Of a stretch of DNA of 64,000 bases, positions 1-64,000 are shown one piece after another. Each line of letters begins with the position of its first letter. Position 1 is the first letter of the stretch. Below the pieces are notes generated by a model, which saw nothing but the letters and a program-made list of their open reading frames with translations, made no database searches and was not told where the DNA came from. Position numbers and translations under genes: made by a program. The stretch is taken from positions 53,820,158-53,884,157 of the forward strand of contig OY979716.1 in assembly GCA_963855995.1 (NCBI GenBank), given 5' to 3'. Source of the stretch: Muricea muricata (taxonomy: Eukaryota; Cnidaria; Anthozoa; Malacalcyonacea; Plexauridae).

Positions 1-65
1 GGCCTAATGGATAAGGTGTCTGACTTTGGGTCAGAAGATTGAAAGTTCAAATCCATTCGGGGTCG
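1..65 (+). tRNA. tRNA-Arg family, partial, anticodon TTG
   Basis: The window starts at tRNA position 9, so the 5-prime acceptor strand is outside. Anticodon arm TCTGA-CTTTGGG-TCAGA puts TTG at 34-36. The T stem GAAAG/CCATT is poorly paired. Confidence 0.6.
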
Positions 66-330
66 CAATCTTTTCTGCATGTTGTTAAACTATGCAATTG
101 TGGCATAAAAAGTGGAATTTTTTTCTCTCAATTTTGATATGCCTCTTCCAAATTACTATTTGACAAAAAACTGTTAATGTACTACTGTTGCTGTGCTAGG
201 CGAACATGCAAGGCGAGGGTTACTGAATCTCTAGCAACTGCCATGCAACAAGTTTACACATCCCGCACAACAACTTAAATGAAACACCATGGCACATCTA
301 ATCGCTGATGGCCGATAAATAAAAAAAAAC

Positions 331-411
331 TAGCAGCGGTGGGATTCAAACCCACGCCATAGAATGACTGGTGCCTAAAACCAGCGCCTTAGACCACTCA
401 GCCACGCTACC
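331..411 (-). tRNA. tRNA-Leu, anticodon TAG, altered T loop
   Basis: Acceptor ends CGCTGCT (G-U at 1-72). T loop TTTGAAT has lost C56, a B-box and tertiary-contact base. A T9 run follows. Confidence 0.8.
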
Positions 412-647
412 ACCTTCGTCTCAATGGTGTTTCTTTTTGCTTTACACGCCCTAATTATATATTTAGTAAGGCAATCTCTCTCGCTTTCAGGTATTATTTA
501 CGGGATTCCTAACATTTTGTACGACAGAAGTAAAATTTAAAAAAGTAATATTTTCAACTACCTATTTCGAAGAAAGTTTTTCACAACATATAATATAAAA
601 ATAGACCTGGTTTCCAAAGTTAGTAATGTTACGAGTCCCGAAATAAT

Positions 648-719
648 GGGCTTGCACGGGAATCGAACCCGTGACCTCTCGCACCCGAAGCGAGAATCAT
701 TCCTCTAGACCAGGAAGCC
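648..719 (-). tRNA. tRNA-Pro, anticodon CGG
   Basis: 72-nt cloverleaf matching animal tRNA-Pro: D arm TGGTCTAGAGG, anticodon arm CTCGC-TTCGGGT-GCGAG (reads CCG), T arm ACGGG-TTCGATT-CCCGT, discriminator C. Acceptor GGCTTCC/GCAAGCC has one C-C clash at 6-67. B box GGTTCGATTCC is perfect and the A box good. The first T-run downstream is about 46 nt away, so a long 3-prime trailer is expected. Confidence 0.9.
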
Positions 720-1074
720 GAGAACAATCCGATCAACATCCAACATTTTTTTAAGAAAGTATTTGAAAAATAATAACAACGTAATACCATCGGCAACTGT
801 GATCGAGGTCAGTAAATTTATTGTGTTCTGCACCAGAGATGGACTGGTGGTTCAAGACCCACTTCCAGATTCTTTTTCAGTCACTATTTGCGCTGTTTGT
901 AATATTTCGTGTAGGACAGGAATTAAATTTTTAAAGCAATACTTTTAATGGGGCTTATCGGGAGAAAGTGTGTCAGCACATACAACATTAAAATAAATTA
1001 TATGCAATCGTCACAAACGTTTCCAACCTTATCAATCACTCAAAAAAGTTCTTTTTCTGCAGTTTTTTAATTAT

Positions 1075-1146
1075 GGGCTTGCACACGGATCGAACTTGTG
1101 ACCACTCGCACCTTAAAAGAGGAGCACATTACTAAACAAGTAAGCC
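1075..1146 (-). pseudogene. psi-Pro: decayed tRNA-Pro relative, AAG in anticodon place
   Basis: Exactly 72 nt, and aligns to tRNA-Pro without gaps at 52 of 72 positions; the 3-prime half is closest. Acceptor GGCTTAC/GCAAGCC keeps 6 of 7 pairs. T arm ACAAG-TTCGATC-CGTGT keeps 4 of 5, with B box AGTTCGATCCG. Anticodon arm CTCTT-TTAAGGT-GCGAG puts AAG (reads CUU, Leu) where Pro has CGG. The D arm (TTGTTTAGTAATG) lacks GG at 18-19, which argues against a working tRNA. Flanks are also Pro-derived (half-repeat B). Confidence 0.7.
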
Positions 1147-1269
1147 AGGAATTATTAAAGGATATCTAACAATTTGTCACAAAAATAAGAGGAAAATAAT
1201 CAAAAAAGTATCACCATTATCATTCGTGATCGTGGTTAGTAAATTTAGTTTTGGTTGTGGCTTGAAGAG

Positions 1270-1342
1270 GACCTCGTGGCGTAATGGATAAGGTGTCTGA
1301 CTTTGGATCAGAAGATTGAAAGTTCAAATCCATTCGGGGTCG
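1270..1342 (+). tRNA. tRNA-Arg body with Gln anticodon TTG
   Basis: A 73-nt cloverleaf whose body matches animal tRNA-Arg(TCG): D arm with GG at 18-19, anticodon arm TCTGA-loop-TCAGA, and G discriminator. The acceptor GACCTCG/CGGGGTC pairs at all seven positions, the best in the array. The loop CTTTGGA gives TTG, which reads CAA (Gln) rather than an Arg codon. ArgRS of most organisms depends on C35, which is lost, so it should be mis- or uncharged as Arg. The T stem GAAAG/CCATT has two mismatches, so it may be a pseudogene. B box AGTTCAAATCC; T4 stop at 1348. Confidence 0.7.
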
Positions 1343-1606
1343 CAATCTTTTCTGCATGTTGTTAAACTATGCAATTGTGGCATAAAAAGTGGAATTTTTT
1401 TTTCTCAATTTTGATATGCCTCTTCCAAATTACTATTTGACAAAAAACTGTTAATGTACTACTGTTGCTGTGCCAGGCGAACATGCAAGGCGAGGGTACT
1501 GAATCTCTAGCAACTGCCATGCAACAAGTTTCCACATCCCACACAACAACTTCAATGAAACAGCATGGCACATCTAACAGCTGATGGCCGATAAATAAAG
1601 CAAAAC

Positions 1607-1686
1607 TGCAATGGTGGGATTCGAACCCATGCCATAGAATGACTGGTGCCTAAAACCAGCGCCATAGACCACTCGGCCTTGCTACC
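1607..1686 (-). pseudogene. tRNA-Leu (TAG) with broken acceptor
   Basis: Anticodon arm and T loop are intact, but the 3-prime acceptor strand is changed and one base short (CATTGC), leaving few pairs with GGTAGCA. Confidence 0.7.
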
Positions 1687-1922
1687 AGTTTCATCTCGAT
1701 GGTGTTTCTTTTTGCTTTACACGCCCTAATTATATATTTAGTATGGCAATCTCTCTCGCTTTCAGGTATTATTTACGGGATTCCTAAGATTTTGCAGGAC
1801 AGAAGTAAAATTTAAAAAAGTAATATTTTCAAATACCTATTTCGAAGAAAGTTTTTCAGAATATATAACATAAAAATAGACCTGGTTTCCAAAGTTAGTA
1901 ATGTTACGAGTCCCGGAGTTAT

Positions 1923-1994
1923 GGGTTTGCACGGGAATCGAACCCGTGACCTCTCGCACCCGAAGCGAGAATCATACCTCTAGACCAGGAAGCC
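1923..1994 (-). tRNA. tRNA-Pro, anticodon CGG
   Basis: Acceptor GGCTTCC/GCAAACC has mismatches C3-A70 and C6-C67. Other arms intact. Confidence 0.85.
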
Positions 1995-2349
1995 GAGAAC
2001 AATCCGATCAACATCCAACATTTTTTTAAGAAAGTATTTGAAAAATAATAACAACGTAATACCATCGGCAACTGTAATCGAGGTCAGTAAATTTATTGTG
2101 TTCTGCACCACAGATGAACTGGTGGTTCCAGACCCACTTCCAGATTCTTTTTCAGTCACTATTTGCGCTGTTTGTAATATTTCGTGTAGGACAGAAATTA
2201 AATTTTTAAAGCAATACTTTTAATGGGGCTTATCGGGAGAAAGTGTGTCAGCACATACAACATTAAAATAAATGATATGAAATCGTCACAAACGTTTCCA
2301 AGCTTATCAATCACTCAAAAAAGTTCTTTTTCTGCAGTTTTTTATTTAT

Positions 2350-2421
2350 GGGCTTGCACACGGATCGAACTTGTGACCACTCGCACCTTAAAAGAGGAGC
2401 ACATTACTAAACAAGTAAGCC
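2350..2421 (-). pseudogene. psi-Pro, AAG
   Basis: Same form as 1075 (CACACGG T-stem type). Confidence 0.65.
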
Positions 2422-2544
2422 AGGAATTATTAAAGGATATCTAACAATTTGTCACAAAAATAAGAGGAAAATAATCAAAAAAGTATCACCATTATCATTC
2501 GTGATCGTGGTTAGTAAATTTAGTTTTGGTTGTGGCTTGAAGAC

Positions 2545-2617
2545 GGCCTCGTGGCCCAATGGGTAAGGTGTCTGACTTTGGATCAGAAGATTGAAAGTTC
2601 AAATCCATTCGGGGTCG
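2545..2617 (+). tRNA. tRNA-Arg body with Gln anticodon TTG
   Basis: A box TGGCCCAATGGG. Weak T stem GAAAG/CCATT as at 1270. Confidence 0.65.
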
Positions 2618-2881
2618 CAATCTTTTCTGCATGTTGTTAAACTATGCAATTGTGGCATAAAAAGTGGAATTTTTTTTTCTCAATTTTGATATGCCTCTTC
2701 CAAATTACTATTTGACAAAAAACTGTTAATGTACTACTGTTGCTGTGCCAGGCGAACATGCAAGGCGAGGGTACTGAATCTCTAGCAACTGCCATGCAAC
2801 AAGTTTCCACATCCCACACAACAACTTCAATGAAACAGCATGGCACATCTAACAGCTGATGGCCGATAAATAAAGCAAAAC

Positions 2882-2961
2882 TGCAATGGTGGGATTCGAA
2901 CCCATGCCATAGAATGACTGGTGCCTAAAACCAGCGCCATAGACCACTCGGCCTTGCTACC
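2882..2961 (-). pseudogene. tRNA-Leu (TAG) with broken acceptor
   Basis: Identical to 1607. Confidence 0.7.
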
Positions 2962-3197
2962 AGTTTCATCTCGATGGTGTTTCTTTTTGCTTTACACGCC
3001 CTAATTATATATTTAGTATGGCAATCTCTCTCGCTTTCAGGTATTATTTACGGGATTCCTAAGATTTTGCAGGACAGAAGTAAAATTTAAAAAAGTAATA
3101 TTTTCAAATACCTATTTCGAAGAAAGTTTTTCAGAATATATAACATAAAAATAGACCTGGTTTCCAAAGTTAGTAATGTTACGAGTCCCGGAGTTAT

Positions 3198-3269
3198 GGG
3201 TTTGCACGGGAATCGAACCCGTGACCTCTCGCACCCGAAGCGAGAATCATACCTCTAGACCAGGAAGCC
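3198..3269 (-). tRNA. tRNA-Pro, anticodon CGG
   Basis: Identical to 1923. Confidence 0.85.
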
Positions 3270-3624
3270 GAGAACAATCCGATCAACATCCAACATTTTT
3301 TTAAGAAAGTATTTGAAAAATAATAACAACGTAATACCATCGGCAACTGTAATCGAGGTCAGTAAATTTATTGTGTTCTGCACCACAGATGAACTGGTGG
3401 TTCCAGACCCACTTCCAGATTCTTTTTCAGTCACTATTTGCGCTGTTTGTAATATTTCGTGTAGGACAGAAATTAAATTTTTAAAGCAATACTTTTAATG
3501 GGGCTTATCGGGAGAAAGTGTGTCAGCACATACAACATTAAAATAAATGATATGAAATCGTCACAAACGTTTCCAAGCTTATCAATCACTCAAAAAAGTT
3601 CTTTTTCTGCAGTTTTTTATTTAT

Positions 3625-3696
3625 GGGCTTGCACACGGATCGAACTTGTGACCACTCGCACCTTAAAAGAGGAGCACATTACTAAACAAGTAAGCC
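3625..3696 (-). pseudogene. psi-Pro, AAG
   Basis: Same as 2350. Confidence 0.65.
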
Positions 3697-3819
3697 AGGA
3701 ATTATTAAAGGATATCTAACAATTTGTCACAAAAATAAGAGGAAAATAATCAAAAAAGTATCACCATTATCATTCGTGATCGTGGTTAGTAAATTTAGTT
3801 TTGGTTGTGGCTTGAAGAC

Positions 3820-3892
3820 GGCCTCGTGGCCCAATGGGTAAGGTGTCTGACTTTGGATCAGAAGATTGAAAGTTCAAATCCATTCGGGGTCG
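3820..3892 (+). tRNA. tRNA-Arg body with Gln anticodon TTG
   Basis: Identical to the copy at 2545. Confidence 0.65.
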
Positions 3893-4156
3893 CAATCTTT
3901 TCTGCATGTTGTTAAACTATGCAATTGTGGCATAAAAAGTGGAATTTTTTTTTCTCAATTTTGATATGCCTCTTCCAAATTACTATTTGACAAAAAACTG
4001 TTAATGTACTACTGTTGCTGTGCCAGGCGAACATGCAAGGCGAGGGTACTGAATCTCTAGCAACTGCCATGCAACAAGTTTCCACATCCCACACAACAAC
4101 TTCAATGAAACAGCATGGCACATCTAACAGCTGATGGCCGATAAATAAAGCAAAAC

Positions 4157-4236
4157 TGCAATGGTGGGATTCGAACCCATGCCATAGAATGACTGGTGCC
4201 TAAAACCAGCGCCATAGACCACTCGGCCTTGCTACC
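4157..4236 (-). pseudogene. tRNA-Leu (TAG) with broken acceptor
   Basis: Identical to 1607. Confidence 0.7.
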
Positions 4237-4472
4237 AGTTTCATCTCGATGGTGTTTCTTTTTGCTTTACACGCCCTAATTATATATTTAGTATGGCAAT
4301 CTCTCTCGCTTTCAGGTATTATTTACGGGATTCCTAAGATTTTGCAGGACAGAAGTAAAATTTAAAAAAGTAATATTTTCAAATACCTATTTCGAAGAAA
4401 GTTTTTCAGAATATATAACATAAAAATAGACCTGGTTTCCAAAGTTAGTAATGTTACGAGTCCCGGAGTTAT

Positions 4473-4544
4473 GGGTTTGCACGGGAATCGAACCCGTGAC
4501 CTCTCGCACCCGAAGCGAGAATCATACCTCTAGACCAGGAAGCC
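4473..4544 (-). tRNA. tRNA-Pro, anticodon CGG
   Basis: Identical to 1923. Confidence 0.85.
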
Positions 4545-4899
4545 GAGAACAATCCGATCAACATCCAACATTTTTTTAAGAAAGTATTTGAAAAATAATA
4601 ACAACGTAATACCATCGGCAACTGTAATCGAGGTCAGTAAATTTATTGTGTTCTGCACCACAGATGAACTGGTGGTTCCAGACCCACTTCCAGATTCTTT
4701 TTCAGTCACTATTTGCGCTGTTTGTAATATTTCGTGTAGGACAGAAATTAAATTTTTAAAGCAATACTTTTAATGGGGCTTATCGGGAGAAAGTGTGTCA
4801 GCACATACAACATTAAAATAAATGATATGAAATCGTCACAAACGTTTCCAAGCTTATCAATCACTCAAAAAAGTTCTTTTTCTGCAGTTTTTTATTTAT

Positions 4900-4971
4900 G
4901 GGCTTGCACACGGATCGAACTTGTGACCACTCGCACCTTAAAAGAGGAGCACATTACTAAACAAGTAAGCC
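4900..4971 (-). pseudogene. psi-Pro, AAG
   Basis: Same as 2350. Confidence 0.65.
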
Positions 4972-5094
4972 AGGAATTATTAAAGGATATCTAACAATTT
5001 GTCACAAAAATAAGAGGAAAATAATCAAAAAAGTATCACCATTATCATTCGTGATCGTGGTTAGTAAATTTAGTTTTGGTTGTGGCTTGAAGAC

Positions 5095-5167
5095 GGCCTC
5101 GTGGCCCAATGGGTAAGGTGTCTGACTTTGGATCAGAAGATTGAAAGTTCAAATCCATTCGGGGTCG
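5095..5167 (+). tRNA. tRNA-Arg body with Gln anticodon TTG
   Basis: Identical to the copy at 2545; last of this run. Confidence 0.65.
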
Positions 5168-5433
5168 CAATCTTTTCTGCATGTTGTTAAACTATGCAAT
5201 TGTGGCATAAAAAGTTGAATTTTTTTTCTCTCAATTTTGATATGCCTCTTCCAAATTACTATTTGACAAAAAACTGTTAATGTACTACTGTTGCTGTGCC
5301 AGGCGAACATACAAGGCGAGGGTTACTGAATCTCTAGCAACTGCCATGCAACAAGTTTCCACATCCCGCACAACAACTTCAATGAAACACCATGGCACAT
5401 CTAACAGCTGATGGCCGATAAATAAAAAAAAAC

Positions 5434-5514
5434 TAGCAGCGGTGGGATTCAAACCCACGCCATAGAATGACTGGTGCCTAAAACCAGCGCCTTAGACCAC
5501 TCGGCCACGCTACC
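5434..5514 (-). tRNA. tRNA-Leu, anticodon TAG, altered T loop
   Basis: Same TTTGAAT T loop and CGCTGCT end as 331. Confidence 0.8.
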
Positions 5515-5750
5515 ACCTTCATCTCGCTGGTGTTTCTTTTTGCTTTACACGCCCTAATTATATATTTAGTATGGCAATCTCTCTCGCTTTCAGGTATTAT
5601 TTACGGGATTCCTAACATTTTGTACGACAGAAGTAAATTTTAAAAAAGTAATATTTTCAACTACCTATTTCAGAGAAAGGTTTTCAGAATATATAACATA
5701 AAAATAGACCTGGTTTCCAAAGTTAGTAATGTTACGAGTCCCGGAATAAT

Positions 5751-5822
5751 AAGCTTGCACGGGAATCGAACCCGTGACCTCTCGCACCCGAAGCGAGAAT
5801 CATACCTCTAGACCAGGAAGCC
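5751..5822 (-). tRNA. tRNA-Pro, anticodon CGG, T discriminator
   Basis: Acceptor 3-prime strand GCAAGCT plus T73: G1-U72 and C6-C67 imperfect. C73 lost. Confidence 0.83.
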
Positions 5823-6177
5823 GAGAACAATCCGATCAACATCCAACATTTTTTTAAGAAAGTATTTGAAAAATAATAACAACGTAATACCATCGGCAAC
5901 TGTGATCGAGGTCAGTAAATTTATTGTGTTCTGCAGCAGAGATGAACTGGTGGTTCCAGACCCACTTCCAGATTCTTTTTCAGTCACTATTTGCGCTGTT
6001 TGTAATATTTCGTGTAGGACAGAAATTAAATTTTTAAAGCAATACTTTTAATGGGGCTTATCGTGAGAAAGTGTGTCAGAATATACAACATTAAAATAAA
6101 TCATATGCAATCGTCACAAACGTTTCCAAGCTTATAAATCACTCAAGAAAGTTCTTTTTCTGCAGTTTTTTAATTAT

Positions 6178-6249
6178 GGGCTTCCACACGGATCGAACTT
6201 GTGACCACTCGCACCTTAAAAGAGGAGCACATTACTAAACAAGTAAGCC
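6178..6249 (-). pseudogene. psi-Pro, AAG
   Basis: CTTCCAC variant: an acceptor base change costs the 7-66 pair. Confidence 0.62.
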
Positions 6250-6372
6250 AGGAATTATTAAAGGATATCTAACAATTTGTCACAAAAATAAGAGGAAAAT
6301 AATCAAAAAAGTATCACCATTATCGTTCGTGATCGTGGTTGGTAAATTTAGTTTTGGTTGTGGCTTGAAGAC

Positions 6373-6445
6373 GGCCTCGTGGCCTAATGGTTAAGGTGTC
6401 TGACTTTGGATCAGAAGATTGAAAGTTCAAATCCATTCGGGGTCG
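6373..6445 (+). tRNA. tRNA-Arg body with Gln anticodon TTG
   Basis: D loop AATGGTTAAGG. T stem GAAAG/CCATT weak. Confidence 0.65.
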
Positions 6446-6711
6446 CAATCTTTTCTGCATGTTGTTAAACTATGCAATTGTGGCATAAAAAGTGGAATTT
6501 TTTTTCTCTCAATTTTGATATGCCTCTTCCAAATTACTATTTGACAAAAAACTGTTAATGTACTACTGTTGCTGTGCCAGGCGAACATGCAAGGCGACGG
6601 TGACTGAATCTCCAGCAACTGCCATGCAACAAGTTTCCACATCCCACACAACAACTTCAATGAAACAGCATGGCACATCTAACAGCTGATAGCCGATAAA
6701 TAAAACGAAAC

Positions 6712-6792
6712 TGGCAGCGAAGGGATTCGAAGCCATACCATAGAATGACTGGTGCCTAAAACCAGCACCTAAGACCACTCGGCCACGCTACC
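6712..6792 (-). pseudogene. tRNA-Leu (TAG) with broken T stem
   Basis: T arm ATGGC-TTCGAAT-CCCTT has two mismatches and the D arm is changed (CTTAGGTGC). Acceptor and anticodon arm intact. Confidence 0.65.
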
Positions 6793-7028
6793 ACCTTCAT
6801 CTCGATGGTGTTTCTTTTTGCTTTACACGCCCTAATTATATATTTAGTAAGGCAATCTCTCTCGCTTTCAGGTATTATTTACGGGATTCCTAACATTTTG
6901 TACGACAGAAGTAAAATTTAAAAAAGTAATATTTTCAACTACCTATTTCAGAGAAAGGTTTTCAGAATATATAATATAAAAATAGACCTGGTTTCCAAAG
7001 TTAGTAATGTTACGAGTCCCGGAATAAT

Positions 7029-7100
7029 AAGCTTGCACGGGAATCGAACCCGTGACCTCTCGCACCCGAAGCGAGAATCATACCTCTAGACCAGGAAGCC
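7029..7100 (-). tRNA. tRNA-Pro, anticodon CGG, T discriminator
   Basis: Same form as 5751. Confidence 0.83.
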
Positions 7101-7219
7101 GAGAACAATCCGATCAACATCCAACATTTTTTTAAGAAAGTATTTGAAAAATAATAACAACGTAATACCATCGGCAACTGTGATCGAGGTCAGTAAATTT
7201 ATTGTGTTCTGCACCAGAG

Positions 7220-7454
7220 CACAGTATAGGGTATAAACAGTAGGGCCACTCAGCAGTACAACATGTCCCCCTATTTTTATGCACTTATCTGGCCAGAATA
7301 ATGGCGGAACGGCCAGTTCAGCGTTCCTATTGGCCAGAAAAGGCAATTGACTGGCCAGAACCAGCATAATGAACATGCGTAATGAGACATGCGTGGAGAC
7401 ACAAACTTCAAAGGTTCCGACTCGAGTGGCCTTTCTGTTAATTTCTATTCTGTG
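7220..7454. mobile_element. Short non-autonomous DNA element (MITE-like), 235 bp
   Basis: Interrupts the Pro to psi-Pro spacer. ACCAGAG flanks it on both sides (7213-7219 and 7455-7461), a 7-bp target duplication. The ends form an inverted repeat starting CACAG and reaching GGCCACTC, about 24 of 32 columns identical with one gap. Inside, TGGCCAGAA recurs at 7290, 7331 and 7352, with a GGCCAG variant near 7311. There is no coding capacity. The target-site length and ends do not let me name a superfamily. Confidence 0.8.
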
Positions 7455-7697
7455 ACCAGAGATGAACTGGTGGTTCCAGACCCACTTCCAGATTCTTTTT
7501 CAGTCACTATTTGCGCTGTTTGTAATATTTCGTGTAGGACAGAAAATAAATTTTTAAAGCAATACTTTTAATGGGGCTTATCCGGAGAAAGTGTGTCAGC
7601 ACATACAACATTAAAATAAATGATATGCAATCGTCACAAACGTTTCCAAGCTTATCAATCACTCAAAAAAGTTTTTTTTCTGCAGTTTTTTAGTTAT

Positions 7698-7769
7698 GGG
7701 CTTGCACACGGATCGAACTTGTGACCACTCGCACCTTAAAAGAGGAGCACATTACTAAACAAGTAAGCC
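7698..7769 (-). pseudogene. psi-Pro, AAG
   Basis: CACACGG type. Confidence 0.65.
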
Positions 7770-7892
7770 AGGAATTATTAAAGGATATCTAACAATTTGT
7801 CACAAAAATAAGAGGAAAATAATCCAAAAAGTATCACCATTATCATTCGTGATCGTGGTTCTTAAATTTAGTTTTGGTTGTGGCCTGAAGAC

Positions 7893-7964
7893 GGCCTCGT
7901 CGCCTAATGGATAAGGTGTCTTACTTCGGATCAGAAAATTGAAGGTTCAAATCCTGTGGGGTTG
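7893..7964 (+). tRNA. tRNA-Arg, anticodon TCG, 72 nt
   Basis: Anticodon stem TCTTA/TCAGA has one mismatch. One base is missing between T stem and acceptor (CCTGT then GGGGTT). Likely impaired. Confidence 0.65.
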
Positions 7965-8228
7965 CAATATTTTCTGCATGTTTTTGAACTATGCAATTGT
8001 GGCATAAAAAGTGGAATTTTTATCTCGGAATTTTGATATGCCTCTTCCAAATTACTATTTGACAAAAAACTGTTAATGTACTATTGTTGCTGTGCCAAGC
8101 GAACATGCAAGGCGAGGGTTACTGAATCTCTAAAACTACCATGCAACAAGTTTCCACATCCTACACAACAACGTCAATGAAACAGCATGGCACATCTAAC
8201 AACTGATGGCCGATAAATAAAACGAAAC

Positions 8229-8309
8229 TGGCAGCGGTGGGATTCGAACCCACGCCATAGAATGACTGGTGCCTAAAACCAGCGCCTTAGACCACTCGGC
8301 CACACTACC
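8229..8309 (-). tRNA. tRNA-Leu, anticodon TAG
   Basis: Acceptor GGTAGTG/CGCTGCC pairs with wobble. All arms good. T4 stop present. Confidence 0.9.
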
Positions 8310-8545
8310 TCCTTCATCTCGATGGTGTTTCTTTTTGCTTTACACGCCCTAATTATATATTTAGTATGGAAATCTCTCTTTCTTTCAGGTATTATTTACG
8401 GGATTCCTAACATTTTCTACGACAGAAGTAAAATTTAAAAAAGTAATATTTTCAAATCTTTATTTCGGAGAAAGTTTTTCAGAATATATAATATAAAAAT
8501 AGACCTGGTTACCAAAGTTAGTAATGTTACGAGTCCCGGAATCAT

Positions 8546-8614
8546 GGGCTTGCACGCGGATCGAACCCGTGACCTCTCTGTCCCAAAACGAGAATCATAC
8601 CTCTACACCAGCAA
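8546..8614 (-). pseudogene. tRNA-Pro, truncated, anticodon TGG
   Basis: The first three bases are lost in a deletion joining CAGCAA to CATT. Anticodon stem CTCGT/CAGAG has two mismatches; T stem ACGGG/CGCGT is weakened. Confidence 0.75.
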
Positions 8615-8763
8615 CATTATTTTAAGAAAGTATTTGAAAAACAATAACAACGTTATACCATCGGCAACTGTGATCGAGATCAGTAAATTTATTGTGTTCT
8701 GCACCAGAGATGAACTGGTGGTTCCAGACCCACTTTCAGATTCTTTTTCAGTCACTATTTGCG

Positions 8764-8814
8764 CCGTGACCTCTCGCACCCGAAGCGAGAATCATACCTC
8801 TAGACCAGGAAGCC
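8764..8814 (-). pseudogene. tRNA-Pro 5-prime half (51 bp)
   Basis: Acceptor 5-prime strand, D arm and anticodon arm (CGG), ending at the start of the T arm. The T arm and 3-prime acceptor are replaced by spacer (TTTGCGC). B box lost. Confidence 0.85.
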
Positions 8815-8986
8815 GAGAACAATCCAATGACATCCAACATTATTTTAAGAAAGTATTTGAAAAACAATAACAACGTTATACCATCGGCAACTGTGATCGA
8901 GATCAGTAAATTTATTGTGTTCTGCACCAGAGATGAACTGGTGGTTCCAGACCCACTTTCAGATTCTTTTTCAGTCACTATTTGCG

Positions 8987-9037
8987 CCGTGACCTCTCGC
9001 ACCCGAAGCAAGAATGATACCTCTAGACCAGGAAGCC
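8987..9037 (-). pseudogene. tRNA-Pro 5-prime half (51 bp)
   Basis: Second nested copy, same joint as 8764, anticodon stem CTTGC/GCGAG. Confidence 0.85.
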
Positions 9038-9392
9038 GAGAACAATCCCACCAACATCCAACATTTTTTTAAGAAAGGATTTGAAAAACAATAACAAGGT
9101 AATACCATCGGCAACTGTGATCGAGGTCAGTAAATTTATTGTGTTTTGCACTAGAGATGAACTGGTGGTTCCAAACCCACTTCCAGATTCTTTTTCAGTC
9201 ACTATTTGCGCTGTTTGTAATATTTCGTGTAGGACAGAAATTAAATTTTTAAAGCAATACTTTTAATGGGGCTTCTCGGGAGAAAGTGTGTCAGAACATA
9301 AAACATTAAAATAAATGATATGCAATCGTCACAAACGTTTCCAAGCTTATCAATCACTCAAGAAAGTTCTTTTTGTGCAGTTTTTTAACTAT

Positions 9393-9464
9393 ATGCTTGC
9401 ACGCGGATCGAACTTGTGACCACTCGCACCTTAAAAGAGGAGCACATTACTAAACAAGTAAGCC
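9393..9464 (-). pseudogene. psi-Pro, AAG
   Basis: Acceptor end GCAAGCA-T: pair 1-72 lost. CACGCGG type. Confidence 0.6.
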
Positions 9465-9587
9465 AGGAATTATTAACAGATATCTAACAATTTGTCACAA
9501 AAATAAGAGGAAAATAATCCAAAAAGTATCACCATTATCATTCGTGATCGTGGTTACTAAATTTAGTTTTGGATGTGGCTTGAAGAC

Positions 9588-9660
9588 GGCCTCGTGGCCT
9601 AATGGATAAGGTGTCTGACTTTGGATCAGAAGATTGAAAGTTCAAATCCATTCGAGGTCG
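9588..9660 (+). tRNA. tRNA-Arg body with Gln anticodon TTG
   Basis: Acceptor GGCCTCG/CGAGGTC has a Watson-Crick pair at 5-68. T stem weak as at 1270. Confidence 0.65.
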
Positions 9661-9925
9661 CAGTCTTTTCTGCATGTTGTTAAACTAAGCAATTGTGGCA
9701 TAAAAAGTGGAATTTTTTTTCTCTCAATTTTGATATGCCTCTTCCAAATTACTATTTGACAAAAAACTGTTAATGTACTACTGTTGCTGTGCCAGGCGAA
9801 CAGGCAAGGCGAGGGTACTGAATCTCTAGCAACTGCCATACAAATAGTTTCCACATCCCGCACAACAACTTCAATGAAACAGCATGGCACATCTAACAGC
9901 TGATAGCCGATAAATAAAACGAAAC

Positions 9926-10006
9926 TGGCAGCGAAGGGATTCGAAGCCATACCATAGAATGACTGGTGCCTAAAACCAGCACCTAAGACCACTCGGCCAC
10001 GCTACC
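9926..10006 (-). pseudogene. tRNA-Leu (TAG) with broken T stem
   Basis: Same defects as 6712. Confidence 0.65.
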
Positions 10007-10242
10007 ACCTTCATCTCGATGGTGTTTCTTTTTTCTTTACACGCCCTAATTATATATTTAGTATGGCAATCTCTCTCGCTTTCAGGTATTATTTACGGGA
10101 TTCCTAACATTTTGTACGACAGAAGTAAAATTTAAAAAAGTAATATTTTCAACTACCTATTTCAGAGAAAGGTTTTCAGAATATATAACATAAAAATAGA
10201 CCTGGTTTCCAAAGTTAGTAATGTTACGAGTCCCGGAATAAT

Positions 10243-10314
10243 AAGCTTGCACGGGAATCGAACCCGTGACCTCTCGCACCCGAAGCGAGAATCATACCTC
10301 TAGACCAGGAAGCC
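10243..10314 (-). tRNA. tRNA-Pro, anticodon CGG, T discriminator
   Basis: Duplicate of 5751. Confidence 0.83.
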
Positions 10315-10669
10315 GAGAACAATCCGATCAACATCCAACATTTTTTTAAGAAAGTATTTGAAAAATAATAACAACGTAATACCATCGGCAACTGTGATCG
10401 AGGTCAGTAAATTTATTGTGTTCTGCAGCAGAGATGAACTGGTGGTTCCAGACCCACTTCCAGATTCTTTTTCAGTCACTATTTGCGCTGTTTGTAATAT
10501 TTCGTGTAGGACAGAAATTAAATTTTTAAAGCAATACTTTTAATGGGGCTTATCGTGAGAAAGTGTGTCAGAATATACAACATTAAAATAAATCATATGC
10601 AATCGTCACAAACGTTTCCAAGCTTATAAATCACTCAAGAAAGTTCTTTTTCTGCAGTTTTTTAATTAT

Positions 10670-10741
10670 GGGCTTGCACACGGATCGAACTTGTGACCAC
10701 TCGCACCTTAAAAGAGGAGCACATTACTAAACAAGTAAGCC
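10670..10741 (-). pseudogene. psi-Pro, AAG
   Basis: CACACGG type, without the acceptor change of its partner at 6178. Confidence 0.65.
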
Positions 10742-10864
10742 AGGAATTATTAAAGGATATCTAACAATTTGTCACAAAAATAAGAGGAAAATAATCAAAA
10801 AAGTATCACCATTATCATTCGTGATCGTGGTTGGTAAATTTAGTTTTGGTTGTGGCTTGAAGAC

Positions 10865-10937
10865 GGCCTCGTGGCCTAATGGTTAAGGTGTCTGACTTTG
10901 GATCAGAAGATTGAAAGTTCAAATCCATTCGGGGTCG
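10865..10937 (+). tRNA. tRNA-Arg body with Gln anticodon TTG
   Basis: Duplicate of the copy at 6373 (4,492 bp apart). Confidence 0.65.
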
Positions 10938-11203
10938 CAATCTTTTCTGCATGTTGTTAAACTATGCAATTGTGGCATAAAAAGTGGAATTTTTTTTCTC
11001 TCAATTTTGATATGCCTCTTCCAAATTACTATTTGACAAAAAACTGTTAATGTACTACTGTTGCTGTGCCAGGCGAACATGCAAGGCGACGGTGACTGAA
11101 TCTCCAGCAACTGCCATGCAACAAGTTTCCACATCCCACACAACAACTTCAATGAAACAGCATGGCACATCTAACAGCTGATAGCCGATAAATAAAACGA
11201 AAC

Positions 11204-11284
11204 TGGCAGCGAAGGGATTCGAAGCCACGCCATAGAATGACTGGTGCCTAAAAACAGCGCCTAAGACTACTCGGCCACGCTACC
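11204..11284 (-). pseudogene. tRNA-Leu (TAG) with broken T stem and anticodon stem
   Basis: T stem GTGGC/CCCTT, and AAAACAG for AAAACCAG breaks an anticodon-stem pair. Confidence 0.62.
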
Positions 11285-11520
11285 ACCTTCATCTCGATGG
11301 TGTTTCTTTTTGCTTTACACGCCCTAATTATATATTTACAATGGCAATCTCTCTCGCTTTCAGGTATTATTTACGGGATTCCTAACATTTTGTACGACAG
11401 AAGTAAAATTTAAAAAAGTAATATTTTCAACTACCTATTTCGGAGAAAGTTTTTCAGAATATATAATATAAAAATAGACCTGGTTTCCAAAGTTAGTAAT
11501 GTTACGAATCCCGGAATAAT

Positions 11521-11592
11521 GGGCTTGCACGGGAATCGAACCCGTGACCTCTCACACCCGACGCGAGAATCATACCTCTAGACCAGCAAGCC
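11521..11592 (-). tRNA. tRNA-Pro, anticodon CGG, perfect acceptor
   Basis: GGCTTGC/GCAAGCC pairs at all seven positions. Anticodon loop GTCGGGT and stem CTCGC/GTGAG (one G-U). B box perfect. Confidence 0.9.
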
Positions 11593-11711
11593 GAGAACAA
11601 TCCGATCAGCATCCAACATTTTTTTAAGAAAAAATTTGAAAAATAATAACAACGTAATACCATCGGCAACTGTGATCGAGGTCAGTAAATTTATTGTGTT
11701 CTGCACCAGAG

Positions 11712-11945
11712 CACAGTATAGGGTATAAACAGTAGGGCCACTCAGCAGTACAACATGACCCCTATTTTTATGCACTTATCTGGCCAGAATAATGGCGGAA
11801 CGGCCAGTTCAGCGTTCCTAATGGCCAGAAAAGGCAATTGACTGGCCAGAACCAGCATAATGAACATGCGTAATGAGACATGCGTGGAGACACAAACTTC
11901 AAAGGTTCCGACTCGAGTGGCCTTTCTGTTAATTTCTATTCTGTG
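11712..11945. mobile_element. Second copy of the 235-bp MITE-like element
   Basis: Same insertion point and ACCAGAG duplication (11705-11711 and 11946-11952) as 7220-7454, 1 bp shorter. It was carried here by the 4,491-bp segmental duplication, not inserted independently. Confidence 0.8.
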
Positions 11946-12188
11946 ACCAGAGATGAACTGGTGGTTCCAGACCCACTTCCAGATTCTTTTTCAGTCACTA
12001 TTTGCGCTGTTTGTAATATTTCGTGTAGGACAGAAAATAAATTTTTAAAGCAATACTTTTAATGGGGCTTATCGGGAGAAAGTGTGTCAGCACATACAAC
12101 ATTAAAATAGATGATATGCAATCGTCACAAACGTTTCCAAGCTTATCAATCACTCAAAAAAGTTTTTTTTCTGCAGTTTTTTAGTTAT

Positions 12189-12260
12189 GGGCTTGCACAC
12201 GGATCGAACTTGTGACCACTCGCACCTTAAAAGAGGAGCACATCACTAAACAAGTAAGCC
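12189..12260 (-). pseudogene. psi-Pro, AAG
   Basis: D arm has CATCACT for CATTACT. Confidence 0.63.
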
Positions 12261-12383
12261 AGGAATTATTAAAGGATATCTAACAATTTGTCACAAAAAT
12301 AAGAGGAAAATAATCCAAAAAGTATCACCATTATCATTCGTGATCGTGGTTCTTAAATTTAGTTTTGGTTGTGGCCTGAAGAC

Positions 12384-12455
12384 GGCCTCGTCGCCTAATG
12401 GATAAGGTGTCTTACTTCGGATCAGAAAATTGAAGGTTCAAATCCTGTGGGGTTG
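12384..12455 (+). tRNA. tRNA-Arg, anticodon TCG, 72 nt
   Basis: Duplicate of 7893 with the same missing base and anticodon-stem mismatch. Confidence 0.65.
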
Positions 12456-12719
12456 CAATATTTTCTGCATGTTTTTGAACTATGCAATTGTGGCATAAAA
12501 AGTGGAATTTTTATCTCGGAATTTTGATATGCCTCTTCCAAATTACTATTTGACAAAAAACTGTTAATGTACTATTGTTGCTGTGCCAAGCGAACATGCA
12601 AGGCGAGGGTTACTGAATCTCTAAAACTACCATGCAACAAGTTTCCACATCCCACACAACAACGTCAATGAAACAGCATGGCACATCTAACAACTGATGG
12701 CCGATAAATAAAACGAAAC

Positions 12720-12800
12720 TGGCAGCGGTGGGATTCGAACCCACGCCATAGAATGACTGGTGCCTAAAACCAGCGCCTTAGACCACTCGGCCACACTACC
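12720..12800 (-). tRNA. tRNA-Leu, anticodon TAG
   Basis: Duplicate of 8229. Confidence 0.9.
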
Positions 12801-13036
12801 TCCTTCATCTCGATGGTGTTTCTTTTTGCTTTACACGCCCTAATTATATATTTAGTATGGAAATCTCTCTTTCTTTCAGGTATTATTTACGGGATTCCTA
12901 ACATTTTCTACGACAGAAGTAAAATTTAAAAAAGTAATATTTTCAAATCTTTATTTCGGAGAAAGTTTTTCAGAATATATAATATAAAAATAGACCTGGT
13001 TTCCAAAGTTAGTAATGTTACGAGTCCCGGAATCAT

Positions 13037-13105
13037 GGGCTTGCACGCGGATCGAACCCGTGACCTCTCTGTCCCAAAACGAGAATCATACCTCTACACC
13101 AGCAA
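13037..13105 (-). pseudogene. tRNA-Pro, truncated, anticodon TGG
   Basis: Duplicate of 8546. Confidence 0.75.
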
Positions 13106-13254
13106 CATTATTTTAAGAAAGTATTTGAAAAACAATAACAACGTTATACCATCGGCAACTGTGATCGAGATCAGTAAATTTATTGTCTTCTGCACCAGAG
13201 ATGAACTGGTGGTTCCAGACCCACTTTCAGATTCTTTTTCAGTCACTATTTGCG

Positions 13255-13305
13255 CCGTGACCTCTCGCACCCGAAGCGAGAATCATACCTCTAGACCAGG
13301 AAGCC
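13255..13305 (-). pseudogene. tRNA-Pro 5-prime half (51 bp)
   Basis: Duplicate of 8764. Confidence 0.85.
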
Positions 13306-13477
13306 GAGAACAATCCAATAACATCCAACATTATTTTAAGAAAGTATTTGAAAAACAATAACAACGTTATACCATCGGAAACTGTGATCGAGATCAGTAA
13401 ATTTATTGTGTTCTGCACCAGAGATGAACTGGTGGTTCCAGACCCACTTTCAGATTCTTTTTCAGTCACTATTTGCG

Positions 13478-13528
13478 CCGTGACCTCTCGCACCCGAAGC
13501 GAGAATGATACCTCTAGACCAGGAAGCC
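13478..13528 (-). pseudogene. tRNA-Pro 5-prime half (51 bp)
   Basis: Duplicate of 8987, anticodon stem CTCGC. Confidence 0.85.
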
Positions 13529-13883
13529 GAGAACAATCCCACCAACATCAAACATTTTTTTAAGAAAGGATTTGAAAAACAATAACAAGGTAATACCATC
13601 GGCAACTGTGATCGAGGTCAGTAAATTTATTGTGTTTTGCACTAGAGATGAACTGGTGGTTCCAAACCCACTTCCAGATTCTTTTTCAGTCACTATTTGC
13701 GCTGTTTGTAATATTTCGTGTAGGACAGAAATTAAATTTTTAAAGCAATACTTTTAATGGGGCTTCTCGGGAGAAAGTGTGTCAGAACATAAAACATTAA
13801 AATAAATGATATGCAATCGTCACAAACGTTTCCAAGCTTATCAATCACTCAAGAAAGTTCTTTTTGTGCAGTTTTTTAACTAT

Positions 13884-13955
13884 ATGCTTGCACGCGGATC
13901 GAACTTGTGACCACTCGCACCTTAAAAGAGGAGCACATTACTAAACAAGTAAGCC
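13884..13955 (-). pseudogene. psi-Pro, AAG
   Basis: Duplicate of 9393. Confidence 0.6.
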
Positions 13956-14078
13956 AGGAATTATTAACAGATATCTAACAATTTGTCACAAAAATAAGAG
14001 GAAAATAATCCAAAAAGTATCACCATTATCATTCGTGATCGTGGTTAGTAAATTTAGTTTTGGTTGTGGCCTTATAAC

Positions 14079-14151
14079 GGCCTCGTGGCCTAATGGATAA
14101 GGTGTCTGACTTCGGATCAGAAAATTGAAAGTTCACAACCATTCGGGGTTG
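14079..14151 (+). tRNA. tRNA-Arg, anticodon TCG, altered B box
   Basis: T arm GAAAG-TTCACAA-CCATT: the T loop and T stem of the TTG class combined with the TCG anticodon, an apparent mosaic. AACGGCC precedes it instead of GACGGCC. Confidence 0.65.
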
Positions 14152-14417
14152 CAATCTTTTCTGCATGTTGTTAAACTATGCAATTGTGGCATAAAAAGTG
14201 GAATTTTTTTTCTCTCAATTTTGATATGCCTCTTCCAAATTACTATTTGACAAAAAACTGTTAATGTACTACTGTTGCTGTGCCAGGCGCACATGCAAGG
14301 CGAGGGTTACTGAATCTCTAGCAACTGCCATGCAACAAGTTTCCACATCCCGCACAACAACTTCAATGAAACAGCATGGCACATCTAACAGCTGATGGCC
14401 GATAAATAAACCGAAAC

Positions 14418-14498
14418 TGGCAGCGGTGGGATTCGAACCCACGCCATAGAATGACTGGTGCCTAAAACCAGCGCCTTAGACCACTCGGCCACGCTACC
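14418..14498 (-). tRNA. tRNA-Leu, anticodon TAG
   Basis: Reference form. Acceptor GGTAGCG/CGCTGCC, D arm GCCGAGTGGTCTAAGGC, anticodon arm CTGGT-TTTAGGC-ACCAG, long variable arm with CAT-TCT-ATG, T arm GTGGG-TTCGAAT-CCCAC, discriminator A. It closely matches animal tRNA-Leu(TAG), which reads CUA, and has a long variable arm as class II tRNAs do. B box GGTTCGAATCC is perfect. The usual TTTT after the gene is reduced to GGTTTA here, so termination may be poor. No intron, no encoded CCA. Confidence 0.95.
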
Positions 14499-14734
14499 AC
14501 CTTCATCTCGATGGTGTTTCTTTTTGCCTTACACGCCCTAATTATATATTTAGTATGGCAATCTCTCTCGCTTTCAGGTATTATTTACGGGATTCCTAAC
14601 ATTTTCTACGACAGAAGTAAAATTTAAAAGAGTAATATTTCCAAATACCTATTTCGGAGAAAGTTTTTCAGAATATATAACATAAAAATAGACCTGGTTT
14701 CCAAAGTTAGTAATGTTACAAGTCCCGGAATTAT

Positions 14735-14806
14735 GGGTTTGCACGGGAATCGAACCCGTGACCTCTCGCACCCGAAGCAAGAATGATACCTCTATACCAG
14801 GAAGCC
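14735..14806 (-). tRNA. tRNA-Pro, anticodon CGG
   Basis: Anticodon stem CTTGC/GCGAG (G-U), D arm TGGTATAGAGG; acceptor mismatches as at 1923. Confidence 0.83.
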
Positions 14807-15161
14807 GAGAACAATCCCACCAACATCCAACATTTTTTTAAGAAAGGATTTGAAAAACAATAACAAGGTAATACCATCGGCAACTGTGATCGAGGTCAGT
14901 AAATTTATTGTGTTCTGCACCAGAGATGAACTGGTGGTTCCAGACCCACTTCCAGATTCTTTTTCAGTCACTATTTGCGCTGTTTGTAATATTTCGTGTA
15001 GGACAGAAATTAAATTTTTAAAGCAATACTTTTAATGGGGCTTCTCGGGAGAAAGTGTGTCAGAACATAAAACATTAAAATAAATGATATGCAATCGTCA
15101 CAAACGTTTCCAAGCTTATCAATCACTCAAGAAAGTTCTTTTTGTGCAGTTTTTTAACTAT

Positions 15162-15233
15162 GGGCTTGCACGCGGATCGAACTTGTGACCACTCGCACCT
15201 TAAAAGAGGAGCACATTACTAAACAAGTAAGCC
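15162..15233 (-). pseudogene. psi-Pro, AAG
   Basis: CACGCGG type: T stem 3 of 5 pairs. Confidence 0.63.
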
Positions 15234-15356
15234 AGGAATTATTAAAGGATATCTAACAATTTGTCACAAAAATAAGAGGAAAATAATCCAAAAAGTATCA
15301 CCATTATCATTCGTGATCGTGGTTCTTAAATTTAGTTTTGGTTGTCGCCTGAAGAC

Positions 15357-15429
15357 GGCGTCGTGGCCTAATGGATAAGGTGTCTGACTTCGGATCAGAA
15401 AATTGAAGGTTCAAATCCTGTCGGGGTTG
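15357..15429 (+). tRNA. tRNA-Arg, anticodon TCG
   Basis: Acceptor GGCGTCG/CGGGGTT has one G-G clash at 4-69 and G-U at 1-72. B box GGTTCAAATCC is good. Loop CTTCGGA decodes CGA. Confidence 0.85.
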
Positions 15430-15693
15430 CAATATTTTCTGCATGTTGTTAAACTATGCAATTGTGGCATAAAAAGTGGAATTTTTTTCTCTGAATTTTG
15501 ATATGCCTCTTTCAAATTCCTATTTGACAAAAAACTGTTAATGTACTATTGTTGCTGTGCCAAGCGAACATGCAAGGCGAGGGTTACTGAATCTCTAGAA
15601 CTGCCAGTCAACAAGTTTCCACATCCCACACAACAACTTCAATGAAACAGCATGGCACATCTAACAACTGATGGCCGATAAATAGAACGAAAC

Positions 15694-15774
15694 TGGCAGC
15701 GGTGGGATTCGAACCCACGCCATAGAATGACTGGTGCCTAAAACCAGCGCGTTAGACCACTCGGCCACACTACC
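15694..15774 (-). tRNA. tRNA-Leu, anticodon TAG, weak terminator
   Basis: GGTAGTG acceptor. Position 26 region reads TAACGCGC. Downstream GTTCTATTT lacks a T4 run. Confidence 0.88.
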
Positions 15775-16009
15775 ACCTTCATCTCGATGGTGTTCCTTTT
15801 GCTTTACACGCCCTAGTTATATCTTTAGTATCGAAATCTCTCTTTCTTTCAGGTATTATTTACGGGATTCCGAACATTTTCTACGACAGAAGTAAAATTT
15901 AAAAAAGTAATATTTCCAAATACCTATTTCGGAGAAAGTTTTTCAGAATATATAACATAAAAATAGACCTGGTTTCCAAAGTTAGTAATGTTACAAGTCC
16001 CGGAATTAT

Positions 16010-16081
16010 GGGTTTGCACGGGAATCGAACCCGTGACCTCTCGCACCCGAAGCGAGAATGATACCTCTAGACCAGGAAGCC
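16010..16081 (-). tRNA. tRNA-Pro, anticodon CGG
   Basis: Standard CTCGC stem; acceptor as at 1923. Confidence 0.85.
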
Positions 16082-16436
16082 GAGAACAATCCCACCAACA
16101 TCCAACATTTTTTTAAGAAAGGATTTGAAAAACAATAACAAGGTAATACCATCGGCAACTGTGATCGAGGTCAGTAAATTTATTGTGTTCTGCACCAGAG
16201 ATGAACTGGTGGTTCCAGACCCACTTCCAGATTCTTTTTCAGTCACTATTTGCGCTGTTTGTAATATTTCGTGTAGGACAGAAATTAAATTTTTAAAGCA
16301 ATACTTTTAATGGGGCTTCTCGGGAGAAAGTGTGTCAGAACATAAAACATTAAAATAAATGATATGCAATCGTCACAAACGTTTCCAAGCTTATCAATCA
16401 TTCAAGAAAGTTCTTTTTGTGCAGTTTTTTAGTTAT

Positions 16437-16508
16437 GGGCTTGCACACGGATCGAACTTATGACCACTCGCACCTTAAAAGAGGAGCACATTACTAAACA
16501 AGTAAGCC
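16437..16508 (-). pseudogene. psi-Pro, AAG
   Basis: CACACGG with ACTTATG: B box TAAGTTCGATC. Confidence 0.63.
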
Positions 16509-16629
16509 AGGCATTATTAAAGGATATCTAACAATTTGTCACAAAAAAGGAAGAAATAATCATAAAAGTATCACCATTATCATTCGTGATCGTGGTTAGT
16601 AAATTTAGTTTTAGTTGCAGCCTGAGGAC

Positions 16630-16702
16630 GGCGTCGTGGCCTAATGGATAAGGTGTCTGACTTCGGATCAGAAAATTGAAGGTTCCAATCCTGTTGGGGT
16701 TG
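16630..16702 (+). tRNA. tRNA-Arg, anticodon TCG
   Basis: T arm GAAGG-TTCCAAT-CCTGT, acceptor GGCGTCG/TGGGGTT. B box GGTTCCAATCC keeps all key positions but G57. Confidence 0.8.
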
Positions 16703-16967
16703 CATTATTTTCTGCATGTTGTTAAACTATGCAATTCTGCCATAAAAAGTGGAATTTTTTTCTCTCAATTTTGATATGCCTCTTCCAAATTACTATTTGA
16801 CAAAAAACTGTTAATGTACTATTGTTGCAGTGCCAGGCGAACATGCAAGGCGAGGGTTACTGAATCTCTAGCAACTGCCATGCAACAAGTTTCCACATCC
16901 CGCACAACAACTTCAATGAAACAGCATGGCACATCTAACAGCTGATGGCCGATAAATAAAACGAAAC

Positions 16968-17048
16968 TGGCAGCGGTGGGATTCGAACCCACGCCATAGA
17001 ATGACTGGTGCCTAAAACCAGCGCCTTAGACCACTCGGCCACGCTACC
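16968..17048 (-). tRNA. tRNA-Leu, anticodon TAG
   Basis: As 14418, with TTTT restored downstream. Confidence 0.95.
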
Positions 17049-17284
17049 ACCTTCATCTCGATGGTGTTTCTTTTTGCCTTACACGCCCTAATTATATATT
17101 TAGTATGGCAATCTCTCTCGCTTTCAGGTATTATTTACGGGATTCCTAACATTTTCTACGACAGAAGTAAAATTTAAAAGAGTAATATTTCCAAATACCT
17201 ATTTCGGAGAAAGTTTTTCAGAATATATAACATAAAAATAGACCTGGTTTCCAAAGTTAGTAATGTTACAAGTCCCGGAATTAT

Positions 17285-17356
17285 GGGTTTGCACGGGAAT
17301 CGAACCCGTGACCTCTCGCACCCGAAGCAAGAATGATACCTCTATACCTGGAAGCC
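17285..17356 (-). tRNA. tRNA-Pro, anticodon CGG
   Basis: D arm CAGGTATAGAGG (position 8 T to A), stem CTTGC. Confidence 0.8.
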
Positions 17357-17711
17357 GAGAACAATCCCACCAACATCCAACATTTTTTTAAGAAAGGATT
17401 TGAAAAACAATAACAAGGTAATACCATCGGCAACTGTGATCGAGGTCAGTAAATTTATTGTGTTCTGCACCAGAGATGAACTGGTGGTTCCAGACCCACT
17501 TCCAGATTCTTTTTCAGTCACTATTTGCGCTGTTTGTAATATTTCGTGTAGGACAGAAATTAAATTTTTAAAGCAATACTTTTAATGGGGCTTCTCGGGA
17601 GAAAGTGTGTCAGAACATAAAACATTAAAATAAATGATATGCAATCGTCACAAACGTTTCCAAGCTTATCAATCACTCAAGAAAGTTCTTTTTGTGCAGT
17701 TTTTTAACTAT

Positions 17712-17783
17712 GGGCTTGCACGCGGATCGAACTTGTGACCACTCGCACCTTAAAAGAGGAGCACATTACTAAACAAGTAAGCC
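17712..17783 (-). pseudogene. psi-Pro, AAG
   Basis: Dimer partner of 15162. Confidence 0.63.
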
Positions 17784-17906
17784 AGGAATTATTAAAGGAT
17801 ATCTAACAATTTGTCACAAAAATAAGAGGAAAATAATCCAAAAAGTATCACCATTATCATTCGTGATCGTGGTTCTTAAATTTAGTTTTGGTTGTCGCCT
17901 GAAGAC

Positions 17907-17979
17907 GGCGTCGTGGCCTAATGGATAAGGTGTCTGACTTCGGATCAGAAAATTGAAGGTTCAAATCCTGTCGGGGTTG
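17907..17979 (+). tRNA. tRNA-Arg, anticodon TCG
   Basis: Dimer partner of 15357, 2,550 bp on. Confidence 0.85.
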
Positions 17980-18243
17980 CAATATTTTCTGCATGTTGTT
18001 AAACTATGCAATTGTGGCATAAAAAGTGGAATTTTTTTCTCTGAATTTTGATATGCCTCTTTCAAATTCCTATTTGACAAAAAACTGTTAATGTACTATT
18101 GTTGCTGTGCCAAGCGAACATGCAAGGCGAGGGTTACTGAATCTCTAGAACTGCCAGTCAACAAGTTTCCACATCCCACACAACAACTTCAATGAAACAG
18201 CATGGCACATCTAACAACTGATGGCCGATAAATAGAACGAAAC

Positions 18244-18324
18244 TGGCAGCGGTGGGATTCGAACCCACGCCATAGAATGACTGGTGCCTAAAACCAGCGC
18301 GTTAGACCACTCGGCCACACTACC
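18244..18324 (-). tRNA. tRNA-Leu, anticodon TAG, weak terminator
   Basis: Dimer partner of 15694. Confidence 0.88.
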
Positions 18325-18559
18325 ACCTTCATCTCGATGGTGTTCCTTTTGCTTTACACGCCCTAGTTATATCTTTAGTATCGAAATCTCTCTTTCTTTC
18401 AGGTATTATTTACGGGATTCCGAACATTTTCTACGACAGAAGTAAAATTTAAAAAAGTAATATTTCCAAATACCTATTTCGGAGAAAGTTTTTCAGAATA
18501 TATAACATAAAAATAGACCTGGTTTCCAAAGTTAGTAATGTTACAAGTCCCGGAATTAT

Positions 18560-18631
18560 GGGTTTGCACGGGAATCGAACCCGTGACCTCTCGCACCCGA
18601 AGCGAGAATGATACCTCTAGACCAGGAAGCC
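18560..18631 (-). tRNA. tRNA-Pro, anticodon CGG
   Basis: Dimer partner of 16010. Confidence 0.85.
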
Positions 18632-18986
18632 GAGAACAATCCCACCAACATCCAACATTTTTTTAAGAAAGGATTTGAAAAACAATAACAAGGTAATACC
18701 ATCGGCAACTGTGATCGAGGTCAGTAAATTTATTGTGTTCTGCACCAGAGATGAACTGGTGGTTCCAGACCCACTTCCAGATTCTTTTTCAGTCACTATT
18801 TGCGCTGTTTGTAATATTTCGTGTAGGACAGAAATTAAATTTTTAAAGCAATACTTTTAATGGGGCTTCTCGGGAGAAAGTGTGTCAGAACATAAAACAT
18901 TAAAATAAATGATATGCAATCGTCACAAACGTTTCCAAGCTTATCAATCATTCAAGAAAGTTCTTTTTGTGCAGTTTTTTAGTTAT

Positions 18987-19058
18987 GGGCTTGCACACGG
19001 ATCGAACTTATGACCACTCGCACCTTAAAAGAGGAGCACATTACTAAACAAGTAAGCC
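18987..19058 (-). pseudogene. psi-Pro, AAG
   Basis: Dimer partner of 16437. Confidence 0.63.
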
Positions 19059-19179
19059 AGGCATTATTAAAGGATATCTAACAATTTGTCACAAAAAAGG
19101 AAGAAATAATCATAAAAGTATCACCATTATCATTCGTGATCGTGGTTAGTAAATTTAGTTTTAGTTGCAGCCTGAGGAC

Positions 19180-19252
19180 GGCGTCGTGGCCTAATGGATA
19201 AGGTGTCTGACTTCGGATCAGAAAATTGAAGGTTCCAATCCTGTTGGGGTTG
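19180..19252 (+). tRNA. tRNA-Arg, anticodon TCG
   Basis: Dimer partner of 16630, 2,550 bp on. Confidence 0.8.
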
Positions 19253-19517
19253 CATTATTTTCTGCATGTTGTTAAACTATGCAATTCTGCCATAAAAAGT
19301 GGAATTTTTTTCTCTCAATTTTGATATGCCTCTTCCAAATTACTATTTCACAAAAAACTGTTAATGTACTACTGTTGCTGTCCCAGGCGAACATGCAAGG
19401 CGAGGGTTACTGAATCTCTAGCAACTGCCATGCAACAAGTTTCCACATCCCGCACAACAACTTCAATGAAACAGCATGGCACATCTAACAGCTGATGGCC
19501 GATAAATAAAACGAAAC

Positions 19518-19598
19518 TGGCAGCGGTGGGATTCGAACCCACGCCATAGAATGACTGGTGCCTAAAACCAGCGCCTTAGACCACTCGGCCACGCTACC
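19518..19598 (-). tRNA. tRNA-Leu, anticodon TAG
   Basis: Dimer partner of 16968. Confidence 0.95.
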
Positions 19599-19834
19599 AC
19601 CTTCATCTCGATGGTGTTTCTTTTTGCCTTACACGCCCTAATTATATATTTAGTATGGCAATCTCTCTCGCTTTCAGGTATTATTTACGGGATTCCTAAC
19701 ATTTTCTACGACAGAAGTAAAATTTAAAAGAGTAATATTTCCAAATACCTATTTCGGAGAAAGTTTTTCAGAATATATAACATAAAAATAGACCTGGTTT
19801 CCAAAGTTAGTAATGTTACAAGTCCCGGAATTAT

Positions 19835-19906
19835 GGGTTTGCACGGGAATCGAACCCGTGACCTCTCGCACCCGAAGCAAGAATGATACCTCTATACCTG
19901 GAAGCC
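19835..19906 (-). tRNA. tRNA-Pro, anticodon CGG
   Basis: Dimer partner of 17285. Confidence 0.8.
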
Positions 19907-20261
19907 GAGAACAATCCCACCAACATCCAACATTTTTTTAAGAAAGGATTTGAAAAACAATAACAAGGTAATACCATCGGCAACTGTGATCGAGGTCAGT
20001 AAATTTATTGTGTTCTGCACCAGAGATGAACTGGTGGTTCCAGACCCACTTCCAGATTCTTTTTCAGTCACTATTTGCGCTGTTTGTAATATTTCGTGTA
20101 GGACAGAAATTAAATTTTTAAAGCAATACTTTTAATGGGGCTTCTCGGGAGAAAGTGTGTCAGAACATAAAACATTAAAATAAATGATATGCAATCGTCA
20201 CAAACGTTTCCAAGCTTATCAATCACTCAAGAAAGTTCTTTTTGTGCAGTTTTTTAACTAT

Positions 20262-20333
20262 GGGCTTGCACGCGGATCGAACTTGTGACCACTCGCACCT
20301 TAAAAGAGGAGCACATTACTAAACAAGTAAGCC
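20262..20333 (-). pseudogene. psi-Pro, AAG
   Basis: As 15162. Confidence 0.63.
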
Positions 20334-20456
20334 AGGAATTATTAAAGGATATCTAACAATTTGTCACAAAAATAAGAGGAAAATAATCCAAAAAGTATCA
20401 CCATTATCATTCGTGATCGTGGTTCTTAAATTTAGTTTTGGTTGTGGCCTGAAGAC

Positions 20457-20529
20457 GGCCTCGTCGCCTAATGGATAAGGTGTCTGACTTCGGATCAGAA
20501 AATTGAAGGTTCAAATCCTGTCGGGGTTG
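20457..20529 (+). tRNA. tRNA-Arg, anticodon TCG
   Basis: Acceptor back to GGCCTCG, but TCGTCGCC replaces TCGTGGCC (G9 to C). B box GGTTCAAATCC. Confidence 0.85.
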
Positions 20530-20797
20530 CAATATTTTCTGCATGTTGTTAAACTATGCAATTGTGGCATAAAAAGTGGAATTTTTTTCTCTGAATTTTG
20601 ATATGCCTCTTTCAAATTCCTATTTGACAAAAAACTGTTAATGTACTATTGTTGCTGTGCCAAGCGAACATGCAAGGCGAGGGTTACTGAATCTCTAGAA
20701 CTGCCAGTCAACAAGTTTCCACATCCCACACAACAACTTCAATGAAACAGCATGGCACATCTAACAACTGATGGCCGATAAATAGAACGAACGAAAC

Positions 20798-20878
20798 TGG
20801 CAGCGGTGGGATTCGAACCCACGCCATAGAATGACTGGTGCCTAAAACCAGCGCGTTAGACCACTCGGCCACACTACC
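20798..20878 (-). tRNA. tRNA-Leu, anticodon TAG, weak terminator
   Basis: As 15694, with a 4-bp duplication (ACGA) downstream and no T4 run. Confidence 0.88.
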
Positions 20879-21113
20879 ACCTTCATCTCGATGGTGTTCC
20901 TTTTGCTTTACACGCCCTAGTTATATCTTTAGTATCGAAATCTCTCTTTCTTTCAGGTATTATTTACGGGAGTCCGAACATTTTCTACGACAGAAGTAAA
21001 ATTTAAAAAAGTAATATTTCCAAATACCTATTTCGGAGAAAGTTTTTCAGAATATATAACATAAAAATAGACCTGGTTTCCAAAGTTAGTAATGTTACAA
21101 GTCCCGGAATTAT

Positions 21114-21185
21114 GGGTTTGCACGGGAATCGAACCCGTGACCTCTCGCACCCGAAGCGAGAATGATACCTCTAGACCAGGAAGCC
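21114..21185 (-). tRNA. tRNA-Pro, anticodon CGG
   Basis: As 16010. Confidence 0.85.
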
Positions 21186-21540
21186 GAGAACAATCCCACC
21201 AACATCCAACATTTTTTTAAGAAAGGATTTGAAAAACAATAACAAGGTAATACCATCGGCAACTGTGATCGAGGTCAGTAAATTTATTGTGTTCTGCACC
21301 AGAGATGAACTGGTGGTTCCAGACCCACTTCCAGATTCTTTTTCAGTCACTATTTGCGCTGTTTGTAATATTTCGTGTAGGACAGAAATTAAATTTTTAA
21401 AGCAATACTTTTAATGGGGCTTCTCGGGAGAAAGTGTGTCAGAACATAAAACATTAAAATAAATGATATGCAATCGTCACAAACGTTTCCAAGCTTATCA
21501 ATCATTCAAGAAAGTTCTTTTTGTGCAGTTTTTTAGTTAT

Positions 21541-21612
21541 GGGCTTGCACACGGATCGAACTTATGACCACTCGCACCTTAAAAGAGGAGCACATTACTA
21601 AACAAGTAAGCC
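21541..21612 (-). pseudogene. psi-Pro, AAG
   Basis: As 16437. Confidence 0.63.
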
Positions 21613-21733
21613 AGGAATTATTAAAGGATATCTAACAATTTGTCACAAAAAAGGAAGAAATAATCATAAAAGTATCACCATTATCATTCGTGATCGTGGT
21701 TCTTAAATTTAGTTTTGGTTGTGGCCTGAAGAC

Positions 21734-21806
21734 GGCGTCGTGGCCTAATGGATAAGGTGTCTGACTTCGGATCAGAAAATTGAAGGTTCCAATCCTGTTG
21801 GGGTTG
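21734..21806 (+). tRNA. tRNA-Arg, anticodon TCG
   Basis: GGCGTCG acceptor and TTCCAAT T loop as at 16630. Confidence 0.8.
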
Positions 21807-22070
21807 CATTATTTTCTGCATGTTGTTAAACTATGCAATTGTGGCATAAAAAGTGGAATTTTTATCTCTGAATTTTGATATGCCTCTTCCAAATTACTAT
21901 TTGACAAAAAACTGTTAATGTACTATTGTTGCTGTGCCAAGCGAACATGCAAGGCGAGGGTTACTGAATCTCTAAAACTACCATGCAACAAGTTTCCACA
22001 TCCCACACAACAACGTCAATGAAACAGCATGGCACATCTAACAACTGATGGCCGATAAATAAAACGAAAC

Positions 22071-22151
22071 TGGCAGCGGTGGGATTCGAACCCACGCCAT
22101 AGAATGACTGGTGCCTAAAACCAGCGCCTTAGACCACTCGGCCAGACTACC
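22071..22151 (-). tRNA. tRNA-Leu, anticodon TAG
   Basis: Acceptor GGTAGTC: last pair C7-C66 broken. T4 stop present. Confidence 0.87.
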
Positions 22152-22387
22152 ACCTTCATCTCGATGGTGTTTCTTTTTGCTTTACACGCCCTAATTATAT
22201 ATTTAGTATGGAAATCTCTCTTTCTTTCAGGTATTATTTACGGGATTCCTAACATTTTCTACGACAGAAGTAAAATTTAAAAGAGTAATATTTCCAAATA
22301 CCTATTTCGGAGAAAGTTTCTCAGAATATATAACATAAAAATAGACCTGGTTTCCAAAGTTAGTAATGTTACAAGTCCCGGAATTAT

Positions 22388-22459
22388 GGGTTTGCACGGG
22401 AATCGAACCCGTGACCTCTCGCACCCGAAGCAAGAATGATACCTCTATACCAGGAAGCC
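22388..22459 (-). tRNA. tRNA-Pro, anticodon CGG
   Basis: As 14735. Confidence 0.83.
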
Positions 22460-22814
22460 GAGAACAATCCCACCAACATCCAACATTTTTTTAAGAAAGG
22501 ATTTGAAAAACAATAACAAGGTAATACCATCGGCAACTGTGATCGAGGTCAGTAAATTTATTGTGTTCTGCACCAGAGATGAACTGGTGGTTCCAGACCC
22601 ACTTCCAGATTCTTTTTCAGTCACTATTTGCGCTGTTTGTAATATTTCGTGTAGGACAGAAATTAAATTTTTAAAGCAATACTTTTAATGGGGCTTCTCG
22701 GGAGAAAGTGTGTCAGAACATAAAACATTAAAATAAATGATATGGAATCGTCACTAACGTTTCCAAGCTTATCAATCACTCAAGAAAGTTCTTTTTGTGC
22801 AGTTTTTTAACTAT

Positions 22815-22886
22815 GGGCTTGCACGCGGATCGAACTTGTGACCACTCGCACCTTAAAAGAGGAGCACATTACTAAACAAGTAAGCC
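22815..22886 (-). pseudogene. psi-Pro, AAG
   Basis: As 15162. Confidence 0.63.
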
Positions 22887-23009
22887 AGGAATTATTAAAG
22901 GATATCTAACAATTTGTCACAAAAATAAGAGGAAAATAATCCAAAAAGTATCACCATTATCATTCGTGATCGTGGTTCTTAAATTTAGTTTTGGTTGTGG
23001 CCTGAAGAC

Positions 23010-23082
23010 GGCCTCGTCGCCTAATGGATAAGGTGTCTGACTTCGGATCAGAAAATTGAAGGTTCAAATCCTGTCGGGGTTG
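23010..23082 (+). tRNA. tRNA-Arg, anticodon TCG
   Basis: Same form as 20457 (C at position 9). Confidence 0.85.
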
Positions 23083-23346
23083 CAATATTTTCTGCATGTT
23101 GTTAAACTATGCAATTGTGGCATAAAAAGTGGAATTTTTTTCTCTGAATTTTGATATGCCTCTTTCAAATTCCTATTTGACAAAAAACTGTTAATGTACT
23201 ATTGTTGCTGTGCCAAGCGAACATGCAAGGCGAGGGTTACTGAATCTCTAGAACTGCCAGTCAACAAGTTTCCACATCCCACACAACAACTTCAATGAAA
23301 CAGCATGGCACATCTAACAACTGATGGCCGATAAATAGAACGAAAC

Positions 23347-23427
23347 TGGCAGCGGTGGGATTCGAACCCACGCCATAGAATGACTGGTGCCTAAAACCAG
23401 CGCGTTAGACCACTCGGCCACACTACC
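23347..23427 (-). tRNA. tRNA-Leu, anticodon TAG, weak terminator
   Basis: As 15694. Confidence 0.88.
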
Positions 23428-23661
23428 ACCTTCATCTCGATGGTGTTTCTTTTGCTTTACACGCCCTAGTTATATTTTTAGTATCGAAATCTCTCTTTCT
23501 TTCAGGTATTATTTACGGGATTCCGAACATTTTCTACGACAGAAGTAAAATTTAAAAAAGTAATATTTCCAAATACCTATTTCGGAGAAAGTTCTTCAGA
23601 ATATATAACATAAAAATAGACCTGGTTTCCAAAGTTAGTAATGTTACAAATCCGGAATTAT

Positions 23662-23733
23662 GGGTTTGCACGGGAATCGAACCCGTGACCTCTCGCACCC
23701 GAAGCAAGAATGATACCTCTATACCAGGAAGCC
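23662..23733 (-). tRNA. tRNA-Pro, anticodon CGG
   Basis: As 14735. Confidence 0.83.
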
Positions 23734-24088
23734 GAGAACAACCCCAGCAACATCCAACATTTTTTTAAGAAAGGATTTGAAAAACAATAACAAGGTAATA
23801 CCATCGGCAACTGTGATCGAGGTCAGTAAATTTATTGTGTTGTCCACCAGAGATGAACTGGTGGTTCCAGACCCACTTCCAGATTCTTTTTCAGTCACTA
23901 TTTGCGCTGTTTGTAATATTTCGTGTAGGACAGAAATTAAATTTTTAAAGCAATACTTTTAATGGGGCTTCTCGGGAGAAAGTGTGTCAGAACATAAAAC
24001 ATTAAAATAAATGATATGGAATCGTCACTAACGTTTCCAAGCTTATCAATCACTCAAGAAAGTTCTTTTTGTGCAGTTTTTTAACTAT

Positions 24089-24160
24089 GGGCTTGCACGC
24101 GGATCGAACTTGTGACCACTCGCACCTTAAAAGAGGAGCACATTACTAAACAAGTAAGCC
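24089..24160 (-). pseudogene. psi-Pro, AAG
   Basis: As 15162. Confidence 0.63.
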
Positions 24161-24283
24161 AGGAATTATTAAAGGATATCTAACAATTTGTCACAAAAAT
24201 AAGAGGAAAATAATCCAAAAAGTATCACCATTATCATTCGTGATCGTGGTTCTTAAATTTAGTTTTGGTTGTGGCCTGAAGAC

Positions 24284-24356
24284 GGCCTCGTCGCCTAATG
24301 GATAAGGTGTCTGACTTCGGATCAGAAAATTGAAGGTTCAAATCCTGTCGGGGTTG
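24284..24356 (+). tRNA. tRNA-Arg, anticodon TCG
   Basis: Same form as 23010, 1,274 bp on. Confidence 0.85.
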
Positions 24357-24620
24357 CAATATTTTCTGCATGTTGTTAAACTATGCAATTGTGGCATAAA
24401 AAGTGGAATTTTTTTCTCTGAATTTTGATATGCCTCTTTCAAATTCCTATTTGACAAAAAACTGTTAATGTACTATTGTTGCTGTGCCAAGCGAACATGC
24501 AAGGCGAGGGTTACTGAATCTCTAGAACTGCCAGTCAACAAGTTTCCACATCCCACACAACAACTTCAATGAAACAGCATGGCACATCTAACAACTGATG
24601 GCCGATAAATAGAACGAAAC

Positions 24621-24701
24621 TGGCAGCGGTGGGATTCGAACCCACGCCATAGAATGACTGGTGCCTAAAACCAGCGCATTAGACCACTCGGCCACACTAC
24701 C
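24621..24701 (-). tRNA. tRNA-Leu, anticodon TAG, weak terminator
   Basis: As 15694, D-arm end TAATGCGC. Confidence 0.88.
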
Positions 24702-24935
24702 ACCTTCATCTCGATGGTGTTTCTTTTGCTTTACACGCCCTAGTTATATTTTTAGTATCGAAATCTCTCTTTCTTTCAGGTATTATTTACGGGATTCCGA
24801 ACATTTTCTACGACAGAAGTAAAATTTAAAAAAGTAATATTTCCAAATACCTATTTCGGAGAAAGTTCTTCAGAATATATAACATAAAAATAGACCTGGT
24901 TTCCAAAGTTAGTAATGTTACAAATCCGGAATTAT

Positions 24936-25007
24936 GGGTTTGCACGGGAATCGAACCCGTGACCTCTCGCACCCGAAGCAAGAATGATACCTCTATACCA
25001 GGAAGCC
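24936..25007 (-). tRNA. tRNA-Pro, anticodon CGG
   Basis: Copy of 23662, 1,274 bp on. Confidence 0.83.
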
Positions 25008-25362
25008 GAGAACAACCCCAGCAACATCCAACATTTTTTTAAGAAAGGATTTGAAAAACAATAACAAGGTAATACCATCGGCAACTGTGATCGAGGTCAG
25101 TAAATTTATTGTGTTGTCCACCAGAGATGAACTGGTGGTTCCAGACCCACTTCCAGATTCTTTTTCAGTCACTATTTGCGCTGTTTGTAATATTTCGTGT
25201 AGGACAGAAATTAAATTTTTAAAGCAATACTTTTAATGGGGCTTCTCGGGAGAAAGTGTGTCAGAACATAAACCATTAAAATAAATGATATGCAATCGTC
25301 ACAAACGTTTCCAAGCTTATCAATCACTCAAGAAATTTCTTTTTGTGCAGTTTTTTAACTAT

Positions 25363-25434
25363 GGGCTTCCACGCGGATCGAACTTGTGACCACTCGCACC
25401 TTAAAAGAGGAGCACATTACTAAACAAGTAAGCC
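25363..25434 (-). pseudogene. psi-Pro, AAG
   Basis: CTTCCAC acceptor variant with CACGCGG. Confidence 0.6.
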
Positions 25435-25557
25435 AGGAATTATTAAAGGATATCTAACAATTTGTCACAAAAATAAGAGGAAAATAATCCAAAAAGTATC
25501 ACCATTATCATTCGTGATCGTGGTTCTTAAATTTAGTTTTGGTTGTGGCTTGAAGAC

Positions 25558-25630
25558 GGCCTCGTCGCCTAATGGATAAGGTGTCTGACTTCGGATCAGA
25601 AAATTGAAGGTTCAATTCCTGTCGGGGTTG
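25558..25630 (+). tRNA. tRNA-Arg, anticodon TCG
   Basis: T loop TTCAATT; C at position 9. Confidence 0.83.
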
Positions 25631-25894
25631 CAATATTTTCTGCATGTTGTTAAACTATGCAATTGTGGCATAAAAAGTGGAATTTTTTTCTCTGAATTTT
25701 GATATGCCTCTTTCAAATTACTATTTGACAAAAAACTGTTAATGTACTATTGTTGCTGTGCCAAGCGAACATGCAAGGCGAGGGTTACTGAATCTCTAGA
25801 ACTGCCATGCAACAAGTTTCCACATCCCACACAACAACTTCAATGAAACAGCATGGCACATCTAACAACTGATGGCCGATAAATAAAACGAAAC

Positions 25895-25975
25895 TGGCAG
25901 CGGTGGGATTCGAACCCACGCCATAGAATGACTGGTGCCAAAAACCAGCGCGTTAGACCACTCGGCCACACTACC
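25895..25975 (-). tRNA. tRNA-Leu body with Gln anticodon TTG
   Basis: Loop TTTTGGC: one A-to-T change makes TTG (reads CAA). The rest is a sound tRNA-Leu with long variable arm and discriminator A, both Leu identity features, so it could insert Leu at Gln codons if expressed. Single copy. Confidence 0.78.
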
Positions 25976-26211
25976 ACCTTCATCTCGATGGTGTTTCTTT
26001 TTGCTTTAGACGCCCTAGTTATATCTTTAGTATCGAAATCTCTCTTTCTTTCAGGTATTATTTACGGGATTCGTAACATTTTCTACGACAGAAGTAAAAT
26101 TTAAAAAAGTAATATTTTCAAATCTTTATTTCCGAGAAAGTTTTTCAGAATATATAATATAAAAATAGACCTGGTTTCCAAAGTTAGTAATGTTACGAGT
26201 CCCAGAATCAT

Positions 26212-26283
26212 GGGCTTGCACGGGAATCGAACCCGTGACCTCTCGCTCTCAAAGCGAGAATCATACCTCTACACCAGCAAGCC
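26212..26283 (-). tRNA. tRNA-Pro body with Ser anticodon TGA
   Basis: Acceptor GGCTTGC/GCAAGCC, D and T arms and B box all well formed. Anticodon arm CTCGC-TTTGAGA-GCGAG gives TGA, which reads UCA (Ser). There is no long variable arm, so SerRS should not recognise it; ProRS, which needs G35 and G36, would meet A36. Probably TGG (as at 27487) with a G-to-A change at 36. Confidence 0.8.
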
Positions 26284-26637
26284 GAGAACAATCCAATAAC
26301 ATCAAACATTATTTTAAGAAAGTATTTGAAAAACAACAACAACGTTATACCATCGGCAACTGTGATCGAGATCAGTAAATTTATTGTGTTCTGCACCAGA
26401 GATGAACTGGTGGTTCCAGACCCACTTTCAGATTCTTTTTCAGTCACTATTTGCGCTGTTTGTAATATTTCGTGTAGGACAGAAATTAAATTTTTAAAGC
26501 AGTACTTTTAATGGGGCTTCTCGGGAGAAAGTGTGTCAGAACATAAAACATTAAAATAAATGATATGCAATCGTCACAAACGTTTCCAAGCTTATCAATC
26601 TCTCAAGAAAGTTCTTTTTGTGCAGTTTTTTAACTAT

Positions 26638-26709
26638 GGGCTTGCACGCGGATCGAACTTGTGACCACTCGCACCTTAAAAGAGGAGCACATTACTAAAC
26701 AAGTAAGCC
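26638..26709 (-). pseudogene. psi-Pro, AAG
   Basis: As 15162. Confidence 0.63.
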
Positions 26710-26832
26710 AGGAATTATTAAAGGATATCTAACAATTTGTCACAAAAATAAGAGGAAAATAATCCAAAAAGTATCACCATTATCATTCGTGATCGTTATT
26801 CTTAAATTTAGTTTTGGTTGTGGCCTGAAGAC

Positions 26833-26905
26833 GGCCTCGTCCCCTAATGGATAAGGTGTCTGAATCCGGATCAGAAAATTGAAGGTTCAAATCCTGTCGG
26901 GGTTG
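26833..26905 (+). tRNA. tRNA-Arg, anticodon CCG
   Basis: Loop ATCCGGA gives CCG, still Arg (reads CGG). TCGTCCCC replaces TCGTGGCC, so G10 is lost and one D-stem pair breaks. The only CCG copy of this family. Confidence 0.7.
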
Positions 26906-27169
26906 CAATATTTTCTGCATGTTGTTAAACTGTGCAATTGTGGCATAAAAAGTGGAATTTTTTTCTCGGAATTTTGATATGCCTCTTCCAAATTACTATT
27001 TGACAAAAAACTGTTCATGCACTATTGTTGCTGTACCAAGCGAACATGCAACGCAAGGGTTACTGAATCTCTAGAACTGCCATGCAACAAGTTTCCATAT
27101 CCTACACAAAAACTTCAATGAAACAGCATGGCACATCTAACAACTGATGGCCGATAAATAAAACGAAAC

Positions 27170-27250
27170 TGGCAGCGGTGGGATTCGAACCCACGCCATA
27201 GAATGACTCGTGCCTAAAACCAGCGCCTTAGACCACTCGGCCACACTACC
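27170..27250 (-). tRNA. tRNA-Leu, anticodon TAG
   Basis: Anticodon stem CTGGT/ACGAG has one mismatch. Confidence 0.83.
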
Positions 27251-27486
27251 ACCTTCATCTCGATGGTGTTTCTTTTTGCTTTACACGCCCTAGTTATATA
27301 TTTAGTATGGAAATCTCTCTTTCTTTCAGGTATTATTTACGGGATTCCTAACATTTTCCACGACAGAAGTAAAATTTAAAAAAGTAATATTTTCAAATCT
27401 TTATTTCGGAGAAAGTTTTTCAGAATATATAATATAAAAATAGACCTGGTTTCCAAAGTTAGTAATGTTACGAGTCCTGGAATCAT

Positions 27487-27558
27487 GGGCTTGCACGGGA
27501 ATCGAACCCGTGACCTCTCGCTCCCAAAGCGAGAATCATACCTCTACACCAGCAATCC
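27487..27558 (-). tRNA. tRNA-Pro, anticodon TGG
   Basis: Loop TTTGGGA reads CCA. Acceptor GGATTGC/GCAAGCC has one mismatch (A3-G70). The only full-length TGG copy. Followed at once by the rearrangement joint near 27597. Confidence 0.85.
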
Positions 27559-27687
27559 GAGAACAATCCAATAACATCCAACATTATTTGTTAAAGTGCC
27601 ATGCAACAAGTTTCCACATCCCACACAACAACTTCAATGAAACAGCATGGCACATCTAACACTGATGGCCGATAAATAAAATGAAAC

Positions 27688-27768
27688 TGGCAGCGGTGGG
27701 ATTCGAACCCACGCCATAGAATGACTGGTGCCTAAAACCAGCGCCTTAGACCACTCAACCACGCTACC
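27688..27768 (-). tRNA. tRNA-Leu, anticodon TAG (extra copy)
   Basis: Belongs to the rearranged short unit that lacks Arg and psi-Pro. D arm GGTTGAGTGG. Confidence 0.9.
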
Positions 27769-28004
27769 ACCTTCATCTCAATGGTGTTTCTTTTTGCTTT
27801 ACACGCCCTAATTATATATTTAGTATGGCAATCTCTCTCGCTTTCAGGTATTATTTACGGGATTCCTACCATTTTGTACGACATAAGTAAAATTCAAAAA
27901 AGTAATATTTTCAAATACCTATTTCGGAGAAAGTTTTTCAGAATATATAACATAAAAATAGACCTATTTTCCAAAGTTAGTAATGTTACGAATCCCGGAA
28001 TTAT

Positions 28005-28076
28005 GGGTTTGCACGGGAATCGAACCCGTGACCTCTCGCACCCGAAGCGAGAATCTTACCTCTAGACCAGGAAACC
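28005..28076 (-). tRNA. tRNA-Pro, anticodon CGG
   Basis: Acceptor GGTTTCC/GCAAACC: position 3 is T, which restores pairing with A70. Confidence 0.87.
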
Positions 28077-28431
28077 GAGAACAATCCCACCAACATCCAA
28101 CATTTTTTTAAGAAAGGATTTGAAAAACAATAACAAGGTAATACCATCGGCAACTGTGATCGAGGTCAGTAAATTTATTGTGTTCTGCACCAGAGATGAA
28201 CTGGTGGTTCCAGACCCACTTCCAGATTCTTTTTCAGTCACTATTTGCGCTGTTTGTAATATTTCGTGTAGGACAGAAATTAAATTTTTAAAGCAATACT
28301 TTTAATGGGGCTTCTCGGGAGAAAGTGTGTCAGAACATAAAACATTAAAATAAATGATAAGCAATTGTCACAAACGTTTCCAAGCTTATCAATCACTCAA
28401 GAAAGTTCTTTTTGTGCAGTTTTTTAACTAT

Positions 28432-28503
28432 GGGCTTGCACGCGGATCGAACTTGTGACCACTCGCACCTTAAAAGAGGAGCACATTACTAAACAAGTAA
28501 GCC
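28432..28503 (-). pseudogene. psi-Pro, AAG
   Basis: As 15162. The preceding unit (27487) has no psi-Pro because of the rearrangement. Confidence 0.63.
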
Positions 28504-28626
28504 AGGAATTATTAAAGGATATCTGACAATTTGTCACAAAAATAAGAGGAAAATAATCCAAAAAGTATCACCATTATCATTCGTGATCGTGGTTCGTAAA
28601 TTTAGTTTTGGTTGTGGCCTGAAGAC

Positions 28627-28699
28627 GGCCTCGTGGCCTAATGGATAAGGTGTCTGACTTCGGATCAGAAAATTGAAGGTTCAAATCCTGTTCGGGTTG
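28627..28699 (+). tRNA. tRNA-Arg, anticodon TCG
   Basis: Acceptor 3-prime strand TCGGGTT leaves a C-C clash at 6-67. B box GGTTCAAATCC. Confidence 0.78.
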
Positions 28700-28964
28700 C
28701 AATATTTTCTGCAGGTTGTTAAACTATGCAATTCTGCCATAAAAAGTGGAATTTTTTTCTCTCAATTTTGATATGCCTCTTCCAAATTACTATTTGACAA
28801 AAAACTGTTAATGTACTACTCTTGCTGTGCAAGGCGAACATGCAAGGCGAGGGTTACTGAATCTCTAGCAACTGCCATGCAACAAGTTTCCACATCCCAC
28901 ACAACAACTTCAATGAAACAGCATTGCACATCTAACAGCTGATGGCCGATAAATAAAACGAAAC

Positions 28965-29045
28965 TGGCAGCGGTGGGATTCAAACCCACGCCATAGAATG
29001 ACTGGTGCCTAAAACCAGCGCCTTAGACCACTCAGCCACGCTACC
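28965..29045 (-). tRNA. tRNA-Leu, anticodon TAG, altered T loop
   Basis: TTTGAAT T loop (C56 lost) and GCTGAGTGG D arm, as in the copy at 331. Confidence 0.82.
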
Positions 29046-29281
29046 ACCTTCATCTCGATGGTGTTTCTTTTTGCTTTACACGCCCTAATTATATATTTAG
29101 TATGGATATCTCTCTCGCTTTAAGGTATTATTTACGGGATTTCTAACATTTTCTACGAAAGAAGTAAAATTTAAAAAAGTAATATTTCCAAATACCTATT
29201 TCGGAGAAAGTTTTTCAGAATATATAACATAAAAATAGACCTGGTTTCCAAAGTTAGTAATGTTACAAGTCCCGGAATTAT

Positions 29282-29353
29282 GGGTTTGCACGGGAATCGA
29301 ACCCGTGACCTCTCGCACCGGAAACGAGAATGATACCTCTAGACCAGCAAGCC
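29282..29353 (-). tRNA. tRNA-Pro body with Arg anticodon CCG
   Basis: Anticodon arm CTCGT-TTCCGGT-GCGAG puts CCG at 34-36 (reads CGG, Arg). Acceptor GGCTTGC/GCAAACC has only C3-A70 wrong; T arm and B box perfect. If charged by ProRS it would misread Arg codons, but loss of G35 argues against charging. Confidence 0.8.
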
Positions 29354-29708
29354 GAGAACAATCCCACCAACATCCAACATTTTTTTAAGAAAGGATTTGA
29401 AAAACAATAACAAGGTAATACCATCGGCAACTGTGATCGAGGTCAGTAAATTTATTGTGTTCTGCACCAGAGATGAACTGGTGGTTCCAGACCCTCTTCC
29501 AGATTCTTTTTCAGTCACTATTTGCGCTGTTTGTAATATTTCGTGTAGGACAGAAATTAAATTTTTAAAGCAATACTTTTAATGGGGCTTCTCGGAAGAA
29601 AGTGTGTCAGAACATAAAACATAAAAATAAATGATATGCAATTGTCACAAACGTTTCCAAGCTTATCAATCACTCAAGAAAGTTCTTTTTGTGCAGTTTT
29701 TGAACTAT

Positions 29709-29780
29709 GGGCTTGCACGCGGATCGAACTTGTGACCACTCGCACCTTAAAAGAGGAGCACATTACTAAACAAGTAAGCC
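29709..29780 (-). pseudogene. psi-Pro, AAG
   Basis: As 15162. Confidence 0.63.
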
Positions 29781-29903
29781 AGGAATTATTAAAGGATATC
29801 TGACAATTTGTCACAAAAATAAGAGGAAAATAATCCAAAAAGTATCACCATTATCATTCGTGATCGTGGTTCATAAATTTAGTTTTGGTTGTGGCCTGAA
29901 GAC

Positions 29904-29976
29904 GGCCTCGTGGCCTAATGGATAAGGTGTCTGACTTCGGATCAGAAAATTGAAGGTTCAAATCGTGTCGGGGTTG
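29904..29976 (+). tRNA. tRNA-Arg, anticodon TCG
   Basis: B box GGTTCAAATCG and T stem GAAGG/CGTGT are weakened. Confidence 0.75.
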
Positions 29977-30241
29977 ATATATTTTCTGCATGTTGTTAAA
30001 CTATGCAATTGTGGCATAAAAAGTGGAATTTTTTTCTCTGAATTTTGATATACCTCTTCCAAATTACTATTTGACAAAAAACTGTTAATGTACTACTGTT
30101 GCTGTGCCAGGCGAACATGCAACGCGAGGGTTACTGAATCTCTAGCAACTGCCATGCAACAAGTTTCCACATCCCACACAACAACTTCAATGAAACAGCA
30201 TGGCACATCTAACAGCTGATGGCCCATAAATAAAACGAAAC

Positions 30242-30322
30242 TGGCAGCGGTGGGATTCGAACCCACGCCATAGAATGACTGGTGCCTAAAACCAGCGCCT
30301 TAGACCACTCCGCCACGCTACC
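30242..30322 (-). tRNA. tRNA-Leu, anticodon TAG
   Basis: D arm GGCGGAGTGG; otherwise reference form. Confidence 0.9.
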
Positions 30323-30558
30323 ACCTTCATCCCCATGGTGTTTCTTTTTGCTTTAGACGCCCTAATTATATATTTAGTATGGTAATCTCTCTCGCTTTCA
30401 GGTATTATTTACGGGATTCCTAACATTTTGTACGACAGAAGTAAAATTTAAAAAAGTAATATTTCCAAATACCTATTTCAGAGAAAGTTTTTCAGAATAT
30501 ATAACATAAAAATAGACCTGGTTTCCAAAGTTAGTAATGTTACGAGTCCCAGAATTAT

Positions 30559-30630
30559 GGGTTTGCACGGGAATCGAACCCGTGACCTCTCGCACCCGAA
30601 GCGAGAATAATACCTGTAGACCAGCAAGCC
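30559..30630 (-). tRNA. tRNA-Pro, anticodon CGG
   Basis: Acceptor GGCTTGC/GCAAACC, single C3-A70 mismatch. D arm TGGTCTACAGG. Confidence 0.88.
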
Positions 30631-30860
30631 GAGAACAATCCCACCAACATCAAAATTTTTTTAAAAAAGGATTTGAAAAACAATAGCAAGGTAATACCAT
30701 CGGCAACTGTGATCGAGGTCAGTAAATTTATTGTGTTCTGCACCAGAGATGAACTGGTGGTTCCAGACCCACTTCCAGATTCTTTTTCAGTCACTACTTC
30801 CGCTGTTTGTAATCTTATCAATCACTCAAAAAAGTTCTTTTTCTTCAGTTTTTTAATTAT

Positions 30861-30932
30861 GGGCTTGCACGCGGATCAAACTTGTGACCACTCGCACCTT
30901 AAAAGAGGAGCACATTACTAAACAAGTAAGCC
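30861..30932 (-). pseudogene. psi-Pro, AAG, C56 lost
   Basis: CGGATCAAAC on +: T loop TTTGATC. Its left flank is shortened by an internal deletion joined near 30813. Confidence 0.6.
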
Positions 30933-31054
30933 AGGAATTATTACAGGATATCTAACAATTTGTCACAAAAATAAGAGGAAAAAAATTAAAAAAGTATCAC
31001 CATTATCATTCGTGATCGTCGTTAGTAATTTAGGTTTGGTTGTGGCCTGAAGAT

Positions 31055-31127
31055 GGCCTTGTGGCCAAATGGATAACGTGTCTGACTTTGGATCAGAAAA
31101 TTGAAGGCTCCAATCCTGTCGGGGTTG
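31055..31127 (+). tRNA. tRNA-Arg body with Gln anticodon TTG, degraded
   Basis: Acceptor GGCCTTG, D arm GATAACG (D-stem pair lost), T arm GGCTCCAATCC. The TTG anticodon reappears here, far from the 1-11 kb cluster. Confidence 0.6.
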
Positions 31128-31392
31128 CAATCTTTTCTGCATGTTGTTAAACTATGCAATTGTGGCATAAAAGTGGAATTTTTTTTCTCTCAATTTTGAT
31201 ATGCCTATTCCAAATTACTATTTGACAAAAAACTGTTAATGTACTACTGTTGCTGTCCCAGGCGAACATGCAAGGCGAGGGTTACTGAATCTCTAGCAAC
31301 TGCCATGCAACAAGTTTCCACATCCCGCACAACAACTTCAATGAAACAGCATGGCAATTCTAACAGCTGATGGCCCATAAATAAAACGAAAC

Positions 31393-31453
31393 TGGCAGCG
31401 GTGGGATTCGAACCCACGCCATAGAATGACTTAGACCACTCGGCCACGCTACC
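31393..31453 (-). pseudogene. tRNA-Leu lacking its anticodon arm
   Basis: 61 nt: a clean 20-bp deletion between GAATGACT and TAGACCAC removes the whole anticodon arm, with CT as possible microhomology. Acceptor, D and T arms are intact, so A and B boxes survive 20 bp closer together. Confidence 0.85.
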
Positions 31454-31689
31454 ACCTTCATCTCGATGGTGTTTCTTTTTGCTTTACACGCCCTAATTAT
31501 ATATTTAGTATGGTAATCTCTCTCGCTTTCAGGTATTATTTACGGGATTCCTAACATTTTGTGCGACAGAAGTAAAATTTAAAAAAGTAATATTTCCAAA
31601 TACCTATTTCGGAGAAAGTTTTTCAGAATATATAACATAAAAATAGACCTGGTTTCCAAAGTTAGTAATGTTACGAGTCCCAGAATTAT

Positions 31690-31761
31690 GGGTTTGCATG
31701 GGAATCGAACCCGTGACCTCTCGCACCCGAAGCGGGAATAATAACTGTAGACCAGCAAGCC
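31690..31761 (-). tRNA. tRNA-Pro, anticodon CGG, weakened
   Basis: Anticodon stem CCCGC/GCGAG and T stem (ATGGG side) each carry a mismatch; D loop TACAGTTATT. Confidence 0.75.
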
Positions 31762-32116
31762 GAGAACAATCCCACCAACATCCACCATTTTTTTAAGAAA
31801 GGATTTGAAAAACAATAACAAGGTAATACCATTAGCAACTGTGATCGAGGTCAGTAAATTTATTGTGTTCTGCACCAGAGATGAACTGGTGGTTCCAGAC
31901 CCACTTCCAGATTCTTTTTCAGTCACTATTTGCGCTGTTTGTAATATTTCGTGTAGGACAGAAATTAAATTTTTAAAGCAATACTTTTAATGGGGCTTCT
32001 CGGGAGAAAGTGTGTCAGAACATACAACATTAAAATAAATGATATGCAATCGTCACAAACGTTTCCAAGCTTATCAATCACTCAAAAAAGTTCTTTTTCT
32101 GCAGTTTTTTAATTAT

Positions 32117-32188
32117 GGGCTTGCACGTGGATCAAACTTGTGACCACTCGCACCTTAAAAGAGGAGCACATTACTAAACAAGTAAGCC
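32117..32188 (-). pseudogene. psi-Pro, AAG, C56 lost
   Basis: CACGTGGATCA variant. Confidence 0.6.
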
Positions 32189-32311
32189 AGGAATTATTAA
32201 AGGATATCTGACAATTTGTCACAAAAATAAGAGGAAAATAATCCAAAAAGTATCACCATTATCATTCGTGATCGTGGTTCGTAAATTTAGTTTTGGTTGT
32301 GGCCTGAAGAC

Positions 32312-32384
32312 GGCCTCGTGGCCTAATGGATAAGGTGTCTGACTTCGGATCAGAAAATTGAAGGTTCAAATCCTGTCGGGGTTG
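32312..32384 (+). tRNA. tRNA-Arg, anticodon TCG
   Basis: Reference form: GGCCTCG-TG-GCCTAATGGATAAGGT, loop CTTCGGA, T arm GAAGG-TTCAAAT-CCTGT, acceptor 3-prime CGGGGTT, discriminator G. A box TGGCCTAATGG and B box GGTTCAAATCC both fit Pol III consensus. T4 follows in TTATTTTC. No CCA encoded. Decodes CGA, with CGG or CGN depending on modification of U34. Among the likeliest functional copies of the family. Confidence 0.9.
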
Positions 32385-32648
32385 CATTATTTTCTGCATG
32401 TTGTTAAACTATGCAATTCCTGCAAAAAAAGTGGAATTTTTTCTCTTAATTTTGATATGCCTTTTCCAAATTATTATTTGACAAAAAACTGTTAGTGTAC
32501 TACTGTTGCTGTGCCAGGCGAACATGCAAGGCGAGGGTTACTGAATCTATAGCAACTGCCATGCAACAAGTTTCCACATCCCACACAACAACTTCAATGA
32601 AACAGCATGGCACATGTAACAGCTGATGGCCGATAAATAAAACGAAAC

Positions 32649-32729
32649 TGGCAGCGGTTGGATTCGAACCCACGCCATAGAATGACTGGTGCCTAAAACC
32701 AGCGCCTTAGACCACTCGGCCACGCTACC
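32649..32729 (-). tRNA. tRNA-Leu, anticodon TAG
   Basis: T stem GTGGG/CCAAC has one mismatch and B box ends TCCAAC. Confidence 0.82.
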
Positions 32730-32965
32730 ACGTTCATCTCGATGGTGTTTCTTTTTTCTTTACACGCCCTAATTATATATTTAGTATGGCAATCTCTCTC
32801 GCTTTCAGGTATTATTTACGGGATTCCTAACATTTTCTACGACAGAAGTAAAATTTAAAAAAGTAATATTTCCAAATAGCTATTTCGGAGAAAGTTTTTC
32901 AGAATATATAACATAAAAATAGACCTGGTTTCCAAAGTTAGTAATGTTACAAGTCTTGGAATTAT

Positions 32966-33037
32966 GGGTTTGCACGGGAGTCGAACCCGTGACCTCTCGC
33001 ACCCGAAGAGAGAATGATACCTCTAGACCAGCAAGCC
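32966..33037 (-). tRNA. tRNA-Pro, anticodon CGG
   Basis: T loop TTCGACT, anticodon stem CTCTC/GCGAG with one mismatch. Confidence 0.8.
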
Positions 33038-33392
33038 GAGAACAATCCCACCAACATCCAACATTTTTTTAAGAAAGGATTTGAAAAACAATAACAAGGT
33101 TATACCATCGGCAACTGTGATCGAGGTCAGTAAATTTATTGTGTTCTGCACCAGACATGAACTGGTGGTTCCAGACCCACTTCCAGATTCTTTTTCAGTC
33201 ACTATTTGCGCTGTTTGTAATATTTCGTGTAGGACAGAAATTAAATTTTTAAAGCAATACTTTTAATGGGGCTTCTCGGGAGAAAGTGCGTCAGAACATA
33301 AAACATTAAAATAAATGATATGCAATTGTCACAAACGTTTCCAAGCTTATCAATCACTCAAGAAAGTTCTTTTTGTGCAGTTTTTTAACTAT

Positions 33393-33464
33393 GGGCTTGC
33401 ACGCGGATCGAACTTGTGACCACTCGCACCTTAAAAGAGGAGCACATTACTAAACAAGTAAGCC
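33393..33464 (-). pseudogene. psi-Pro, AAG
   Basis: As 15162. Confidence 0.63.
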
Positions 33465-33587
33465 AGGAATTATTAAAGGATATCTGACAATTTGTCACAA
33501 AAATAAGAGGAAAATAATCCAAAAAGTATCACCATTATCATTCGTGATCGTGGTTCGTAAATTTAGTTTTGGTTGTGGCCTGAAGAC

Positions 33588-33660
33588 GGCCTCGTGGCCT
33601 AATGGATAAGGTGTCTGACTTCAGATCAGAAAATTGAAGGTTCAAATCCTGTCGGGGTTG
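33588..33660 (+). tRNA. tRNA-Arg body with TCA anticodon (reads UGA stop)
   Basis: Identical in layout to 32312 except that the loop is CTTCAGA: one G-to-A change turns TCG into TCA. Acceptor, D arm, anticodon stem, T arm, A and B boxes and T4 stop are intact. C35 and the body are kept, so ArgRS could still charge it, making it a candidate UGA suppressor inserting Arg. It lacks the long variable arm and 13-bp acceptor/T helix of tRNA-Sec. Could be an inert copy or a sequencing error, but it occurs twice. Confidence 0.8.
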
Positions 33661-33925
33661 CAATATTTTCTGCATGTTGTTAAACTATGCAATTGTGGCA
33701 TAAAAAGTGGAATTTTTTTCTCTGAATTTTGATATGCCTCTTCCAAATTACTATTTGACAAAAAACTGTTAATGTACTACTGTTGCTGTCCCAGGCGAAC
33801 ATGCAAGGCGAGGGTTACTGAATCTGTAGCAACTGCCATGCAACAAGTTTCCACATCCCGCACAACAACTTCAATGAAACAGCATGGCACATCTACCAGC
33901 TGATGGCCCATAAATAAAACGAAAC

Positions 33926-34006
33926 TGGCAGCGGTGGGATTCGAACCCACGCCATAGAATGACTGGTGCCTAAAACCAGCGCCTTAGACCACTCGGCCAC
34001 GCTACC
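33926..34006 (-). tRNA. tRNA-Leu, anticodon TAG
   Basis: Reference form. Confidence 0.93.
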
Positions 34007-34242
34007 AGCTTCATCTCGATGGTGTTTATTTTTGCTTTAGACGCCCTAATTATATATTTAGTATGGTAATCTCTCTCGCTTTCAGGTATTATTTACGGGA
34101 TTCCTAACATTTTTAACGACAGAAGTAAAATTTAAAAAAGTTATATTTCCAAATACCTATTTCGGAGAAAGTTTTTCAGAATATATAACATAAAAATAGA
34201 CCTGGTTTTCAAAGTTAGTAATGTTACGAGCCTCAGAATTAT

Positions 34243-34314
34243 GGGTTTGCACGGGAATCGAACCCGTGACCTCTCGCACCGGAAACGAGAATGATACCTC
34301 TAGACCAGCAAGCC
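34243..34314 (-). tRNA. tRNA-Pro body with Arg anticodon CCG
   Basis: 4,961-bp duplicate of 29282. Confidence 0.8.
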
Positions 34315-34669
34315 GAGAACAATCCCACCAACATCCAACATTTTTTTAAGAAAGGATTTGAAAAACAATAACAAGGTAATACCATCGGCAACTGTGATCG
34401 AGGTCAGTAAATTTATTGTGTTCTGCACCAGAGATGAACTGGTGGTTCCAGACCCTCTTCCAGATTCTTTTTCAGTCACTATTTGCGCTGTTTGTAATAT
34501 TTCGTGTAGGACAGAAATTAAATTTTTAAAGCAATACTTTTAATGGGGCTTCTCGGAAGAAAGTGTGTCAGAACATAAAACATAAAAATAAATGATATGC
34601 AATTGTCACAAACGTTTCCAAGCTTATCAATCACTCAAGAAAGTTCTTTTTGTGCAGTTTTTGAACTAT

Positions 34670-34741
34670 GGGCTTGCACGCGGATCGAACTTGTGACCAC
34701 TCGCACCTTAAAAGAGGAGCACATTACTAAACAAGTAAGCC
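34670..34741 (-). pseudogene. psi-Pro, AAG
   Basis: 4,961-bp duplicate of 29709. Confidence 0.63.
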
Positions 34742-34864
34742 AGGAATTATTAAAGGATATCTGACAATTTGTCACAAAAATAAGAGGAAAATAATCCAAA
34801 AAGTATCACCATTATCATTCGTGATCGTGGTTCATAAATTTAGTTTTGGTTGTGGCCTGAAGAC

Positions 34865-34937
34865 GGCCTCGTGGCCTAATGGATAAGGTGTCTGACTTCG
34901 GATCAGAAAATTGAAGGTTCAAATCGTGTCGGGGTTG
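34865..34937 (+). tRNA. tRNA-Arg, anticodon TCG
   Basis: 4,961-bp duplicate of 29904. Confidence 0.75.
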
Positions 34938-35202
34938 ATATATTTTCTGCATGTTGTTAAACTATGCAATTGTGGCATAAAAAGTGGAATTTTTTTCTCT
35001 GAATTTTGATATACCTCTTCCAAATTACTATTTGACAAAAAACTGTTAATGTACTACTGTTGCTGTGCCAGGCGAACATGCAACGCGAGGGTTACTGAAT
35101 CTCTAGCAACTGCCATGCAACAAGTTTCCACATCCCACACAACAACTTCAATGAAACAGCATGGCACATCTAACAGCTGATGGCCCATAAATAAAACGAA
35201 AC

Positions 35203-35283
35203 TGGCAGCGGTGGGATTCGAACCCACGCCATAGAATGACTGGTGCCTAAAACCAGCGCCTTAGACCACTCCGCCACGCTACC
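35203..35283 (-). tRNA. tRNA-Leu, anticodon TAG
   Basis: 4,961-bp duplicate of 30242. Confidence 0.9.
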
Positions 35284-35519
35284 ACCTTCATCCCCATGGT
35301 GTTTCTTTTTGCTTTAGACGCCCTAATTATATATTTAGTATGGTAATCTCTCTCGCTTTCAGGTATTATTTACGGGATTCCTAACATTTTGTACGACAGA
35401 AGTAAAATTTAAAAAAGTAATATTTCCAAATACCTATTTCAGAGAAAGTTTTTCAGAATATATAACATAAAAATAGACCTGGTTTCCAAAGTTAGTAATG
35501 TTACGAGTCCCAGAATTAT

Positions 35520-35591
35520 GGGTTTGCACGGGAATCGAACCCGTGACCTCTCGCACCCGAAGCGAGAATAATACCTGTAGACCAGCAAGCC
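35520..35591 (-). tRNA. tRNA-Pro, anticodon CGG
   Basis: 4,961-bp duplicate of 30559. Confidence 0.88.
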
Positions 35592-35821
35592 GAGAACAAT
35601 CCCACCAACATCAAAATTTTTTTAAAAAAGGATTTGAAAAACAATAGCAAGGTAATACCATCGGCAACTGTGATCGAGGTCAGTAAATTTATTGTGTTCT
35701 GCACCAGAGATGAACTGGTGGTTCCAGACCCACTTCCAGATTCTTTTTCAGTCACTACTTCCGCTGTTTGTAATCTTATCAATCACTCAAAAAAGTTCTT
35801 TTTCTTCAGTTTTTTAATTAT

Positions 35822-35893
35822 GGGCTTGCACGCGGATCAAACTTGTGACCACTCGCACCTTAAAAGAGGAGCACATTACTAAACAAGTAAGCC
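35822..35893 (-). pseudogene. psi-Pro, AAG, C56 lost
   Basis: 4,961-bp duplicate of 30861, including the shortened left flank (joint near 35774). Confidence 0.6.
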
Positions 35894-36015
35894 AGGAATT
35901 ATTACAGGATATCTAACAATTTGTCACAAAAATAAGAGGAAAAAAATTAAAAAAGTATCACCATTATCATTCGTGATCGTCGTTAGTAATTTAGGTTTGG
36001 TTGTGGCCTGAAGAT

Positions 36016-36088
36016 GGCCTTGTGGCCAAATGGATAACGTGTCTGACTTTGGATCAGAAAATTGAAGGCTCCAATCCTGTCGGGGTTG
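36016..36088 (+). tRNA. tRNA-Arg body with Gln anticodon TTG, degraded
   Basis: 4,961-bp duplicate of 31055. Confidence 0.6.
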
Positions 36089-36353
36089 CAATCTTTTCTG
36101 CATGTTGTTAAACTATGCAATTGTGGCATAAAAGTGGAATTTTTTTTCTCTCAATTTTGATATGCCTATTCCAAATTACTATTTGACAAAAAACTGTTAA
36201 TGTACTACTGTTGCTGTCCCAGGCGAACATGCAAGGCGAGGGTTACTGAATCTCTAGCAACTGCCATGCAACAAGTTTCCACATCCCGCACAACAACTTC
36301 AATGAAACAGCATGGCAATTCTAACAGCTGATGGCCCATAAATAAAACGAAAC

Positions 36354-36414
36354 TGGCAGCGGTGGGATTCGAACCCACGCCATAGAATGACTTAGACCAC
36401 TCGGCCACGCTACC
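36354..36414 (-). pseudogene. tRNA-Leu lacking its anticodon arm
   Basis: 4,961-bp duplicate of 31393. Confidence 0.85.
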
Positions 36415-36650
36415 ACCTTCATCTCGATGGTGTTTCTTTTTGCTTTACACGCCCTAATTATATATTTAGTATGGTAATCTCTCTCGCTTTCAGGTATTAT
36501 TTACGGGATTCCTAACATTTTGTGCGACAGAAGTAAAATTTAAAAAAGTAATATTTCCAAATACCTATTTCGGAGAAAGTTTTTCAGAATATATAACATA
36601 AAAATAGACCTGGTTTCCAAAGTTAGTAATGTTACGAGTCCCAGAATTAT

Positions 36651-36722
36651 GGGTTTGCATGGGAATCGAACCCGTGACCTCTCGCACCCGAAGCGGGAAT
36701 AATAACTGTAGACCAGCAAGCC
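36651..36722 (-). tRNA. tRNA-Pro, anticodon CGG, weakened
   Basis: 4,961-bp duplicate of 31690. Confidence 0.75.
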
Positions 36723-37077
36723 GAGAACAATCCCACCAACATCCACCATTTTTTTAAGAAAGGATTTGAAAAACAATAACAAGGTAATACCATTAGCAAC
36801 TGTGATCGAGGTCAGTAAATTTATTGTGTTCTGCACCAGAGATGAACTGGTGGTTCCAGACCCACTTCCAGATTCTTTTTCAGTCACTATTTGCGCTGTT
36901 TGTAATATTTCGTGTAGGACAGAAATTAAATTTTTAAAGCAATACTTTTAATGGGGCTTCTCGGGAGAAAGTGTGTCAGAACATACAACATTAAAATAAA
37001 TGATATGCAATCGTCACAAACGTTTCCAAGCTTATCAATCACTCAAAAAAGTTCTTTTTCTGCAGTTTTTTAATTAT

Positions 37078-37149
37078 GGGCTTGCACGTGGATCAAACTT
37101 GTGACCACTCGCACCTTAAAAGAGGAGCACATTACTAAACAAGTAAGCC
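37078..37149 (-). pseudogene. psi-Pro, AAG, C56 lost
   Basis: 4,961-bp duplicate of 32117. Confidence 0.6.
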
Positions 37150-37272
37150 AGGAATTATTAAAGGATATCTGACAATTTGTCACAAAAATAAGAGGAAAAT
37201 AATCCAAAAAGTATCACCATTATCATTCGTGATCGTGGTTCGTAAATTTAGTTTTGGTTGTGGCCTGAAGAC

Positions 37273-37345
37273 GGCCTCGTGGCCTAATGGATAAGGTGTC
37301 TGACTTCGGATCAGAAAATTGAAGGTTCAAATCCTGTCGGGGTTG
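37273..37345 (+). tRNA. tRNA-Arg, anticodon TCG
   Basis: 4,961-bp duplicate of 32312. Confidence 0.9.
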
Positions 37346-37609
37346 CATTATTTTCTGCATGTTGTTAAACTATGCAATTCCTGCAAAAAAAGTGGAATTT
37401 TTTCTCTTAATTTTGATATGCCTTTTCCAAATTATTATTTGACAAAAAACTGTTAGTGTACTACTGTTGCTGTGCCAGGCGAACATGCAAGGCGAGGGTT
37501 ACTGAATCTATAGCAACTGCCATGCAACAAGTTTCCACATCCCACACAACAACTTCAATGAAACAGCATGGCACATGTAACAGCTGATGGCCGATAAATA
37601 AAACGAAAC

Positions 37610-37690
37610 TGGCAGCGGTTGGATTCGAACCCACGCCATAGAATGACTGGTGCCTAAAACCAGCGCCTTAGACCACTCGGCCACGCTACC
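37610..37690 (-). tRNA. tRNA-Leu, anticodon TAG
   Basis: 4,961-bp duplicate of 32649. Confidence 0.82.
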
Positions 37691-37926
37691 ACGTTCATCT
37701 CGATGGTGTTTCTTTTTTCTTTACACGCCCTAATTATATATTTAGTATGGCAATCTCTCTCGCTTTCAGGTATTATTTACGGGATTCCTAACATTTTCTA
37801 CGACAGAAGTAAAATTTAAAAAAGTAATATTTCCAAATAGCTATTTCGGAGAAAGTTTTTCAGAATATATAACATAAAAATAGACCTGGTTTCCAAAGTT
37901 AGTAATGTTACAAGTCTTGGAATTAT

Positions 37927-37998
37927 GGGTTTGCACGGGAGTCGAACCCGTGACCTCTCGCACCCGAAGAGAGAATGATACCTCTAGACCAGCAAGCC
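37927..37998 (-). tRNA. tRNA-Pro, anticodon CGG
   Basis: 4,961-bp duplicate of 32966. Confidence 0.8.
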
Positions 37999-38353
37999 GA
38001 GAACAATCCCACCAACATCCAACATTTTTTTAAGAAAGGATTTGAAAAACAATAACAAGGTTATACCATCGGCAACTGTGATCGAGGTCAGTAAATTTAT
38101 TGTGTTCTGCACCAGACATGAACTGGTGGTTCCAGACCCACTTCCAGATTCTTTTTCAGTCACTATTTGCGCTGTTTGTAATATTTCGTGTAGGACAGAA
38201 ATTAAATTTTTAAAGCAATACTTTTAATGGGGCTTCTCGGGAGAAAGTGCGTCAGAACATAAAACATTAAAATAAATGATATGCAATTGTCACAAACGTT
38301 TCCAAGCTTATCAATCACTCAAGAAAGTTCTTTTTGTGCAGTTTTTTAACTAT

Positions 38354-38425
38354 GGGCTTGCACGCGGATCGAACTTGTGACCACTCGCACCTTAAAAGAG
38401 GAGCACATTACTAAACAAGTAAGCC
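38354..38425 (-). pseudogene. psi-Pro, AAG
   Basis: 4,961-bp duplicate of 33393. Confidence 0.63.
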
Positions 38426-38548
38426 AGGAATTATTAAAGGATATCTGACAATTTGTCACAAAAATAAGAGGAAAATAATCCAAAAAGTATCACCATTATC
38501 ATTCGTGATCGTGGTTCGTAAATTTAGTTTTGGTTGTGGCCTGAAGAC

Positions 38549-38621
38549 GGCCTCGTGGCCTAATGGATAAGGTGTCTGACTTCAGATCAGAAAATTGAAG
38601 GTTCAAATCCTGTCGGGGTTG
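38549..38621 (+). tRNA. tRNA-Arg body with TCA anticodon (reads UGA stop)
   Basis: 4,961-bp duplicate of 33588, same CTTCAGA loop. Confidence 0.8.
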
Positions 38622-38886
38622 CAATATTTTCTGCATGTTGTTAAACTATGCAATTGTGGCATAAAAAGTGGAATTTTTTTCTCTGAATTTTGATATGCCT
38701 CTTCCAAATTACTATTTGACAAAAAACTGTTAATGTACTACTGTTGCTGTCCCAGGCGAACATGCAAGGCGAGGGTTACTGAATCTGTAGCAACTGCCAT
38801 GCAACAAGTTTCCACATCCCGCACAACAACTTCAATGAAACAGCATGGCACATCTACCAGCTGATGGCCCATAAATAAAACGAAAC

Positions 38887-38967
38887 TGGCAGCGGTGGGA
38901 TTCGAACCCACGCCATAGAATGACTGGTGCCTAAAACCAGCGCCTTAGACCACTCGGCCACGCTACC
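38887..38967 (-). tRNA. tRNA-Leu, anticodon TAG
   Basis: 4,961-bp duplicate of 33926. Confidence 0.93.
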
Positions 38968-39203
38968 AGCTTCATCTCGATGGTGTTTATTTTTGCTTTA
39001 GACGCCCTAATTATATATTTAGTATGGTAATCTCTCTCGCTTTCAGGTATTATTTACGGGATTCCTAACATTTTTAACGACAGAAGTAAAATTTAAAAAA
39101 GTTATATTTCCAAATACCTATTTCGGAGAAAGTTTTTCAGAATATATAACATAAAAATAGACCTGGTTTTCAAAGTTAGTAATGTTACGAGCCTCAGAAT
39201 TAT

Positions 39204-39275
39204 GGGTTTGCACGGTAATCGAACCCGTGACCTCTCACACCCGAAGCGAGAATAATACCTGTAGACCAGCAAGCC
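39204..39275 (-). tRNA. tRNA-Pro, anticodon CGG
   Basis: T loop TTCGATT with TACCG: one T-stem mismatch. Anticodon stem CTCGC/GTGAG. Confidence 0.83.
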
Positions 39276-39630
39276 GAGAACAATCCCACAAACATCCAAC
39301 ATTTTTTTAAGAAAGGATTTGAAAAACAATAACAAAGTAATACCATCGGCAACTGTGATCGAGGTCAGTAAATTTATTGTGTTCTGCACCAGAGATGAAC
39401 TGGTGGTTCCAGACCCACTTCCAGATTCTTTTTCAGTCACTATTTGCGCTGTTTGTAATATTTCGTGTAGGACAGAAATTAAAATTTTAAAGCAATAGTT
39501 TTAATGGGGTTTCTCGGGAGAAAGTGTGTCAGAACATACAACATTAAAATAAATCATATGCAATCGTCACAAACGTTTCCAAGCTTATCAATCACTCAAG
39601 AAAGTTCTTATTGTGCAGTTTTTTAACTAT

Positions 39631-39702
39631 GGGCTTGCACGCGGATCGAACTTGTGACCACTCGCACCTTAAAAGAGGAGCACATTACTAAACAAGTAAG
39701 AT
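39631..39702 (-). pseudogene. psi-Pro, AAG, acceptor destroyed
   Basis: AAGATAGG replaces AAGCCAGG, so the first three acceptor bases no longer pair. Confidence 0.58.
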
Positions 39703-39825
39703 AGGAATTATTAAAGGATATCTAACAATTTGTCAATAAAATAAGAGGAAAATAATCCAAAAAGTATCACCATTATCATTCGTGATCGTGGTTCGTAAAT
39801 TTAGTTTTGGTTGTGGCCTGAAGAC

Positions 39826-39898
39826 GGCCTCGTGGCCTAATGGATGAGGTGTCTGACTTCGGATCAGAAAATTGAAGATTCAAATCCTGTCGGGGTTG
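39826..39898 (+). tRNA. tRNA-Arg, anticodon TCG (class A)
   Basis: D loop ATGGATGAGG marks class A. T arm GAAGA-TTCAAAT. Confidence 0.83.
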
Positions 39899-40163
39899 CA
39901 ATATTTTCTGCATGTTGTTAAACTATGCAATTGTGGCATAAAAAGTGGAATTTTTTTCTCTGAATTTTGATATGCCTCTTCCAAATTACTATTTGACAAA
40001 AAACTGTTAATGTACTACTGTTGCTGTGCCAGGCGAACATGCAAGGCGAGGGTTACTGAATCTCTAGCAACTGCCATGCAACAAGTTTCCACATCCCGCA
40101 CAACAACTTCAATGAAACAGCATGGCACATCTAACAGCTGATGGCCCATAAATAAAACGAAAC

Positions 40164-40243
40164 TGGCAGCGGTGGGATTCGAACCTCGCCATAAAATGAC
40201 TGGTGCCTAAAACCAGCGCCTTAGACCACTCGGCCACGCTACC
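40164..40243 (-). pseudogene. tRNA-Leu (TAG) with 1-bp T-stem deletion (class A)
   Basis: 80 nt. GAACCTCGCC replaces GAACCCACGCC, so the T stem (CGAGG/CCCAC) keeps only two pairs. Anticodon arm intact. Confidence 0.75.
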
Positions 40244-40479
40244 ACCTTCATCTCCATGGTGTTTCTTTTTGCTTTACACGCCCTAATTATATATTTAGTA
40301 AGGCAATCTCTCTCGCTTTCAGGTATTATTTACGGGATTCCTAACATTTTCTACGACAGAAGTAAAATTTAAAAAAGTAATATTTCCAAATACCTATTTC
40401 GGAGAAAGTTTTTCAGAATATATAACATAAAAATAGACCTGGTTTCCAAAGTTAGTAATGTTACAAGTCCCGGAATTAT

Positions 40480-40551
40480 CGGTTTGCACGGGAATCGAAC
40501 CCGTGACCTCTCGCACCCGAAGCGAGAATCATACCTGTAGACCAGGAAGCC
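40480..40551 (-). tRNA. tRNA-Pro, anticodon CGG, G discriminator
   Basis: C73 replaced by G; acceptor mismatches C3-A70 and C6-C67. Confidence 0.82.
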
Positions 40552-40916
40552 GAGAATAATCCCACCAACATCAAACATTTTTTTAAGAAAGGATTTGAAA
40601 AACAATAACAAAGTAATACCATCGGCAACTGTGATCGAGGTCAGTAAATTTATTGTGTTCTGCACCAGAGATGAACTGGTGGTTCCAGACCCACTTCCAG
40701 ATTCTTTTTCAGTCACTATTTGCGCTGTTTGTAATATTTCGTGTAGGACAGAAATTAAATTTTTAAAGCAATACTTTTAATGGGGCTTCTCGGGAGAAAG
40801 TGTGTCAGAACATACAACATTAAAATAAATGATATGGAATCGTCACAAACGTTTCCAAGCTTATCAATCACTCAAAAAAGTTCTTTTTCTGCAGTTTTTT
40901 AATTATGGGCTTGCAC

Positions 40917-40988
40917 ACGGATCAAACTTGTGACCACTCGCACCTTAAAAGAGGAGCACATTACTAAACAAGTAGGCCAGGAATTATT
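40917..40988 (-). pseudogene. psi-Pro, AAG, C56 lost
   Basis: CACACGGATCA with AGGCC acceptor variant. Confidence 0.6.
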
Positions 40989-41101
40989 ACAGGATATCTA
41001 ACAATTTGTCACAAAAATAAGAGGAAAATAATCAAAAAAGTATCACCATTATCATTCGTGATCATGGTTAGTAAATTTAGTTTTGGTTGTGGCCTGAAGA
41101 T

Positions 41102-41174
41102 GGCCTCGTGGCCAAATGGATAAGGTGTCTGACTTCGGATCAGAAAACTGAGGGCTCAAATCCTGTCGGGGTCG
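41102..41174 (+). tRNA. tRNA-Arg, anticodon TCG (class C)
   Basis: TGGCCAAATGG A box, acceptor CGGGGTC with better 1-72 pairing. T loop CTCAAAT has lost T54 (B box GGCTCAAATCC). Confidence 0.78.
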
Positions 41175-41440
41175 CAATCTTTTCTGCATGTTGTTAAACT
41201 ATGCAATTGTGGCATAAAAAGTGGAATTTTTTTTCTCTCAATTTTGATATGCCTATTCCAAATTACTATTTGACAAAAAACTGTTAATGTACTACTGTTG
41301 CTGTCCCAGGCGAACATGCAAGGCGAGGGTTACTGAATCTGTAGCAACTGCCATGCAACAAGTTTCCACATCCCGCACAACAACTTCAATGAAACAGCAT
41401 GGCACATCTAACAGCTGATGGCCCATAAATAAAACGAAAC

Positions 41441-41521
41441 TGGCAGCGGTGGGATTCGAACCCACGCCATAGAATAACTGGTGCCTAAAACCAGCGCCTT
41501 AGACCACTCCGCCACGCTACC
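41441..41521 (-). tRNA. tRNA-Leu, anticodon TAG
   Basis: Variable arm AATAACTGG variant; D arm GGCGGAGTGG. Confidence 0.88.
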
Positions 41522-41757
41522 ACCTTCATCTCGATGGTGTTTCTTTTTGCTTTAGACGCCCTAATTATATATTTAGTATGGTAATCTCTCTCGCTTTCAG
41601 GTATTATTTACGGGATTCCTAACATTTTGTACGACAGAAGTAAAATTTAAAAAAGTAATATTTCCAAATACCTATTTCAGAGAAAGTTTTTCAGAATATA
41701 TAACATAAAAATAGACCTGGTTTTCAAAGTTACTAATGTTACGAGTCTCAGAATTAT

Positions 41758-41829
41758 GGGTTTGCACGGGAATTGAACCCGTGACCTCTCGCACCCGAAG
41801 CGAGAATAATACCTGTAGACCAGCAAGCC
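41758..41829 (-). tRNA. tRNA-Pro, anticodon CGG
   Basis: T loop TTCAATT (G57 to A, tolerated). Single acceptor mismatch. Confidence 0.87.
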
Positions 41830-42184
41830 GAGAACAATCCCACAAACATCCAACATTTTTTTAAGAAAGGATTTGAAAAACAATAACAAAGTAATACCAT
41901 CGGCAACTGTGATCGAGGTCAGTAAATTTATTGTGTTCTGCACCAGAGATGAACTGGTGGTTCCAGACCCACTTCCAGATTCTTTTTCAGTCACTATTTG
42001 CGCTGTTTGTAATATTTCGTGTAGGACAGAAATTAAATTTTTAAAGCAATAGTTTTAATGGGGCTTCTCGGGAGAAAGTGTGTCAGAACATACAACATTA
42101 AAATAAATGATATGCAATCGTCACAAACGTTTCCAAGCTTATCAATCACTCAAGAAAGTTCTTTTTGTGCTGTTTTTTAACTAT

Positions 42185-42256
42185 GGGCTTGCACGCGGAT
42201 CGAACTTGTGACCACTCGCACCTTAAAAGAGGAGCACATTACTAAACAAGTAAGCC
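42185..42256 (-). pseudogene. psi-Pro, AAG
   Basis: As 15162. Confidence 0.63.
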
Positions 42257-42379
42257 AGGAATTATTAAAGGATATCTAACAATTTGTCAATAAAATAAGA
42301 GGAAAATAATCCAAAAAGTATCACCATTATTATTCGTGATCGTGGTTCATAAATTTAGTTTTGGTTGTGGCCTGAAGAC

Positions 42380-42452
42380 GGCCTCGTGGCCTAATGGATG
42401 AGGTGTCTGACTTCGGATCAGAAAATTGAAGGTTCAAATCCTGTCGGGGTTG
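42380..42452 (+). tRNA. tRNA-Arg, anticodon TCG (class A)
   Basis: GATGAGG D loop, B box GGTTCAAATCC. Confidence 0.87.
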
Positions 42453-42717
42453 CAATATTTTCTGCATGTTGTTAAACTATGTAATTGTGGCATAAAAAGT
42501 GGAATTTTTTTCTCTGAAATTTGATATGCCTCTTCCAAATTACTATTTGACAAAAAACTGTTAATGTACTACTGTTGCTGTGCCAGGCGAACATGCAAGG
42601 CGAGGGTTACTGAATCTCTAGCAACTGCCATGCAACAAGTTTCCACATCCCGCACAACAACTTCAATGAAACAGCATGGCACATCTAACAGCTGATGGCC
42701 CATAAATAAAACGAAAC

Positions 42718-42797
42718 TGGCAGCGGTGGGATTCGAACCTCGCCATAGAATGACTGGTGCCTAAAACCAGCGCCTTAGACCACTCGGCCACGCTACC
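42718..42797 (-). pseudogene. tRNA-Leu (TAG) with 1-bp T-stem deletion (class A)
   Basis: Same deletion as 40164. Confidence 0.75.
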
Positions 42798-43031
42798 ACC
42801 TTCATCTCCATGGTGTTTCTTTTTGCTTTACACGCCCTAATTATATATTTATTAAGGCAATCTCTCTTGCTTTCAGGTATTATTTACGGGATTCCTAACA
42901 TTTTCTACGACAGAAGTAAAATTTAAAAAGTAATATTTCCAAATACCTATTTCCGAGAAAGTTTTTCAGAATATATAACATAAAATAGACCTGGTTTCCA
43001 AAATTAGTAATGTTACAAGTCCCGGAATTAT

Positions 43032-43103
43032 CGGTTTGCACGGGAATCGAACCCGTGACCTCTCGCACCCGAAGCGAGAATGATACCTGTAGACCAGGAA
43101 GCC
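43032..43103 (-). tRNA. tRNA-Pro, anticodon CGG, G discriminator
   Basis: As 40480 (after a class A Leu). Confidence 0.82.
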
Positions 43104-43458
43104 GAGAACAATCCCACCAACATCCAACATTTTTTTAAGAAAGGATTTGAAAAACAATAACAAGGTAACACCATCGGCAACTGTGATCGAGGTCAGTAAA
43201 TTTATTGTGTTCTGCACCAGAGATGAACTGGTGGTTCCAGACCTACTTCCAGATTCTTTTTCAGTCACTATTTGCGCTGTTTGTAATATTTCGTGTAGGA
43301 CAGAAATTAAATTTTTAAAGCAATACTTTTAATGGGGCTTATCGGGAGAAAGTCTGTCAGAACATAAAACATTAAAATAAATGATATGCAATCGTCACAA
43401 ACGTTTCCAAGCTTATCAATCACTCAAAAAAGTTCTTTTTCTGTAGTTTTTTAATTAT

Positions 43459-43530
43459 GGGCTTGCACGCGGATCAAACTTGTGACCACTCGCACCTTAA
43501 AAGAGGAGCACATTACTAAACAAGTAAGCC
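43459..43530 (-). pseudogene. psi-Pro, AAG, C56 lost
   Basis: CACGCGGATCA type, standard for class B and C units. Confidence 0.6.
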
Positions 43531-43653
43531 AGGAATTATTACAGGATATCTAACAATTTGTCACAAAAATAAGAGGAAAATAATCAAAAAAGTATCACCA
43601 TGATCATTCGTGATTGTGGTTTGTAAATTTAGTTTTGGTTGTGGACTGAAGAT

Positions 43654-43726
43654 GGCCTCGTGGCCAAATGGATAAGGTGTCTGACTACGGATCAGAAAAT
43701 TGAAGGCTCAAATCCTGTCGGGGTCG
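43654..43726 (+). tRNA. tRNA-Arg, anticodon ACG (class B)
   Basis: Loop CTACGGA gives ACG, the usual wobble-inosine Arg anticodon (CGU, CGC, CGA). B box GGCTCAAATCC lacks T54, which may lower Pol III or T-loop quality. Acceptor GGCCTCG/CGGGGTC well paired. Confidence 0.83.
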
Positions 43727-43992
43727 CAATCTTTTCTGCATGTTGTTAAACTATGCAATTGTGGCATAAAAAGTGGAATTTTTTTTCTCTCAATTTTGAT
43801 ATGCCTATTCCAAATTACTATTTGACAAAAAACTGTTAATGTACTACTGTTGCTGTCCCAGGCGAACATGCAAGGCGAGGGTTACTGAATCTGTAGCAAC
43901 TGCCATGCAACAAGTTTTCACATCCCGCACAACAACTTCAATGAAACAGCATGGCACATCTAACAGCTGATGGCCCATAAATAAAACGAAAC

Positions 43993-44073
43993 TGGCAGCG
44001 GTGGGATTCGAACCCACGCCATAGAATGACTGGTGCCTAAAACCAGCGCCTTAGACCACTCGGCCACGCTACC
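43993..44073 (-). tRNA. tRNA-Leu, anticodon TAG
   Basis: Reference form. Confidence 0.95.
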
Positions 44074-44309
44074 ACCTTCATCTCGATGGTGTTTCTTTTT
44101 GCTTTAGACGCCCTAATTATATATTTAGTATGGTAATCTCTCTCGCTTTCAGGTATTATTTACGGGATTCCGAACATTTTGTACGACAGAAGTAAAATTT
44201 AAAAAAGTAATATTTCCAAATACCTATTTCGGAGAAAGTTTTTCAGAATATATAACATAAAAATAGACCTGGTTTCCAAGGTTATTAATGTTACGAGTCT
44301 CAGAATTAT

Positions 44310-44381
44310 GGGTTTGCACGGGAATCGAACCCGTGATTTCTCGCACCCGAAGCGAGAATAATACCTGTAGACCAGCAAGCC
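44310..44381 (-). tRNA. tRNA-Pro, anticodon CGG
   Basis: Variable region AAATC instead of AGGTC. Confidence 0.85.
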
Positions 44382-44736
44382 GAGAACAATCCCACCAACA
44401 TCCAACATTTTTTTAAGAAAGGATTTGAAAAACAATAACAAGGTTATACCATCGGGTACTGTTATCGAGGTCAGTAAATTTATTGTGTTCTGCACCAGAG
44501 ATGAACTGGTGGTTCCAGACCCACTTCCAGATTCTTTTTCAGTCACTATTTGCGCTGTTTGTAATATTTCGTGTAGGACAGAAATTAAATTTTTAAAGCA
44601 ATACTTTTAATGGGGCTTTTCGGGAGAAAGTGTGTCAGAACATACAACATTAAAACAAATGATATGCAATCGTCACAAACGTTTCCAAGCTTATCAATCA
44701 CTCAAAAAAGTTCTTTTTCTGCAGTTTTTTAATTAT

Positions 44737-44808
44737 GGGCTTGCACGCGGATCAAACTTGTGACCACTCGCACCTTAAAAGAGGAGCACATTACTAAACA
44801 AGTAAGCC
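44737..44808 (-). pseudogene. psi-Pro, AAG, C56 lost
   Basis: As 43459. Confidence 0.6.
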
Positions 44809-44931
44809 AGGAATTATTACAGGATATCTAACAATTTGTCACAAAAATAAGAGGAAAATAATCAAAAAAGTATCACCATGATCATTCGTGATCGTGGTTA
44901 GTAAAATTAGTTTTGGTTCTGGCCTGAAGAT

Positions 44932-45004
44932 GGCCTCGTGGCCAAATGGATAAAGTGTCTGACTACGGATCAGAAAATTGAAGGCTCAAATCCTGTCGGG
45001 GTCG
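44932..45004 (+). tRNA. tRNA-Arg, anticodon ACG (class B)
   Basis: D arm GATAAAGTG has lost one D-stem G. T54 changed to C. Spacer then reads CTTTTGTC. Confidence 0.75.
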
Positions 45005-45269
45005 CAATCTTTTGTCATGTTGTTAAACTATGCAATTGTGGCATAAAAAGTGGAATTTTTTTTCTCTCAATTTTGATATGCCTATTCCAAATTACTATTT
45101 GACAAAAAACTGTTAATGTACTACTGTTGCTGTCCCAGGCGAACATGCAAGGCGAGGGTTACTGAATCTGTAGCAACTGCCATGACACAAGTTTTCACAT
45201 CCCGCACAACAACTTCAATGAAACAGCATGGCACATCTAACAGCTGATGGCCCATAAATAAAACGAAAC

Positions 45270-45350
45270 TGACAGCGGTGGGATTCGAACCCACGCCATA
45301 GAATGACTGGTGCCTAAAACCAGCGCCTTAGACCACTCGGCCACGTTACC
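45270..45350 (-). tRNA. tRNA-Leu, anticodon TAG
   Basis: Acceptor GGTAACG/CGCTGTC: one A-C mismatch and one G-U. Confidence 0.83.
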
Positions 45351-45586
45351 ACCTTCATCTCGATAGTGTTTCTTTTTGCTTTAGGTGCCCTAATTATATA
45401 TTTAGTATGGTAATCTCTCTCGCTTTCAGGTATTATTTACGGGATTCCTAACATTTTCTACGACAGAAGTAAAATTTAAAAAAGTAATATTTCCAAATAC
45501 CTATTTCGGAGAAAGTTTTTCAGAATATATAACATAAAAATAGACCTGGTTTCCAAAGTTAGTAATGTTACGAGTCCCAGAATTAT

Positions 45587-45658
45587 GGGTTTGCACGGGA
45601 ATCGAACCCGTGACCTCTCGCACCCGAAGCGAGAATAATACCTGTAGACCAGCAAGCC
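45587..45658 (-). tRNA. tRNA-Pro, anticodon CGG
   Basis: As 30559. Confidence 0.88.
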
Positions 45659-46013
45659 GAGAACAATCCCACCAACATCCAACATTTTTTTAAGAAAGGA
45701 TTTGAAAAACAATAACAAGGTAATACCATCGGCAACTGTTATCGAGGTCAGTAAATTTATTGTGTTCTGCACCAGAGATGAACTGGTGGTTCCAGACCCA
45801 CTTCCAGATTCTTTTTCAGTCACTATTTGCGCTGTTTGTAATATTTCGTGTACGACAGAAATTAAATTTTTAAAGCAATAATTTTAATGGGGCTTCTCGG
45901 GAGAAAGTGTGTCAGAACTTACAACATTAAAATAAATGATATGCAATCGTCACAAACGTTTCCAAGCTTATCAATCACTCAAAAAAGTTCTTTTTCTGCA
46001 GTTTTTTAATTAT

Positions 46014-46085
46014 GGGCTTGCACGCGGATCAAACTTGTGACCACTCGCACCTTAAAAGAGGAGCACATTACTAAACAAGTAAGCC
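46014..46085 (-). pseudogene. psi-Pro, AAG, C56 lost
   Basis: As 43459. Confidence 0.6.
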
Positions 46086-46208
46086 AGGAATTATTAAAGG
46101 ATATCTAACAATTTGTCACAAAAATAAGAGGAAAATAATCAAAAAAGTATCACCATTATCATTCGTGATCGTGGTTAGTAAATTTAGTTTTGGTTGTGGC
46201 CTGAAGAT

Positions 46209-46281
46209 GGCCTCGTGGCCAAATGGATAAGGTGTCTGACTTCGGATCAGAAAATTGAAGTCTCAAATTCTGTCGGGGTCG
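46209..46281 (+). tRNA. tRNA-Arg, anticodon TCG, degraded T arm (class C)
   Basis: B box GTCTCAAATTC and T stem GAAGT/TCTGT: poor. Confidence 0.68.
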
Positions 46282-46547
46282 CAATCTTTTCTGCATGTTG
46301 TTAAACTATGCAATTGTGGCATAAAAAGTGGAATTTTTTTTTTCTCAATTTTGATACGCCTATTCCAAATTACTATTTGACAAAAAACTGTTAATGTACT
46401 ACTGTTGCTGTCCCAGGCGAAATAGCAAGGCGAGGGTTACTGAATCTGTAGCAACTGCCATGCAACAAGTTTCCACATCCCGCACAACAACTTCAATGAA
46501 ACAGCATGGCACATCTAACAGCTGATGGCCCATAAATAAAACGAAAC

Positions 46548-46628
46548 TGGCAGCGGTGGGATTCGAACCCACGCCATAGAATGACTGGTGCCTAAAACCA
46601 GCGCCTTAGACCACTCGGCCACGCTACC
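46548..46628 (-). tRNA. tRNA-Leu, anticodon TAG
   Basis: Reference form. Confidence 0.95.
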
Positions 46629-46864
46629 ACCTTCATCTCGATGGTGTTTCTTTTTGCTTTAGACGCCCTAATTATATATTTAGTATGGTAATCTCTCTCG
46701 CTTTCAGGTATTATTTACGGGATTCCTAACATTTTGTACGACAGAAGTAAAATTTAAAAAAGTAATATTTCCAAATACCTATTTCGGAGAAAGTTTTTCA
46801 GAATATATAACATAAAAATAGACCTGGTTTTCAAAGTTAGTAATGTTACGAGTCTCAGAATTAT

Positions 46865-46936
46865 GGGTTTGCACGGGAATTGAACCCGTGACCTCTCGCA
46901 CCCGAAGCGAGAATAATACCTGTAGACCAGCAAGCC
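46865..46936 (-). tRNA. tRNA-Pro, anticodon CGG
   Basis: T loop TTCAATT as at 41758. Confidence 0.87.
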
Positions 46937-47291
46937 GAGAACAATCCCACAAACATCCAACATTTTTTTAAGAAAGGATTTGAAAAACAATAACAAAGTA
47001 ATACCATCGGCAACTGTGATCGAGGTCAGTAAATTTATTGTGTTCTGCACCAGAGATGAACTGGTGGTTCCAGACCCACTTCCAGATTCTTTTTCAGTCA
47101 CTATTTGCGCTGTTTGTAATATTTCGTGTAGGACAGAAATTAAATTTTTAAAGCAATAGTTTTAATGGGGCTTCTCGGGAGAAAGTGTGTCAGAACATAC
47201 AACATTAAAATAAATGATATGCAATCGTAACAAACGTTTCCAAGCTTATCAATCACTCAAGAAAGTTCTTTTTGTGCTGTTTTTTAACTAT

Positions 47292-47363
47292 GGGCTTGCA
47301 CGCGGATCGAACTTGTGACCACTCGCACCTTAAAAGAGGAGCACATTACTAAACAAGTAAGCC
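47292..47363 (-). pseudogene. psi-Pro, AAG
   Basis: As 15162, with GTGCTG left flank. Confidence 0.63.
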
Positions 47364-47486
47364 AGGAATTATTAAAGGATATCTAACAATTTGTCAATAA
47401 AATAAGAGGAAAATAATCCAAAAAGTATCACCATTATTATTCGTGATCGTGGTTCATAAATTTAGTTTTGGTTGTGGCCTGAAGAC

Positions 47487-47559
47487 GGCCTCGTGGCCTA
47501 ATGGATGAGGTGTCTGACTTCGGATCAGAAAATTGAAGGTTCAAATCCTGTCGGGGTTG
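47487..47559 (+). tRNA. tRNA-Arg, anticodon TCG (class A)
   Basis: Same as 42380. Confidence 0.87.
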
Positions 47560-47824
47560 CAATATTTTCTGCATGTTGTTAAACTATGTAATTGTGGCAT
47601 AAAAAGTGGAATTTTTTTCTCTGAAATTTGATATGCCTCTTCCAAATTACTATTTGACAAAAAACTGTTAATGTACTACTGTTGCTGTGCCAGGCGAACA
47701 TGCAAGGCGAGGGTTACTGAATCTCTAGCAACTGCCATGCAACAAGTTTCCACATCCCGCACAACAACTTCAATGAAACAGCATGGCACATCTAACAGCT
47801 GATGGCCCATAAATAAAACGAAAC

Positions 47825-47904
47825 TGGCAGCGGTGGGATTCGAACCTCGCCATAGAATGACTGGTGCCTAAAACCAGCGCCTTAGACCACTCGGCCACGC
47901 TACC
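47825..47904 (-). pseudogene. tRNA-Leu (TAG) with 1-bp T-stem deletion (class A)
   Basis: Same deletion as 40164. Confidence 0.75.
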
Positions 47905-48139
47905 ACCTTCATCTCCATGGTGTTTCTTTTTGCTTTACACGCCCTAATTATATATTTATTAAGGCAATCTCTCTTGCTTTCAGGTATTATTTACGGGATT
48001 CCTAACATTTTCTACGACAGAAGTAAAATTTAAAAAGTAATATTTCCAAATACCTATTTCCGAGAAAGTTTTTCAGAATATATAACATAAAAATAGACCT
48101 GGTTTCCAAAGTTAGTAATGTTACAAGTCCCGGAATTAT

Positions 48140-48211
48140 CGGTTTGCACGGGAATCGAACCCGTGACCTCTCGCACCCGAAGCGAGAATGATACCTGTAG
48201 ACCAGGAAGCC
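48140..48211 (-). tRNA. tRNA-Pro, anticodon CGG, G discriminator
   Basis: As 43032. Confidence 0.82.
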
Positions 48212-48566
48212 GAGAACAATCCCACCAACATCCAACATTTTTTTAAGAAAGGATTTGAAAAACAATAACAAGGTAATACCATCGGCAACTGTGATCGAGG
48301 TCAGTAAATTTATTGTGTTCTGCACCAGAGATGAACTGGTGGTTCCAGACCTACTTCCAGATTCTTTTTCAGTAACTATTTGCGCTGTTTGTAATATTTC
48401 GTGTAGGACAGAAATTAAATTTTTAAAGCAATACTTTTAATGGGGCTTATCGGGAGAAAGTGTGTCAGAACATAAAACATTAAAATAAATGATATGCAAT
48501 CGTCACAAACGTTTCCAAGCTTATCAATCACTCAAAAAAGTTCTTTTTCTGTAGTTTTTTAATTAT

Positions 48567-48638
48567 GGGCTTGCACGCGGATCAAACTTGTGACCACTCG
48601 CACCTTAAAAGAGGAGCACATTACTAAACAAGTAAGCC
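48567..48638 (-). pseudogene. psi-Pro, AAG, C56 lost
   Basis: As 43459. Confidence 0.6.
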
Positions 48639-48761
48639 AGGAATTATTACAGGATATCTAACAATTTGTCACAAAAATAAGAGGAAAATAATCAAAAAAG
48701 TATCACCATGATCATTCGTGATTGTGGTTTGTAAATTTAGTTTTGGTTGTGGACTGAAGAT

Positions 48762-48834
48762 GGCCTCGTGGCCAAATGGATAAGGTGTCTGACTACGGAT
48801 CAGAAAATTGAAGGCTCAAATCCTGTCGGGGTCG
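48762..48834 (+). tRNA. tRNA-Arg, anticodon ACG (class B)
   Basis: Same as 43654. Confidence 0.83.
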
Positions 48835-49100
48835 CAATCTTTTCTGCATGTTGTTAAACTATGCAATTGTGGCATAAAAAGTGGAATTTTTTTTCTCTCA
48901 ATTTTGATATGCCTATTCCAAATTACTATTTGACAAAAAACTGTTAATGTACTACTGTTGCTGTCCCAGGCGAACATGCAAGGCGACGGTTACTGAATCT
49001 GTAGCAACTGCCATGCAACAAGTTTTCACATCCCGCACAACAACTTCAATGAAACAGCATGGCACATCTAACAGCTGATGGCCCATAAATAAAACGAAAC

Positions 49101-49181
49101 TGGCAGCGGTGGGATTCGAACCCACGCCATAGAATGACTGGTGCCTAAAACCAGCGCCTTAGACCACTCGGCCACGCTACC
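49101..49181 (-). tRNA. tRNA-Leu, anticodon TAG
   Basis: Reference form. Confidence 0.95.
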
Positions 49182-49417
49182 ACCTTCATCTCGATGGTGT
49201 TTCTTTTTGCTTTAGACGCCCTAATTATATATTTAGTATGGTAATCTCTCTCGCTTTCAGGTATTATTTACGGGATTCCTAACATTTTGTACGACAGAAG
49301 TAAAATTTAAAAAAGTAATATTTCCAAATACCTATTTCGGAGAAAGTTTTTCAGAATATATAACATAAAAATAGACCTGGTTTTCAAAGTTAGTAATGTT
49401 ACGAGTCTCAGAATTAT

Positions 49418-49489
49418 GGGTTTGCACGGGAATTGAACCCGTGACCTCTCGCACCCGAAGCGAGAATAATACCTGTAGACCAGCAAGCC
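49418..49489 (-). tRNA. tRNA-Pro, anticodon CGG
   Basis: As 46865. Confidence 0.87.
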
Positions 49490-49844
49490 GAGAACAATCC
49501 CACAAACATCCAACATTTTTTTAAGAAAGGATTTGAAAAACAATAACAAAGTAATACCATCGGCAACTGTGATCGAGGTCAGTAAATTTATTGTGTTCTG
49601 CACCAGAGATGAACTGGTGGTTCCAGACCCACTTCCAGATTCTTTTTCAGTCACTATTTGCGCTGTTTGTAATATTTCGTGTAGGACAGAAATTAAATTT
49701 TTAAAGCAATAGTTTTAATGGGGCTTCTCGGGAGAAAGTGTGTCAGAACATACAACATTAAAATAAATGATATGCAATCGTAACAAACGTTTCCAAGCTT
49801 ATCAATCACTCAAGAAAGTTCTTTTTGTGCTGTTTTTTAACTAT

Positions 49845-49916
49845 GGGCTTGCACGCGGATCGAACTTGTGACCACTCGCACCTTAAAAGAGGAGCACATT
49901 ACTAAACAAGTAAGCC
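49845..49916 (-). pseudogene. psi-Pro, AAG
   Basis: As 47292. Confidence 0.63.
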
Positions 49917-50039
49917 AGGAATTATTAAAGGATATCTAACAATTTGTCAATAAAATAAGAGGAAAATAATCCAAAAAGTATCACCATTATTATTCGTGAT
50001 CGTGGTTCATAAATTTAGTTTTGGTTGTGGCCTGAAGAC

Positions 50040-50112
50040 GGCCTCGTGGCCTAATGGATGAGGTGTCTGACTTCGGATCAGAAAATTGAAGGTTCAAATC
50101 CTGTCGGGGTTG
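50040..50112 (+). tRNA. tRNA-Arg, anticodon TCG (class A)
   Basis: Same as 42380. Confidence 0.87.
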
Positions 50113-50377
50113 CAATATTTTCTGCATGTTGTTAAACTATGTAATTGTGGCATAAAAAGTGGAATTTTTTTCTCTGAAATTTGATATGCCTCTTCCAAAT
50201 TACTATTTGACAAAAAACTGTTAATGTACTACTGTTGCTGTGCCAGGCGAACATGCAAGGCGAGGGTTACTGAATCTCTAGCAACTGCCATGCAACAAGT
50301 TTCCACATCCCGCACAACAACTTCAATGAAACAGCATGGCACATCTAACAGCTGATGGCCCATAAATAAAACGAAAC

Positions 50378-50457
50378 TGGCAGCGGTGGGATTCGAACCT
50401 CGCCATAGAATGACTGGTGCCTAAAACCAGCGCCTTAGACCACTCGGCCACGCTACC
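50378..50457 (-). pseudogene. tRNA-Leu (TAG) with 1-bp T-stem deletion (class A)
   Basis: Same deletion as 40164. Confidence 0.75.
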
Positions 50458-50692
50458 ACCTTCATCTCCATGGTGTTTCTTTTTGCTTTACACGCCCTAA
50501 TTATATATTTATTAAGGCAATCTCTCTTGCTTTCAGGTATTATTTACGGGATTCCTAACATTTTCTACGACAGAAGTAAAATTTAAAAAGTAATATTTCC
50601 AAATACCTATTTCCGAGAAAGTTTTTCAGAATATATAACATAAAAATAGACCTGGTTTCCAAAGTTAGTAATGTTACAAGTCCCGGAATTAT

Positions 50693-50764
50693 CGGTTTGC
50701 ACGGGAATCGAACCCGTGACCTCTCGCACCCGAAGCGAGAATGATACCTGTAGACCAGGAAGCC
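50693..50764 (-). tRNA. tRNA-Pro, anticodon CGG, G discriminator
   Basis: As 43032. Confidence 0.82.
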
Positions 50765-51119
50765 GAGAACAATCCCACCAACATCCAACATTTTTTTAAG
50801 AAAGGATTTGAAAAACAATAACAAGGTAATACCATCGGCAACTGTGATCGAGGTCAGTAAATTTATTGTGTTCTGCACCAGAGATGAACTGGTGGTTCCA
50901 GACCTACTTCCAGATTCTTTTTCAGTAACTATTTGCGCTGTTTGTAATATTTCGTGTAGGACAGAAATTAAATTTTTAAAGCAATACTTTTAATGGGGCT
51001 TATCGGGAGAAAGTGTGTCAGAACATAAAACATTAAAATAAATGATATGCAATCGTCACAAACGTTTCCAAGCTTATCAATCACTCAAAAAAGTTCTTTT
51101 TCTGTAGTTTTTTAATTAT

Positions 51120-51191
51120 GGGCTTGCACGCGGATCAAACTTGTGACCACTCGCACCTTAAAAGAGGAGCACATTACTAAACAAGTAAGCC
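51120..51191 (-). pseudogene. psi-Pro, AAG, C56 lost
   Basis: As 43459. Confidence 0.6.
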
Positions 51192-51314
51192 AGGAATTAT
51201 TACAGGATATCTAACAATTTGTCACAAAAATAAGAGGAAAATAATCAAAAAAGTATCACCATGATCATTCGTGATTGTGGTTTGTAAATTTAGTTTTGGT
51301 TGTGGACTGAAGAT

Positions 51315-51387
51315 GGCCTCGTGGCCAAATGGATAAGGTGTCTGACTACGGATCAGAAAATTGAAGGCTCAAATCCTGTCGGGGTCG
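51315..51387 (+). tRNA. tRNA-Arg, anticodon ACG (class B)
   Basis: Same as 43654. Confidence 0.83.
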
Positions 51388-51653
51388 CAATCTTTTCTGC
51401 ATGTTGTTAAACTATGCAATTGTGGCATAAAAAGTGGAATTTTTTTTCTCTCAATTTTGATATGCCTATTCCAAATTACTATTTGACAAAAAACTGTTAA
51501 TGTACTACTGTTGCTGTCCCAGGCGAACATGCAAGGCGACGGTTACTGAATCTGTAGCAACTGCCATGCAACAAGTTTTCACATCCCGCACAACAACTTC
51601 AATGAAACAGCATGGCACATCTAACAGCTGATGGCCCATAAATAAAACGAAAC

Positions 51654-51734
51654 TGGCAGCGGTGGGATTCGAACCCACGCCATAGAATGACTGGTGCCTA
51701 AAACCAGCGCCTTAGACCACTCGGCCACGCTACC
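51654..51734 (-). tRNA. tRNA-Leu, anticodon TAG
   Basis: Reference form. Confidence 0.95.
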
Positions 51735-51970
51735 ACCTTCATCTCGATGGTGTTTCTTTTTGCTTTAGACGCCCTAATTATATATTTAGTATGGTAATCT
51801 CTCTCGCTTTCAGGTATTATTTACGGGATTCCTAACATTTTGTACGACAGAAGTAAAATTTAAAAAAGTAATATTTCCAAATACCTATTTCAGAGAAAGT
51901 TTTTCAGAATATATAACATAAAAATAGACCTGGTTTCCAAGGTTATTAATGTTACGAGTCTCAGAATTAT

Positions 51971-52042
51971 GGGTTTGCACGGGAATCGAACCCGTGACCT
52001 CTCGCACCCGAAGCGAGAATAATACCTGTAGACCAGCAAGCC
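51971..52042 (-). tRNA. tRNA-Pro, anticodon CGG
   Basis: As 30559. Confidence 0.88.
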
Positions 52043-52397
52043 GAGAACAATCCCACCAACATCCAACATTTTTTTAAGAAAGGATTTGAAAAACAATAAC
52101 AAGGTAATACCATCGGCAACTGTTATCGAGGTCAGTAAATTTATTGTGTTCTGCACCAGAGATGAACTGGTGGTTCCAGACCCACTTCCAGATTCTTTTT
52201 CAGTCACTATTTGCGCTGTTTGTAATATTTCGTGTAGGACAGAAATTAAATTTTTAAAGCAATACTTTTAATGGGGCTTCTCGGGAGAAAGTGTGTCAGA
52301 ACATACAACATTAAAACAAATGATATGCAATCGTCACAAACGTTTCCAAGCTTATCAATCACTAGAAAAAGTTCTTTTTCTGCAGTTTTTTAATTAT

Positions 52398-52469
52398 GGG
52401 CTTGCACGCGGATCAAACTTGTGACCACTCGCACCTTAAAAGAGGAGCACATTACTAAACAAGTAAGCC
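52398..52469 (-). pseudogene. psi-Pro, AAG, C56 lost
   Basis: As 43459. Confidence 0.6.
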
Positions 52470-52592
52470 AGGAATTATTAAAGGATATCTAACAATTTGT
52501 CACAAAAATAAGAGGAAAATAATCAAAAAAGTATCACCATTATCATTCGTGATCGTGGTTAGTAAATTTAGTTTTGGTTGTGGCCTGAAGAT

Positions 52593-52665
52593 GGCCTCGT
52601 GGCCAAATGGATAAGGTGTCTGACTTCGGATCAGAAAATTGAAGTCTCAAATTCTGTCGGGGTCG
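52593..52665 (+). tRNA. tRNA-Arg, anticodon TCG, degraded T arm (class C)
   Basis: Same as 46209. Confidence 0.68.
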
Positions 52666-52931
52666 CAATCTTTTCTGCATGTTGTTAAACTATGCAATTG
52701 TGGCATAAAAAGTGGAATTTTTTTTTTCTCAATTTTGATACGCCTATTCCAAATTACTATTTGACAAAAAACTGTTAATGTACTACTGTTGCTGTCCCAG
52801 GCGAAATAGCAAGGCGAGGGTTACTGAATCTGTAGCAACTGCCATGCAACAAGTTTCCACATCCCGCACAACAACTTCAATGAAACAGCATGGCACATCT
52901 AACAGCTGATGGCCCATAAATAAAACGAAAC

Positions 52932-53012
52932 TGGCAGCGGTGGGATTCGAACCCACGCCATAGAATGACTGGTGCCTAAAACCAGCGCCTTAGACCACTC
53001 GGCCACGCTACC
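52932..53012 (-). tRNA. tRNA-Leu, anticodon TAG
   Basis: Reference form. Confidence 0.95.
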
Positions 53013-53248
53013 ACCTTCATCTCGATGGTGTTTCTTTTTGCTTTAGACGCCCTAATTATATATTTAGTATGGTAATCTCTCTCGCTTTCAGGTATTATTT
53101 ACGGGATTCCTAACATTTTGTACGACAGAAGTAAAATTTAAAAAAGTAATATTTCCAAATACCTATTTCGGAGAAAGTTTTTCAGAATATATAACATAAA
53201 AATAGACCTGGTTTTCAAAGTTAGTAATGTTACGAGTCTCAGAATTAT

Positions 53249-53320
53249 GGGTTTGCACGGGAATTGAACCCGTGACCTCTCGCACCCGAAGCGAGAATAA
53301 TACCTGTAGACCAGCAAGCC
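53249..53320 (-). tRNA. tRNA-Pro, anticodon CGG
   Basis: As 46865. Confidence 0.87.
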
Positions 53321-53675
53321 GAGAACAATCCCACAAACATCCAACATTTTTTTAAGAAAGGATTTGAAAAACAATAACAAAGTAATACCATCGGCAACTG
53401 TGATCGAGGTCAGTAAATTTATTGTGTTCTGCACCAGAGATGAACTGGTGGTTCCAGACCCACTTCCAGATTCTTTTTCAGTCACTATTTGCGCTGTTTG
53501 TAATATTTCGTGTAGGACAGAAATTAAATTTTTAAAGCAATAGTTTTAATGGGGCTTCTCGGGAGAAAGTGTGTCAGAACATACAACATTAAAATAAATG
53601 ATATGCAATCGTAACAAACGTTTCCAAGCTTATCAATCACTCAAGAAAGTTCTTTTTGTGCTGTTTTTTAACTAT

Positions 53676-53747
53676 GGGCTTGCACGCGGATCGAACTTGT
53701 GACCACTCGCACCTTAAAAGAGGAGCACATTACTAAACAAGTAAGCC
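53676..53747 (-). pseudogene. psi-Pro, AAG
   Basis: As 47292. Confidence 0.63.
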
Positions 53748-53870
53748 AGGAATTATTAAAGGATATCTAACAATTTGTCAATAAAATAAGAGGAAAATAA
53801 TCCAAAAAGTATCACCATTATTATTCGTGATCGTGGTTCATAAATTTAGTTTTGGTTGTGGCCTGAAGAC

Positions 53871-53943
53871 GGCCTCGTGGCCTAATGGATGAGGTGTCTG
53901 ACTTCGGATCAGAAAATTGAAGGTTCAAATCCTGTCGGGGTTG
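53871..53943 (+). tRNA. tRNA-Arg, anticodon TCG (class A)
   Basis: Same as 42380. Confidence 0.87.
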
Positions 53944-54208
53944 CAATATTTTCTGCATGTTGTTAAACTATGTAATTGTGGCATAAAAAGTGGAATTTTT
54001 TTCTCTGAAATTTGATATGCCTCTTCCAAATTACTATTTGACAAAAAACTGTTAATGTACTACTGTTGCTGTGCCAGGCGAACATGCAAGGCGAGGGTTA
54101 CTGAATCTCTAGCAACTGCCATGCAACAAGTTTCCACATCCCGCACAACAACTTCAATGAAACAGCATGGCACATCTAACAGCTGATGGCCCATAAATAA
54201 AACGAAAC

Positions 54209-54288
54209 TGGCAGCGGTGGGATTCGAACCTCGCCATAGAATGACTGGTGCCTAAAACCAGCGCCTTAGACCACTCGGCCACGCTACC
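54209..54288 (-). pseudogene. tRNA-Leu (TAG) with 1-bp T-stem deletion (class A)
   Basis: Same deletion as 40164. Confidence 0.75.
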
Positions 54289-54523
54289 ACCTTCATCTCC
54301 ATGGTGTTTCTTTTTGCTTTACACGCCCTAATTATATATTTATTAAGGCAATCTCTCTTGCTTTCAGGTATTATTTACGGGATTCCTAACATTTTCTACG
54401 ACAGAAGTAAAATTTAAAAAGTAATATTTCCAAATACCTATTTCCGAGAAAGTTTTTCAGAATATATAACATAAAAATAGACCTGGTTTCCAAAGTTAGT
54501 AATGTTACAAGTCCCGGAATTAT

Positions 54524-54595
54524 CGGTTTGCACGGGAATCGAACCCGTGACCTCTCGCACCCGAAGCGAGAATGATACCTGTAGACCAGGAAGCC
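54524..54595 (-). tRNA. tRNA-Pro, anticodon CGG, G discriminator
   Basis: As 43032. Confidence 0.82.
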
Positions 54596-54950
54596 GAGAA
54601 CAATCCCACCAACATCCAACATTTTTTTAAGAAAGGATTTGAAAAACAATAACAAGGTAATACCATCGGCAACTGTGATCGAGGTCAGTAAATTTATTGT
54701 GTTCTGCACCAGAGATGAACTGGTGGTTCCAGACCTACTTCCAGATTCTTTTTCAGTAACTATTTGCGCTGTTTGTAATATTTCGTGTAGGACAGAAATT
54801 AAATTTTTAAAGCAATACTTTTAATGGGGCTTATCGGGAGAAAGTGTGTCAGAACATAAAACATTAAAATAAATGATATGCAATCGTCACAAACGTTTCC
54901 AAGCTTATCAATCACTCAAAAAAGTTCTTTTTCTGTAGTTTTTTAATTAT

Positions 54951-55022
54951 GGGCTTGCACGCGGATCAAACTTGTGACCACTCGCACCTTAAAAGAGGAG
55001 CACATTACTAAACAAGTAAGCC
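54951..55022 (-). pseudogene. psi-Pro, AAG, C56 lost
   Basis: As 43459. Confidence 0.6.
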
Positions 55023-55145
55023 AGGAATTATTACAGGATATCTAACAATTTGTCACAAAAATAAGAGGAAAATAATCAAAAAAGTATCACCATGATCATT
55101 CGTGATTGTGGTTTGTAAATTTAGTTTTGGTTGTGGACTGAAGAT

Positions 55146-55218
55146 GGCCTCGTGGCCAAATGGATAAGGTGTCTGACTACGGATCAGAAAATTGAAGGCT
55201 CAAATCCTGTCGGGGTCG
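55146..55218 (+). tRNA. tRNA-Arg, anticodon ACG (class B)
   Basis: Same as 43654. Confidence 0.83.
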
Positions 55219-55484
55219 CAATCTTTTCTGCATGTTGTTAAACTATGCAATTGTGGCATAAAAAGTGGAATTTTTTTTCTCTCAATTTTGATATGCCTAT
55301 TCCAAATTACTATTTGACAAAAAACTGTTAATGTACTACTGTTGCTGTCCCAGGCGAACATGCAAGGCGACGGTTACTGAATCTGTAGCAACTGCCATGC
55401 AACAAGTTTTCACATCCCGCACAACAACTTCAATGAAACAGCATGGCACATCTAACAGCTGATGGCCCATAAATAAAACGAAAC

Positions 55485-55565
55485 TGGCAGCGGTGGGATT
55501 CGAACCCACGCCATAGAATGACTGGTGCCTAAAACCAGCGCCTTAGACCACTCGGCCACGCTACC
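55485..55565 (-). tRNA. tRNA-Leu, anticodon TAG
   Basis: Reference form. Confidence 0.95.
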
Positions 55566-55801
55566 ACCTTCATCTCGATGGTGTTTCTTTTTGCTTTAGA
55601 CGCCCTAATTATATATTTAGTATGGTAATCTCTCTCGCTTTCAGGTATTATTTACGGGATTCCTAACATTTTGTACGACAGAAGTAAAATTTAAAAAAGT
55701 AATATTTCCAAATACCTATTTCAGAGAAAGTTTTTCAGAATATATAACATAAAAATAGACCTGGTTTCCAAGGTTATTAATGTTACGAGTCTCAGAATTA
55801 T

Positions 55802-55873
55802 GGGTTTGCACGGGAATCGAACCCGTGACCTCTCGCACCCGAAGCGAGAATAATACCTGTAGACCAGCAAGCC
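55802..55873 (-). tRNA. tRNA-Pro, anticodon CGG
   Basis: As 51971. Confidence 0.88.
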
Positions 55874-56228
55874 GAGAACAATCCCACCAACATCCAACAT
55901 TTTTTTAAGAAAGGATTTGAAAAACAATAACAAGGTAATACCATCGGCAACTGTTATCGAGGTCAGTAAATTTATTGTGTTCTGCACCAGAGATGAACTG
56001 GTGGTTCCAGACCCACTTCCAGATTCTTTTTCAGTCACTATTTGCGCTGTTTGTAATATTTCGTGTAGGACAGAAATTAAATTTTTAAAGCAATACTTTT
56101 AATGGGGCTTCTCGGGAGAAAGTGTGTCAGAACATACAACATTAAAACAAATGATATGCAATCGTCACAAACGTTTCCAAGCTTATCAATCACTAGAAAA
56201 AGTTCTTTTTCTGCAGTTTTTTAATTAT

Positions 56229-56300
56229 GGGCTTGCACGCGGATCAAACTTGTGACCACTCGCACCTTAAAAGAGGAGCACATTACTAAACAAGTAAGCC
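56229..56300 (-). pseudogene. psi-Pro, AAG, C56 lost
   Basis: As 43459. Confidence 0.6.
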
Positions 56301-56423
56301 AGGAATTATTACAGGATATCTAACAATTTGTCACAAAAATAAGAGGAAAATAATCAAAAAAGTATCACCATTATCATTCGTGATCGTGGTTAGTAAATTT
56401 AGTTTTGGTTGTGGCCTGAAGAT

Positions 56424-56496
56424 GGCCTCGTGGCCAAATGGATAAGGTGTCTGACTTCGGATCAGAAATTTGAAGGCTCAAATCCTGTCGGGGTCG
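56424..56496 (+). tRNA. tRNA-Arg, anticodon TCG (class C)
   Basis: Variable region AATTT; B box GGCTCAAATCC. Confidence 0.78.
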
Positions 56497-56762
56497 CAAT
56501 CTTTTCTGCATGTTGTTAAACTATGCAATTGTGGCATAAAAAGTGGAATTTTTTTTCTCTCAATTTTGATATGCCTATTCCAAATTACTATTTGACAAAA
56601 AACTGTTAATGTACTACTGTTGCTGTCCCAGGCGAAAATGCAAGGCGAGGGTTACTGAATCTGTAGCAACTGCCATGCAACAAGTTTCCACATCCCGCAC
56701 AACAACTTCAATGAAACAGCATGGCACATCTAACAGCTGATGGCCCATAAATAAAACGAAAC

Positions 56763-56843
56763 TGGCAGCGGTGGGATTCGAACCCACGCCATAGAATGAC
56801 TGGTGCTTAAAACCAGCGCCTTAGACCACTCGGCCACGCTACC
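56763..56843 (-). tRNA. tRNA-Leu, anticodon TAA
   Basis: Loop TTTAAGC: G36 to A moves decoding from CUA to UUA, still Leu. All other arms are reference form, so this would be a functional isoacceptor switch. Confidence 0.88.
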
Positions 56844-57079
56844 ACCTTCATCTCGATGGTGTTTCTTTTTGCTTTAGACGCCCTAATTATATATTTAGTA
56901 TGGTAATCTCTCTCGCTTTCAGGTATTATTTACGGGATTCCTAACATTTTGTACGACAGAAGTAAAATTTAAAAAAGTAATATTTCCAAATACCTATTTC
57001 GGACAAAGTTTTTCAGAATATATAACATAAAAATAGACCTGGTTTTCAAAGTTAGTAATGTTACGAGTCTCAGAATTAT

Positions 57080-57151
57080 GGGTTTGCACAGGAATCGAAC
57101 CCGTGACCTCTCACACCCGAAGCGAGAATAATACCTGTAGACCAGCAAGCC
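57080..57151 (-). tRNA. tRNA-Pro, anticodon CGG
   Basis: T stem ACGGG/CCTGT: one mismatch. Anticodon stem CTCGC/GTGAG. Confidence 0.83.
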
Positions 57152-57506
57152 GAGAACAATCCCACAAACATCCAACATTTTTTTAAGAAAGGATTTGAAA
57201 AACAATAACAAAGTAATACCATCGGCAACTGTGATCGAGGTCAGTAAATTTATTGTGTTCTGCACCAGAGATGAACTGGTGGTTCCAGACCCACTTCCAG
57301 ATTCTTTTTCAGTCACTATTTGCGCTGTTTGTAATATTTCGTGTAGGACAGAAATTAAAATTTTAAAGCAATAGTTTTAATGGGGCTTCTCGGGAGAAAG
57401 TGTGTCAGAACATACAACATTAAAATAAATCATATGCAATCGTCACAAACGTTTCCAAGCTTATCAATCACTCAAGAAAGTTCTTATTGTGCAGTTTTTT
57501 AACTAT

Positions 57507-57578
57507 GGGCTTGCACGCGGATCGAACTTGTGACCACTCGCACCTTAAAAGAGGAGCACATTACTAAACAAGTAAGCC
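57507..57578 (-). pseudogene. psi-Pro, AAG
   Basis: As 15162. Confidence 0.63.
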
Positions 57579-57701
57579 AGGAATTATTAAAGGATATCTA
57601 ACAATTTGTCAATAAAATAAGAGGAAAATAATCCAAAAAGTATCACCATTATCATTCTTGATCGTGGTTCGTAAATTTAGTTTTGGTTGTGGCCTGAAGA
57701 C

Positions 57702-57774
57702 GGCCTCGTGGCCTAATGGATGAGGTGTCTGACTTCGGATCAGAAAATTGAAGGTTCAAATCCTGTCGGGGTTG
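57702..57774 (+). tRNA. tRNA-Arg, anticodon TCG (class A)
   Basis: Same as 42380. Confidence 0.87.
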
Positions 57775-58039
57775 CAATATTTTCTGCATGTTGTTAAACT
57801 ATGCAATTGTGACATAAAAAGTGGAATTTTTTTCTCTGAATTTTGATATGCCTCTTCCAAATTACTATTTGACAAAAAACTGTTAATGTACTACTGTTGC
57901 TGTGCCAGGCGAACATGCAAGGCGAGGGTTACTGAATCTCTAGCAACTGCCATGAAACAAGTTTCCACATCCCGCACAACAACTTCAATGAAACAGCATG
58001 GTACAACTAACAACTGATGGCCCATAAATAAAATGAAAC

Positions 58040-58120
58040 TGGCAGCGGTGGGATTCGAACCCACACCATAGAATGACTGGTGCCTAAAATCAGCGCCTTA
58101 GACCACTCGGCAACGCTACC
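58040..58120 (-). tRNA. tRNA-Leu, anticodon TAG, weakened
   Basis: Class A position without the T-stem deletion. Anticodon stem CTGAT/ACCAG has a mismatch; GTTGCCGAG replaces GTGGCCGAG. Confidence 0.75.
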
Positions 58121-58356
58121 ACCTTCATCTCCATGGTGTTTCTTTTTGCTTTACGCGCCCTAATTATATATTTAGTAAGGGTATCTCTCTCGCTTTCAGG
58201 TATTATTTACGGGATTCCTAACATTTTCTACCACAGAAGTAAAATTTAAAAAAGTAATATTTCCAAATACCTATTTCGGAGAAAGTTTTTCAGAATATAT
58301 AACATAAAAATAGACCTGGTTTCCAAAGTTAGTAATGCTACAAGTCCCGGAATTAT

Positions 58357-58428
58357 GGGTTTGCACGGGAATCGAACCCGTGACCTCTCGCACCCGAAGC
58401 GAGAATGATACCTGTAGACCAGGAAGCC
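58357..58428 (-). tRNA. tRNA-Pro, anticodon CGG
   Basis: C discriminator; two acceptor mismatches as at 1923. Confidence 0.85.
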
Positions 58429-58783
58429 GAGAACAATCCCACCAACATCCAACATTTTTTTAAGAAAGGATTTGAAAAAAAATAACAAGGTAATACCATC
58501 GGCAACTGTGATCGAGGTCAGTAAATTTATTGTGTTCTGCACCAGACATGAACTGGTGGTTCCAGACCCACTTCCAGATTCTTTTTCAGTCACTATTTGC
58601 GCTGTTTGTAATATTTCGTGTAGGACAGAAATTAAATTTTTAAAGCAATACTTTTAATGGGGCTTATCGGGAGAAGGTGTGTCAGAACATAAAACATTAA
58701 AATAAATGATATGCAATCGTCACAAACGTTTCCAAGCTTATCAATCACTCAAAAAAGTTCTTTTTCTGCAGTTTTTTAATTAT

Positions 58784-58855
58784 GGGCTTGCACGCGGATC
58801 AAACTTGTGACCACTCGCACCTTAAAAGAGGAGCACATTACTAAACAAGTAAGCC
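58784..58855 (-). pseudogene. psi-Pro, AAG, C56 lost
   Basis: As 43459. Confidence 0.6.
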
Positions 58856-58978
58856 AGAAATTATTACAGGATATCTAACAATTTGTCACAAAAATAAGAG
58901 GAAAATAATCAAAAAAGTATCACCATGATCATTCGTGATTGTGGTTAGTAAATTTAGTTTTGGTTGTGGCCTGAAGAT

Positions 58979-59051
58979 GGCCTCGTGGCCAAATGGATAA
59001 GGTGTCTGACTACGGATCAGAAAATTGAAGGCTCAAATCCTGTTGGGGTCG
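58979..59051 (+). tRNA. tRNA-Arg, anticodon ACG (class B)
   Basis: Acceptor 3-prime strand TGGGGTC, otherwise as 43654. Confidence 0.82.
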
Positions 59052-59317
59052 CAATCTTTTCTGCATGTTGTTAAACTATGCAATTGTGGCATAAAAAGTG
59101 GAATTTTTTTTCTGTCAATTTTGATATGCCTATTCCAAATTACTATTTGACAAAAAACTGTTAATGTACTACTGTTGCTGTCCCAGGCGAACATGCAAGG
59201 CGAGGGTTACTGAATCTGTAGCAACTGCCATGCAACAAGTTTTCACATCCCGCACAACAACTTCAATGAAACAGCATGGCACATCTAACAGCTGATGGCC
59301 CATAAATAAAACGAAAC

Positions 59318-59398
59318 TGGCAGCGGTGGGATTCGAACCCACGCCATAGAATGACTGGTGCCTAAAACCAGCGCCTTAGACCACTCGGCCACGCTACC
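59318..59398 (-). tRNA. tRNA-Leu, anticodon TAG
   Basis: Reference form. Confidence 0.95.
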
Positions 59399-59634
59399 AC
59401 CTTCATCTCCATGGTGTTTCTTTTTGCTTTACGCGCCCTAATTATATATTTAGTAAGGCAATCTCTCTCGCTTTCAGGTATTATTTACGGGATTCCTAAC
59501 ATTTTCTACGACAGAAGTAAAATTTAAAAAAGTAATATTTCCAAATACCTATTTCGGAGAAAGTTTTTCAGAATATATAACATAAAAATAGACCTGGTTT
59601 CCAAAGTTAGTAATGTTACAAGTCCCGGAATTAT

Positions 59635-59706
59635 GGGTTTGCACGGGAATCGAACCCGTGACCTCTCGCACCCGAAGCGAGAATGATACCTGTAGACCAG
59701 GAAGCC
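59635..59706 (-). tRNA. tRNA-Pro, anticodon CGG
   Basis: Same as 58357. Confidence 0.85.
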
Positions 59707-60061
59707 GAGAACAATCCCACCAACATCCAACATTTTTTTAAGAAAGGATTTGAAAAAAAATAACAAGGTAATACCATCGGCAACTGTGATCGAGGTCAGT
59801 AAATTTATTGTGTTCTGCACCAGACATGAACTGGTGGTTCCAGACCCACTTCCAGATTCTTTTTCAGTCACTATTTGCGCTGTTTGTAATATTTCGTGTA
59901 GGACAGAAATTAAATTTTTAAAGCAATACTTTTAATGGGGCTTATCGGAAGAAAGTGTGTCAGAACATAAAACATTAAAATAAATGATATGCAATCGTCA
60001 CAAACGTTTCCAAGCTTATCAATCACTCAAAAAAGTTCTTTTTCTGCAGTTTTTTAATTAT

Positions 60062-60133
60062 GGGCTTGCACGCGGATCAAACTTGTGACCACTCGCACCT
60101 TAAAAGAGGAGCACATTACTAAACAAGTAAGCC
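60062..60133 (-). pseudogene. psi-Pro, AAG, C56 lost
   Basis: As 43459. Confidence 0.6.
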
Positions 60134-60256
60134 AGGAATTATTACAGGATATCTAACAATTTGTCACAAAAATAAGAGGAAAATAATCAAAAAAGTATCA
60201 CCATGATCATTCGTGATTGTGGTTAGTAAATTTAGTTTTGGTTGTGGCCTGAAGAT

Positions 60257-60329
60257 GGCCTCGTGGCCAAATGGATAAGGTGTCTGACTACGGATCAGAA
60301 AATTGAAGGCTCAAATCCTGTTGGGGTCG
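60257..60329 (+). tRNA. tRNA-Arg, anticodon ACG (class B)
   Basis: Same as 58979. Confidence 0.82.
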
Positions 60330-60595
60330 CAATCTTTTCTGCATGTTGTTAAACTATGCAATTGTGGCATAAAAAGTGGAATTTTTTTTCTGTCAATTTT
60401 GATATGCCTATTCCAAATTACTATTTGACAAAAAACTGTTAATGTACTACTGTTGCTGTCCCAGGCGAACATGCAAGGCGAGGGTTACTTAATCTGTAGC
60501 AACTGCCATGCAACAAGTTTTCACATCCCGCACAACAACTTCAATGAAACAGCATGGCACATCTAACAGCTGATGGCCCATAAATAAAACGAAAC

Positions 60596-60676
60596 TGGCA
60601 GCGGTGGGATTCGAACCCACGCCATAGAATGACTGGTGCCTAAAACCAGCGCCTTAGACCACTCAACCACGCTACC
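60596..60676 (-). tRNA. tRNA-Leu, anticodon TAG
   Basis: D arm GGTTGAGTGG, as at 27688. Confidence 0.92.
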
Positions 60677-60911
60677 ACCTTCATCTCAATGGTGTTTCTT
60701 TTTGCTTTACGCGCCCTAATTATACATTTAGTATGGCAATCTCTCTCGCTTTCAGGTATTATTTACGGGATTCCTAACATTTTGTACGACAGAAGTAAAA
60801 TTTAAAAAAGTAATACTTCCAAATACCTATTTCAAAGAAAGTTTTTCAGAATATATAACATAAAAATAGACCAGGTTTCCAAAGTTAGAATGTTACGAGT
60901 CCCAGAATTAT

Positions 60912-60983
60912 GGGTTTGCACGGGAATCGAACCCGTGACCTCTCGCACTCGAAGCGAGAATAATACCTGTAGACCAGCAAGCC
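60912..60983 (-). tRNA. tRNA-Pro, anticodon CGG
   Basis: Loop TTCGAGT (G37 to A). Acceptor as at 30559. Confidence 0.86.
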
Positions 60984-61338
60984 GAGAACAATCCCACCAA
61001 CATCCAACATTTTTTTAAGAAAGGATTTGAAAAACAATAACAAGGTAATACCATCGGCAACTGTGATCGAGGTCAGTAAATTTATTGTGTTCTGCACCAG
61101 AGATGAACTGGTGGTTCAAGACCCACTTCCAGATTCTTTTTCAGTCACTATTTGCGCTGTTTGTAATAATTCGTGTAGGACAGAAATTAAATTTTTAAAG
61201 CAATACTTTTAATGGGGCTTCTCGGGAGAAAGTGTGTCAGAACATACAACATTAAAATAAATGATATGCAATCGTCACAAACGTTTCCAAGCTTATCAAT
61301 CACTCAAAAAAGTTCTTTTTCTGCAGTTTTTTAATTAT

Positions 61339-61410
61339 GGGCTTGCACGCGGATCAAACTTGTGACCACTCGCACCTTAAAAGAGGAGCACATTACTAAA
61401 CAAGTAAGCC
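61339..61410 (-). pseudogene. psi-Pro, AAG, C56 lost
   Basis: As 43459. Confidence 0.6.
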
Positions 61411-61533
61411 AGGAATTATTACAGGATATCTAACAATTTGTCACAAAAATAAGAGGAAAATAATCAAAAAAGTATCACCATTATCATTCGTGATCGTGGT
61501 TAGTAAATTTAGTTTTGGTTGTGGCCTGAAGAT

Positions 61534-61606
61534 GGCCTCGTGGCCAAATGGATAAGGTGTCTGACTTCGGATCAGAAAATTGAAGGCTCAAATCCTGTCG
61601 GGGTCG
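61534..61606 (+). tRNA. tRNA-Arg, anticodon TCG (class C)
   Basis: GGCTCAAATCC B box; acceptor ends CGGGGTC. Confidence 0.8.
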
Positions 61607-61871
61607 CAATCTTTTCTGCATGTTGTTAAACTATGCAATTGTGGCATAAAAAGTGGAATTTTTTTCTCTCAATTTTGATATGCCTATTCCAAATTACTAT
61701 TTGACAAAAAACTGTTAATGTACTACTGTTGCTGTCCCAGGCGAACATGCAAGGAGAGGGTTACTGAATCTGTAGCAACTGCCATGCAACAAGTTTCCAC
61801 ATCCCGCACAACAACTTCAATGAAACAGCATGGCACATCTAACAGCTGATGGCCCATAAATAAAACGAAAC
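61607..61871. other. Spacer Arg to Leu, representative
   Basis: 265 bp between convergent genes. It begins with the Arg T-run terminator and ends with the Leu T-run (A-run on +). It contains an inverted repeat around TGCCATGC/GCATGGCA (see 63057-63112). No reading frame or other RNA family recognised. Confidence 0.8.
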
Positions 61872-61952
61872 TGGCAGCGGTGGGATTCGAACCCATGCCA
61901 TAGAATGACTGGTGCCTAAAACCAGCGCCTTAGACCACTTGGCCACGCTACC
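61872..61952 (-). tRNA. tRNA-Leu, anticodon TAG
   Basis: D arm GCCAAGTGG; T stem ATGGG/CCCAC keeps four pairs. Confidence 0.9.
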
Positions 61953-62188
61953 ACCTTCATCTCCATGGTGTTTCTTTTTGCTTTAGACGCCCTAATTATA
62001 TATTTAGTATGGTAATCTCTCTCGCTTTCAGGTATTATTTACGGGATTCCTAACATTTTGTACGACAGAAGTAAAATTTAAAAAAGTAATATTTCCAAAT
62101 ACCTATTTCGGAGAAAGTTTTTCAGAATATATAACATAAAAATAGACCTGGTTTCCAAAGTTAGTAATGTTACGAGTCCCAGAATTAT
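61953..62188. other. Spacer Leu to Pro, representative
   Basis: 236 bp, AT-rich. The right-hand 160 bp (from about 62026) aligns with the DNA left of psi-Pro (from about 62416). An A5 run (T5 on the minus strand) lies 46 nt downstream of Pro and is its first plausible Pol III stop. Nothing else recognised. Confidence 0.7.
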
Positions 62189-62372
62189 GGGTTTGCACGG
62201 GAATCGAACCCGTGACCTCTCGCACCCGAAGCGAGAATAATACCTGTAGACCAGCATGCCGAGAACAATCCCACCAACATCCAACATTTTTTTAAGAAAG
62301 GATTTGAAAAACAATAACAAGAAAATACCATCGGCAACTGTGATCGAGGTCAGTAAATTTATTGTGTTCTGC
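62026..62372. repeat. Half-repeat A, centred on Pro
   Basis: Flanks plus tRNA-Pro. Both flanks align in order with half-repeat B: TTTCAG, then TAACATTTT..GACAG, GGAGAAAGT, TTTCCAA, the tRNA, then ATCGAGGTCAGTAAATTTA. This points to an ancient duplication of a unit of roughly 0.4 kb with one Pro gene. Confidence 0.8.
62189..62260 (-). tRNA. tRNA-Pro, anticodon CGG
   Basis: Acceptor GGCATGC/GCAAACC: C3-A70 and A4-A69 mismatched. Confidence 0.84.
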
Positions 62373-62615
62373 ACCAGAGATGAACTGGTGGTTCCAGACC
62401 CACTTCCAGATTCTTTTTCAGTCACTATTTGCGCTGTTTGTAATATTTTGTGTAGGACAGAAATTAAATTTTTAAAGCAATACTTTTAATGGGGCTTCTC
62501 GGGAGAAAGTGTGTCAGAACATACAACATTAAAATAAATGATATGCAATCGTCACAAACGTTTCCAAGCTTATCAATCACTCAACAAAGTTCTTTTTCTG
62601 CAGTTTTTTAATTAT
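62261..62615. other. Spacer Pro to psi-Pro, representative
   Basis: 355 bp with no recognised gene. It encodes the recurring 61-codon (+) and 115-codon (-) frames, which I regard as chance frames. It contains a strong small hairpin (CACCAG, 7-nt loop, CTGGTG) followed by a B-box-like GGTTCCAGACC and a T5 run. It is one of the least variable parts of the unit. Confidence 0.7.
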
Positions 62616-62803
62616 GGGCTTGCACGCGGATCAAACTTGTGACCACTCGCACCTTAAAAGAGGAGCACATTACTAAACAAGTAAGCCAGGAATTATTACA
62701 GGATATGTAACAATTTGTCACAAAAATAAGAGGAAAATAATCAAAAAAGTATCACCATTATCATTCGTGATCGTGGTTAGTAAATTTAGTTTTGGTTGTG
62801 GCC
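62416..62803. repeat. Half-repeat B, centred on psi-Pro
   Basis: Diverged sister of half-repeat A: TTTCAG, TAATATTTC..GACAG, GGGAGAAAGT, TTTCCAA, psi-Pro, then ATCGTGGTTAGTAAATTTA. Collinearity on both sides shows that the two tRNA-like elements arose from one. Confidence 0.8.
62616..62687 (-). pseudogene. psi-Pro, AAG, C56 lost
   Basis: As 43459. Confidence 0.6.
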
Positions 62804-62810
62804 TGAAGAT
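62688..62810. other. Spacer between divergent psi-Pro and Arg
   Basis: 123 bp upstream of both the minus-strand psi-Pro and the plus-strand Arg gene. It aligns with the DNA right of Pro (about 62261-62372), sharing for example GTGATCGNGG followed by AGTAAATTTA. No clear TATA-type upstream element is seen; expression would rest on the internal A and B boxes. Confidence 0.7.
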
Positions 62811-62883
62811 GGCCTCGTGGCCAAATGGATAAGGTGTCTGACTTCGGATCAGAAAATTGAAGGCTCAAATCCTGTCGGGGTTG
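62811..62883 (+). tRNA. tRNA-Arg, anticodon TCG (class C)
   Basis: As 61534 but acceptor ends CGGGGTT. Confidence 0.8.
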
Positions 62884-62888
62884 CAATC

Positions 62889-62892
62889 TTTT
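62889..62892 (+). terminator. Pol III T4 stop after Arg (last unit shown)
   Basis: TTTT begins 6 nt after the Arg discriminator. It is kept in nearly every unit as CAATCTTTTC, CAATATTTTC or CATTATTTTC. Confidence 0.75.
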
Positions 62893-63056
62893 CTGCATGT
62901 TGTTAAACTATGCAATTGTGGCATAAAAAGTGGAATTTTTTTCTCTCAATTTTGATATGCCTATTCCAAATTACTATTTGACAAAAAACTGTTAATGTAC
63001 TACTGTTGCTGTCCCAGGCGAACATGCAAGGAGAGGGTTACTGAATCTGTAGCAAC

Positions 63057-63112
63057 TGCCATGCAACAAGTTTCCACATCCCGCACAACAACTTCAATGA
63101 AACAGCATGGCA
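63057..63112. other. Inverted repeat in Arg to Leu spacer (last unit shown)
   Basis: TGCCATGC at 63057-63064 pairs with GCATGGCA at 63105-63112, and inside these GTTTC pairs with GAAAC. It gives a 13-bp stem with a 5/1 internal loop and a 24-nt end loop. Present in nearly all units. One rearrangement joint (near 27597) lies at its left arm. Confidence 0.7.
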
Positions 63113-63138
63113 CATCTAACAGCTGATGGCCCATAAAT

Positions 63139-63142
63139 AAAA
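63139..63142 (-). terminator. Pol III T4 stop after Leu (last unit shown)
   Basis: AAAA on + reads TTTT on the Leu strand, 6 nt beyond the discriminator. Absent at the Leu copies of 14418, 15694, 18244, 20798, 23347 and 24621. Confidence 0.7.
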
Positions 63143-63148
63143 CGAAAC

Positions 63149-63229
63149 TGGCAGCGGTGGGATTCGAACCCATGCCATAGAATGACTGGTGCCTAAAACC
63201 AGCGCCTTAGACCACTTGGCCACGCTACC
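63149..63229 (-). tRNA. tRNA-Leu, anticodon TAG
   Basis: Same as 61872. Confidence 0.9.
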
Positions 63230-63414
63230 ACCTTCATCTCCATGGTGTTTCTTTTTGCTTTAGACGCCCTAATTATATATTTAGTATGGTAATCTCTCTC
63301 GCTTTCAGGTATTATTTACGGGATTCCTAACATTTTGTACGACAGAAGTAAAATTTAAAAAAGTAATATTTCCAAATACCTATTTCGGAGAAAGTTTTTC
63401 AGAATATATAACAT

Positions 63415-63419
63415 AAAAA
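63415..63419 (-). terminator. First T-run downstream of Pro (last unit shown)
   Basis: T5 on the minus strand, 46 nt beyond the Pro discriminator. Pro precursors would carry a long 3-prime trailer. Confidence 0.5.
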
Positions 63420-63465
63420 TAGACCTGGTTTCCAAAGTTAGCAATGTTACGAGTCCCAGAATTAT

Positions 63466-63537
63466 GGGTTTGCACGGGAATCGAACCCGTGACCTCTCGC
63501 ACCCGAAGCGAGAATAATACCTGTAGACCAGCAAGCC
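63466..63537 (-). tRNA. tRNA-Pro, anticodon CGG
   Basis: As 30559. Confidence 0.88.
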
Positions 63538-63648
63538 GAGAACAATCCCACCAACATCCAACATTTTTTTAAGAAAGGATTTGAAAAACAATAACAAGGT
63601 AATACCATCGGCAACTGTGATCGAGGTCAGTAAATTTATTGTGTTCTG

Positions 63649-63667
63649 CACCAGAGATGAACTGGTG
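63649..63667. other. Conserved 6-bp stem, 7-nt loop hairpin (last unit shown)
   Basis: CACCAG, loop AGATGAA, CTGGTG: anticodon-arm geometry in the Pro to psi-Pro spacer. On the minus strand the loop reads TTCATCT, with T at position 33 and CAT in the anticodon place. No convincing acceptor or D arm surrounds it. Confidence 0.5.
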
Positions 63668-63892
63668 GTTCCAGACCCACTTCCAGATTCTTTTTCAGTC
63701 ACTATTTGCGCTGTTTGTAATATTTCGTGTAGGACAGAAATTAAATTTTTAAAGCAATACTTTTAATGGGGCTTCTCGGGAGAAAGTGTGTCAGAACATA
63801 CAACATTAAAATAAATGATATGCAATCGTCACAAACGTTTCCAAGCTTATCAATCACTCAACAAAGTTCTTTTTCTGCAGTTTTTTAATTAT

Positions 63893-63964
63893 GGGCTTGC
63901 ACGCGGATCAAACTTGTGACCACTCGCACCTTAAAAGAGGAGCACATTACTAAACAACTAAGCC
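63893..63964 (-). pseudogene. psi-Pro, AAG, C56 lost
   Basis: As 43459, with CTAAGCC in the acceptor (one further change). Confidence 0.6.
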
Positions 63965-64000
63965 AGGAATTATTACAGGATATCTAACAAATTGTCACAA

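Follow-up and report, generated by a model that had tools for sequence, protein, structure and literature searches.

Is a stretch of DNA made up almost wholly of tRNA genes a source of tRNAs, a chromatin domain, or a satellite with genes adrift inside it? This question is raised by a window of 64,000 bp (the whole stretch that was analyzed) on a 124-Mb octocoral contig, which a preliminary description had read as about 50 tandem units of Arg, Leu, Pro, and a decayed second Pro (psiPro). Slots were counted by their resemblance to the genes of the unit itself, and the totals (49 Arg, 48 Leu, 54 Pro, and 49 psiPro) bear out that reading. The units, of ~1277 bp (~1.28 kb; 1273–1278 bp in most window units) and ~39% GC, lie head to tail, and the order Arg-Leu-Pro-psiPro repeats across the window with few local duplications or losses. 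The claim that nothing else lies between the units also holds closely, as unit-like sequence makes up 63,505 of the 64,000 bases and just two other stretches exceed 20 bases, both of them copies of a single insert of ~235 bp. More copies of this insert are present in stretch L001, and it apparently spread along with unit duplication. TRF reported no short tandem repeats between the genes in the window. The features are listed in Table 1.

Table 1. Coordinates of the array segment, its repeats and inserts, and representative gene copies (positions within the window)
Feature	Position	Strand	Basis or remark
Array A segment (whole window)	1..64000	+	G000:C1:53820158-53884157; ~50 units of ~1277 bp
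Example unit, 1275 bp: Arg body (+), Leu (−), Pro (−), psiPro (−)	2545..3819	+	One unit of the array
tRNA-Arg body with TTG anticodon of Gln type (TCG altered by C to T at its CpG)	2545..2618	+	ARAGORN
tRNA-Leu(TAG)-like, damaged	2882..2957	−	Rfam, 29.6 bits
tRNA-Pro(CGG) copy	3198..3269	−	43.9 bits
psiPro relic	3625..3696	−	Surrounding ~180 bp about 68–70% identical to Pro gene region
Non-unit insert, 235 bp	7220..7454		Starts CACAG, ends CTGTG
Second copy of 235-bp insert	11712..11945		98.7% identical to first copy
1794-bp unit with second Leu-Pro pair	26833..28626	+	Longer than the usual ~1277 bp
Two consecutive 4961-bp higher-order blocks	29904..39825 (29904-34864, 34865-39825)	+	Each block holds three full-length units and a shortened first unit
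tRNA-Arg copy, ACG anticodon	43654..43727	+	48.7 bits
tRNA-Leu(TAG), among best-scoring copies	43992..44074	−	60.6 bits
tRNA-Pro(CGG), low-scoring	44310..44381	−	37.5 bits

The original "at least 64 kb" understated the size: the array to which the window belongs, here called array A, totals ~0.59 Mb (~591 kb), about nine times the window. It was present in all 19 stretches read between 53.637 and 54.228 Mb (only in part in L022–L024); ~181 kb of the ~591 kb was read. Runs of N occur near the array (2000 in L019 and 68 in L029). Pairwise divergence among 40 units averaged 4.2%, spacer pi was 0.040, and 89 of 99 full units were distinct sequences. Divergence grows with distance along the array, and its left edge shows higher divergence and is interrupted by transposon-like inserts. 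In the window, units that are identical or nearly so reappear one to five units further along; in the two higher-order blocks, two of the three full-length unit pairs are identical and the third is 2% apart (shortened first units excluded). As a long homogenized tandem array with higher-order repeats, array A resembles satellite DNA in structure, and the name "tRNA-gene satellite" given to it earlier is fair. A tRNA-derived SINE, which would be dispersed as single insertions, was ruled out by the head-to-tail arrangement.

ARAGORN called 135 tRNAs in the 64 kb, and Rfam model RF00005 gave 142 matches above the gathering score, 56 of which reach at least 50 bits by hand count; in both units that were tested, the psiPro relic scored too low to pass even a permissive Rfam threshold. 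The Gln, Ser, and SeC calls of ARAGORN, together with two minus-strand Arg calls, are the unit's three genes with altered anticodons. Specifically, the SeC and Gln calls fall on Arg bodies, apart from one Gln call on a Leu body, and Pro bodies account for the Ser calls and the Arg calls on the minus strand. A Gln anticodon is carried by 26 of the 90 gap-free Arg copies sampled in array A, which by extrapolation gives over a hundred in the whole array.

We scored a copy as intact if all stems were paired, no gap was present, and the B-box core was retained. By this rule, the full-length units of the window contain 0/39 intact Arg, 14/41 intact Leu, and 0/41 intact Pro copies; the estimate of roughly 150 genes or near-genes stands as a slot count, with many of the slots held by near-genes. 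In the sampled array A as a whole, the intact counts were 0/91 for Arg, 28/99 for Leu, and 13/99 for Pro. The reference-anchored alignment drops insertion columns, and a recheck of array A found a single gene copy that contains an insertion, a Pro whose exclusion lowers that count from 14/99 to 13/99. Three further Arg copies (one at 62.3 bits) lie outside the 91, in left-edge stretch L024, and each has one or two stem breaks. Some tRNAs function despite one stem mismatch, and the strict count may therefore understate the usable copies; about a third of the window's Leu copies pass even so.

A second array with the same gene order, array B, extends over ~0.33 Mb at a distance of 0.2 Mb from array A and is ~72% identical to it; in part of array B, matching genes are spaced 20,168 bp. 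Its sampled copies include 14/24 intact Arg and 3/28 intact Pro. An apparently fixed T-loop deletion of Leu in array B proved to be an alignment artifact of dropped insertion columns, and the idea of reciprocal gene loss between the arrays is therefore restricted to Arg. Among 40 scored genome matches to the intact Arg sequence (from 754 first-look candidates), 37 were identical: 36 in array B, one solitary, and none in array A. The solitary gene stands alone in 3 kb with a T-run downstream, is 100% identical to the commonest array B copy, and resembles either unit only over about 80 bp around the gene; it rules out that intact Arg is confined to arrays. The proposed role in tRNA supply is thus at best partial for array A. 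Arrays or repeated units of tRNA genes were also found in this genome for Lys, iMet, Asn, Ile, Gly, Glu, Asp, Phe, Ala, Arg, Leu, and Pro, where the queries covered part of the 20 amino acids. Over the 9 kb read, the genes of the mitochondrial contig are arranged in the octocoral manner (compared with PMC9307108). A COX1 that is open under table 11 had hinted at a plant or fungus as host, a reading discarded because of this arrangement.

Comparison of the majority sequences of arrays A and B gave identities of 0.932 for Arg, 0.911 for Leu, and 0.944 for Pro versus 0.746 for psiPro and 0.776 for the spacer (851 alignable of 980 sites). At a fixation threshold of 0.9, polymorphic and fixed sites numbered 132 and 9 in the three genes versus 358 and 137 in the spacer (odds ratio 5.6, p = 1.3e-8). 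Within array A, 132/225 gene sites were variable versus 335/820 core-spacer sites (p = 2.4e-6), and outside CpG 80/158 versus 267/735 (p = 0.0012). In all such comparisons, copies that share a recent block duplication stay non-independent even with identical units removed. With base and CpG matched, the same 132 sites compare with 116.4 expected (P = 0.012), the excess being largest for Arg. Since this matching removes much of the gene excess, we do not claim that transcription has raised the mutation rate. Such spacer-like gene variation fits the selfish satellite that had been suggested as one option, or a neutral one. The Lys array shows no gene excess (26/73 gene versus 106/273 spacer sites variable, 19 units). 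In array B, Arg shows constraint (10 variable sites versus 25.9 expected) and essentially accounts for the deficit of the three genes together (67 versus 82.2, P = 0.016). The psiPro relic of array A has 22 variable sites versus 32.9 expected from matched spacer (P = 0.004), and under the strictest threshold for fixation its polymorphic-to-fixed ratio falls short of the spacer's (odds ratio 0.28 or 0.16, p = 0.004–0.005); this low variation is unlike what plain neutral decay predicts.

From the sequence comparisons, we consider it probable (roughly 0.7) that array A is a redundant, drifting gene satellite homogenized by unequal exchange. A four-gene unit, made up of Arg, Leu, Pro, and a further Pro that is now dead, is present in two separate arrays, A and B. 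Because gene divergence between the arrays is far below that of spacer and relic, we infer that purifying selection acted on the genes through much of the period after the split of A and B; alternatively, other tRNA genes could have kept the divergence low by conversion. Array A would now be expanded and homogenized by unequal crossing-over and gene conversion faster than selection purges damaged copies. Such copies would accumulate because the need for tRNA is probably covered by a minority of intact array A copies (mainly Leu, some Pro), with array B (Arg and Pro) and at least one solitary Arg gene as other putative sources. With the need met by few copies and other loci, array A would be mostly redundant DNA with a fringe of usable tRNA genes and not a dedicated factory.

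An unlikely alternative is that array A provides bulk tRNA in the manner of rDNA, with damaged copies tolerated and selection acting on the number of intact ones. One intact Leu haplotype does account for 21/99 copies, the genes are strongly conserved between A and B, the consensus has TTTT a short way past the Arg gene, and good copies occur in other arrays (with Lys reaching 79 bits; iMet, Gly, and Phe 93–96% identical to generic animal query sequences). However, bulk supply is difficult to reconcile with the lack of a structurally intact Arg among the 91 sampled, with gene variation no lower than that of the spacer, and with the location of intact Arg elsewhere. A chromatin role, in which an insulator or nuclear-organizing domain arises from closely packed TFIIIC/Pol III sites and the relic serves as an extra TFIIIC site, appears improbable. 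The B-box core is retained in 94/99 Pro and 67/99 Leu copies, psiPro varies little in array A, and tDNA barriers have precedents in the available text of PMC4041453, but the core persists in only 45/91 Arg copies and psiPro identity between A and B does not exceed that of the spacer. Moreover, the commonest relic haplotype (28/99 in array A), which has GTTTGATCC in place of GTTCGATCC, departs from the box core as judged by eye. Least probable is a short array inflated by assembly: some units are identical and the N runs lie nearby, but the mean divergence, the prevalence of distinct units, the grading of divergence with distance, the inserts in particular units, and the arrays of other tRNAs in the genome all argue against it.

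The preliminary description did not recognize the set as known, yet tandem tRNA arrays are already published for two cnidarians, Hydractinia and Nematostella, and the new element here is the condition of the genes. In the available text of PMC11067881, ncRNA tandem arrays are described for Hydractinia and tRNA arrays are noted for Nematostella too. Array A shares with the Hydractinia arrays a cnidarian host, evenly spaced head-to-tail units in tens to hundreds of copies, spacers that are nearly identical or highly similar, and a genome with arrays for many amino acids. That text mentions neither an Arg-Leu-Pro-psiPro unit nor a test for decay or selection, and the present case is an octocoral array of ~0.59 Mb. 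For Nematostella, an anthozoan like this host, the accessible part of PMC2888827 reports cluster statistics (>17,000 tDNAs, 89% clustered, mostly with heterogeneous neighbors) without describing this unit. Entamoeba, a protist, carries almost all of its tRNA genes in arrays with units of up to five genes and, in two species, short tandem repeats between the genes (PMC2652664, in part), whereas array A has a fixed relic instead. The human tDNA VNTR at 1q23.3 is also a tandem unit with tRNA genes but is 7.3 kb long, GC-rich, present in 9–43 copies, and CTCF-bound (PMC4041453, same text), whereas the unit here is shorter and of lower GC. The Arabidopsis SYY cluster likewise consists of tandem tRNA genes, but in a plant and for Ser and Tyr; according to the available part of PMC12308677, it is silent in most tissues and expressed in root cap cells. 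We found no octocoral tRNA array in the literature searched, in which few searches were octocoral-specific and most subscription journals lay outside coverage.

Tandem tRNA arrays now extend to an octocoral. Tentatively, most of this octocoral's nuclear tRNA complement may reside in large gene satellites, so that arrays, and not single genes, would be the units on which selection works. Paralogous arrays might then lose different genes of one unit (the sampled body of A is without intact Arg, while B keeps it), dead genes might become fixed as relics, and anticodon-shifted tRNAs might form a standing pool for new decoding genes. Counts made by gene finders, such as the ARAGORN total for the window, can lie far above the number of genes that plausibly work. 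Array A offers a natural experiment in gene-array decay under ongoing homogenization, in which most sampled copies look damaged. With two paralogous arrays, an internal dead gene, and the spacer as controls within one genome, it becomes possible to measure there how concerted evolution, mutation, and selection balance one another in a housekeeping gene family.

We found that 63,505 of the 64,000 bases of the window are unit-like, and similarity to the unit's own genes placed 49 Arg, 48 Leu, 54 Pro, and 49 psiPro slots there in the order Arg-Leu-Pro-psiPro, with Arg on the (+) strand and Leu, Pro, and psiPro on the (−) strand. ARAGORN called 135 tRNAs in this stretch, and 142 Rfam matches exceeded gathering. 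Units are mostly 1273–1278 bp long, with a few at 1151–1794 bp. psiPro was not detected as a tRNA in the two units examined, even at E 5, and the ~180 bp surrounding it are about 68–70% identical to the Pro region, so psiPro is an ancient within-unit duplicate. An insert of 235 bp bounded by CACAG and CTGTG, found twice in the window and twice in another fetched stretch (L001), looks like a small DNA transposon multiplied along with its host units.

The window lies on a 124-Mb contig of a 453-Mb genome (74 contigs). Array A was present in 19 of 19 stretches fetched across its span (only partly in L022 to L024), which amounts to about 591 kb and an estimated ~450 units, with about 181 kb read. 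Right of it, at 54.232–54.260 Mb, 6 of 8 400-base probes contained no unit-like sequence and two (54.244 and 54.256 Mb) contained diverged unit fragments; a trinucleotide repeat of roughly 700 bases, judged from translated frames, sits near this edge. Left-edge units are more diverged (85–91% to the consensus), and two are interrupted by inserts of 4.7–4.8 kb, one encoding an endonuclease and a reverse transcriptase as in non-LTR retrotransposons. The latter element (~4.7 kb), possibly a tRNA-targeted insertion, lies within the 3′ end of an array A Pro copy; unit positions 667 and 669 flank it, and a short unit stretch is repeated next to it. Comparison of the window's 41 full units turned up identical pairs at lags 1, 2, 3, 4, and 5. 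Average divergence increases with distance, being 3.3% for adjacent units (lag 1) and about 5% for those more than 25 units apart, and a 4961-bp block is repeated, which is the pattern given by unequal exchange with block duplication.

Positions of arrays, genes, and other elements (C1, C2, C11, contigs)
Feature	Contig or stretch	Position
Window	C1	53,820,158–53,884,157
Array A	C1	53.637–54.228 Mb
Array B	C1	about 53.09–53.42 Mb
Matching array B genes, every 20,168 bp	C1	53,270,612; 53,290,780; 53,310,948; 53,331,116
Identical Pro and Arg genes, exact 20,168-bp spacing	C1	53.27–53.33 Mb
Identical Pro and Arg genes, 12,308-bp spacing	C1	53.20–53.23 Mb
99% copy of intact Pro gene	C1	52587108–52587179
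Solitary Arg gene	C1	58.61 Mb
iMet-Asn-Ile array	C1	55.60–55.72 Mb
Pro-like relic (L063)	C1	55.72 Mb
Lys array	C1	68.26–68.74 Mb
Gly matches	C2	51.79–52.36 Mb
Phe matches	C11	8.75–8.96 Mb
Phe matches	C2	55.44–55.61 Mb
235-bp insert	window	7220–7454; 11712–11945
235-bp insert	L001	1338–1572; 4553–4787
Endonuclease/reverse transcriptase element	L022 (C1:53.650–53.655 Mb)	264–4930
Trinucleotide repeat (L039)	C1	54.304 Mb
Possible conserved element beside psiPro	unit	1141–1180
Nuclear cox1-cox2 copy (L069)	C1	38414782–38416095

Genes were scored as intact if every stem pair was present, gap-free, with the B-box core. By this rule, none of 91 Arg copies in array A was intact (8 of 99 units had no complete Arg stretch), compared with 28/99 for Leu and 14/99 for Pro, or 13 without one copy carrying an insertion; the window alone gave 0/39, 14/41, and 0/41, respectively. 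Three Arg copies from the diverged left edge (L024), outside the 91, had one to two breaks each. In array B, 14 of 24 Arg and 3 of 28 Pro copies were intact. Rfam agreed with these stem-based counts, the top Arg scores being 69.3 bits in array B, 59.5 in the array A body, and 62.3 at its left edge. Among the 40 scored genome matches to the intact Arg gene, 37 were identical (36 in array B and one solitary gene with unrelated flanks and a T-run), and none of those listed placed the intact sequence in array A. Among the 40 scored matches to the intact Pro gene, at least 31 copies were identical, all of those listed lying within the B region; a near-identical Pro copy lies 0.5 Mb beyond array B.

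Gap-free sampled array A copies also varied in anticodon: TCG 47, TTG 26, ACG 15, and TCA 2 for Arg bodies; CGG 89, CGA 7, CCG 2, and TGA 1 for Pro; and TAG 81, TAA 2, and TTG 1 for Leu. Arg TTG, which differs from TCG by a C-to-T substitution at its CpG, dominates in the left part of the array. Anticodon shifts are documented in flies (PMC7919458); the Arg bodies in array A are also stem-broken.

Array B has a ~1266-bp unit with the gene order and orientation of array A, at ~72% identity where alignable, and part of it repeats at long regular spacings (see the table). A whole-genome tRNA search gave 55,957 first-look candidates, of which 63 were scored: 62 fell in the Lys region of C1 and one on C12. 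Two samples from that region contained 21 genes spaced 346 bp apart: 20 are Lys(TTT), and the remaining one has a TTA anticodon. A 1582-bp iMet-Asn-Ile unit holds all 40 scored iMet matches (the best 40 of 346 candidates) and includes a relic resembling the Pro gene (74.7%) and a weak tRNA-like match (20–24 bits) that we read as Lys-like; dead tRNA genes within array units are thus not peculiar to the window. All 40 scored matches for Gly (of 564 candidates) and for Phe (of 922) were likewise confined to the regions tabulated, with Lys, Glu, and Asp accompanying Gly in the one C2 locus seen and Ala adjoining Phe in the C11 locus seen.

Tandem tRNA arrays cover all 20 amino acids in Hydractinia (PMC11067881) and are present in Nematostella (PMC11067881, PMC2888827), with further cases in Entamoeba (PMC2652664), human 1q23.3 (PMC4041453), and Arabidopsis (PMC12308677), so array A belongs to an already published type. 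We found no octocoral example in the literature searched, from which subscription journals are mostly absent. The mitochondrial genome is contig C74 (19,292 bp), in which COX1 is intact. Reading of translations in its first 9 kb assigned nad6, cob, nad1, a gap, cox1, and part of nad4 to one strand and cox2-atp8-atp6-cox3 to the other, with tRNA Met, the sole tRNA called there by ARAGORN. An octocoral mitogenome description gives one tRNA (Met), a light strand of COX3, ATP6, ATP8, COX2, and tRNA-Met, and a 112-bp COX2/COX1 gap, equal to the 112-bp gap in C74 (PMC9307108). A diverged nuclear copy of mitochondrial cox1-cox2 on C1, with one stop reported in cox1, indicates that C1 and C74 come from the same animal. 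Together these features make an octocoral host very likely.

Across 99 full array A units (89 distinct), variable sites numbered 132/225 in the three genes, 335/820 in core spacer, and 22/72 in psiPro. Base- and CpG-matched expectations were 116.4 for the genes (excess P 0.012, largest for Arg) and 32.9 for psiPro (deficit P 0.004). Since gene variation is not below expectation, the genes are today unprotected relative to spacer. Variants per site were 0.82 in stems vs 0.47 in loops for Leu, 0.72 vs 0.66 for Pro, and 0.74 vs a slightly higher 0.84 for Arg. The 30 pieces of array B show constraint on Arg, with 10 variable sites vs 25.9 expected, but none on Leu (28 vs 29.6) or Pro (29 vs 26.5); psiPro is weakly less variable there than matched spacer (17 vs 23.2, P 0.065).

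Between the majority sequences of the two arrays, identity is 91–94% for the genes, 78% for spacer where alignable, and 75% for psiPro, which thus diverges like spacer despite its low variability within array A. Its polymorphic/fixed ratio never exceeds that of spacer and falls below it when the thresholds are strictest. Unit positions 1141–1180, beside psiPro, show 0.85–0.90 identity between the arrays; a reduced mutation rate in this part of the unit or a short conserved element at those positions could explain the low psiPro variation. For the three genes, polymorphic/fixed sites were 132/9 vs 358/137 for spacer (odds ratio 5.6, p 1.3e-8; 5.4–20 across six threshold choices, each p <3e-5). 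The simplest reading of these sequence comparisons is that the three genes have been under past or array-level purifying selection, with little selection acting on individual copies now.
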